This document shows positions 1-35,261 of a stretch of 35,261 nucleotides of DNA, piece by piece. Numbering within the stretch: position 1 is the first letter of the stretch; every line of letters begins with the position of its first letter. A program made the translations under genes and the position numbers. The notes under the pieces were generated by a model. That model made no database searches, was not told the DNA's origin, and saw nothing but the letters and a program-made list of their open reading frames with translations. The stretch is from Myxococcales bacterium (GTDB lineage: Bacteria; Myxococcota_A; Polyangia; Polyangiales; Polyangiaceae): NCBI GenBank assembly GCA_020430845.1, contig JAGQJA010000057.1, positions 1-35,261 on the forward strand, read 5' to 3'.

Positions 1-1263
1 CGCGGGAGAGAGAGAGGGAGGGAGCGCGGGCGCGCGAGGGAGCGCCGGGGCTTGCGCTTGCGCGACGGCCGCGATGACGGGCGCTCTCGCCATGACGGGC
101 GCGGGGGCGAGGGCCGGCGCTTGGGGCGCGGTGGCGGTCTCGGCCGAGGCCGCGCGCACGCCCGGCGGTGTGCCCTTCTTGCTCGCGTCGCCGAGCACGA
201 TCACGAAGAGGGCCGCGGCGGCGGCGGCCGCGAGCACGCCCGCGCGGCGCCACTTGGGGCGTACGGGTGCAGGCGCCGGCGACGCGACCGACGCGTGCGC
301 CGGCCGTTGCGTCGCGAGGGCGACGCGGAGGCGCGACTGGAGCTCGGTGTGCTCGGGGGACTGCGTGCCGAGGACGAACGCGGCGACCTCGAGCTCGGTC
401 GCGTAGAGCCCCAGCGTGACCATCGCCGACTCGATCGCCGCGCGCATCTCGTCGGCCGAGCCGAAGCGCGCGTCGGCAGACGGCGTGAGCGAGCGCGCGA
501 TGATCCGCGCGACGGGCTCGGGCACGTGGTCGGGCACCGCCACCTCACGGAACGTGAGGAGATCGTGCAAGATCGCCAGATCGTTGGCGCCCTCGAACGC
601 GGGGCGGCCCGTGACGAGGTGATAGAGCACGGCCCCGAGCGCGAACAGATCGGCGCGCCGGTCGAGCTTGGAGCTGAGCGCCTGCTCGGGCGCCATGTAG
701 CGGACCTTGCCCTTGAGGCCGCCCGAGCTCGTCGTATCGCCCGAGAGTCGCTCACGCGCCTTGGCGACGCCGAAGTCGATGACCTTGGTGACCCCGTCGC
801 TCGAGAGCAAGATGTTGTGCGGGGACACGTCCCGGTGCACGAGGTCGAGGGGGCGGCCCTGGTCGTCGGTCAGCTCGTGCGCGGCGTGCAGCCCCGCGCA
901 CGCGTCGGCGACGATGCGCAGCGCGACGCCGAGGGGAGCGAGCGCTTGACGCGCCTCGAGGTTCCCGAGCAGCTCTCGCAGCGACGGCCCGTCGACCCAC
1001 TCCATGACGATGAACGGAGCGCCGGCGTCCTCTGCGGTGTCGAGCACGGTCGCCACGTTGCGGTGGCGGATCTTCGAGGCGAGGCGGGCTTCGTCGACGA
1101 GCATCTCGCGCGCGCGCGGATCGCGAAGCTGCTCCTCTTTCATCGTCTTGATGGCGCGCAGCGACCCCGTGGCGGCGTGCCGCGCGAGCCACACCTCACC
1201 CATGCCGCCCCCGCCGAGGCGGCAGAGCGTCCGGTAGCTGTGGGAGCTGGAGCCCTCGAGCAT
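1..1263 (-). CDS. Ser/Thr protein kinase, membrane-anchored (3' end cut by window)
   Basis: Eukaryote-like (Hanks-type) Ser/Thr kinase; the first 421 residues are in the window and the reading frame runs off base 1. Visible: glycine-rich loop GGGGMGEVW at about residues 17-25, the ATP-binding Lys at 39 (AIK), catalytic loop HRDVSPHNILL starting at residue 143, DFG at 163-165 (DFGVAKA) and APE at 191-193. All catalytic residues are present, so an active kinase is expected. A kinase C-lobe ends near residue 280; a linker follows, then one membrane segment at about 342-358 (Ala-rich, ending LFVIVLG), then a Pro/Ala-rich tail that continues beyond the window. HRDVSPxN is the catalytic-loop variant usual in myxobacterial kinases. 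The ATG at 1263 puts the kinase domain close to the N-terminus. The gene is divergent from the FHA-domain regulator at 1447; FHA domains bind phosphothreonine, so a functional link is plausible but inferred. Confidence 0.93.
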   Translation of the reverse strand, partial: MLEGSSSHSYRTLCRLGGGGMGEVWLARHAATGSLRAIKTMKEEQLRDPRAREMLVDEARLASKIRHRNVATVLDTAEDAGAPFIVMEWVDGPSLRELLGNLEARQALAPLGVALRIVADACAGLHAAHELTDDQGRPLDLVHRDVSPHNILLSSDGVTKVIDFGVAKARERLSGDTTSSGGLKGKVRYMAPEQALSSKLDRRADLFALGAVLYHLVTGRPAFEGANDLAILHDLLTFREVAVPDHVPEPVARIIARSLTPSADARFGSADEMRAAIESAMVTLGLYATELEVAAFVLGTQSPEHTELQSRLRVALATQRPAHASVASPAPAPVRPKWRRAGVLAAAAAAALFVIVLGDASKKGTPPGVRAASAETATAPQAPALAPAPVMARAPVIAAVAQAQAPALPRAPALPPSLSPA

Positions 1264-1446
1264 GCCGTCTGCGCTTCAAGGTTCGTTCCATGATCCCGTC
1301 GCACATCCAACCACCTGCGGAACCACACGAATGGGCGCAGAAAAGACGCTTCGAGCGCCTCGTCGCGCGCCGAGGGCAACGCGGACTGATGGAGCGGGCA
1401 CTCGGATCCGGTGATCCACGAGCCGTCCGGCGCTACGCTCGCGCCG
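1264..1446. promoter_or_regulatory. divergent intergenic region, kinase / FHA regulator
   Basis: 183 bases separate the two divergent start codons and must hold both promoters. On the plus strand TACGCT (1434-1439) lies 7 bases before the ATG at 1447. I see no equally clear hexamer for the kinase direction and no obvious operator. Confidence 0.5.
1434..1439 (+). promoter_or_regulatory. -10-like hexamer, leaderless start of FHA regulator
   Basis: TACGCT is followed by 7 bases and then ATG at 1447, so transcription would start at or next to the start codon. No Shine-Dalgarno sequence precedes this ATG. One member of a window-wide pattern. Confidence 0.45.
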
Positions 1447-2730
1447 ATGAGCGAGGCCACCGTCCGCGCGCCCAAGCGCGCCCTCACCGTCCTCAAGGAG
1501 CCCGCCTTCCACCTGCGCGTGCAGCAAGGGCCCGACGCGGGCACCACGTTCGTGCTCGAGGGCACCCAGGCGCCGCGCGTGCTGCTCGGCACGAGCCCCA
1601 CGTGCGACTTTCGCATGACGGATCGGCGTGTCTCCCGCCGTCACCTCTGCCTGGAGCTCGTGGGGGGCGCGGTGCGCGTGACGGATCTGGGCTCGACCAA
1701 CGGCACGACGATCCGCGGCGTATCGATCCGCGAGGCGACGCTGCGTGGTGACGAGACGTTGGAGATCGGCGACACCGTCATACATGTGGGCATCGACGCG
1801 GAGGGCGCAAAGCCCTTCATCTCGGACGCGACGGGCTTCGGGCGACTCGTCGGTCACAGCGTCGCGATGCGGCGCCTCTACCCCACGTTCGCCAAGCTCG
1901 CCGCCAGCGACGTGCCGGTGGTGATCGAGGGCGAGACCGGCGTGGGCAAGGAGCTGCTCGCCGAGTGTCTGCACGAGCAGGGCCCGCGCGCCGAAAAGCC
2001 GTTCGTCGTGTTCGACTGCGCCGCCGCCACGCAGGGCGAGGGCGCGCTGCGGGCCGCGGTCGCCGAGGCCGAGGGCGGGACGCTCGTGCTCGACGAGATC
2101 GCCGAGCTCGACGCGGCGCTCCAGCCGCTGCTCTTGCGCGCCGTCGACAAGGGCGAGCTGCAGCGCGCCGACGGAAGCGTCGATCGCATCGACGTGCGCT
2201 TCATCGCGACCACGCGCCGCGATCTCGATCGCGAGGCCGAGGCCGGGCGGGTGCGTGACGATCTGTACTTTCGACTCGCCGTCGCGCGCGTCGAGATCCC
2301 CCCGCTGCGCCAGCGCGCCGAGGACATCCGCGTGCTCGCCCTCCACTACTGGGCGGCGCTCGGCGGCGCCGAGGCCGGCATGCCCGCGAGCGCGCTCGCG
2401 CGCTTCGAAGCGCACAGGTGGCCGGGCAACGTACGAGAGCTCGAGAACGCCGTCTCCCGCGTCGTGACCCTGGGCGAAGCGTTGCCCGAGCGGGCGAGCA
2501 CCCAGACGCCCGCGGCCGCGCCGACGACGGGCGGCGACTACCTCGACCGCGTGATCGGTGAGGGCCTGCCCCTCACGCGCGCGCGAGAGAAGGTCGTCGA
2601 CGAGTTCGAGCGCCGCTACGTCGAGGCAGCGTTCGAACAGAACGAGCGCAACGTCACCAAGGCGGCCGCAGCGTCCGGCATCGCGCGGCGTTACTTCCGC
2701 GCCCTGCGCGCGCGCCAGCGCTCGAGCTGA
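1447..2730 (+). CDS. FHA - AAA+ (bEBP-type) - Fis regulator lacking GAFTGA loop
   Basis: Transcription regulator of 427 residues. Order: N-terminal FHA domain (about residues 20-110; VSRRH and DLGSTNGT motifs, the phosphothreonine-binding loops); an AAA+ domain of the bacterial enhancer-binding family (Walker A GETGVGKE near 162, Walker B LVLDEI near 213-218, then DDLYFRLAVARVEIPPLRQR and WPGNVRELEN); and a C-terminal Fis-like helix-turn-helix (NVTKAAAASGIARRYF). Family members contact sigma-54 through a GAFTGA loop between Walker A and B. Here the stretch from GETGVGK to DEI is 57 residues against about 74 in NtrC, and the whole ESELFGHEKGAFTGA region is missing. ATP binding looks intact, but ordinary sigma-54 activation is unlikely. 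The ATG at 1447 is preferred over the in-frame GTG at 1411 because it begins right before the conserved part and follows a -10-like hexamer. It is divergent from a Ser/Thr kinase, a plausible source of the phosphothreonine signal. Confidence 0.92.
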   Translation: MSEATVRAPKRALTVLKEPAFHLRVQQGPDAGTTFVLEGTQAPRVLLGTSPTCDFRMTDRRVSRRHLCLELVGGAVRVTDLGSTNGTTIRGVSIREATLRGDETLEIGDTVIHVGIDAEGAKPFISDATGFGRLVGHSVAMRRLYPTFAKLAASDVPVVIEGETGVGKELLAECLHEQGPRAEKPFVVFDCAAATQGEGALRAAVAEAEGGTLVLDEIAELDAALQPLLLRAVDKGELQRADGSVDRIDVRFIATTRRDLDREAEAGRVRDDLYFRLAVARVEIPPLRQRAEDIRVLALHYWAALGGAEAGMPASALARFEAHRWPGNVRELENAVSRVVTLGEALPERASTQTPAAAPTTGGDYLDRVIGEGLPLTRAREKVVDEFERRYVEAAFEQNERNVTKAAAASGIARRYFRALRARQRSS

Positions 2731-2788
2731 CGTCGGCTCGGCGCGATCCCACCGGCGTCGGCGCGCCCATGGGGTGTGCGTTCACCAC

Positions 2789-2808
2789 GCGTCACCCGCG
2801 GGTGACGC
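2789..2808. promoter_or_regulatory. 20-bp perfect palindrome
   Basis: gcgtcacccgcgggtgacgc reads the same on both strands without a loop. It lies 59 bases after the stop codon of the FHA regulator and about 300 bases before trpE. A loop-free palindrome fits a dimeric regulator's operator better than a terminator, and no T tract follows. The binding protein is unknown. Confidence 0.5.
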
Positions 2809-2890
2809 CGCGCGCCGCAGCTCCTCGCATTTGTGCGCAGATTCGCGCTCGAGGAGCGGGCACGGCCGTTGCTCTATGCGAAGGCGTGAA

Positions 2891-2929
2891 CGGCGGTCTC
2901 GCAAAACGGCTCCCCCATGCGGACCGCCG
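2891..2929. other. inverted repeat in trpE leader
   Basis: CGGCGGTC (2891-2898) and GACCGCCG (2922-2929) are perfect 8-base arms around a 23-base loop. On a transcript through the leader they could pair, upstream of the stronger hairpin at 3019-3059. Confidence 0.35.
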
Positions 2930-3018
2930 GCGCGAGCGGGTCGTCGCTCTCGGAGCGCTCTCCATTCCAGGGGGAGACGCGCGCCCGGGGTCGAACGACC
3001 GCTCGCGTGTCGATCACA

Positions 3019-3059
3019 CCAACGCGCCGCGCGGAGATGGGCCCCGCGCGGCGCGTTGG
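3019..3059 (+). promoter_or_regulatory. 16-bp perfect hairpin upstream of trpE
   Basis: The arms 3019-3034 and 3044-3059 are perfectly complementary over 16 bases, with a 9-base loop (agatgggcc). The hairpin ends 53 bases before the trpE ATG. It lacks the following T tract of an intrinsic terminator. It could be an attenuator-like or protein-binding RNA structure, or the end of an upstream transcription unit. Confidence 0.55.
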
Positions 3060-3112
3060 GACGGTCGACGGCTATAGGCGAGAGCGGGCGCGTTTGGTAC
3101 GACGTGGCGACC

Positions 3113-4546
3113 ATGAGCGCCACCACGGTCACGCGAACGCTCGTCGCCGATGGGCTGACCCCGGTGCGCGCCTACGCGGCCCTCCGCGCCGCGGCTCCCG
3201 AGTCGGCGTCGTTCCTGCTCGAGAGCGTCGTCGGCGCAGAGCGATGGGGACGCTACAGCGTGCTCGGCTATCGCCCGCGCTGGGAGGCGACACTGCACCG
3301 CGACGGGTGGAAGGTCGAGCCCGAGGAGATGGGCGCGCGTCTCTCTCCCGACGGAGACGCCATCGCGCAGATCCGCCCGCTGCTCGACGACGGCGGGCCG
3401 GCGGCGCGCCCCCACGAGAGCACCGCCGAGCGCTTCGCCGGCGCACACGTGGGCTACCTCGCGTGGGACATCGTCCACCTCGTCGAGAAGGTCCCGCCCG
3501 GCGCCGACGACACGTGGAGCGATCACTACGTCCCCATCGCGCGCCTGCTCGGCGGCGCGACCGTGGTGGTGTTCGACGGGCTCACGCAGACGGTCACCGT
3601 CGCGGGCCCCACGGCCGAGGACGTCGACCGGGCGATCGCCGACATGCGCGCCGACGTCACGCTCCGCGACATCCGCGTCCCCGATCGCTCCGACCTCCCG
3701 CGCCAGGTCCGCACCGACCTCGACGACGCCGCGTTCAAGGAGCGCGTGCTCCGCGCCAAGGAGTACATCGCCGCCGGCGACGCGTTCCAGATCGTCGTCG
3801 CGCGCACGTTCACCGTTCCGCGCGAGGGTCGCGATCCGTTCGACGTCTACCGCGCGATGCGCGTGCTCAACCCTTCGCCGTACATGTACTACCTCGACTT
3901 TCCGGCGAAAGAAGGCGTCCCGCCGCTCCAGATCGCGGGCGCGAGCCCCGAGACGATGGTGCGCCTCGACGCCGGGCAGATGACGGTGCGACCGCTCGCC
4001 GGCACGCGCAGGCGCGGCGCGACCGACGAAGAGGACGCCAAGCTCGCCGAAGAGCTCCTCGCCGATCCCAAGGAGCGCGCCGAGCACGTCATGCTCATCG
4101 ACCTCGGCCGCAACGACGTGGGGCGCGTGGCCGAGACCGGCTCGGTCACGATGGTCCGGCAGATGGAGATCGAGCGCTACTCGCACGTCATGCACATCGT
4201 GAGCGAGGTGCGCGGGCGCGTCCCCGAGGGCACGCCTCCGCTCGAGGTCCTCCGCGCGGCCTTCCCTGCCGGCACGCTCTCGGGCGCGCCCAAGGTGCGC
4301 GCGATGCAGATCATCCGCGAGCTCGAGGCGCGGCCGCGCGGCATCTATGGTGGCGCCATCGGCTACGTGACGGCCTCGGGAGACCTCGACTTCGCGATCG
4401 CGATCCGCACGCTCATCTGCAAGGGCGAGCAGCTCGAGGTGACGGCAGGCGCAGGCATCGTCGAGGCGAGCGATCCGCAGGCCGAGGCCGACGAGACCCG
4501 CACGAAGGCGCGCGGCGTGCTCTGCGCGATCGAGGCGGCGGGGTGA
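3113..4546 (+). CDS. trpE: anthranilate synthase component I
   Basis: Converts chorismate plus ammonia (from glutamine through TrpG) to anthranilate, the first step of tryptophan synthesis. The protein has 477 residues. Motifs: LLES near the N-terminus (the tryptophan feedback site of TrpE), GASPE, PLAGTRRRG, LIDLGRNDVGRVAETGSV, FPAGTLSGAPKVRAM and GIYGGAIGYV. PLAGT rather than the PIKGT of PabB favours TrpE over aminodeoxychorismate synthase. The ATG at 3113 is chosen because homology begins just after it; the frame is open further upstream, but that part is Arg-rich and not protein-like. No trpG, trpD or trpC follows: the next gene encodes a DUF1513 protein and overlaps the last bases. A long leader with a strong hairpin precedes the gene, so leader-based control is possible. 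TACGAC lies 9 bases before the ATG, a weaker candidate for a near-leaderless start. Confidence 0.95.
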   Translation: MSATTVTRTLVADGLTPVRAYAALRAAAPESASFLLESVVGAERWGRYSVLGYRPRWEATLHRDGWKVEPEEMGARLSPDGDAIAQIRPLLDDGGPAARPHESTAERFAGAHVGYLAWDIVHLVEKVPPGADDTWSDHYVPIARLLGGATVVVFDGLTQTVTVAGPTAEDVDRAIADMRADVTLRDIRVPDRSDLPRQVRTDLDDAAFKERVLRAKEYIAAGDAFQIVVARTFTVPREGRDPFDVYRAMRVLNPSPYMYYLDFPAKEGVPPLQIAGASPETMVRLDAGQMTVRPLAGTRRRGATDEEDAKLAEELLADPKERAEHVMLIDLGRNDVGRVAETGSVTMVRQMEIERYSHVMHIVSEVRGRVPEGTPPLEVLRAAFPAGTLSGAPKVRAMQIIRELEARPRGIYGGAIGYVTASGDLDFAIAIRTLICKGEQLEVTAGAGIVEASDPQAEADETRTKARGVLCAIEAAG

Positions 4547-5601
4547 CGGGCGCGGCGCGCCTCGGCGTGCTCGTCGGCGGCTCCAAGCACGGCCGCGCCG
4601 ACGGGTCGGTCACCTTCTCGCTCGACCTGCTCGACCTCGACGGCGAAGGCCTCCGCGTCATCGAGCTCGACTTCCTCCCGCACGGCTTCGCGACCATGCC
4701 CGCGAGGCCCGCGGTGGCCGCGCTCTTCGAGAAGCGCGGTCCTCATGCTTGCCTCGTCGAGCTCACCACCGGACGCGCTCGCCCGATCGCCGCCGGAGAG
4801 CGGCGCGCGTTCTACGGGCACGGCGTGTTCTCGCCCGACTCGCGATACATCTACGGCGTCGAGATCGACACCGACACGCACGAGGGGCTGCTCGTCATCC
4901 GCGAGGCGTCGACTGCCAGGCCGCTCGCCGAGATGAAGACCTACGGCAAGAACCCGCACGAGTGCCTGCTCCTCTCCGACGGCGCCACGCTCGCGATCAC
5001 CAACGGCGGCGGCCCGCTGGGCGACACGTCGGCCGACGCCGCGCCGTGCGTCACGTTCGTCGACCTCGAGAGCCGCAAGCTGATCGAGCGCGTGCCCCTG
5101 TCCGACCCGCGTATCAACGCGGGGCACGTCGCCGTCGGAGACGACGGCGCGATCGCGGTCGTCTCCGCGCCGCGCGAGGGCCTGCGCGAGACCGAGGACG
5201 ACGGCGGCTTTAGCCTCGGCCACCGCGGCGCCGGCCTCCCGCTCGACAAGCGCCCTGCCCCACGCGCGGGCGCGTACGTCGGCGAGTCGCTGAGCGTCGC
5301 CATCCACGAGCCCACCGGCACCGCGCTCGCCACGCACCCGTGGGGCGGAGCGCTCAGCCTCTGGCGCGTCGGCGACGGGGAGCTGCTCGCCTCGTTCGAC
5401 CTGGAGTCGCCGCGCGGCGTCGCCGTCACGCTCGACGGGCGGTACTTCGTCGTCTCTCACGGCAAAGACGGCGCAGTCAGCCTGCTCGACCCGAGCGCCC
5501 GCGCGTTCGTCGCGGGGAGCACGCGCAACATCGGGCGGTTCACGGGATCACATGTATACACATGGAACCCCGTCCCCGAGCTCGCCTTCGGCGTCGCGTA
5601 G
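4543..5601 (+). CDS. DUF1513-family beta-propeller protein
   Basis: Protein of 352 residues that resembles the DUF1513 (COG3490) family, predicted seven-bladed YncE-like beta-propellers, often exported and sometimes found beside iron-uptake genes. Family-like stretches: GHGVFSPDSRYIYGVEID, NPHECLLLSDGATLAITNGG, INAGHVAVGDDGAIAVVS and YVGESLSVAIHEPTG. No convincing signal peptide is visible from the chosen start. GTG at 4543 overlaps the trpE stop as GTGA, typical of translational coupling, and the gene-like sequence begins there. Coupling to trpE is unusual for this family; the partner or substrate is unknown. It is convergent with the vWA lipoprotein gene at 5639 with only 37 bases between them. 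Confidence 0.8.
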   Translation: MTGAARLGVLVGGSKHGRADGSVTFSLDLLDLDGEGLRVIELDFLPHGFATMPARPAVAALFEKRGPHACLVELTTGRARPIAAGERRAFYGHGVFSPDSRYIYGVEIDTDTHEGLLVIREASTARPLAEMKTYGKNPHECLLLSDGATLAITNGGGPLGDTSADAAPCVTFVDLESRKLIERVPLSDPRINAGHVAVGDDGAIAVVSAPREGLRETEDDGGFSLGHRGAGLPLDKRPAPRAGAYVGESLSVAIHEPTGTALATHPWGGALSLWRVGDGELLASFDLESPRGVAVTLDGRYFVVSHGKDGAVSLLDPSARAFVAGSTRNIGRFTGSHVYTWNPVPELAFGVA

Positions 5602-5638
5602 GCCTCGCCCGGAGCGAGCCGATCGCCCGCGCGAGCCG

Positions 5639-6994
5639 TCAGCTGCCGAGGCAGCCGAGGAGCACGTCCACCTTCGCGTTCGGATCGGCCTGCACCGCCG
5701 TGCACTGCGCGGGGCAGAGGCGGATCTCGGTCGGCGCCGCGTTGTTGTCGTAGTACCAGCCGTTGGCCACGCACGCGGCCTGGTTCGTGACGCGGGTGAG
5801 CTTCTGCGCGGGCGGGACGCCGTTGGCGCGGTACTCGACGGTGACGTTGTCGGGGTTGATGATGCCCGCGTCCGTCGTGGGCATCGCGTACGTGCAGCCC
5901 ACGGCAGACGCCTGGATCTGCTTGAGGGCCTCGGCGAACACGGCGCCGTTTCCGTCGCCGACGTTCCAGTGCTTGCACGTCCCGGCGCCGTTGCCACACG
6001 TGTTGGTGATGCCGCCGATGTTGCTCGCATGGCTCGGCGCGTTGCCGCCGCCCGCGATCGTCTCGAGGCGATCGAACGACGCGCCGGTCATGCCGATGAC
6101 GAACGTGCGGATGCCCGTCGCCGTGAAGTGCGCCTGCAAGATGTCGCGGAGCGTGTTGTCGTTCGTGTTGCAGGTCTGCGGGTTGCCGTCGGTGATCAGG
6201 ATGCCGATGGTGATGCGCCCCGCGCGCTGGTTGACGGCGCGCCCGGTGAAGCCGGTGATGCCGCGCAGCGCGCCCTCGGTGGGCGTGTTCGTGCTGGGGC
6301 TGTGGCTGTTGAGCGACGAGTCGAAGACGTTGGACGGCAGCGTGACGTAGCCGTTGCCCGCGGCGGGGATCTCGGCGGTGTTGTAGCCCGAGCCGTTGGA
6401 GCACGAGGCGCCGTTCAGCGCGAAGTATTGGAGCGCCGCGCCGTTGCCCGTGGCGCCGGCGGACTTGAAGTAGCTCGAGAGCGCGTTGATCGCACGACAC
6501 CACTTGGAGGCCGTGTTCTGTCCGATGTTGCAGTCTGTGCCCATGCTGCCCGACTGGTCGAGCATGACGAACATGTCGAGCGGCTTGAGCGTGGCCGTCG
6601 CCGACGTCTGCGCGCACGCCGAGTCGCCTGTGAGGGAGCTGTCTCGCACCGGCGCGTCGTAGGTGAACTGCACGTCGGGCAGGTTGGCGTCGACCCCGCC
6701 GCTCGACCCGCTCGACCCGCTGCTGCCGCTCGACCCGCTAGAGCCGCTGCTGCCGCTCGACCCGTCGGCGCCGCTCGATCCGCTCGACCCGCTGGTGCCA
6801 CTCGACCCGCTCGTGCCACTCGACCCGCTCGTGCCGCTCGACCCGCTGGCGCCGCTCGATCCGCTCGAGCCTCCCGCGTCGTCGCCGGTCGCCCCGGTCT
6901 CATCACTGCTGCCGCAACCCGCGGCTGCCGTCGATGCGACGACACCCGCGAGCGAGGCCGTCGCCAACACTCGCGTGACCCAAGTACGCCCCAT
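5639..6994 (-). CDS. vWA-domain lipoprotein, Ser-Gly linker
   Basis: Predicted outer-envelope lipoprotein of 451 residues. Signal peptide with lipobox STAAAGC near residue 26; then a low-complexity linker of Gly-Ser-Ser triplets (about residues 42-100); then a von Willebrand factor A domain with the MIDAS motif DQSGSMGTD; and a Cys-containing C-terminal part (GCTYAMP, WYYDN, LCPAQC, LLGCLGS). vWA domains bind protein ligands through a metal ion. The C-terminal part is clearly paralogous to that of the divergent gene at 7059: both have an IGC/VGC-Y or F-x-hydrophobic-P start, a GWxY segment, an LCxxxCT segment and a final LGC. Together they form a duplicated pair. The ATG at 6994 sits 7 bases after TATCAT with TTGAGA 16 bases further up, suggesting a leaderless transcript. 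The ligand and role are unknown. Confidence 0.9.
   Translation of the reverse strand: MGRTWVTRVLATASLAGVVASTAAAGCGSSDETGATGDDAGGSSGSSGASGSSGTSGSSGTSGSSGTSGSSGSSGADGSSGSSGSSGSSGSSGSSGSSGGVDANLPDVQFTYDAPVRDSSLTGDSACAQTSATATLKPLDMFVMLDQSGSMGTDCNIGQNTASKWCRAINALSSYFKSAGATGNGAALQYFALNGASCSNGSGYNTAEIPAAGNGYVTLPSNVFDSSLNSHSPSTNTPTEGALRGITGFTGRAVNQRAGRITIGILITDGNPQTCNTNDNTLRDILQAHFTATGIRTFVIGMTGASFDRLETIAGGGNAPSHASNIGGITNTCGNGAGTCKHWNVGDGNGAVFAEALKQIQASAVGCTYAMPTTDAGIINPDNVTVEYRANGVPPAQKLTRVTNQAACVANGWYYDNNAAPTEIRLCPAQCTAVQADPNAKVDVLLGCLGS
6697..6870 (-). repeat. minisatellite coding the Gly-Ser linker
   Basis: Degenerate 9- and 18-base units built from ccgctcgac and ccgctggtg-like words, coding Ser-Gly-(Ser/Thr/Ala) triplets in the minus-strand lipoprotein. 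Such arrays can change length by slippage without breaking the frame. Confidence 0.8.
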
Positions 6995-6997
6995 GTG

Positions 6998-7029
6998 TAG
7001 AATGATACCCGGGCGGTAACGCTTCTCAA
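6998..7029. promoter_or_regulatory. overlapping divergent promoters of the vWA pair
   Basis: Minus strand: -35 TTGAGA (plus-strand 7024-7029), 16-base spacer, -10 TATCAT (7002-7007), then 7 bases to the ATG at 6994. Plus strand: GTGACC at 6975-6980, 17-base spacer, -10 TAGAAT at 6998-7003, for the gene at 7059. The two -10 boxes share bases, so the two promoters should compete for polymerase. Confidence 0.6.
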
Positions 7030-7058
7030 AGAAGCGCGAGCGTGGAGGAGGCAGAAAA

Positions 7059-8294
7059 ATGTATCAATCCGCACACAGCCGATACCTGGTGCTCGCCCTC
7101 GCGGCGTGTGCGGTGAGCATGTACGCGGCGTGCGGGAGCAGCGACGAGTCCGTCTTCAACGGTGTGGACGCGGGCGACGACGGCGCGTCGAGCGGATCCA
7201 GCGGATCGAGCGGGTCCAGCGGGTTCGGGGGCGACGGCGGGTCGAGCAGCGGGTCGAGCGGCAGCGGCGACGGCGGGTTCGACCCCGACGCGGCGTGCGC
7301 GGCGTCGACCGTGGCGGCCAAGCGCGCGCCCGCGAACATCCTGTTCATCATCGACCGCAGCGGCAGCATGAACTGCAACCCTCCCCCGACGACCACGACG
7401 GCCGCGTGCGAGAGCTTCCCCGCCAAGGCCGACGTCAACCTGCCGTCGAAGTGGGAGATCACGCGAGACGCCTTGAAACAGGCCATCGCGGCGATGCCCA
7501 CGACCAACAGCGTCGGCCTGACCTACTTCAACACCGACGACGACTGCGGCGTTCAGACGACCCCGAGCGTCGCGGTCAGGTCCGTCGACGCGACCCAGAT
7601 CACGAGCGTGAACACGAGCCTCGACGCGGTCGTGCCCAAGGGCCTCACCCCCATCGTGGGAGGTGTGACCCTTGGCTACAACCACCTCAACGTCACGCCG
7701 ATGACGGGCAAGAAGTTCCTGGTGCTCATCACCGACGGCGCCGAGACCTGCGCCGAGAGCCAGACGGACGCGTTCGTGGCGACGACGGTGAAGAACGCCG
7801 TCTCGGTCGGCATCAAGACGTTCGTGATCGGCGCGCCGGGCAGCGAGGACGCGCGCGCGTTCCTCTCGCAGGTGGCGTTCAACGGCGGCACGCCGAGCAG
7901 CGCAGCGTGCGTGCACGCGCCCACGCCCGCCAACGTGGGCAACTGCCACTTCGACCTGACCAACTCGGCGGTCAACCTCGCGACCGAGCTCAACAAGGCC
8001 CTCGACACGATCGCGCGCGAAGCGATCGGCTGCGAGTTCGACGTGCCGCAGCCCGACGGCGGCACCATCGACTACGACAAGGTCAACGTGGTGTACACGC
8101 CGGCCAACGGCGCGCCGCAGCAGCTGGTGCAAGACACGAGCAAGCCGTGCGACGCGGGCGCCGACGGATGGCAATACACGCCGGACCGATCGCGCGTCGT
8201 GCTCTGCGGACAGACGTGCACGACGGCCAAGAACGATCCCGGCGGCAGCGTGTCGATCGCGCTCGGCTGCGCGACCAAGGTACGCCCGCGCTGA
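7059..8294 (+). CDS. vWA-domain lipoprotein, paralogue of divergent gene
   Basis: Lipoprotein of 411 residues. Signal peptide ending in lipobox MYAAC (Cys near residue 25), an Asp/Gly/Ser-rich linker (about 40-75), then a von Willebrand A domain: ANILFIIDRSGSMNC with MIDAS DRSGSM, LITDGAETC and TFVIGAPG. The C-terminal part (AIGCEFDVPQPDGGTIDY, DGWQYTPDRSRVVLCGQTC, IALGC) mirrors that of the divergent neighbour. ATG at 7059 has a strong ribosome-binding site, GGAGGAGG, about 8 bases upstream, and a leader of roughly 50 bases from the predicted -10 at 6998. The two sister genes therefore appear to start differently, one with a leader and Shine-Dalgarno and one without. Surface or periplasmic ligand binding is inferred from the domain only. 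Confidence 0.9.
   Translation: MYQSAHSRYLVLALAACAVSMYAACGSSDESVFNGVDAGDDGASSGSSGSSGSSGFGGDGGSSSGSSGSGDGGFDPDAACAASTVAAKRAPANILFIIDRSGSMNCNPPPTTTTAACESFPAKADVNLPSKWEITRDALKQAIAAMPTTNSVGLTYFNTDDDCGVQTTPSVAVRSVDATQITSVNTSLDAVVPKGLTPIVGGVTLGYNHLNVTPMTGKKFLVLITDGAETCAESQTDAFVATTVKNAVSVGIKTFVIGAPGSEDARAFLSQVAFNGGTPSSAACVHAPTPANVGNCHFDLTNSAVNLATELNKALDTIAREAIGCEFDVPQPDGGTIDYDKVNVVYTPANGAPQQLVQDTSKPCDAGADGWQYTPDRSRVVLCGQTCTTAKNDPGGSVSIALGCATKVRPR
7186..7275 (+). repeat. Gly-Ser coding repeat in vWA lipoprotein
   Basis: Repeated tcgagcgg(g/a) and tccagcgg words code the Ser-Gly-Ser linker after the lipobox. It is shorter and less regular than the array in the divergent paralogue. Confidence 0.65.
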
Positions 8295-8346
8295 GCCAGC
8301 GTCGTCGCGGCCTCCCGGCCACGTCGCAGGCGCCGAGCCCCGCGGG

Positions 8347-10149
8347 TCACCCCGTCGAAGGCAGGCGCCCCGACTCGCGCGGCGGCTCGTTGGGCACCGA
8401 CTCGACGCGCACGTCGACCTCGAGCGTCTCGTCTCCGCCGCCCACGTAGATCGTGCCGGCGGTCGGCGTCGTGTCGATGTAGTTCCGCCCGACCGCGACG
8501 CGGATGTGCTCGGTCTGCGTGACGACGCCGTTCGTCGGGTCGAGCCCGCGCCAGCCGACCTCGGGCAGGTACACCTGCACCCACGCGTGCGACGCCTGCG
8601 CTTGCTCGATGTTCTGCACGGCCGCGCCGGGGTGCACGTAGCCGCACACGTAGCGCGCGGGCACGCTCAAGAGGCGCGCGAGCGTGATGAGCAGCTCGGC
8701 GAAGTCCTGGCACACGCCGCGGCGCTTGACGTACGTGTCGAACGCCGTCGTGTGCACGGTCGTGACGCCCTGCACGTACTCGTACTCCGTGAAGATGGTG
8801 CGGTTGAGGTCGAGCAGCGTGTCGACGAGGTCGTAGTCGTTGCGCTCGACGAAGCTCATGGCGTACTCGCTGAGCTCGGCGAGCTGCGTGTGCGGGAGCT
8901 CGGTGGGCAAGAGGTACGGCTGCAGGATCTGGCGCTGCCACGGCATCCACACCATGGGCAGCGCGTGCCGCGAGTGCACGGCGCCGTAGCTCACGAGCGG
9001 GTCGGTGTCGCTCACGTAGACGCGCGAGCGGCTCACGATCGAGAGCTCGGTGAACGGCGTCTCGATGAGCAGCCCGCGCACGCGGTTGCCGAAGACGTCC
9101 TCGTACTCGCGCTCCTGGCCGTCGACCGAGACCTCGACCTTGTGCGAGAGCAGCGCCTGCTGCCGGTCGATCATGGGCGTGAGGCGAAACACGTGCGAGC
9201 TGCGCTCGATGGGCTTGTTGTACGTGTACGTCGTGCGGTGGGTGACGTTGTACGTGTGCGGCTCGGCCACGGCCGGACGCAGGATCTTGATGCCGAGCGC
9301 CGAGATCTTGGACGGCTGGTCGCGCTTGACCCCGCGCACGCGCGCGCGGATGGCGCCCTGACGGATCACGAGCATCTCGCCGGGGGGCACGGCCTCCCAC
9401 TTGGCGTCGATGTCCGAGTGCGGGAGCAGCGGCGACGAGCTGATGAGCACGCCCTTGCGGCTCTTGATGCCGCGCTGCGTGAGGTCGATCGTGAGATCGT
9501 CGTCGCCGACGATGACCTCGCCGTAGGGCGGCAACATCTGCCAGATGTGCATCGCGCCGTCGCCGCGGCGGTCTGCGTAGACGACGAGATCGTGCCCGTC
9601 GGTGAGCACCGTGCTCATGCTGCCGTGGTCGTTGAGCTCGTCGAGCCACGCGCAGAGCAGGTCGGCCGGGATGTCGCCGATGCTCCGGTAGCCCAGGTCT
9701 GCCGCGCGGTTGAGCAGCTCGCAGAAGATGAGCTCGGTGTCGGTGGCGCCCACCGGCTCGAAGCGCGGCGTGGCGACCATGTCGAGGCCCGTCGCGCTCA
9801 GCTCGAAGCGCTCGCGGAGCGAGCCGGAGTGCGCGATGAGCCAGTCGCGTCCGGCGAGGCTGCGCACGAAGGGCTGCGTGTTCGCGAGCGTGTTCTGGCC
9901 CCACGTCGCGCTTCGGATGTGGAGCACGAAGAGCGACGACTCGAGGTGATCCCAGGCCTTGACCAGCTCGCCGCGCAGGCTGCCGTGGGTGGGCGCGGGC
10001 TCCTTGAGCACGGGGGCCGACGGCTCACCCGCGGGGTAGTACCCGATGCCCCACCCGTCGGGGAGCAGGCCGCGCCCCTTCTCGAGGCAGCGCAAGTCGA
10101 ACGACGGCGCGAGCATACCCTCGAACGACATCGCGAAGAGGTTTGGCAT
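8347..10149 (-). CDS. class II amidotransferase-like / transglutaminase fusion
   Basis: Two-domain protein of 600 residues. Residues 1 to about 250 resemble class II (Ntn-type) glutamine amidotransferases of the YafJ/GATase_4 type: LFAMSFEG, LLPDGWGIGYYP, HIRSATWG, NTQPFV and LIAHSGSL. From about 285 to the end lies a bacterial transglutaminase-like module (TYNVTHRTTYTYN start of the N-terminal region; core triad Cys480 in RRGVCQDFAEL, His521 in ASHAWVQVYL, Asp537 in GLDPTNG). The triad is complete, so a thiol peptidase, ligase or transferase activity on peptide amides is plausible. In active class II amidotransferases the nucleophile is Cys2; here the protein begins Met-Pro-Asn-Leu, so the nucleophile is absent. 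No better upstream start with Met-Cys is seen. It is the last gene of an operon with two histidine kinases, 11 bases after the preceding stop; TAGAAT 8 bases before the ATG could give an additional leaderless transcript. Appears cytoplasmic: no signal peptide. Confidence 0.88.
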   Translation of the reverse strand: MPNLFAMSFEGMLAPSFDLRCLEKGRGLLPDGWGIGYYPAGEPSAPVLKEPAPTHGSLRGELVKAWDHLESSLFVLHIRSATWGQNTLANTQPFVRSLAGRDWLIAHSGSLRERFELSATGLDMVATPRFEPVGATDTELIFCELLNRAADLGYRSIGDIPADLLCAWLDELNDHGSMSTVLTDGHDLVVYADRRGDGAMHIWQMLPPYGEVIVGDDDLTIDLTQRGIKSRKGVLISSSPLLPHSDIDAKWEAVPPGEMLVIRQGAIRARVRGVKRDQPSKISALGIKILRPAVAEPHTYNVTHRTTYTYNKPIERSSHVFRLTPMIDRQQALLSHKVEVSVDGQEREYEDVFGNRVRGLLIETPFTELSIVSRSRVYVSDTDPLVSYGAVHSRHALPMVWMPWQRQILQPYLLPTELPHTQLAELSEYAMSFVERNDYDLVDTLLDLNRTIFTEYEYVQGVTTVHTTAFDTYVKRRGVCQDFAELLITLARLLSVPARYVCGYVHPGAAVQNIEQAQASHAWVQVYLPEVGWRGLDPTNGVVTQTEHIRVAVGRNYIDTTPTAGTIYVGGGDETLEVDVRVESVPNEPPRESGRLPSTG

Positions 10150-10157
10150 GTGGGACC

Positions 10158-10163
10158 ATTCTA
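10158..10163 (-). promoter_or_regulatory. -10-like TAGAAT overlapping HK stop codon
   Basis: On the minus strand TAGAAT is followed by 8 bases and the ATG of the amidotransferase/transglutaminase gene. Its first three bases are the TAG stop of the upstream histidine kinase. A candidate internal leaderless promoter. Confidence 0.45.
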
Positions 10164-12059
10164 GCCCACGCTGGCCTGGCGGGTGGCACGCAGTCGTATC
10201 GAGTCTCGGTCGTTTTCGACCGGCAACCACAGCCGAAAGACCATGCCTCCACCGCCCGTGCTGTCGACCTCGATGGTGCCGGCGTGGATCTCGACGATCG
10301 CCCGCGCGAGCTGCAGGCCGAGGCCCAGGCCCCCCTGACGGCGGGCGCTCTCGGCGCTCTTGAAGGCGTCGAAGATCTTCTCCCGCTCGACCACGGGCAG
10401 GCCCTCGCCGCTCGTCTCGACCTCCACCCGAAGGCGGTCGCCCGCGCGGGGGAGCGTGGCGCGCACGGGCACGATGCCCTTGTGACTGAAGCGCACGGCC
10501 GTGAGGATGACCGCGGTGAGGGCCTGCACGATGCGCGTCCCGTCGACGAAGAGCTTGGGCATGCCCGGCTGCACCTCCCCCGACACCTGGACCTCGCTCC
10601 CGACGGACAGATCGCGCGCCTCGAGGACGGCGGCCATGACGAAGTCGCCGACCATGGTGGGCTCGGGCGCGACGTCGAGCTCTCCGGCCTCGACGCGCGC
10701 GCTGTCGAGGATGGTGTCGATGAGCATGAGCAGCTCCCTGCCCCGCTGCTCGATGATGGCCAGGCTCTCGCGCTGCCCCTCGGTGAGCTCGTTCCGCTGG
10801 ACGAGCTGCGCGAAGCCGAGCACGGCGTTGAGCGGCGCCTTGAGGTCGTGGCTCATCGACGCGAGCAGGAGCGCGCGCATGCGCTCGGTCGCCTCGCGCG
10901 CGCCGATCGACCGCTGCTGGGCCGACGCGAACTGCCGGAAGATCCCGCCGAGCGCGTCGATCGCCTTGAAGAGCGCCTGCACGTTGGCGAAGAGCGCCTT
11001 CGTCGAGAGGGCGGTGCCCCGCATCACCTCGGCCACGCCCGTGCGGCGGATCGCGCGCGTGGCGACCGCGAGGTCTCGCTCGAACGCGACGCCGACGCGC
11101 GTGCCGAGGATGCCGGCGAGCGACATCGCGATGACCGCCAAGAGCACGTACACGGCCGTGATCGGCTGCGTCCTGGCGGCCCCGAGCCGCACGCGCACGT
11201 GACCGCGCCCCGTGTCGACGCGCACGTAGGGCGTCCCCTCGCCGTCTGCGAGGAGCACACCGACGGGCGCCGACTCCGCCTGCGGATCGCCGTCGTCGTC
11301 GGTGAGCTGCATGCCGTAGCGCGCGAACGTCGCCGCGACCTCCTCGCGGCCTCGCGTGTCGTCGCCGAGCGGCTCGAGCGTCGCCTTGGCGACGGCGACC
11401 GCGGTCGCCGCGTCGGCCTCTCGCAGGTAGGCGCGCGTGTGCGCGGCCACGAGGAGCGACGCGCCCAGCGCCACGAACGCGACCGGCGCGGCCACCGCGG
11501 CGACGAAGCGCACGCGCACCCGGCCGATCGCCGCGCGCCCCAGGCTCTTCATCGCCTCTTTGGCGACCGACGGCGGGGCCAGCTCGAGCACACGGCTCAC
11601 CGCGCGGCGCCCGAGCACGTAGCTCACGAGCGCCGCCGTGCTCGCCATCGTGAGCACGAGCAGCGAGAGCGCGATGCGCCCATACGCCTCGTGGCCGGGG
11701 TGGAACGGCAGCAGCGTCGAGAGCGCCGAGGCCACGAGCGTGGCGGCCACCCCCGCGATCGACAGCCGCGCCGGGAGCGCGTTGAGCAGGACCAGGTGCT
11801 CGGGCTCGGCCGCGGCCGACCCCACGGCCAGGGCTCGGAGCAGCGGCCCCGCAGGGCGCGCCAAGACGACTGTGACGACCACGGTGGAGAGGAGCACGAG
11901 CGCGGCGATGAACAGGATGACGAGCCACGCGCCGCCGGTCGCGGCTCCCAGGAGCAGCGTCTGGGGCGCGAACGCGCCGGCGACGAGGAACGTCACCACG
12001 TGGACGGCCACGTGCAGCGCCAGCAGGCGCGGCAAGAAGCGCGCGGCCGCGGCGTTCAA
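10161..12059 (-). CDS. multi-TM histidine kinase with degenerate ATP-binding boxes
   Basis: Membrane histidine kinase of 632 residues. About six hydrophobic segments (near 12-30, 44-67, 93-117, 128-149, 183-207 and 301-320), an extracytoplasmic stretch of about 90 residues before the last one, then HisKA with His404 (SMSHDLKAPLN) and a HATPase_c domain ending GGLGLGLQLARAIVEIHAG. Two ATP-site motifs are altered compared with its neighbour. The N box reads AVILTAVRFSHKG where the neighbour has NLVNNAIKFTQRG, so the Mg-binding Asn is missing. The G1 box reads ETSGEGLP instead of DTGPGIS, so the adenine-contacting Asp is not in register. Phosphorylation ability is therefore doubtful; it could be a receptor or partner for the other kinase. 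The start is TTG at 12059, overlapping the TGA of the upstream kinase (TTGA), implying translational coupling. No response regulator lies nearby. Confidence 0.88.
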   Translation of the reverse strand: MNAAAARFLPRLLALHVAVHVVTFLVAGAFAPQTLLLGAATGGAWLVILFIAALVLLSTVVVTVVLARPAGPLLRALAVGSAAAEPEHLVLLNALPARLSIAGVAATLVASALSTLLPFHPGHEAYGRIALSLLVLTMASTAALVSYVLGRRAVSRVLELAPPSVAKEAMKSLGRAAIGRVRVRFVAAVAAPVAFVALGASLLVAAHTRAYLREADAATAVAVAKATLEPLGDDTRGREEVAATFARYGMQLTDDDGDPQAESAPVGVLLADGEGTPYVRVDTGRGHVRVRLGAARTQPITAVYVLLAVIAMSLAGILGTRVGVAFERDLAVATRAIRRTGVAEVMRGTALSTKALFANVQALFKAIDALGGIFRQFASAQQRSIGAREATERMRALLLASMSHDLKAPLNAVLGFAQLVQRNELTEGQRESLAIIEQRGRELLMLIDTILDSARVEAGELDVAPEPTMVGDFVMAAVLEARDLSVGSEVQVSGEVQPGMPKLFVDGTRIVQALTAVILTAVRFSHKGIVPVRATLPRAGDRLRVEVETSGEGLPVVEREKIFDAFKSAESARRQGGLGLGLQLARAIVEIHAGTIEVDSTGGGGMVFRLWLPVENDRDSIRLRATRQASVG

Positions 12060-13537
12060 AAGCGCCCCCGTCGGCTCGTGTCGTCGCCGAAGCCGATCGG
12101 CAGGAGCACCTTGAACGTCGACCCTCGGCCGAGCTCGCTCTCGACCTGGATCGAGCCGTGGTGGAGCATCACGAGGCGCCGCGCGATGGCGAGGCCGAGG
12201 CCCGTGCCGCGCTTGCGGAGGCGCTCGGCGCCCGCCTGCTTGTACTCCTCGAAGATCATCGCGCGCTCGGTCGGGCTGATGCCCGGGCCCGTGTCCGACA
12301 CCGACAGGCTGGCGAGCGCGCCCTCCACCCCCACCCGCACGACGACCTCCCCGCGCTGCGTGAACTTGATCGCGTTGTTGACGAGGTTGCCGAGCACCTG
12401 CCGCACGCGTCGCGCGTCGACCTTGGCCATCACGGGCACGTGCGCCTCGACGCGCACCACGATGGGCTTCTCGCCCACGAGCCCGCGCGCCTCGCGCATC
12501 ACCTCGTGCGCGAGCGCCGTGAGGTCGACGTCGGCGCGCGAGAGCTTGAGCTGCCCGCTCTCGATCGCCGACAGCTCGAGGATGTCGTTGATGAGCCCGA
12601 GCAGGTGCGCGCCCGACCCTCGGATCTGCTCGACCTCTTCGCGCGCGGTCGGGGTGAGCGGGCCGTCGACCTCTTCCATCAAGATGTCGGCGAAGCCCAG
12701 GATGGCGTTGAGCGGGCTGCGCAGCTCGTGGCTCACCGCGGCCAAGAAGGCGGCGCGCTCGCGGTCGGCCAGCTCGGCGCGCGCGAGGTCCTGGTGGTGC
12801 GCCACCTCGGCGATCGCGAAGCGTCCCACGAGCCGGTTGAACGCGCCGGTCAAGAGCCCCACCTCGTCGAGCGTGCGCAGCGGCACGAGCTCTCCCGTCG
12901 GCTCGCTCCGCACCTGCGCCATCGCGTTGACGCGCCGCGTGACGTACTCGACGTCTCTCGCCACGTCGCGCGACACGACGTAAGCCGTCGCGCCCGCCAC
13001 GCTGAGGAGCAGGGTCGCGAGCGCAAAGAGCGACGTCAGGAGCACGGTCGACGTCGGCTTCGTCTCGGGCACGAACGCCACCACGCTCTGCCGCTCACGA
13101 CCGAGTCGCGCCACGGAGAAACGCGAACGACCGAGCCGCGTGGTGGCCGCGCCGCGACCGCGCGCGAGGATCTCCCGCAGGGCCGGACCGTCGGGCGGCG
13201 AGACGGTCGCGTCGTACACCACGCGGGCGTCGTCGGTCACCACGAGGAGCCCGGCGGCGCCCCTGCGCGACGCGAGACGGACGGCGTCGGCGCGTTGGTC
13301 GGCCCCGAGCGCCGCGAGCCTAGCGGCCACGGTGTCGGCGAGCAGATCTGCGCGGAGCGCCGCCTGGTCTTGCCCCGCGTTCTCGAGCGCGCGGAGCCCC
13401 ACGCACCCGATGCCGAGCGCCACGGCCAGCCCCACGAGCACCACGATGAGCGGCGCGACCGGGACGAAGGGCCAGCCCGATCGCGCCCACGGTCCGAAAC
13501 GCGACGGGGCCTGCGGAGACAGCGAGCCCGGCCTCAC
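12056..13537 (-). CDS. membrane histidine kinase, HAMP-HisKA-HATPase
   Basis: Sensor kinase of 493 residues. First membrane segment at about 27-49, a periplasmic loop of about 110 residues, second membrane segment at about 163-188, a HAMP-like linker (about 189-245), HisKA with His270 (AVSHELRSPLNAILGF), and a HATPase_c domain with intact N box (NLVNNAIKFTQ), G1 (DTGPGIS), F-like region (IFEEYKQ) and G2 (GTGLGLAIARRL). All catalytic boxes are standard, so it should be active. It is the first gene of the operon HK-HK-amidotransferase/transglutaminase; its stop overlaps the next start. It begins at a GTG (13537) with no clear Shine-Dalgarno; a later start is possible but would cut into the first membrane segment only after several residues. 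It is an orphan with respect to a response regulator, common in myxobacteria. Signal unknown. Confidence 0.93.
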   Translation of the reverse strand: MRPGSLSPQAPSRFGPWARSGWPFVPVAPLIVVLVGLAVALGIGCVGLRALENAGQDQAALRADLLADTVAARLAALGADQRADAVRLASRRGAAGLLVVTDDARVVYDATVSPPDGPALREILARGRGAATTRLGRSRFSVARLGRERQSVVAFVPETKPTSTVLLTSLFALATLLLSVAGATAYVVSRDVARDVEYVTRRVNAMAQVRSEPTGELVPLRTLDEVGLLTGAFNRLVGRFAIAEVAHHQDLARAELADRERAAFLAAVSHELRSPLNAILGFADILMEEVDGPLTPTAREEVEQIRGSGAHLLGLINDILELSAIESGQLKLSRADVDLTALAHEVMREARGLVGEKPIVVRVEAHVPVMAKVDARRVRQVLGNLVNNAIKFTQRGEVVVRVGVEGALASLSVSDTGPGISPTERAMIFEEYKQAGAERLRKRGTGLGLAIARRLVMLHHGSIQVESELGRGSTFKVLLPIGFGDDTSRRGRF

Positions 13538-13794
13538 GCCGTCGGGCCTCGCCCGTGCGTGCCCCAGTACTTGGCCCTGTGCCCCCCAGACGAGCTACGG
13601 AGGCCCTCGCATCGCGGGGGCGCGGTCACGAGGGGACGGTGGGGCGCGGCGGCCCGCGTACCTGCCCACGCCGCCCGAGACCGTGCCCACATACGGGCCC
13701 CATACTACCGCGGTGCGGCATCCGAATTTTCATTTTGAGGCTTTACGCCGGGGGCGGATTGTTAGATGACCCGACACTGGGGGGAACGTTTGCC
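13538..13794. promoter_or_regulatory. divergent intergenic region with AT-rich island
   Basis: 257 bases between the histidine-kinase operon (minus) and a small unknown gene (plus). An AT-rich stretch at about 13723-13767 stands out from the GC-rich background. It contains TTGAGG (13735-13740) and TTAGAT (13762-13767), but their spacing of 21 bases is too long for a confident sigma-70 call. Confidence 0.4.
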
Positions 13795-14181
13795 ATGTGG
13801 TTCCGGAAACGCGACACGAAGTCTTCGCAAGCTCGGCACGATGCCGTCGAGGCTGTCGACGATCATGTCGACGTGAACGGCACCGCAGCCCTCCGCCCCG
13901 AAGACCCGCCGGAGGACTCCGACGTCTTCTTGAGCGGACGCTCGATCCTGCCCCGCGACGCAGAGGCACCCGCCGCCGAGCCGGTGACGCTGTTCGTGTA
14001 CGGGTGGTCGTCGGTGCAGCCCGGCGTGCTTTCGTGGACGTTCCCCAGCCTCGGCGCCGCCGTCAGCGCCGCCCGCAAGATGCGCAACGCGCAGAAGTGG
14101 GCGATTGTGCGCGGAGGTGGGTACGCGAGCGTGACCGACGCGCGCCTGCGTGGCGACGTGCTCGTCGAACAAGTCGCCTGA
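13795..14181 (+). CDS. hypothetical protein, 128 residues
   Basis: I do not recognise this protein. It starts MWFRKRDTK, has a charged, probably disordered N-terminal half (Asp/Glu-rich, about 1-55), and a folded-looking C-terminal half with VTLFVYGWSSVQPGVLSWTF, AARKMRNAQKWAIVRGG and LRGDVLVEQVA. No signal peptide or membrane segment. The ATG at 13795 follows a GGGGGGAA stretch that could serve as ribosome-binding site, and an AT-rich leader. Codon bias is that of the neighbours, so it is probably a real gene. The frame is open further upstream, but that sequence is low-complexity and Arg/Pro-rich. Confidence 0.65.
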   Translation: MWFRKRDTKSSQARHDAVEAVDDHVDVNGTAALRPEDPPEDSDVFLSGRSILPRDAEAPAAEPVTLFVYGWSSVQPGVLSWTFPSLGAAVSAARKMRNAQKWAIVRGGGYASVTDARLRGDVLVEQVA

Positions 14182-14236
14182 CCTGCCGCCACTCGCGACG
14201 CCTGCGGTGCCCTGCTCGGGCGCTCGCGGCGGTGCC

Positions 14237-14671
14237 TCAGGCGGCGGCGCGCGCGAGGGCGGTCGTGCGTGGCGCGCCGAGCACGCGTCGGCGGAACAGG
14301 CCGGGCGCGATCCCGTAGCGGCGCTTGAAGGCCTTGGAGAAGGCGAACTCGGTGGCGTAGCCGACCTCGTCGGCGATGACGCAGAGCGGCAGCTCGGTCT
14401 CGACGAGCCGGCGCTCGGCGCGCGAGAGGCGGTGCGCGCGGAGCCAGCGGAGCGGCGAGGTGCCGGTCGCCGCGCGGAAGCGGCGCGAGAGCGGCGCGCG
14501 GGAGATCCCCGCGACGCGCGCGAGCTTCGACACGGTCCACGGGCGCGCGGGCTCGGCCGTCATCGCGTCGATGGCGCGCTCGACGTACGGATCGCGCGAC
14601 GTGTCGTTGGCGGCGCATGGGGCGGGGGCCTGGCGGATCGTGCGCGCGCGATCGTTCATCGCGCTCAGCAT
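14237..14671 (-). CDS. AraC-family regulator, DNA-binding domain only
   Basis: Transcription regulator of 144 residues that consists almost entirely of the AraC/XylS DNA-binding domain with its two helix-turn-helix motifs: WTVSKLARVAGISRAPLSRRF (first, abridged here as TVSKLARVAGISRAPLSRRF) and LCVIADEVGYATEFAFSKAF (second), followed by RYGIAPGLFRRR. The usual N-terminal cupin sensor domain is absent, as in SoxS/MarA-type members. The frame stays open upstream, but a longer protein would overlap the divergent ClpP-like gene, and the extra sequence looks unlike protein. ATG at 14659 is an alternative start. Its position head-to-head with the ClpP-like gene at 14783 makes that gene the likely target. 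Confidence 0.85.
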   Translation of the reverse strand: MLSAMNDRARTIRQAPAPCAANDTSRDPYVERAIDAMTAEPARPWTVSKLARVAGISRAPLSRRFRAATGTSPLRWLRAHRLSRAERRLVETELPLCVIADEVGYATEFAFSKAFKRRYGIAPGLFRRRVLGAPRTTALARAAA

Positions 14672-14782
14672 GCCGCCGCCCCCGCGGGCGGTCCAGCCGC
14701 CGACGTCGAATCGAGACGATCGGACATGCGCGGGCGCGCCCTGGACATGGCCCGGCGACCGCGCGGCAGGCACGCTCTCGGC

Positions 14783-15385
14783 ATGCCCCGAGAACAAGAC
14801 GATCGCGTCACGGCGTCTCCCCCCGACAGCGCCTTCCTCGAGCGCGCCGCCGAGGCGCTCTTCGCGTCGCGCACGGTGCTCGTGTTCGGTGAGGTCGACA
14901 CGCGCCTCGCGCAGACCGTGTCGGCGCAACTCTTCGCGCTCGCGGCGTCGAGCGACGCACCGATCCGTGTGGTCCTCCACTCGCAAGGCGGGCACGTCGA
15001 GGCCGGAGACACGATCCACGACGTCGTCCGGGCGATCGCGCCGCCCGTCGTCATGATCGGCACGGGCTGGGTCGCGAGCGCGGGCGCGCTGATCTACGCC
15101 GCGGCCGACAAGGAGCGACGCTTCGCCCTCCCCAACACGCGCTTCTTGCTGCACGAGCCGCGCGGCGGCGTGGGAGGCGTCGAGTCGGACGTCGCGATCG
15201 AGGCCGAGCAGATCGTGCGCATGCGAGAGCGCCTCTGCACGATCTTCGCGCGCGCCACCGGGCGCGACAAAGAGCGCGTCGCCGCCGACACGCTACGGAA
15301 CTTCTGGATGAGCGCGACCGAAGCGCGCGAGTACGGCCTCGTGCACCGCGTGGTGGAGCGGCTCGACGAGCTCGACGCGGCGTGA
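14783..15385 (+). CDS. ClpP-like protein with Asn in place of catalytic Asp
   Basis: Protein of 200 residues of the ClpP/crotonase fold, resembling the proteolytic subunit of Clp proteases. The Ser (Ser99, VASAGAL) and His (His124, LLHEPRGG) of the triad are present. The spacing 99-124-173 equals the 97-122-171 of mature E. coli ClpP, but position 173 is Asn (LRNFWMSATEA, codon AAC) instead of Asp. GGHVEAGDTIHDVV and FALPNTRF are typical surroundings. There is no long propeptide. Peptidase activity may be weak or changed; some ClpP paralogues lacking triad residues act as structural partners of an active subunit. No Clp ATPase gene is adjacent. It is divergent from an AraC regulator (111 bases between starts) and convergent with the membrane gene at 15399. 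Confidence 0.87.
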   Translation: MPREQDDRVTASPPDSAFLERAAEALFASRTVLVFGEVDTRLAQTVSAQLFALAASSDAPIRVVLHSQGGHVEAGDTIHDVVRAIAPPVVMIGTGWVASAGALIYAAADKERRFALPNTRFLLHEPRGGVGGVESDVAIEAEQIVRMRERLCTIFARATGRDKERVAADTLRNFWMSATEAREYGLVHRVVERLDELDAA

Positions 15386-15398
15386 GGGCGCGCGCCGC

Positions 15399-15863
15399 TC
15401 AGCCGCCGAGGCGCACGAACGTCACGAGCACGAGCAGGACGACGACGAGCGCCGCGCCGATCGTGCCGAACGTGCCGTGACGGGCCTTGCGCGACGCGAT
15501 CTCGTCGGCGGCGGCGTCGCCTCGCTCGGTGCGCGCGCGGACGATCTTGCGCGCGTTGAACATCTCGAGGTGGCTCAAGACGAGCAGCCCGAGCACGCAC
15601 GTGAGCTTGCCGTGCAGCCACCCCATCTTCATGAGCGCCGGGTTCTGCGCGATGAAGACGACGCCCGTGAGGACGCTGCCCATGATCGCGGGCAGCTCGA
15701 TCTTGGTGACGACGCCGGCGCACAGGCGCTCGAGCTCGTCGCGCGTGGCAGGCGCGACGCCCTCGCCTGTGGAGCGCTTGAGGAGGCGGAGCTGACCGAA
15801 GCCCGCGCCGAGGTAGGCCGCGAAGCAGACCAGATGGACGAAGAGGAGCGCGCTGGTGAGCAC
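15399..15863 (-). CDS. HemJ/CopD-like four-TM membrane protein
   Basis: Integral membrane protein of 154 residues with about four hydrophobic segments: residues 3-24, 54-72, 82-98 and 132-151. The segment GWLHGKLTCVLGLLVLSHL resembles the WLHxKL motif of HemJ-type protoporphyrinogen oxidases (UPF0093), and the early FVHLVCFAAYLGAGF resembles the first helix of HemJ and CopD proteins, where a His binds haem or metal. Whether it is a true HemJ cannot be decided by eye. It starts at GTG 15863, with AAGGGGAGC just upstream and TAGAAG 6 bases before the start. It ends 13 bases from the convergent ClpP-like gene. It is not obviously linked to the thiolase gene upstream (50 bases), which is in the same direction and could be co-transcribed. 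Confidence 0.6.
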   Translation of the reverse strand: MLTSALLFVHLVCFAAYLGAGFGQLRLLKRSTGEGVAPATRDELERLCAGVVTKIELPAIMGSVLTGVVFIAQNPALMKMGWLHGKLTCVLGLLVLSHLEMFNARKIVRARTERGDAAADEIASRKARHGTFGTIGAALVVVLLVLVTFVRLGG

Positions 15864-15913
15864 GCTCCCCTTCTACACCACTGCGGCCGTCGCCGCGCGA
15901 ATAGGTCGCTCGT

Positions 15914-17107
15914 TCAGACGCGCTCGAGCACGACCGCGAGCCCCTGGCCGCCGCCGATGCACGCGCTGCCGACCGCGAAGCGGCCCTGACGGCGCGCCAG
16001 CTCGTAGACGAGGTGCGCCGTGATGCGCGCGCCGCTCGCGCCGAGCGGGTGCCCGAGGGCGATGGCGCCGCCGTTCACGTTGGTCTTGTCGCGCGGGAGG
16101 CCGAGCTCCTTCTCGACGGCGAGGTACTGGGGCGCGAACGCCTCGTTGACCTCGAAGAGATCGACATCGCTCTGCTTGAGCTCGGCCCGCGCGAGCGCGT
16201 TCTGGATGGCCGGCGCCGGGCCGATGCCCATGATCGACGGGTCGACGCCCGCCACGCCCCACTGCACGAGGCGCGCGAGGGGCGTGAGGCCCTTGGACTT
16301 GGCGTACTCCTCGGTGGTGAGCACCAGGCACGCCGCGCCGTCGCAGATGCCCGACGCGTTGCCGGCCGTGACGACGCCGTCCTTCTTGAAGACGGGCGCG
16401 AGCTTGCCGAGCACCTCGAGCGTCGACTGCGGGCGCGGGTGCTCGTCGACGGCGACGGTGACGGGGCCCTTCTTGGCGGGGATCTCCATCGGCGCGATCT
16501 CGTCCTTGAAGAGGCCCTTCTCGTGCGCGGCGGCCCAGCGCTGCTGGCTCGAGAGCGCGTACGCGTCGCAGTCGGCGCGCGTGATGCCGTACTTCTCGGC
16601 GAGGTTCTCGGCCGTGACGGCCATCGGCGTCTTGCAGTAGCTGTCGGTGAGGGCGCTCCAGAGCGAGTCCTCGACCGCGGGCGCCTTGCCGAAAGGCCAG
16701 CCCTCGCGCGCGCCGCGCAGGACGTGGGGCGCCTGCGACATGTTCTCGGTGCCGCCGACGAGCACGACCTCGGCGTCGCCCAAGAGCAGCTGCTCGGCGC
16801 CGTTGATGATCGCCTGGAAGCCCGAGCCGCAGAGGCGGTTGACGGTGAGCGCGGGCGTCGTGATGGGCAGGCCCGACTTGAGCCCGACGTGGCGCGCGCA
16901 GTAGATCGCGTCGACGCTCGTCTGCATCACGTTGCCCATGATCACGTGGCCGATGCTCTCGGGCGTGACGCGGGCCTGCGCGATGGCGGCCTTGGACGCG
17001 TGGACGGCGAGGTCGGTCGCGGAGACGCCCTTGAGCGCACCGGACAGGGTTCCGAACGCCGTGCGCTTGGCGCCGACGATGACGAGGGATTTGTTGAGCT
17101 TGGCCAT
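15914..17107 (-). CDS. acetyl-CoA C-acyltransferase (thiolase)
   Basis: Thiolase of 397 residues, condensing or cleaving acyl-CoA (acetoacetyl-CoA or 3-ketoacyl-CoA). Catalytic residues: nucleophile Cys93 (NRLCGSGFQ), His353 (ALGHPLGASGARI) and Cys383 (GSACIGGGQG), plus NEAFAPQ. Length and motifs are those of the AtoB/PhaA/FadA superfamily; substrate chain length cannot be assigned by eye. ATG at 17107 has a good ribosome-binding site (GGAGG, about 8 bases upstream). It shares a 110-base intergenic region with the divergent zinc-ribbon gene. A MaoC-type hydratase is at 30147, but no beta-oxidation cluster is next to it. Confidence 0.95.
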   Translation of the reverse strand: MAKLNKSLVIVGAKRTAFGTLSGALKGVSATDLAVHASKAAIAQARVTPESIGHVIMGNVMQTSVDAIYCARHVGLKSGLPITTPALTVNRLCGSGFQAIINGAEQLLLGDAEVVLVGGTENMSQAPHVLRGAREGWPFGKAPAVEDSLWSALTDSYCKTPMAVTAENLAEKYGITRADCDAYALSSQQRWAAAHEKGLFKDEIAPMEIPAKKGPVTVAVDEHPRPQSTLEVLGKLAPVFKKDGVVTAGNASGICDGAACLVLTTEEYAKSKGLTPLARLVQWGVAGVDPSIMGIGPAPAIQNALARAELKQSDVDLFEVNEAFAPQYLAVEKELGLPRDKTNVNGGAIALGHPLGASGARITAHLVYELARRQGRFAVGSACIGGGQGLAVVLERV

Positions 17108-17205
17108 GATTTGCGCCTCCGCGTGCGCCCTCGCACCGCGCGGGGCCAGCGGACCTTAGAGGCTTTGGCCCTCTGACGCCAGTGGGAGGGCCCCGACTCC
17201 GGTGC

Positions 17206-17211
17206 TAGCGT
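17206..17211 (+). promoter_or_regulatory. -10-like TAGCGT, leaderless start
   Basis: TAGCGT is followed by 6 bases and ATG at 17218. There is no Shine-Dalgarno sequence in that space. Confidence 0.4.
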
Positions 17212-17217
17212 TTGGTC

Positions 17218-17769
17218 ATGACGCATCCCGCGCCCACGTGCCCCGCGTGCGGGGGTCTGGCGACCAACCCGAGCGCGCCGATGTGTCGGTTCTGTGGTGC
17301 GCAGATGCACGCGCCGCCTGCGCACGCGAGCCTCGCGCCGCAGGGTCCCGGCTACGCGCCGCAGGGTCCCGGGTACGCGCCGCAGGGCCCCGGCTACGCG
17401 CCGCAGGGTCCCGGCTACGCGCCGCACCAACAACAGCAACAACAGCAACAGCAGCAAGGCTACGCGCAGCCCCAAGGGCCCGGAGGCTACGGCGCGCCGC
17501 TCTACCCGCAGCAGCAGGGCTACGCGCAGCCTCAGCCGTACCCGCAGCCGGGCTACCACCCTCCGCAAGGCTACGCGCAGCCGCCCGTGGCCGGCTTCGG
17601 CGGCGCAGCGCCCGTGCAGCCGTTCGGCGGCGCCTACCACAGCCACGTCGACCGCGGCTGGTGGGGCTCTTCGTTCGGCACGTTCTTCTGGGCGCGCCTC
17701 GCCATCGCCGCGATCGCGATCGGCGTCTCGCTGATCATCGCGTGCGTGTCGGCGATCGCCAACGGTTGA
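17218..17769 (+). CDS. zinc-ribbon membrane protein with PQGPGY and poly-Gln repeats
   Basis: Protein of 183 residues. N-terminal zinc-ribbon: CPACGG (Cys near 8 and 11) and CRFCG (near 24 and 27). Then four exact seven-residue repeats APQGPGY, a run of ten Gln, further Tyr/Gln/Pro/Gly-rich sequence (YAQPQ, YPQQQGYAQPQ), and a single hydrophobic segment near the C-terminus (about 158-178, ARLAIAAIAIGVSLIIACV). The layout, a small metal-binding head, a flexible Pro/Gln/Gly/Tyr linker and a tail anchor, fits a membrane-tethered cytoplasmic zinc-ribbon protein. Low-complexity Tyr/Gly/Gln sequence of this kind can favour condensation or adhesion, but that is speculation. The function is unknown. 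Confidence 0.82.
   Translation: MTHPAPTCPACGGLATNPSAPMCRFCGAQMHAPPAHASLAPQGPGYAPQGPGYAPQGPGYAPQGPGYAPHQQQQQQQQQQGYAQPQGPGGYGAPLYPQQQGYAQPQPYPQPGYHPPQGYAQPPVAGFGGAAPVQPFGGAYHSHVDRGWWGSSFGTFFWARLAIAAIAIGVSLIIACVSAIANG
17335..17418 (+). repeat. four 21-bp tandem repeats
   Basis: Unit gcgccgcagggtcccggctac occurs four times (17335, 17356, 17377 and 17398) with one or two synonymous changes, coding Ala-Pro-Gln-Gly-Pro-Gly-Tyr each time. Confidence 0.9.
17428..17457 (+). repeat. CAA/CAG microsatellite (ten Gln codons)
   Basis: Ten consecutive CAA or CAG codons in an otherwise GC-rich gene. Mixed codons reduce slippage compared with a pure triplet run. Confidence 0.9.
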
Positions 17770-17803
17770 GCCGCGCCCGAGGCGAGGCGCATCGACGCAC
17801 CTC

Positions 17804-17823
17804 GAGTGCACCCCGTTGCACTC
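17804..17823 (+). terminator. hairpin after zinc-ribbon gene
   Basis: GAGTGCA, loop ccccgt, TGCACTC: a perfect 7-base stem 35 bases after the stop codon at 17769. No T tract follows, so it is a weak intrinsic terminator candidate at best. Confidence 0.35.
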
Positions 17824-17857
17824 AGAGCGCCCGCCGTGCCCACCCAAGGTCCGCACA

Positions 17858-17887
17858 TTCACCCGCGATTTCAAGCTCTTGTAGAAT
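17858..17887 (+). promoter_or_regulatory. sigma-70-like promoter of lipoprotein gene
   Basis: TTCACC (17858-17863), 18-base spacer, TAGAAT (17882-17887). The word TGTAGAATG around the -10 is identical to that upstream of the vWA gene at 7059. Transcription would start about 55 bases before the ATG at 17950, which has an AGGAG ribosome-binding site. Confidence 0.5.
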
Positions 17888-17949
17888 GGCACGCCGGTCG
17901 CAATGGAGGCGGCGACCCCACGGTCGGGGCACAAGGAGCGAATCGACGA

Positions 17950-19251
17950 ATGCAGACGAAGACGTGGTGCGCGGTGGTGGCGTGCGTGGTGGCAGCGACC
18001 GGTTGCGCGGGCAGCGCTCCTCCGGAGGGATCCCACACGGCCGCGAGCCCATCGAAGGCGGCCGCGACCCCCGAGTGGCGGCTCGGCAAGTACTCGACGG
18101 GCGACGGGATGCTCCAGATGGTGATCGATCGCACGGGCGACGCGGGCAAGGCCAAGCTCCAGGTCGCCGGCTCGAAGGACATCGTCGAGCTCACTGCGTC
18201 GGAGGTGCGCGAGCGCGGCACGCTGATCGGGCAGGTGTTCAAGGACCCGAAGGGCGCGCGCGTGCTCTTCGTGGGCACGCACGGCCACCTCGTCTACCTG
18301 AAGAACGATCGCGACGAGCTGCCGCTGCGGCGTGACGGAGACGCGTCGCCGCTCGGCGCGGCCACGATCGCGGGCGCGCCGCCCGCCGAGGTGCGCGAGA
18401 AGTCCGCGTCGGAGCAGACGGCCGAGCGCCTCTCCGCGATCGCCGTCACCAAACGCTTCCCCGACATCAAGAAGGAGGACGCCGGCAAGCTCGATCAGGT
18501 CGCGAAGGTGATCGGGCTCGCAGACAAGGGCATGTTCGTCGCGTTCAAGCGCGGCGAGCGGCCGACGGCCAAGTGGTCTCCCGTGCCGGGGCGCACGATG
18601 TACTCGGGCAAGCTCGACGACCCCAAGCAGGCGCTCGCCAAGTACAAGGCCGAGCTCTTCAACTACCTCTCGTTCAAGGGCGACGAGCTCGACGGATGGG
18701 GCCTGCAGGCCGCGGTCACCGACAGCACGCCGGCCGACGGAACGCCGGGGCTCGTGTGGGACGTGGGGAGCTCGCACGCCACGTTCGTGACGCTCGACGG
18801 GGGCGTCTACGAGGTGAGCTACGGCGGCTCGGACCTCACGCCGACGGTGGCGAGCTCGATCGCGAGCTGGCCCGCGCCCCTGCAGCACAGCGCGCTCGGC
18901 CCGGGCGAGGTCTCGGGATTGGCCGAGCTGGGCCTGGTGGACAAGAGCGTCGCCGAGCCGGTGGGGGCCACGCAGGCCGCGTGGCGCACGTGCGTGAAGA
19001 AGTCCTACGAGACCGGTCTCAAGAAGGAGCTGGCGAAGCTCGACAAGGAGAACATCCAGTGGAGCGCCCGCTCGGCCCGCAAGAAGGAAGCGAAGTCCAA
19101 GTGGGAGACCGACGGCCCGAAGGCGTGCGCGGCGCATCGCGGCAAGATGGAGACGCAGCTCGCGCAGGTGATCGAGGCGCGCGGCGCAGAGCGGAAGGCG
19201 CTCTACGAGAAGGCCAAGGCGCGCGCGGTCGCGATCGGTCTCGCCAAGTAG
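17950..19251 (+). CDS. lipoprotein of unknown function, 433 residues
   Basis: Lipoprotein with signal peptide MQTKTWCAVVACVVAATGC (lipobox AATGC). I do not recognise the family. An N-terminal domain (about 40-115) reads WRLGKYSTGDGMLQMVIDR, FKDPKGARVLFVGTHGHLVYLK. A long charged middle part follows, then VWDVGSSHATFVTLDGGVYEVSYGGSD, and a helical Lys/Glu/Ala-rich C-terminus (LKKELAKLDKENIQW to the end), possibly a coiled coil, with two Cys (TCVKK and KACAAHRGK) that could form a disulphide. ATG at 17950 has AGGAG upstream and a recognisable promoter. Two short repeats lie after its stop. Envelope location is inferred from the lipobox. Confidence 0.85.
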   Translation: MQTKTWCAVVACVVAATGCAGSAPPEGSHTAASPSKAAATPEWRLGKYSTGDGMLQMVIDRTGDAGKAKLQVAGSKDIVELTASEVRERGTLIGQVFKDPKGARVLFVGTHGHLVYLKNDRDELPLRRDGDASPLGAATIAGAPPAEVREKSASEQTAERLSAIAVTKRFPDIKKEDAGKLDQVAKVIGLADKGMFVAFKRGERPTAKWSPVPGRTMYSGKLDDPKQALAKYKAELFNYLSFKGDELDGWGLQAAVTDSTPADGTPGLVWDVGSSHATFVTLDGGVYEVSYGGSDLTPTVASSIASWPAPLQHSALGPGEVSGLAELGLVDKSVAEPVGATQAAWRTCVKKSYETGLKKELAKLDKENIQWSARSARKKEAKSKWETDGPKACAAHRGKMETQLAQVIEARGAERKALYEKAKARAVAIGLAK

Positions 19252-19258
19252 CCGAGAG

Positions 19259-19301
19259 CGTGCGGGACGCGACCCCGCGAACGTGCGGGACGCGACCCCG
19301 C
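19259..19301. repeat. two tandem 20-bp imperfect palindromes
   Basis: cgtgcgggacgcgaccccgc occurs exactly at 19259-19278 and again at 19282-19301, separated by gaa. Each copy can fold (GCGGG pairs with CCCGC). They lie between convergent genes ending at 19251 and 19345, so they may act as a two-way terminator, or be a small intergenic repeat family. Confidence 0.7.
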
Positions 19302-19344
19302 ATGGACAACCGTGCGCGCGCAGCGCCCGGCGACTCGGCGCGCG

Positions 19345-20160
19345 TCACTCGACGGTGCACTCGAAGTCGTCGAGCCGCGCGCGCACGTGAGGGTCGTCGG
19401 TGTCCCCGGTCTCGCCGAGCCTCACCGCGACGGGCAAGTCACCTCCCGCGACGACCGGGACCGGCGTGGTCGTCGCGCCGAGCGTGACCTGCGCGCTCAC
19501 GCCATCGCTGCGGAGCGTGACACGCGCCCATGTGCCGACGGGGAACGTGCCCACGGGCGTGATGACCTCGGTGCCGCCGTCGCCGCCGACCTCGGAGTGG
19601 TACTCGAGCGTGGGCGGGTTGGTGCCGGCGACCTTGAGATAGATGACCGGCTGCCCAGCGCCCGAAGCCCGCATCGAGAGGAACTCGAAGTCCGTGCCCG
19701 GGCTGGGTGGCGCGATCTCGACGTTGATGCTCACCGAGCAGCGGATCGCGCCGGGGATGACCGCGAACGAGCGCTGGAGGTAGGCGCGGCGAATGGAGGT
19801 CCCCGTCAGGTCGAGGACGAGCGCGTTGGGCGGCGACAGCCCACCCGCGCCGAGCGTGAGGGATCCGCTCGACGACACGGTCTTCGAGTCCCACATCGCG
19901 CCGAGCGGCGGCGTGTCGAAGTCGTCGCAGAACGTCGCGCCGCACACGCGCGGCGCCGCGTCGAGGCCGCTGTCGGGCGGAACGGTCCCCGAGGACGACC
20001 CGTCGGACGGCGCGGTGCCGTCGACGCTCACGTCCGGCGTCCCCACCTCGCGCGCAGCGTCGGGCGGATCCGCGACGCCCGCGAGATCGCCGGTCTCGAC
20101 GAGGAGCGAGCAGGCGGAGAGCGCGACGGCTCCGACGACGATGAAGCGTCCGTGACCCAA
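19345..20160 (-). CDS. lipoprotein with lectin-like beta-sandwich region
   Basis: Predicted lipoprotein of 271 residues: short signal peptide MGHGRFIVVGAVALSAC with lipobox LSAC, an Asp/Pro/Ser-rich linker (about 25-70), then CGATFCDDFDTPPLGAMW and a beta-rich domain. The phrase CDDFD followed by a Trp-containing strand recurs in myxobacterial lipoproteins with a concanavalin/LamG-like fold. Also seen are FEFLSMRASGAGQPVIYLKV, GTWARVTLRSDG and the closing ARLDDFECTVE. A carbohydrate- or protein-binding surface role is inferred. The start is TTG at 20160; it gives the only good signal peptide and is preceded by TACGTT at a 6-base distance, so it may be leaderless. The next in-frame Met is too far downstream. 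Confidence 0.78.
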   Translation of the reverse strand: MGHGRFIVVGAVALSACSLLVETGDLAGVADPPDAAREVGTPDVSVDGTAPSDGSSSGTVPPDSGLDAAPRVCGATFCDDFDTPPLGAMWDSKTVSSSGSLTLGAGGLSPPNALVLDLTGTSIRRAYLQRSFAVIPGAIRCSVSINVEIAPPSPGTDFEFLSMRASGAGQPVIYLKVAGTNPPTLEYHSEVGGDGGTEVITPVGTFPVGTWARVTLRSDGVSAQVTLGATTTPVPVVAGGDLPVAVRLGETGDTDDPHVRARLDDFECTVE

Positions 20161-20166
20161 GCCTCA

Positions 20167-20172
20167 AACGTA
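20167..20172 (-). promoter_or_regulatory. -10-like TACGTT before TTG start
   Basis: On the minus strand TACGTT, 6 bases, then TTG at 20160. It supports the unusual TTG start as a leaderless one. Confidence 0.4.
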
Positions 20173-20212
20173 GCAGGGCGGCCGCGAGGCGCGGAATATT
20201 GTGTAGCTACAG

Positions 20213-20809
20213 CTACTTACCCGCGTCGAGGCGAGCCAGGTGTGCTTGGATGATGGCGCGCATGCGGGCATCGGCGGCGGCGACGCGTTTGGGATCGCCC
20301 TTCGCCCCTGGCGCGAGCGACGCGGCCGCGGCGCGCGTGCCCGACACGGCGACGAGATAGACGTTGCCCGGCTCGGGTCCCACGCCGCGCGCGATCTGTC
20401 CGGCGATGTCCTCGGCCCACGCGACGCTCTCGGGCGACGTGGGCTTGCCCGCCGGCGCGCTCGCGCTCATCGAGAGGCGCATGAGCAGCGTCGCGCCAGC
20501 GCCGGGGAGCTTCTCACGCGACGACGCGGGCAAGAGCCCGATGAGGCGCGCTTCTTCTGCAGCGACATCCTTGGGCACATCCGTCGCAGGCGCCGGAGCC
20601 GGAGGCAACGACGCAGACACACCCGCACCCGCACCCGCACCCGCACCCGCACCCGCAGGCGCAGACGCACCCGCAGTCGCAACCGCAGACGCAACCGCAG
20701 ACGCAGACGCACCCGCAGACGCACCCGCAGACGCCTCCGGCGCGGGCGTACGATCGCACGCGACGGAGAACGCGGCGAAGGCGACGAGATACGACAGGGA
20801 CACGCGCAT
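20213..20809 (-). CDS. small lipoprotein with Ala/Gly/Ser low-complexity linker
   Basis: Lipoprotein of 198 residues: MRVSLSYLVAFAAFSVAC signal with lipobox SVAC, then about 50 residues of Ala/Gly/Ser/Pro coded by hexanucleotide-like repeats, then a mostly helical domain of about 120 residues (VPKDVAAEEARLIGLLP, SVAWAEDIAGQIARGVG, ADARMRAIIQAHLARLD). No known family recognised. ATG at 20809 is chosen over an in-frame start 15 codons upstream because the signal peptide begins there and TAGGAT lies 7 bases before it. It is divergent from the TonB-C-like lipoprotein gene with 67 bases between starts; both starts look leaderless. Confidence 0.82.
   Translation of the reverse strand: MRVSLSYLVAFAAFSVACDRTPAPEASAGASAGASASAVASAVATAGASAPAGAGAGAGAGAGVSASLPPAPAPATDVPKDVAAEEARLIGLLPASSREKLPGAGATLLMRLSMSASAPAGKPTSPESVAWAEDIAGQIARGVGPEPGNVYLVAVSGTRAAAASLAPGAKGDPKRVAAADARMRAIIQAHLARLDAGK
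20611..20730 (-). repeat. acccgc / gcagac hexamer minisatellite
   Basis: Six consecutive acccgc-type units followed by mixed gcagac, gcaacc and gcaccc units. They code the Ala-Gly and Ala-Ser linker of the lipoprotein. In-frame multiples of six make length change tolerable. Confidence 0.8.
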
Positions 20810-20816
20810 TGCGCCA

Positions 20817-20822
20817 ATCCTA
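20817..20822 (-). promoter_or_regulatory. -10-like TAGGAT, leaderless start
   Basis: On the minus strand TAGGAT, 7 bases, then ATG at 20809. Confidence 0.42.
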
Positions 20823-20864
20823 TGCCGGAGAGCGAGATCGGATCCAACCGCCACGCGCGAGGGC

Positions 20865-20870
20865 TACGAT
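20865..20870 (+). promoter_or_regulatory. -10-like TACGAT, leaderless start
   Basis: TACGAT, 6 bases, then ATG at 20877. It faces away from the equivalent element of the divergent lipoprotein gene 42 bases upstream. Confidence 0.42.
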
Positions 20871-20876
20871 GAAGCG

Positions 20877-21428
20877 ATGCGCCGCCTGGCTTCCGCGCTG
20901 CTCGTCCTCACTCCTCTCGCGGCGGCGGCGGGGTGTGCCGACACCGCGGCGGCGGGCGCTCCCGCGGTCCGTGGCGGAGGCCCCGTGGCGCGCGCGACGC
21001 TCGTCGAGGGGTGGGGATGCACCGACACGCAAGCCGGCGTCGTCGAGGTGCCCGCGCACTGCGCGTGGCCGCCCGCCCTCTCACGCGCGCAAATCTTGTC
21101 CGCGGACGTCCAGGTCGTGGCGAGCGTCGGGCCGCGCGGAGAGGTCGTCGACGTGAGGATCGTGCGTGGCCCGCCCGACGGCAAGTTCGACGAGGCGGCG
21201 CTCGCGTGCGCTCGCCGCGTGAAGTACCGCGTGCCGGCGACGTGGACGCAAGGCGCGGCGTCCGCGGACACGTGCCCGCTCACGCTTCGGCTCGCGCGCT
21301 ACGTCACGGACCTCGATCCGAATGGCTTCGACAATTCACTCTGCCCCGCGACATCGCCAGCGTCAGCGTACATGCCCAACGGGACCGGTCCTGGCGGCGC
21401 CGCCCCGACCCAGTACCGTTGCCCGTGA
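20877..21428 (+). CDS. lipoprotein with TonB C-terminal-like domain
   Basis: Lipoprotein of 183 residues. Signal MRRLASALLVLTPLAAAAGC with lipobox AAAGC. The central region VVASVGPRGEVVDVRIVRGP, then FDEAALACARRVKYRVPATW, has the strand-helix pattern of the TonB C-terminal domain (the common V-x-G-x-V-xx-V-x-V and FDxAAxxAxxxWxFxPA layout). Unlike TonB it is lipid-anchored, with no N-terminal membrane anchor or ExbB/ExbD neighbours, so it probably does not energise transport; free-standing TonB-C-like lipoproteins are frequent in myxobacteria. Five or more Cys suggest disulphides. It is convergent with the START-like gene (9 bases between stops). Confidence 0.8.
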   Translation: MRRLASALLVLTPLAAAAGCADTAAAGAPAVRGGGPVARATLVEGWGCTDTQAGVVEVPAHCAWPPALSRAQILSADVQVVASVGPRGEVVDVRIVRGPPDGKFDEAALACARRVKYRVPATWTQGAASADTCPLTLRLARYVTDLDPNGFDNSLCPATSPASAYMPNGTGPGGAAPTQYRCP

Positions 21429-21437
21429 GCGCGCGCG

Positions 21438-22064
21438 TCAGAGCTGCGTGACGGGGCCGCCGAAGCCCTGCGCCCGATCCTTGAGCCCGTTGACGAAGTC
21501 TTCGGCCCCGTCGCGGAGCTCCTCGTCGATGAGGAACTGCGGCGCCGGCACCTTGGGCACGAGCAGCACGTCGACCGAGATGAGCGAGTGCTTGGCGTCG
21601 ACGGGCCGCACAGAGATGACGGTGCGCCCGGTCTTCATGTCGCCCTTGATGCCCGTGCCCTCGATGATGTGCGTCGCGCCGTTCATGCGGGGTTGACCGA
21701 AGCGCATCACCTCGAAGAACTCGATCTTCACCATCCCGATCTGGACCGGGTAGCGCATGTACACGTCGGTGTTGGGGCCCTCTTTGGCGATGACGCGCGC
21801 CGTGGCGAACTTGCGGTGGAGCGTCTTGTACTTGCCGAACTCGGTGGCGACCTTGGCCACGGCGTCTGCGGGCGCCGCGACGAGCGCCTCGGCGTGCCCG
21901 TACCGATCGCTCGTGCCCGCCGGGGCGTAGTTCCACTTGAGCGTCTTCTTGGCCTGGAGCAGACGCGCGACCTGCGGATCCTTGGCGGGATCGGGCGCGT
22001 CGGCGTGCGCGAGGACGGGGACGGTGAGGGCGGCGAGGAGGACGGCGATCTGGGTCAGGCGCAT
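21438..22064 (-). CDS. exported START/SRPBCC-like protein
   Basis: Protein of 208 residues with a cleavable signal peptide (MRLTQIAVLLAALTVPVLAHA) followed by a region like the polyketide cyclase/START (SRPBCC) superfamily: AEALVAAPADAVAKVATEFGKYKTLH at the start of the fold and a C-terminal helix (EELRDGAEDFVNGLKDRA). These folds form a deep hydrophobic pocket and bind lipids or other small molecules; here the location would be periplasmic. No catalytic residues can be assigned. The ATG at 22064 starts the signal peptide directly. An AT-richer stretch about 70-100 bases upstream (attaaggaata on the minus strand) may hold the promoter. Confidence 0.78.
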   Translation of the reverse strand: MRLTQIAVLLAALTVPVLAHADAPDPAKDPQVARLLQAKKTLKWNYAPAGTSDRYGHAEALVAAPADAVAKVATEFGKYKTLHRKFATARVIAKEGPNTDVYMRYPVQIGMVKIEFFEVMRFGQPRMNGATHIIEGTGIKGDMKTGRTVISVRPVDAKHSLISVDVLLVPKVPAPQFLIDEELRDGAEDFVNGLKDRAQGFGGPVTQL

Positions 22065-22238
22065 AGGATTTCCGGGCGAGGGAAAGCGGAAGACGTCAAA
22101 GGTGGACCCTCCGTCAGACGAGCGCCACCCGCAGGTATTCCTTAATGGCGGATTTTGTCGCTGCAACCGCGAAGTGTCAGCTTCTCGGCGAGTTCCTCGG
22201 CGGCCGCAGCAAGACCCATGCCGCCCCCGCCCTCCGCC

Positions 22239-22847
22239 TCAGGTCTGCGGAAGCGCGGCCTGGAACGCGGGCAGCGCGCTCATCGTCTCGAACCAGCGCG
22301 TGATCGAGGCCGTGCGCGGTGCGTCGCCGGTGAGCCCGAGCTGGAAGATGTTCGTGGCCACCGAGATGTCCGCGAGGGTCATCCGCGGGCCGGCCACGTG
22401 GTCGCGACGAGAGAGCGCCGCGTCGAGGATGGGCGTCAGCTCTCGGAGCCGCTTCTCCCCCCGCGCGATGGCCGCGGCGTCCGCATGGGGTCCCGCGAAC
22501 ATCTTGTTGTACACGACGTCGAGGACCGCCGGCGCGACGCGGCACTGGTTCCAGTCGAGCCACTGGTCGACGCGCGCACGCGCCACGGGCTCCGTCGGGT
22601 AGAGGTCCGTGAGGGCGTGCTTGTTCGCGAGGTAGCGCAGGATCGCGTTCGACTCGTGCAGCGTGAGATCGCCGTCGATCAGCGTCGGCACCTGATGGTT
22701 CGGGTTCAGCGCCAGGTAAGCGGGCTCGCGGTGCTCGCCCTTGTCGAGCGCGACGCGCACGAGCTCGTAGGGCAGGCCGGCGAGCTCGAGGAGCGTGACG
22801 ACGCGGCGCGAGTGCTGGGAGAACGGGTGGCCGTAGACGGTGTACAT
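22239..22847 (-). CDS. glutathione S-transferase family protein
   Basis: Cytosolic glutathione transferase-like protein of 202 residues. N-terminal thioredoxin fold: YGHPFSQHSRRVVTLLELAG (Ser near residue 10 as possible activator), NPNHQVPTLIDGDLTLHES (cis-Pro in VPTL and the Glu-Ser glutathione-binding pair), then NAILRYLA. The all-helical C-terminal domain has the RMTLADISVATNI N-capping/hydrophobic staple segment and WFETMSALPAF. The exact class and substrate are not assignable. The ATG at 22847 has AAAGGA about 6 bases upstream, a normal Shine-Dalgarno start. It is a monocistronic-looking gene. Confidence 0.93.
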   Translation of the reverse strand: MYTVYGHPFSQHSRRVVTLLELAGLPYELVRVALDKGEHREPAYLALNPNHQVPTLIDGDLTLHESNAILRYLANKHALTDLYPTEPVARARVDQWLDWNQCRVAPAVLDVVYNKMFAGPHADAAAIARGEKRLRELTPILDAALSRRDHVAGPRMTLADISVATNIFQLGLTGDAPRTASITRWFETMSALPAFQAALPQT

Positions 22848-22966
22848 GGTGTCCTTTCTGCCCTCTGGGGGCGGCAGAGAGGGACCTTACGGGGCCGCGG
22901 TGTCAGCTGTATGTCAGGAATCTCTCGCGCCGGAGCGCGAGGGCGAGACGGGAAGAACGCGCGGCG

Positions 22967-24013
22967 TCAGCGCAGGTCGAGCGCGCGGTAGTCGCGGAGA
23001 GGCGGCGTGGGGGCGAGCTCGAGGCGGATGGCCGTCAGCGCCCCTGCGCGCCGCTCGCGCAGCTGGTCGCGGCACGACGGACCACGCGCGGCGCCGGGCT
23101 TCAGCGAGAGCACGTTTCGCGGGTCGGTGACGACCGTGACGTCGCGCGCGACGATGCGGTCCGCGACGAGGCTCGACGGCGCGACGCCGTCGCGGACGCG
23201 GCGCACCTCGAGGTGGAGGTGCACGCCGCCGGGCGAGTCGCTGTCGCCCGCAGCGCCGACGACGTCCCCTTCGCGCACGATCTTGCCGACCTTCAGCGCT
23301 TCGTTCGCCGCGTCGAGGTGACCGAAGAGCACCACGTACCTCGCGCGCGCGCCTCCTTCGCGCACGACGTGGAGCGAGGCCACGGTGTTGCCGAAGACGG
23401 TCCCGACGTGGAGCACGCGCGCTTCGCCCACCTGGTGCGCGAGGCGGATCATCTTGATGGGGGCGCCCCGCACCTGCGGCAGGTCGACGCCGCCGTGCCC
23501 GACGCCGTGAACGGACACACGGCGCTGCTGCTCGGACGGCAGGTCGAGGTCGTAGCCCGAGGTCACGGTCGTCCAGCCGTAGCGGGTGTCGACGGGGTAC
23601 ACGTACGCCAGGTACGCGGCGGGGCGGTCCCACCGACGGGAGATCTGGTCGTAGACGACCATCTCGCCGTGCTTGTCCTCGTGCCACACCTGCGTGATCT
23701 CGGGCGCGGGCGGCTCGCGAAAGAGCGGGTCGTCGAAGAGGGTGAGGCGTGGCGCGCCGTCGAAGAAGAGCCCGCACGGCAGGCGCTCGTCGTCGTCGGG
23801 CTCGACGGGGGCCGCGGGCTCGTCGACGAGGGGCGGCGTCGAGATCAGCGCCGAGAAGAGGCCAGACGAGATCCACGAGGGCGCGGTGGGCACGGCGAGC
23901 AGCTGCGCGTATTGCGCGTCGGCCGTGCCGCTCCACGCCGAGCACGCCAGGAGCGCGCCCGCGCCGAGGGCGAGCGAGCGGAGGCCGTGAGCGCGCGGTC
24001 GCGACGATCCCAT
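22967..24013 (-). CDS. M23 (LytM-type) metallopeptidase
   Basis: Exported protein of 348 residues with a signal peptide ending near TADA (about residue 33). The C-terminal half is an M23 peptidase domain with all zinc and catalytic elements: HGGVD (HxxxD), FGHLD and HLHLEVR (HxH). These enzymes cut peptidoglycan cross-bridges or regulate amidases at the cell wall. An N-terminal region of about 150 residues (LFDDPLFREPPAPEITQVW, YVYPVDTRYGW) precedes the domain and is not recognised. TAAATA lies 6 bases before the ATG at 24013, a weaker leaderless candidate. It follows the PhoD gene in the same direction with 88 bases between them. Confidence 0.92.
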   Translation of the reverse strand: MGSSRPRAHGLRSLALGAGALLACSAWSGTADAQYAQLLAVPTAPSWISSGLFSALISTPPLVDEPAAPVEPDDDERLPCGLFFDGAPRLTLFDDPLFREPPAPEITQVWHEDKHGEMVVYDQISRRWDRPAAYLAYVYPVDTRYGWTTVTSGYDLDLPSEQQRRVSVHGVGHGGVDLPQVRGAPIKMIRLAHQVGEARVLHVGTVFGNTVASLHVVREGGARARYVVLFGHLDAANEALKVGKIVREGDVVGAAGDSDSPGGVHLHLEVRRVRDGVAPSSLVADRIVARDVTVVTDPRNVLSLKPGAARGPSCRDQLRERRAGALTAIRLELAPTPPLRDYRALDLR

Positions 24014-24101
24014 TCGATGTATTTAGCAACCAACGGTCGACCGCGCACATTCCCTGCGAAGACGCGCCGCACGGCTGAGCTGCTCGGCGCGCTCATGCGC
24101 G

Positions 24102-25667
24102 TCAGGGCGCGAGCGCGCGGGCTTCACCGGGCGGCGCGGGCGCGGCGTCTTGCTCGAGGCGCGTGCTGCCCGCCTTGACCGACCAGACCGCGGCGACCGC
24201 CGGCGCGATCGGCTCGGGCGCGACCACGTCCTGGAAGTGATACCAGGCGCCCTGCACGCGCTCGGGCGTGACGTCGAGCACGATGAAGCCGCGCTTGCTC
24301 GGGTCGACCCAGCGGATGTGCGGGTTCTTGGGGCGCGCGGTCTCGACGAGGCCGACGAAGATGTCGGGGATGCCGGGCGAGGTGACCGCGGGCGTGACGA
24401 GCTCGACGGCGACCGAGCCCTTGCCGGTGACCGGATCGTACTGCGCGGGATCGTTCGGATCGCCCACGAGCTCGTTCGCCCACGAGCTGTGGATGTCGCC
24501 CGTGAGCACGACGACGTCTTTGACGCCGGACGTCTTCAAGAAGTCGAGCAGGCGGGCGCGCGACTCGGGGTAGCCGTGCCACTGATCGAGGTTGGCGATC
24601 TCCTTGCCGGGCTCGATGATCAGGTTGCCGACCATCACCTGCTGACCGAGCAGACGCCACTTGGCGGTGGAGCTCTTGAGCTGCCCTTCGAGCCAGGCGG
24701 CCTGCGTTTCGCCGAGGAGCGTGCGCGTGGGGTCGGGCGTGGGTGGCGCGCCGACGAACCCGCCCGGCTGCTTGGTGCGCCCCTCGTAGCGCGTGTCGAG
24801 CAACACGAGATCGACGAGATTGCCGAACGCGACCGCGCGGTAGATGCGCCCGCCGTCTTGCTCGCGAATGGGCATCCACTCGCGGTACGCGCGCATCGCG
24901 GCGGCCTTGCGCGTGGCCCAGTCGCCTTCTTCGGGCGAGTGGTTCTGCGCGCCGTCGACGTAGCCGTCGTTGGCGACCTCGTGGTCGTCCCAGATCGTGA
25001 TGAACGGGTGCTGGCGGTGCACGGCTTGGAGGTCGGCGTCGCGCTTGTACTGCGCGTGGCGCATCCGGTAGTCGGCGAGCGAGACGATCTCGTTCGCCGG
25101 CTCGTACTCGCGCACGTTGCCGTACTCGCCGGACCCGTACTCGTAGATGTAGTCGCCGAGGTGGAGCACGGCGTCGAGGTCGGCCTGCCGCGCCAGCTCA
25201 CGGTAGGTGTGGAAGTAGCCGTGCGCGAAGCTCGAGCACGACACGACGGCAAAGCGCAGGCGCGGCACCGCCCCGGTGGGCGCCGTGCGCGTGCGTCCGA
25301 CCTTGGAGGCCACGCCACGCGCGCGGAAGCGATAGAAGTACGTGCGGCCCGGCTGCAGCCCCCGCGCGTCGACCTTCACGGTGTGATCGCGCTCGGCGTC
25401 GGTGCGAAAGGTGCCCTCGCCGACGCGCTTGGTCATCTCGGGGTCCTCGGCGATCTCCCACGCCACGTCGACCGGCCCGTCGGCGGTCACGCGCGTCCAG
25501 AGGATGACGGCGTCGGGGAGCGGATCGCCGCTGGCGACGCCGTGCTGGAAGACCTGGGGCTCGGCCGCGTCGTCCGACGACGAGCAGCCCGCGAGCGCGC
25601 CCGACGGCACGGGCAGGAGGAGCAGGGCCGCGCCACGCAGGACGTCACGACGGAGGATGTTCTTCAC
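24102..25667 (-). CDS. PhoD-type alkaline phosphatase / phosphodiesterase
   Basis: Calcium/iron-dependent PhoD-family phosphatase of 521 residues, hydrolysing phosphomonoesters or phosphodiesters outside the cytoplasm. N-terminus RRDVLRGAALLLLPV is a Tat-type twin-arginine signal, followed by lipobox LAGC, so a Tat-exported lipoprotein is expected. PhoD N-terminal Ig-like domain: VFQHGVASGDPLPDAVILWT. Phosphatase motifs: VVSCSSF, HLGDYIYEYGSGEYG, TIWDDHEVANDGY, LLDTRYEGR and VVLTGDIHSSW. The start is GTG at 25667. Probably serves phosphate scavenging. I see no clear Pho box upstream. Confidence 0.95.
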   Translation of the reverse strand: MKNILRRDVLRGAALLLLPVPSGALAGCSSSDDAAEPQVFQHGVASGDPLPDAVILWTRVTADGPVDVAWEIAEDPEMTKRVGEGTFRTDAERDHTVKVDARGLQPGRTYFYRFRARGVASKVGRTRTAPTGAVPRLRFAVVSCSSFAHGYFHTYRELARQADLDAVLHLGDYIYEYGSGEYGNVREYEPANEIVSLADYRMRHAQYKRDADLQAVHRQHPFITIWDDHEVANDGYVDGAQNHSPEEGDWATRKAAAMRAYREWMPIREQDGGRIYRAVAFGNLVDLVLLDTRYEGRTKQPGGFVGAPPTPDPTRTLLGETQAAWLEGQLKSSTAKWRLLGQQVMVGNLIIEPGKEIANLDQWHGYPESRARLLDFLKTSGVKDVVVLTGDIHSSWANELVGDPNDPAQYDPVTGKGSVAVELVTPAVTSPGIPDIFVGLVETARPKNPHIRWVDPSKRGFIVLDVTPERVQGAWYHFQDVVAPEPIAPAVAAVWSVKAGSTRLEQDAAPAPPGEARALAP

Positions 25668-25744
25668 GCCGCAGGCCAGTACACCCCGGCGAAAGGGCGA
25701 TCAAGGCGCGCCTCCGTGACGACTCGGTGAAGTCAGCCGACGGA

Positions 25745-25760
25745 CAATAGAGTACTATTG
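25745..25760. promoter_or_regulatory. AT-rich inverted repeat upstream of NADAR gene
   Basis: CAATAG-agta-CTATTG, perfect 6-base arms, in a conspicuously AT-rich patch (25745-25769) of the 125-base region between the divergent PhoD and NADAR genes. It contains TACTAT (25753-25758), a possible -10 for the NADAR gene. A regulator binding here would cover the promoter. Confidence 0.45.
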
Positions 25761-25792
25761 ACTTTTAGTCGCCGCCTGTCACGCTGCACGAG

Positions 25793-26338
25793 ATGTGGAC
25801 ACGTGACCGACTCATCGCGGATGTCGACGCCGGCGCGACGCCCCGGTTCCTCTTCTTCTGGGGTCACACGCCAAAGGACCCGGCAGTCGTCGACGCTTCG
25901 TGCCTGAGTCAGTGGTTCCCGCGCTCGTTCGACGTAGACGGCGTGAGCTACGCGACGGCCGAGCACTTCATGATGGCCGAGAAGGCGCGCTTGTTCGGGG
26001 ACGAGGCGCGCCTGCACGACATCCTCGCTGCCGCGACGCCCGCAGCCGCGAAGGCGCAGGGCCGCGCTGTGACGCCGTACGACGAGTCGCGCTGGACCGC
26101 GGCGCGATTCGACGCCGTCGTACGCGGCAACGTCGCAAAGTTCGCCGCGCACGCCGACCTCTGCGCGTTCCTCAAGGGCACCGGCGATCGCGTGCTCGTA
26201 GAGGCGAGCCCTCGCGATCGCGTGTGGGGTATCGGCATGGGGGCGAAGAACCCGCTCGCGCGCTCTCCGTCGCAGTGGCGTGGCCAGAACCTCCTGGGCT
26301 TCGCCCTGATGGAGGCGCGTGCGCGGCTCGCGACCTGA
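25793..26338 (+). CDS. NADAR (YbiA-like) N-glycosidase
   Basis: Protein of 181 residues of the NADAR/DUF1768 family (E. coli YbiA). Motifs in order: FLFFWGHTPKD, YATAEHFMMAEKARLFGD, AKAQGRAVTPYDESRWTAAR, LVEASPRDRVWGIGMGAKNP and WRGQNLLGFALMEAR. The WGIG and EAS elements are those of the active site. Known members cleave N-glycosidic bonds: intermediates of riboflavin synthesis in the YbiA type, and ADP-ribosyl-guanosine in members paired with DarT toxins. No DarT and no rib genes are adjacent, so the substrate is not fixed by context. A solitary NADAR gene may serve metabolite repair or ADP-ribose removal. It is convergent with the small lipoprotein gene at 26402. Confidence 0.93.
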   Translation: MWTRDRLIADVDAGATPRFLFFWGHTPKDPAVVDASCLSQWFPRSFDVDGVSYATAEHFMMAEKARLFGDEARLHDILAAATPAAAKAQGRAVTPYDESRWTAARFDAVVRGNVAKFAAHADLCAFLKGTGDRVLVEASPRDRVWGIGMGAKNPLARSPSQWRGQNLLGFALMEARARLAT

Positions 26339-26401
26339 GACGGAGCCGATTGACACCAGCCCTGACGCGTGCGCCGCGCCTGAGCCTTCGACGCGCGAAT
26401 C

Positions 26402-26947
26402 TCACTCGCCGCGGAGGCTCTCGAGCTCGTCTTGCTCTCTGCGAACCAGACACTCACGCGCGATCGGGGCGCCGCTGCCGCGGCCCTGGGCGATATCGCG
26501 CAGGACCGCTGTGGCCCGCGGGTGTGACGCGCCGCAGAGCGCTTCGGTCACGAGGTACGCCACGGGGAGCAGCCCGCCGGTGCAGGCGGCCCGCGTCATC
26601 ACGTCTGTCTCGTCCGAGAAGAGCGGCCTGAGGTGCGCGTAGTAGACGGGCCAGCGGCGCGCGATGTCCACGCCGACGTAGGCGCGGACGATGGGGCTCC
26701 CGTGTCGGGTGAGCGCGGCGTACTCGCGCATCTTCGCCGCGTCGCGCACGGCGTCGAACGCCGCGTACTCGGCGCTCGGGGGGCTCCCCAGCTCGTGCTC
26801 GAACGTGATGACGCTCTGCTGCGCCAGGAGGTCGACGCGGCGTTGCACCTCCGGCCGGAGCCCGAGGTCGACGTTCGACGGACGATGCGCGCAGCCCGAG
26901 GTGATGCACGCCCACACCACGAACCAGACAACGCGTGAGTGGCCCAC
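26402..26947 (-). CDS. small lipoprotein, hypothetical
   Basis: Predicted lipoprotein of 181 residues: MGHSRVVWFVVWACITSGC signal with lipobox ITSGC, then a mainly helical domain (VQRRVDLLAQQSVITFEHEL, EYAALTRHGSPIVRAYVGVDIARR, ATAVLRDIAQGRGSGAPIARECLV). The helix-turn-helix periodicity with small residues at turns resembles HEAT-like repeats, but this is not certain. No family name recognised. The start is GTG at 26947 with TAGCCT 7 bases before it; a strong purine run immediately adjacent is too close to work as Shine-Dalgarno. Confidence 0.72.
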   Translation of the reverse strand: MGHSRVVWFVVWACITSGCAHRPSNVDLGLRPEVQRRVDLLAQQSVITFEHELGSPPSAEYAAFDAVRDAAKMREYAALTRHGSPIVRAYVGVDIARRWPVYYAHLRPLFSDETDVMTRAACTGGLLPVAYLVTEALCGASHPRATAVLRDIAQGRGSGAPIARECLVRREQDELESLRGE

Positions 26948-26954
26948 CTCCCAC

Positions 26955-26960
26955 AGGCTA
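26955..26960 (-). promoter_or_regulatory. -10-like TAGCCT before GTG start
   Basis: On the minus strand TAGCCT, 7 bases, then GTG at 26947. Confidence 0.35.
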
Positions 26961-27017
26961 CGTGCGCGCGCCCGCGAACCTTCCGCGGACCTTCCGCGCT
27001 CGCACGCCCGCGCCCGG

Positions 27018-28709
<1,692 letters not shown>

Positions 28710-28740
28710 GCGGGGCGGGTTACCACGATTCTCCGCCGGG

Positions 28741-30048
28741 TCACAGATCGACCCAGGCGTACGCGTAGCCGCGGCCCTTGCCGGAGGCGCGCGCGCCGCG
28801 CACGATGACGCGCGTGTCCGTGGCCGGCGCGGGCTCGACCACGAAGCCCTCTCCCGCGGGGCCGTAGGGCGAGACGGTGCGCGCGCCCAGGTCGAGCACC
28901 ACGGGCGCGGCGCCCCCGAGGATCACGCGGCGCCCACCGGGCAGCGCCACGGGCGACGAGACGCCGGCCGGCAGACCCGAGACGCGACGGATCGTCCGCG
29001 CCTCGAGATCGGCCACGTGGCCCGCGCCCTCCTTTGCGACGAAGAGGCGCTGATCGTCGAGCCACGCGGCCCCGCCGGGCTCGCCCGAGAACGTGAGCAC
29101 GCGCTCGAGGCGCATCGTCGGCCCGGCCGCGCAGAGAAGCGATGTCGTGCCGGGCTTGCCCCAGCGCACGTGCCACGCGCAGACGTGCGCGCCGCCCGGC
29201 GACGGCTCGAACGGACGCAGCGAAGCGCCCTGGCCGTGATCGTGGATCCTGGCGATCGTGCGGCTCACGCCCGTCGCGAGGTCGATCGCGCGGAGCGACA
29301 CCATGTGCCGCGACATGCTGGAGTCCTCGACGACCCACGTGGAGAGCGCGCGGTCGATCGACCACAGGCTCGTCCACGTGTCGTCGGCGCACCCCGCCGA
29401 CGGAGCAGACGGCGCGAACGCCTCCGGCGCGCAGCCGAAGGTGGGCTGCGAGGGCCCGATCGGTCGCGACGCGGCGCCGAGATCGAGGCGGAACGCGCGG
29501 CGGCCGCGGCGGAACGCGATCGTCGAGGGAGAGGTCCAGCGAGGATCGCTGCCCTTGTCGGCGTACACGACGCCGAGGTCTGACACGCGCAGCACGGTGA
29601 TGGTGGGGTCCGCGCGGAGCCAGCTGCGCCCGTCGGGGGCGCGCGCCGGTGACAGGTCGGAGGTGACGACGAGGTGCTTGCCGTCAGGGCTGAAGCGCGT
29701 GTCTCGCCCGTCGACGCGGGCGACGGGCAGCGGTCGATCGCCCGGCCAGAGCCACGCCTTGCCCGCCGTGCCAGCGCGCTCGCGCGCGGTGAAGTCGCCC
29801 ATGCCGTAGACGGCGGCGCGTCCGCCGGGCGCCGCGTGGGCCCAGTCGGCGTCGGCGGCGAGCGCCGTCACGCGTATGCCGGCGGGCGCGGCGCGGACCT
29901 CGATGTCGGGCAGCGCCGTGAGGGGGCGCTCGGTCGCGGACGCGGGCGGGTGCGCAGTTGGCGCAGGGCCGTGCGCGTCGGCGGGCTGGGCGACGAACGA
30001 GAAGGTGGAGACGAGACCGAAGGCGAAGACGGGAAGATGCAGGCGCAC
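28741..30048 (-). CDS. exported beta-propeller (TolB-like) protein
   Basis: Protein of about 435 residues with a signal peptide VRLHLPVFAFGLVSTFSF-VAQPADA, followed by repeating beta-propeller-type strands: RFSPDGKHLVVTSDLSPA, DPRWTSPSTIAFRRGRRAF, GGAAWLDDQRLFVAKEGAG and LPGGRRVILGGAAPVVLDL. Such WD40/TolB-like propellers are scaffold or sensor domains. No catalytic residues recognised. Two GTG starts are possible: 30048, which starts the signal peptide cleanly, and 30108, which would add 20 Arg/Pro/Ser residues. I prefer 30048. Four Cys in the middle part may form disulphides. It is followed by the ABC-F gene in the same direction, 31 bases on. Confidence 0.78.
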   Translation of the reverse strand: MRLHLPVFAFGLVSTFSFVAQPADAHGPAPTAHPPASATERPLTALPDIEVRAAPAGIRVTALAADADWAHAAPGGRAAVYGMGDFTARERAGTAGKAWLWPGDRPLPVARVDGRDTRFSPDGKHLVVTSDLSPARAPDGRSWLRADPTITVLRVSDLGVVYADKGSDPRWTSPSTIAFRRGRRAFRLDLGAASRPIGPSQPTFGCAPEAFAPSAPSAGCADDTWTSLWSIDRALSTWVVEDSSMSRHMVSLRAIDLATGVSRTIARIHDHGQGASLRPFEPSPGGAHVCAWHVRWGKPGTTSLLCAAGPTMRLERVLTFSGEPGGAAWLDDQRLFVAKEGAGHVADLEARTIRRVSGLPAGVSSPVALPGGRRVILGGAAPVVLDLGARTVSPYGPAGEGFVVEPAPATDTRVIVRGARASGKGRGYAYAWVDL

Positions 30049-30146
30049 GAACGATGGACCCGCGAGCGGCCCGCGGCATTCTCGCGGCGCCGACGACGGG
30101 CGCGGCACGTTTTCGCAGGAATGAACGCGGGTTCACCCGCGGCGTA

Positions 30147-30992
30147 TCACTCCGCGACAGTCGCCCACGCGCTCGCGAGCACGGCCTCGTCGCGCTCGGT
30201 GACCTTCATCGAGAGGCCGACCTTGCCGTCGCCGAGCTTCCACCCCTCGGTCGCGAACGTGTCGCCGGGCCACACCGGGCGCCGGAACTGCGCCGAGAAC
30301 GCCGTGATCTTGGTCGCGTCGCCGCCGCATGCCCCGCGCGCCACGTGGCGGACCATGTGACCGAACGTGCACAGGCCGTGCAAGATGGGGCCCTGCGCGA
30401 AGCCGACGTTCGCCGCGAACTCGGGGTCGGCGTGCAGCGGGTTGAGATCCCCCGATAGGCGGTAGAGCAGCGCCTGCTCGGGCGACGTGCCCTCTTCGAC
30501 GCGGAAGTCGGCCGGGCGGTCCTTGGGCATCTCGACCTTGGGCTCCTTGGGGGGCGTCTCACCGCCGAAGCCCCCGGCGTCGCGAAAGATGATCTGCGCC
30601 GTGGTGTCGAACAGGTGGGCGCCTGCGTGGTCGGTCGTGCGCGTGTCGACGAGCACGACGGCGAACCGGCGCATGTCGTAGATGCCGCGGATCGTGGCGG
30701 TCGTCAGGAGCTTTCCGCTGGACGGGATCGTCGCATGTATACGCACGCTCTGGGCCCCGTGCACCACCATCGCGAGGTCTCCGCCCGTGGCGGCCACGCG
30801 GTCGAACATGGGGGCGAACATGGGCACCACGGCGAAGCTCGGGATGACCTTCGGGCCCTTCTTCTCGTAGAGGTAGTCGAGCTCGTCCTTCTTCGCGCCG
30901 ATGCCGAGGGCGTAGAGGGCGAGCGTCTTCCAGTCGTACTCGAAGACCGAAGGGTCGCTGGGCTTGCCCACGAGGGAGGTGTCGAGTGCCAT
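30147..30992 (-). CDS. MaoC-family (R)-specific enoyl-CoA hydratase-like
   Basis: Protein of 281 residues with two hot-dog folds, like the hydratase-2 domain of peroxisomal multifunctional enzyme. The active-site segment YRLSGDLNPLHADPEFA carries the catalytic Asp182, Asn184 and His187, followed by GFAQGPILHGLCTFG, the usual hydratase-2 continuation. The N-terminal fold (FEYDWKTLALYALGIGAKKD) also matches this family. Reaction: hydration of trans-2-enoyl-CoA to (R)-3-hydroxyacyl-CoA, for fatty-acid breakdown or polyhydroxyalkanoate supply. A thiolase is 13 kb away, not in the same operon. ATG at 30992 begins MALDTSLVGKP. Confidence 0.92.
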   Translation of the reverse strand: MALDTSLVGKPSDPSVFEYDWKTLALYALGIGAKKDELDYLYEKKGPKVIPSFAVVPMFAPMFDRVAATGGDLAMVVHGAQSVRIHATIPSSGKLLTTATIRGIYDMRRFAVVLVDTRTTDHAGAHLFDTTAQIIFRDAGGFGGETPPKEPKVEMPKDRPADFRVEEGTSPEQALLYRLSGDLNPLHADPEFAANVGFAQGPILHGLCTFGHMVRHVARGACGGDATKITAFSAQFRRPVWPGDTFATEGWKLGDGKVGLSMKVTERDEAVLASAWATVAE

Positions 30993-31082
30993 GGCGGCGC
31001 AGCATCGCCGCGGGGCGAGGGTCCGTCAATCGGCTCGCGCGCACGCATGTCCGCGGGGTTTCCGGGCCGCGCCGAGGGCGTG

Positions 31083-31088
31083 TATGGT
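31083..31088 (+). promoter_or_regulatory. -10-like TATGGT near SctT start
   Basis: TATGGT is followed by 7 bases and GTG at 31096, an in-frame alternative start of the SctT-like gene. The preferred ATG at 31084 lies inside this hexamer. If transcription starts here, the GTG would be the real leaderless start and the protein 4 residues shorter. Confidence 0.38.
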
Positions 31089-31863
31089 GCGCGGCGTGCT
31101 GGCCCGTGATGCTCTCGTCGCGCTCGCCCCGGGCTCCGGGCTCCTCGCCGAGCTGGCGCGCGCCTCGACCGACGCGGGGGTCGACCTTGGCGGCCTGGGG
31201 CTCGCGTGGGCGCGCGTGGCGCCGACAATCGCGCTCGTCCCCGCGTTCGGGCTCAAGGCGCAGAGCGCGCCGGCGCGTGGGGTGCTCGCGCTCGCGCTGG
31301 CGGGGGCCATCTTTCCGTCCGTACGCCCCGCCCCGCTGGGCGAGGGCGCGTGGCCGCTCCTGTTGCTCGAGCAGGTGCTCCTGGGCCTGCCGCTCGCGCT
31401 CGCCGCAGCGGTTCCGCTCTGGGCCGCGACGATGGCGGGCGGCATGATCGACAACCTTCGCGGGTCGCAGCACGAGGTGCAGCTGCCCATCGTCGAGGGG
31501 CGCGCGTCGTCGCTCGGGGTGATGCTCTCGCTCTTCGCGAGCGCGGTGTTCCTCTCCACGGGCGGCCCGGCGCGCCTGGCCGAGTCGCTCGCGCGCGCGT
31601 CGACGTTCGGCTCGAGCCCGCTGCTCGAGGCCGCGACGTCGCTCACCGCGGGCATCGGCGTCGCGGTGGGCATCGGGGCTCCGCTGCTCGCGGGGTCCGT
31701 CGTCGTCGAGGTCGCGTTCGCGCTCGTCGCCCGCGCCGCGTCGCCCGCGCAGATCCACGCGCTGCTCGCGCCCATCCGCGCGCTCGGTCTGCTCGCGATC
31801 ATGGCGCTCGTGCTCGACCGCATCGCCGCGCTCGTCGCCGTCACCGTGCGCGCCGCGGGCTGA
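31084..31863 (+). CDS. type III secretion export apparatus protein, SctT/FliR family
   Basis: Integral membrane protein of 259 residues matching the SctT (YscT/EscT)/FliR family, which forms part of the export gate of type III secretion systems and flagella. Visible: ARVAPTIALVPAFG (about 43-56), several hydrophobic segments, LWAATMAGGMIDNLRG (112-127, a family hallmark), VQLPIVEGRASSLGVMLSLF and the C-terminal LGLLAIMALVLDRIAAL. Length is normal, no frameshift. No other secretion gene (SctR, SctS, SctU, SctV, ATPase or needle) is in the window, so it is an orphan here. A GntR regulator follows 24 bases downstream. An in-frame GTG at 31096 is an alternative start supported by a -10-like element. 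Confidence 0.87.
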   Translation: MVRGVLARDALVALAPGSGLLAELARASTDAGVDLGGLGLAWARVAPTIALVPAFGLKAQSAPARGVLALALAGAIFPSVRPAPLGEGAWPLLLLEQVLLGLPLALAAAVPLWAATMAGGMIDNLRGSQHEVQLPIVEGRASSLGVMLSLFASAVFLSTGGPARLAESLARASTFGSSPLLEAATSLTAGIGVAVGIGAPLLAGSVVVEVAFALVARAASPAQIHALLAPIRALGLLAIMALVLDRIAALVAVTVRAAG

Positions 31864-31873
31864 CGACGCCGTG

Positions 31874-31879
31874 TATGAT
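31874..31879 (+). promoter_or_regulatory. -10-like TATGAT, leaderless GTG start
   Basis: TATGAT, 8 bases, then GTG at 31888. The context gtgtatgatcggg is similar to gtgtatggtgcgc before the preceding gene, so both genes may be served by like promoters. Confidence 0.45.
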
Positions 31880-31887
31880 CGGGCGCG

Positions 31888-32577
31888 GTGACGTTCCCAC
31901 GCGTTCGACGCGCGCACGCGGCCGACGAGGTCTTCGACGAGCTCGCGCAGCGTATCCTCCGCGGCGAGCTCGTCGCGGGGGACCCGTTGCCGCCCGAGCG
32001 CGCGCTCGGCGAGAGCTTCGGCGTGTCGCGCTCCGTCGTGCGGCAGGCGATCCATCGCCTCGCCGACATCGGGCTCGTGCGCGTGCGCCAAGGCGGCGCG
32101 ACGCTCGTGACCGACGCACGCACGTCGGCCGACCTGCGCGTGATGGAGCTGCGCTACCGGCTCGGCCCGGCGAGCGACGCGGAGCGCGCCGACATGCAGG
32201 AGCGACGCTTCGTGGAAGGGTTCGCGCTGGTGCTCTTCGCGTCGCGCCGCGCCGAGCGCGCGGAGCTCGAGGTCATCGCGCAGCGCGTCGAGGCGTTCGC
32301 CGCGACGCCGGAGCCGACCGTCGAGCAGGTGGACGCGTTCGAGCGGGACGTGTGGACGCGCCTCGCGCGCGCGGGCAAGAACGCCATCTACGAGGCGCAG
32401 ATCGCGTGGTGGAACCGCATCGTCGAAGAGCGGGGGAGCGCGCCGATGCGCGGCTCGATCCCGGGCTCGGCCCGCGTGGCCTTCTACCGCGAGCTCGTGC
32501 GGCGGCTCGTCGCGAACGAGGACGCGCCTCGCTTCTACCTCGACACGCTGACCGACCTCACGCTGCGCGCGCGCTGA
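31888..32577 (+). CDS. GntR/FadR-family transcription regulator
   Basis: Regulator of 229 residues. The N-terminal winged helix-turn-helix (about 10-78) is typical of GntR: VFDELAQRILRGELVAGDPL, LPPERALGESFGVSRSVV, RQAIHRLADIGLVRVRQGG. The C-terminal domain (about 90-225) is helical like the FadR/FCD ligand-binding domain but has few of the FCD metal-binding His residues; only general helices are visible (ELEVIAQRVEAFA, VDAFERDVWTRLARAGKNA). Ligand unknown. GTG at 31888 follows TATGAT at 8 bases and lacks a Shine-Dalgarno. It lies 24 bases after the SctT-like gene, same strand; it could control itself and that gene. It is convergent with the beta-barrel gene (9 bases between stops). Confidence 0.9.
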   Translation: MTFPRVRRAHAADEVFDELAQRILRGELVAGDPLPPERALGESFGVSRSVVRQAIHRLADIGLVRVRQGGATLVTDARTSADLRVMELRYRLGPASDAERADMQERRFVEGFALVLFASRRAERAELEVIAQRVEAFAATPEPTVEQVDAFERDVWTRLARAGKNAIYEAQIAWWNRIVEERGSAPMRGSIPGSARVAFYRELVRRLVANEDAPRFYLDTLTDLTLRAR

Positions 32578-32586
32578 CGTCGGCCG

Positions 32587-33432
32587 TCAGAGCGGCAGCC
32601 GATAGCCGATCGTGAGCCCCAGCTCGAACGCCTCGACGCTGCCCGTGATCGTGGCGCAGTCGCCGATCGACGAGCACTGCGGCGACTCCGGCAAGAGCCA
32701 GCGCTGGGCGCGCAGGGTCGCGCCGGCGATCCAGTTCTCCGAGAGGAAGTACGTGGCGCCGCCCTGGACCCCGACGGCGAAGCCCTCGGTGCGGATCGTG
32801 ACCTCGCGCGAGCCCAAGATCGTGGGCACCTGATCTCCGGCCTCGGTGGTGAACCGGTCGGCCACGATGACGGCGCCGGCCGTGAGCCCGACCCACGCCT
32901 CGAGATACTTGTACTGCAGCGGGTAGTAGCGCGCCTCGGTGCCCAGCGAGAGGTAGCTCCGCGAGTGGGTGCGCGGCAATGATCGGAGCCCCCCGTACTC
33001 CTTGTCCGACGTGGGGCTCGGCGCGAAGAGCGTCACGGCGCCGATGGCGAACTCGCGACGCCACCGGTAGAGCACGTGGATGCCCGTGAGCAGCGTCGCG
33101 TCGCCCTTGCCGATGGTGCCGAGCGGCGTGTCTCCGCCGCGCTGACCGGGGCTGATGGGCGCCTGCGGGAGCGCGATGATGCCGGCCTCCAGCTCGGCGA
33201 TGGTGTGCGGCCGATCGATGAGCCTCGCGATGGGCGCCCCGCTGTCGACGACAGGGGCCGCGGCCGCCGGTCGCACCTTGCGCCGAGGCCGCGCGACGGA
33301 CGACACGTCGGGCGGCGGTGTCTTCTCGACGGTCGTCGCGAGCGGCTCGTTGCTGTCGGCGGCGAACGCCGACGGCGTGAGCGTGAGCGCGGCGGCGGTG
33401 GCCGCGAGGGACGCGCGCGCCATCATATGCAT
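32587..33432 (-). CDS. outer-membrane beta-barrel-like protein
   Basis: Exported protein of 281 residues: signal peptide (MARASLAATAAALTLTPSAFA, with a few possible Met starts at 33432, 33426 and 33423), a Pro/Arg-rich linker (about 30-70), then amphipathic beta strands with aromatic ends: LTGIHVLYRWRREFAIG, RSYLSLGTEARYYP, YLEAWVGLTAGAVIVA, FAVGVQGGATYFLSENW and the C-terminal FELGLTIGYRLPL. Predicted as an eight-or-more-stranded barrel, OmpW/OprF-like in style without sequence identity to a named family. The start at 33432 lies one base after the stop of the Ser/Thr kinase gene at 33434, so the two are co-transcribed and probably translationally coupled. Confidence 0.8.
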   Translation of the reverse strand: MHMMARASLAATAAALTLTPSAFAADSNEPLATTVEKTPPPDVSSVARPRRKVRPAAAAPVVDSGAPIARLIDRPHTIAELEAGIIALPQAPISPGQRGGDTPLGTIGKGDATLLTGIHVLYRWRREFAIGAVTLFAPSPTSDKEYGGLRSLPRTHSRSYLSLGTEARYYPLQYKYLEAWVGLTAGAVIVADRFTTEAGDQVPTILGSREVTIRTEGFAVGVQGGATYFLSENWIAGATLRAQRWLLPESPQCSSIGDCATITGSVEAFELGLTIGYRLPL

Positions 33433-33433
33433 A

Positions 33434-35261
33434 CTACATCCATTTGACCCCGCCGGTGCTCGTGGCCGAGGGGGTCGGGGCCGTCGGCTGGGGCGCCGTG
33501 GTGGTGGCGGGCGTCGGCGGGTGCGCGGTCGGGGCCGGGGCGACCTTGACGTCGACCACCGTGACGGGCCGCGCGGCGCGCAGCTCTTTGCCGTCGGCCT
33601 TGACCACGAACGTGACGTCGAACTTGCCGGGCTGCGCGAACGCGTGGCTCGCCTTGAAGACGCCCGCCTCTGCGGCCTGCGCGGGCACCGCGAGCGCCGT
33701 CACGCCGGGGCCCGAGACGGAGAAGGCCGCGCCTTCGAAGGCGCCCTTCGCGGGCGTGAGGTGCGCCGTGAACGAGACCACCTGACCGAGGCGCGCTTGG
33801 TTGGACGAGACGTCGACCTGGACCTTGTAGGCCTTGGACGGCGTGGCCGCCGCCGTGGGCTTGGGCGTGGGCAGCTTGGGCGCGGGGGCCGGCGACTGCG
33901 CCGACGCGAGATCGATCTCGTACTGGTCGGCCAGCCTGCGCGCCGACGGATCGTTCGGGTCGAGCTCGACGGCGAGCCGCACGAGCTTGAGCGCCTCTGC
34001 CGTCTCGCCGGCCGCGCGCTGCGCCATCGCCTGGGAGACGAGCTCGTTGGCGGCGCGGGCGCGCACGTCGAGCAGGCGCCGATCGCCGGGCCACCTCTTG
34101 AGTCCCTCGTCGGTGATGTCCTTGACGTTGTTTCCCGGTGGCTCGGCGAAACGATTCTGGAACATGGCGTCGGTCGCGCGCGCGACGGACGACTCGAGCT
34201 CGGACTCGCCGCCGATGCGCCCGGAGCGCCACGCGACGCCGGCCGCGATGGCCACGCCGATCACGAAGCACAGGACGACGAGCACGACGGCGCGTGAGCG
34301 TATGGGCTCGGCGCGCTCTTCTTCTGCGGGGGCGGGCTCGCTCTCGCTCTGCAGGGTGGGGCGGCTGCGGCGCTCCCCCGCGTCGGACTGCGGACGCGAG
34401 GCGCGGGCGCGCTCGGGCTCGCGAGGCGGCGGGGCCGCGGGCGGAGGCTCGGGCTCGGCGTACTCGGTCTTGCCCGCGAGCGCGGGTGCCGACGGGCTGG
34501 GGGGCGGAGGCGCGTCGACGTCGTCGAGCGTTCGATCGACCCCCTTGGAGCGTTTGGGCTCGGGCATCGACGGGGCCGACGTGGGAGGGGCGGGCGAGAG
34601 CTTCGACGAGAAGTCGCTGGGGGGCGACCACTTGACCGTCGCCGCCGTCGGAGCGCGCTTGCCCACGTCGTCGCCTGGCGTGGCTGCCGCGGGCGCGCCG
34701 ATCTTGGCGGCGAGCTCTTGGGAGAGCTCGTGCTGGCGCGTCCGCTCGAGCGGCGGCAGCTTGACGACGCTCGGCGTGCGCCGATGCAGCGGCCGCGAGA
34801 TGTCGTCGGTGGAGAGCCCCGAGGCCTGCGCGGCGTCGAGGATGGCGTGTCCGAACGCGCGCGCGTCGGGCTCGCGCCGGTCGGCGTCCTTCGCCAGGTT
34901 GGCCATGATCACGTCGGCGATGGGCTGCGGCACGTACTCCGACCGCGGGATGCTGCGCAGCGGCGGCGGCAGATCGTGGGTCTGCTGCACCAAGAGCGCG
35001 ACGGCCTGATCGCCCTCGAACGGCGTGCGACCGGCGAGCATCTGGAAGAGCAGCGTCGCGATGGAGTAGACGTCGCTCTGCGGCCGCACCGTCTGCCCCT
35101 GCGCGCCCTCGGGCGAGATGTAGCGCGCGGTGCCGAAGATGAGCCCGGCGGCCGTCGACATCGACTGCTCGCCCCAGTTGATGCGCGCGATGCCGAAGTC
35201 GAGCACCTTGACGAAGTCGTCGTCGTTGCCGCGTCGCACGAGCATCACGTTCTCGGGCTTG
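33434..35261 (-). CDS. Ser/Thr protein kinase with TM, repeat region and Ig-like domain (5' end cut)
   Basis: The frame is open to the right edge; the first visible residues are KPENVML, the end of the kinase catalytic loop, so about 130-150 residues are missing. Visible in order (counted from the edge): DFG (VLDFGIARIN), FGTARYISPEG in the activation/APE region, RPQSDVYSIATLLFQMLAGR, the end of the kinase domain (about 120), a long Pro/Ala/Glu/Ser-rich linker, a membrane helix at about 321-342 (VVLVVLCFVIGVAIAAGVAW), a helical TPR-like stretch (AMAQRAAGETAEALKLVRLAVELDPNDPSARRL), a Pro/Ala/Thr linker and an Ig-like beta domain (VQVDVSSNQARLGQVVSFTA to PVTVVDVKV). About 608 residues are in the window. 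The outside part after the membrane helix would be periplasmic and could sense or bind a ligand. Followed by a barrel gene one base on. Confidence 0.92.
   Translation of the reverse strand, partial: KPENVMLVRRGNDDDFVKVLDFGIARINWGEQSMSTAAGLIFGTARYISPEGAQGQTVRPQSDVYSIATLLFQMLAGRTPFEGDQAVALLVQQTHDLPPPLRSIPRSEYVPQPIADVIMANLAKDADRREPDARAFGHAILDAAQASGLSTDDISRPLHRRTPSVVKLPPLERTRQHELSQELAAKIGAPAAATPGDDVGKRAPTAATVKWSPPSDFSSKLSPAPPTSAPSMPEPKRSKGVDRTLDDVDAPPPPSPSAPALAGKTEYAEPEPPPAAPPPREPERARASRPQSDAGERRSRPTLQSESEPAPAEEERAEPIRSRAVVLVVLCFVIGVAIAAGVAWRSGRIGGESELESSVARATDAMFQNRFAEPPGNNVKDITDEGLKRWPGDRRLLDVRARAANELVSQAMAQRAAGETAEALKLVRLAVELDPNDPSARRLADQYEIDLASAQSPAPAPKLPTPKPTAAATPSKAYKVQVDVSSNQARLGQVVSFTAHLTPAKGAFEGAAFSVSGPGVTALAVPAQAAEAGVFKASHAFAQPGKFDVTFVVKADGKELRAARPVTVVDVKVAPAPTAHPPTPATTTAPQPTAPTPSATSTGGVKWM

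What the first reader, a model, noticed from the sequence alone, without database searches (positions are those of the whole stretch)
1434..31888. Recurring TAnnnT hexamer 6-8 bases before start codons: widespread leaderless mRNAs
By eye at least nine genes have TAnnnT ending 6-8 bases before the start codon: 1447 (TACGCT, 7), 6994 minus (TATCAT, 7), 10149 minus (TAGAAT, 8), 17218 (TAGCGT, 6), 20160 minus (TACGTT, 6, TTG start), 20809 minus (TAGGAT, 7), 20877 (TACGAT, 6), 26947 minus (TAGCCT, 7, GTG start) and 31888 (TATGAT, 8, GTG start). A tenth fits if SctT starts at GTG 31096 (TATGGT, 7). With about 28 percent A+T the chance of such a hit at a given start is below about one percent, so this is far above expectation among 32 genes. 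Weaker variants occur at 3113, 15863, 24013, 25667 and 28709. Other genes (7059, 17107, 17950, 22847) have normal Shine-Dalgarno sites. Leaderless mRNAs are well known in Actinobacteria and Deinococcus; I do not know of a systematic description for this lineage.
Basis: partly seen in the sequence, partly recalled or inferred. Interest (0 to 1): 0.78.

Follow-up and report, generated by a model that had tools for sequence, protein, structure and literature searches.

The report
Promoter boxes touching bacterial start codons
In this relative of the myxobacteria, many genes have the promoter's -10 box placed so close to the start codon that the messenger RNA should begin at about the first letter of the gene; this is a known way of starting genes elsewhere, but one hardly described for this group.

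Summary
Observation confirmed. An unguided scan finds 11 of 30 window genes with TAnnnT ending 6-8 bases before an in-frame start, against 1.1 expected. The window lies in an unnamed Myxococcota draft genome. In 582.6 kb of it (window included), with starts chosen without upstream signals, 41 of 459 starts have the motif at 6-8 against 5.0 expected; out-of-frame start codons show no excess. TAnnnT at 6-8 tops an unbiased pattern scan. TTG is enriched about 17 bp upstream, as in sigma-70 promoters. In this genome the motif is rare in genes closely following another (1 of 99). It recurs in 4 of 4 sampled genomes of the class, own included, and in one other Myxococcota family; two are borderline and six lack it. 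Best reading: sigma-70-type -10 boxes of leaderless or near-leaderless genes. Transcript ends were not measured. Leaderless genes are known, and a 2011 survey counted them in 8 of 33 delta-proteobacteria: a new lineage for a known kind.

The parts
1434..1439 (+). TACGCT, -10-like box, 7 bases before ATG 1447 (sigma-54 activator with FHA domain, 1447-2730)
   Evidence: Pfam; coding score prefers GTG 1411
7002..7007 (-). TATCAT, -10-like box, 7 bases before ATG 6994 (collagen-repeat/VWA protein, 5639-6994)
   Evidence: coding score prefers GTG 6673
10158..10163 (-). TAGAAT, -10-like box, 8 bases before ATG 10149 (class-II amidotransferase-like + transglutaminase-like protein, 8347-10149)
   Evidence: start agrees with coding score; 6 of 12 relatives carry TAnnnT at 6
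17206..17211 (+). TAGCGT, -10-like box, 6 bases before ATG 17218 (no Pfam match, 17218-17769)
   Evidence: coding score prefers ATG 17305
20167..20172 (-). TACGTT, -10-like box, 6 bases before TTG 20160 (no Pfam match, 19345-20160); least certain, because TTG starts show no excess genome-wide
   Evidence: start agrees with coding score; TTG control
20817..20822 (-). TAGGAT, -10-like box, 7 bases before ATG 20809 (no Pfam match, 20213-20809); divergent pair with 20877
   Evidence: coding score prefers GTG 20578
20865..20870 (+). TACGAT, -10-like box, 6 bases before ATG 20877 (TonB_C match, 20877-21428); divergent pair with 20809
   Evidence: start agrees with coding score
26955..26960 (-). TAGCCT, -10-like box, 7 bases before GTG 26947 (no Pfam match, 26402-26947)
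   Evidence: coding score prefers GTG 26920
31083..31088 (+). TATGGT, -10-like box, 7 bases before GTG 31096 (Bac_export_1/SctT-like, 31096-31863); conditional, since ATG 31084 overlaps the hexamer
   Evidence: coding score prefers ATG 31084
31874..31879 (+). TATGAT, -10-like box, 8 bases before GTG 31888 (GntR-type regulator, 31888-32577)
   Evidence: start agrees with coding score; 3 of 6 relatives have TAnnnT 6-7 before an in-frame ATG
33431..33436 (-).
   Evidence: coding score prefers ATG 33426

Best explanation
The hexamer is the -10 element of ordinary sigma-70-type promoters set so close to the gene that transcription starts at, or within a few bases of, the start codon. The mRNA then has no leader or a very short one, and must be translated without a Shine-Dalgarno site, by direct recognition of the 5'-terminal AUG/GUG. 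Other genes of the same genome, above all those closely following another gene, use Shine-Dalgarno sites. Shown here: the motif, its spacing, its promoter-like anatomy, its gene context and its recurrence in the class. Inferred: the transcript start and the mode of translation.
For: 41 of 459 starts against 5.0 expected, P 1e-23; out-of-frame start codons 15 of 3336 against 16.3. Without the two stretches that overlap the window, 38 of 425. Unbiased scan: TA...T ending 6-8 bases before the start ranks first, ahead of the Shine-Dalgarno patterns. Sharp edge: distance 5 gives 0, distance 6 gives 19, matching a -10 hexamer whose +1 is the start codon. T1 and A2 are needed, T6 preferred. TTG 21-25 bases upstream of the hexamer start (about 17 bp spacer): 13 of 84 chosen starts against 2.8, P 8e-6; 22 of 141 in-frame hits against 4.6, P 4e-9; TAnnnT sites not next to starts share this -35 spacing. 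In this genome 1 of 99 genes within 15 bases of an upstream gene against 40 of 360 others (Fisher P 6e-4), commonest at gaps of 16-60 bases (18 of 65); four class genomes pooled, 8 of 212 against 76 of 701 (P 0.001). Relatives of gene 8347-10149: 6 of the 12 read carry TAnnnT exactly 6 bases before the aligned start. Class recurrence: own plus 3 of 3 others. Positive control D. deserti plasmid 13 of 127 against 2.2; E. coli 50 kb 0 of 42 against 3.2.
Against: No RNA data. No pyrimidine preference at -1 in motif genes (41 of 84, against 155 of 256 SD genes and 329 of 573 others). TTGAC at -35 is rare next to starts (1 of 84). In-frame TTG codons show no excess. The tail at distances 9-12 (23 against 6.7) is not specific: T[CGT]nnnT is also up there (56 against 37.1). 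SD avoidance (1 of 41 motif genes with an SD-like match) is partly trivial, because the hexamer occupies the SD position. Depletion behind close upstream genes is clear in the own genome but not in each relative (G103 2 of 37, G011 3 of 43, G084 2 of 33). A mixture model recovers GnGnTAnnCT with spacer peak 6, but its class proportions are unreliable, since shuffled upstream sequences give sizeable ones too. All 6 motif-bearing relatives come from one family (f7); the two from the window's own family lack it at 6-8. A pooled set of rpsB-neighbourhood loci from the class has 0 of 46. The negative control pSymB has a marginal 6 of 176 against 2.3 at chosen starts, though none over all in-frame starts (8 against 8.8).
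Confidence: 0.88

Rival explanations
1. The boxes are true -10 elements, but in most of these genes the codon beside the box is not the real start: transcription begins there and translation begins at a later in-frame codon, behind a real leader. (Leaders of 1-5 bases are counted under the best explanation.)
For: The coding score picked another start in 7 of the 11 window genes; the 5 of these that lie downstream of the box-adjacent codon would fit.
Against: Blind start choice itself lands on box-adjacent codons far above chance (41 against 5.0). In 11 of 12 relatives of 8347-10149 the conserved N-terminus begins at the matching codon.
Confidence: 0.08
2. TAnnnT is an AT-rich ribosome-binding signal or unstructured patch that acts in translation, not a promoter.
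For: Some bacteria use non-SD start signals, AT-rich in the FCB group (passages of PMC9581028).
Against: A TTG sits at -35 spacing; in this genome the motif is depleted behind close upstream genes, where a translation signal would be needed most (1 of 99); the fixed letters are those of a -10 box.
Confidence: 0.03
3. Chance or selective picking by the reader among many start candidates in a GC-rich window.
For: About four in-frame candidates per gene give the eye freedom; the window is richer than the genome (11 of 30 against 83 of 459).
Against: Unguided counts with blind start choice reproduce it in the genome sample, with out-of-frame and distance controls flat.
Confidence: 0.005
4. The TA is the stop codon (TAA/TAG) of an upstream overlapping gene.
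For: 13 of 41 motif instances begin with TAA or TAG.
Against: 28 of 41 begin with TAC or TAT, and the motif is commonest at gaps of 16-60 bases and occurs ahead of divergent genes (18 of 169).
Confidence: 0.005

Closest known systems
Leaderless genes with TANNNT -10 box in Actinobacteria and Deinococcus-Thermus (Zheng et al. 2011, PMC3160421; -10-motif paper, PMC12340547)
   Same: Same hexamer, same placement about 12 bases before the start, coexistence with SD genes in the same genome, high-GC form with uninformative middle letters.
   Different: Different phylum (Myxococcota, probably class Polyangia). Ribosomal protein bS21 is kept here, whereas the Thermus, Deinobacterium and Corynebacterium control genomes lack a match.
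Leaderless genes in delta-proteobacteria counted in Zheng et al. 2011 Table 2 (8 of 33 genomes, mean 15.8%)
   Same: Very likely includes myxobacterial genomes (my inference), so the phenomenon was probably already detected computationally near this lineage.
   Different: The passages and section I read name no delta-proteobacterial species and do not discuss them; here the signal is traced within Myxococcota, with some lineages positive and some negative.

Membership tests
Leaderless bacterial genes (TANNNT type) | -10 hexamer ending about 6-8 bases before the start codon, above chance | tested here: met
   41 of 459 against 5.0; window 11 of 30 against 1.1
Leaderless bacterial genes (TANNNT type) | Hexamer looks like a sigma-70 promoter element (a -35 at about 17 bp) | tested here: met
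   TTG at 21-25: 13 of 84 against 2.8; sequence evidence only, most sites have no TTG there
Leaderless bacterial genes (TANNNT type) | Found at the first gene of a transcription unit | tested here: met
   own genome 1 of 99 close-following genes against 40 of 360 others; pooled class 8 of 212 against 76 of 701; not clear in each relative alone
Leaderless bacterial genes (TANNNT type) | No Shine-Dalgarno site in front of the gene | tested here: inconclusive
   1 of 41 motif genes has an SD-like match against 131 of 418 others, but the hexamer occupies the SD position, so partly trivial
Leaderless bacterial genes (TANNNT type) | Primary transcript 5' end at the start codon | not testable with these tools
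   needs dRNA-seq or Cappable-seq
Leaderless bacterial genes (TANNNT type) | Leaderless mRNA is translated | not testable with these tools
   needs ribosome profiling, proteomics or reporters

The most novel reading that the evidence does not exclude
Leaderless initiation is a class-wide, ancestral mode in Polyangia-like Myxococcota, gained or kept apart from other Myxococcota lineages, and it runs on ribosomes that retain bS21 and a working Shine-Dalgarno system. Intergenic gaps of about 16-60 bases then hold a bare promoter and nothing else.
Probability: 0.45. Interest if true: 0.58.

Novelty: new member of a known kind. Interest (0 to 1): 0.42.

Why it matters
If true, a Gram-negative class that includes predators and antibiotic producers (recalled) begins a sizeable share of its mRNAs at the start codon. 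The exact-motif excess is about 8% of sampled genes at blindly chosen starts and about 14 hits per 100 genes over all in-frame starts (83 against 16.8 in 459 genes). That would change gene-start annotation (7 of 11 window starts differ from a coding-score call), promoter prediction and heterologous expression in this group. It also gives a natural comparison for how ribosomes start without a leader: bS21 matches in 107 of 108 sampled Myxococcota genomes, but not in the Thermus, Deinobacterium and Corynebacterium controls.

Tried and rejected
Self-trained gene calls drifted onto the antisense strand in four relatives (G047, G089, G085, G111), which hid their upstream signals. The rpsB/tsf loci (G047, G089) and the top-scoring ORFs read by eye (G085, G111) showed this. 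I re-called all 14 comparison sets from the own-genome codon model. The results of those four are discarded.

A mixture model was meant to give the leaderless share. Shuffled upstream sequences also gave sizeable class shares, so I use only its motif and spacer.

16S rRNA could not be used: none was found in this draft genome, so the anti-SD end was not read; GGA/AGG/GAG enrichment argues that it works. bS21 loss as a companion of leaderlessness was tested and not found. Rfam (gathering threshold) and tRNA scans of the window were empty. Gene 20213-20809 has only weak, partial relatives, so no conservation test was made for it. Ten of the 60 sampled stretches are wholly masked and gave no genes. 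Paper searches for leaderless with Myxococc, Sorangium, Haliangium and Myxococcota, and for leaderless genes with Deltaproteobacteria, listed nothing on myxobacterial leaderless genes by title or start of abstract.

Full report
What was claimed. One search confirms all nine hexamers, the tenth (31096) and their distances.

Where the window lies. It is the first 35,261 bases of a 65,080-base contig of an unnamed draft genome of 8.56 Mb in 806 contigs, 88.7% complete. Its ribosomal protein S2 is nearest to MAGs labelled Myxococcales and Polyangiaceae (77-79% identity). In a tree of 113 S2 proteins it groups with these, and a genome given as the same class (G084) sits beside a Kofleriaceae MAG. 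I infer class Polyangia of Myxococcota; that name rests on recall plus these labels. No 16S gene was found.

Method. I wrote a gene caller that uses codon statistics and a small start-codon bonus but no upstream signal, so that start choice cannot favour the motif. The own-genome sample is 60 stretches, 606,117 bases; 10 are wholly masked, leaving 582,552 bases and 459 genes with both ends closed, about 7% of the assembly. It includes the window's own contig; without the two stretches that overlap the window the count is 38 hits in 425 genes.

Window. Over 30 closed genes and 119 in-frame start candidates, 11 genes have TAnnnT at 6-8 bases against 1.08 expected, with 0 at 5 and 0 at 9-12. The coding score agrees with the motif-adjacent start in 4 of 11 genes.

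Genome. At chosen starts 41 of 459 have the motif at 6-8 against 5.0 expected (P 1e-23); over all in-frame candidates there are 83 hits in 1930 against 16.8; over out-of-frame start codons 15 in 3336 against 16.3. By gene, 83 of 459 have a candidate with the motif at 5-8, against 21 at the control distances 15-18; ATG and GTG carry the excess, TTG does not (3 of 293 against 5.9). Counts by distance run 5:0, 6:19, 7:10, 8:12, 9:8, 10:6. An unbiased scan of spaced three-letter patterns ranks TA...T at 6-8 first, with GGA, AGG and GAG (Shine-Dalgarno) close behind, so both modes coexist. At 6-8, TG, TT, TC, CA, GA and AA in the first two places give no significant excess; TAnnn[ACG] gives a smaller one (33 against 12.0, mostly TAnnnA, 13 against 2.0). 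The tail at 9-12 (23 against 6.7) is less specific, since T[CGT]nnnT is also raised there (56 against 37.1).

Promoter anatomy. In four genomes of the class pooled, TTG lies 21-25 bases upstream of the hexamer start in 13 of 84 chosen starts against 2.8 expected, and in 22 of 141 in-frame hits against 4.6, peaking at 22-23, a 16-17 bp spacer. TAnnnT sites around gene starts but not 3-14 bases before an in-frame start show the same spacing, with TTGAC 8 against 1.2 in 363, as expected of ordinary promoters. The six bases before the start are GC-rich in motif genes (0.81 against about 0.70). Against expectation, there is no pyrimidine excess at -1, and TTGAC itself occurs in only 1 of 84.

Gene context. 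In the own genome the motif is in 1 of 99 genes that follow another within 15 bases, 18 of 65 at gaps of 16-60, 4 of 109 at longer same-strand gaps, 18 of 169 divergent genes and 0 of 17 at stretch edges. Close-following against the rest: Fisher P 6e-4; 16-60 against longer gaps: P 7e-6; four genomes pooled, 8 of 212 against 76 of 701, P 0.001. In the relatives alone the depletion is weak (G103 2 of 37, G011 3 of 43, G084 2 of 33). The apparent exclusion of SD sites (1 of 41 against 131 of 418) is partly trivial, since both occupy the same bases.

Relatives. Re-called from the own-genome codon model and checked for strand against rpsB/tsf loci in five sets and by reading top ORFs in the rest, the count gives: same family G103 10 of 158 against 2.0; same order G011 12 of 159 against 3.8; same class G084 20 of 138 against 1.4; another Myxococcota family, G049, 6 of 84 against 0.5. 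Borderline: G085 5 of 73 against 1.1 (P 0.005) and G089 4 of 71 against 1.2 (P 0.03). No excess: G047 0 of 78, G111 2 of 85, G038 1 of 66, G004 1 of 66, G007 0 of 73, G113 2 of 132. Controls: Deinococcus deserti plasmid 13 of 127 against 2.2; Sinorhizobium pSymB 6 of 176 against 2.3 but 8 against 8.8 over all in-frame starts; E. coli 50 kb 0 of 42 against 3.2. Each relative is a sample of 100-200 kb, so weak use cannot be excluded in the negatives. Small pooled sets around rpsB gave 1 of 82 for Myxococcia-type loci and 0 of 46 for the class; these are few, homologous genes, and self-trained calls may be poor there.

Conservation. From the matches I read the start regions of 12 relatives of protein 8347-10149 whose match reaches the N-terminus. 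Eleven align at a start codon, and 6 have TAnnnT exactly 6 bases before it (TAGAGT three times, TACAGT twice, TATCGT once) with differing flanks; all six are from family f7. One has TAAGCT at 14. Five have none, among them the row that does not align at a start codon and the two from the window's own family. Of 6 GntR relatives read, 3 have TAnnnT 6-7 bases before an in-frame ATG; in two of these a TTGAC-type -35 can be read 16-17 bp upstream, including a paralogue in this genome (L291) (spacers counted by eye).

Known or new. Zheng et al. 2011 (PMC3160421; passages and section 7) describe TANNNT about 12 bases before starts as the mark of leaderless genes and count 8 of 33 delta-proteobacteria with it. 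A 2025 paper tests the motif by experiment in Deinococcus-Thermus and mentions a survey across the bacterial domain in a supplementary figure that I did not see (PMC12340547; passages and section 11). StartLink (PMC9581028, passages) cites prediction of leaderless transcription in 21.6% of bacterial species. My searches listed no paper on leaderless genes in myxobacteria by title or start of abstract; the library holds open-licence papers only. So this is a known kind in a lineage where it has hardly been described.

Verdict.

Noticed in passing
   Followed up: yes
window 8347-10149 minus; L275-L286: A class-II glutamine amidotransferase-like domain (GATase_4) fused to a transglutaminase-like domain. 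The N-terminus reads MPN or VPN in the window protein and 11 of 12 relatives, where a nucleophile cysteine would be expected at position 2 (recalled), so the amidotransferase half may be inactive.
   Followed up: no
L291 (G000:C772:15880-16080), L289: GntR-type relatives of window 31888-32577 have TTGAC-type -35 boxes, GGTAAC/GTTACC-like sequence between -35 and -10, and the -10 box 6-7 bases before an ATG (read by eye): possible autoregulated leaderless promoters.
   Followed up: partly
phylum sample: Ribosomal protein bS21 matches in 107 of 108 Myxococcota genomes, the window's included, unlike the Thermus, Deinobacterium and Corynebacterium controls; the leaderless-type promoters here coexist with bS21.
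   Followed up: partly
G000 against G035 and G088: This draft genome (8.56 Mb) is about twice the size of its two sampled congeners (4.2 and 4.8 Mb) at 4.4% estimated contamination; GC lay between 0.69 and 0.74 in 46 of the 50 unmasked stretches.
   Followed up: partly
window 20810-20876: Divergent genes 20809- and 20877+ are 67 bases apart, each with a -10-like box next to its start, so two promoters facing away from each other would share one short gap.
   Followed up: no
G047 and G111 samples (L232-L236, L257-L261): Some Myxococcota samples have SD-like sites in over half of genes (53 of 78 and 48 of 85) against 23-34% in the class of the window, so start mode varies in the phylum.
   Followed up: partly
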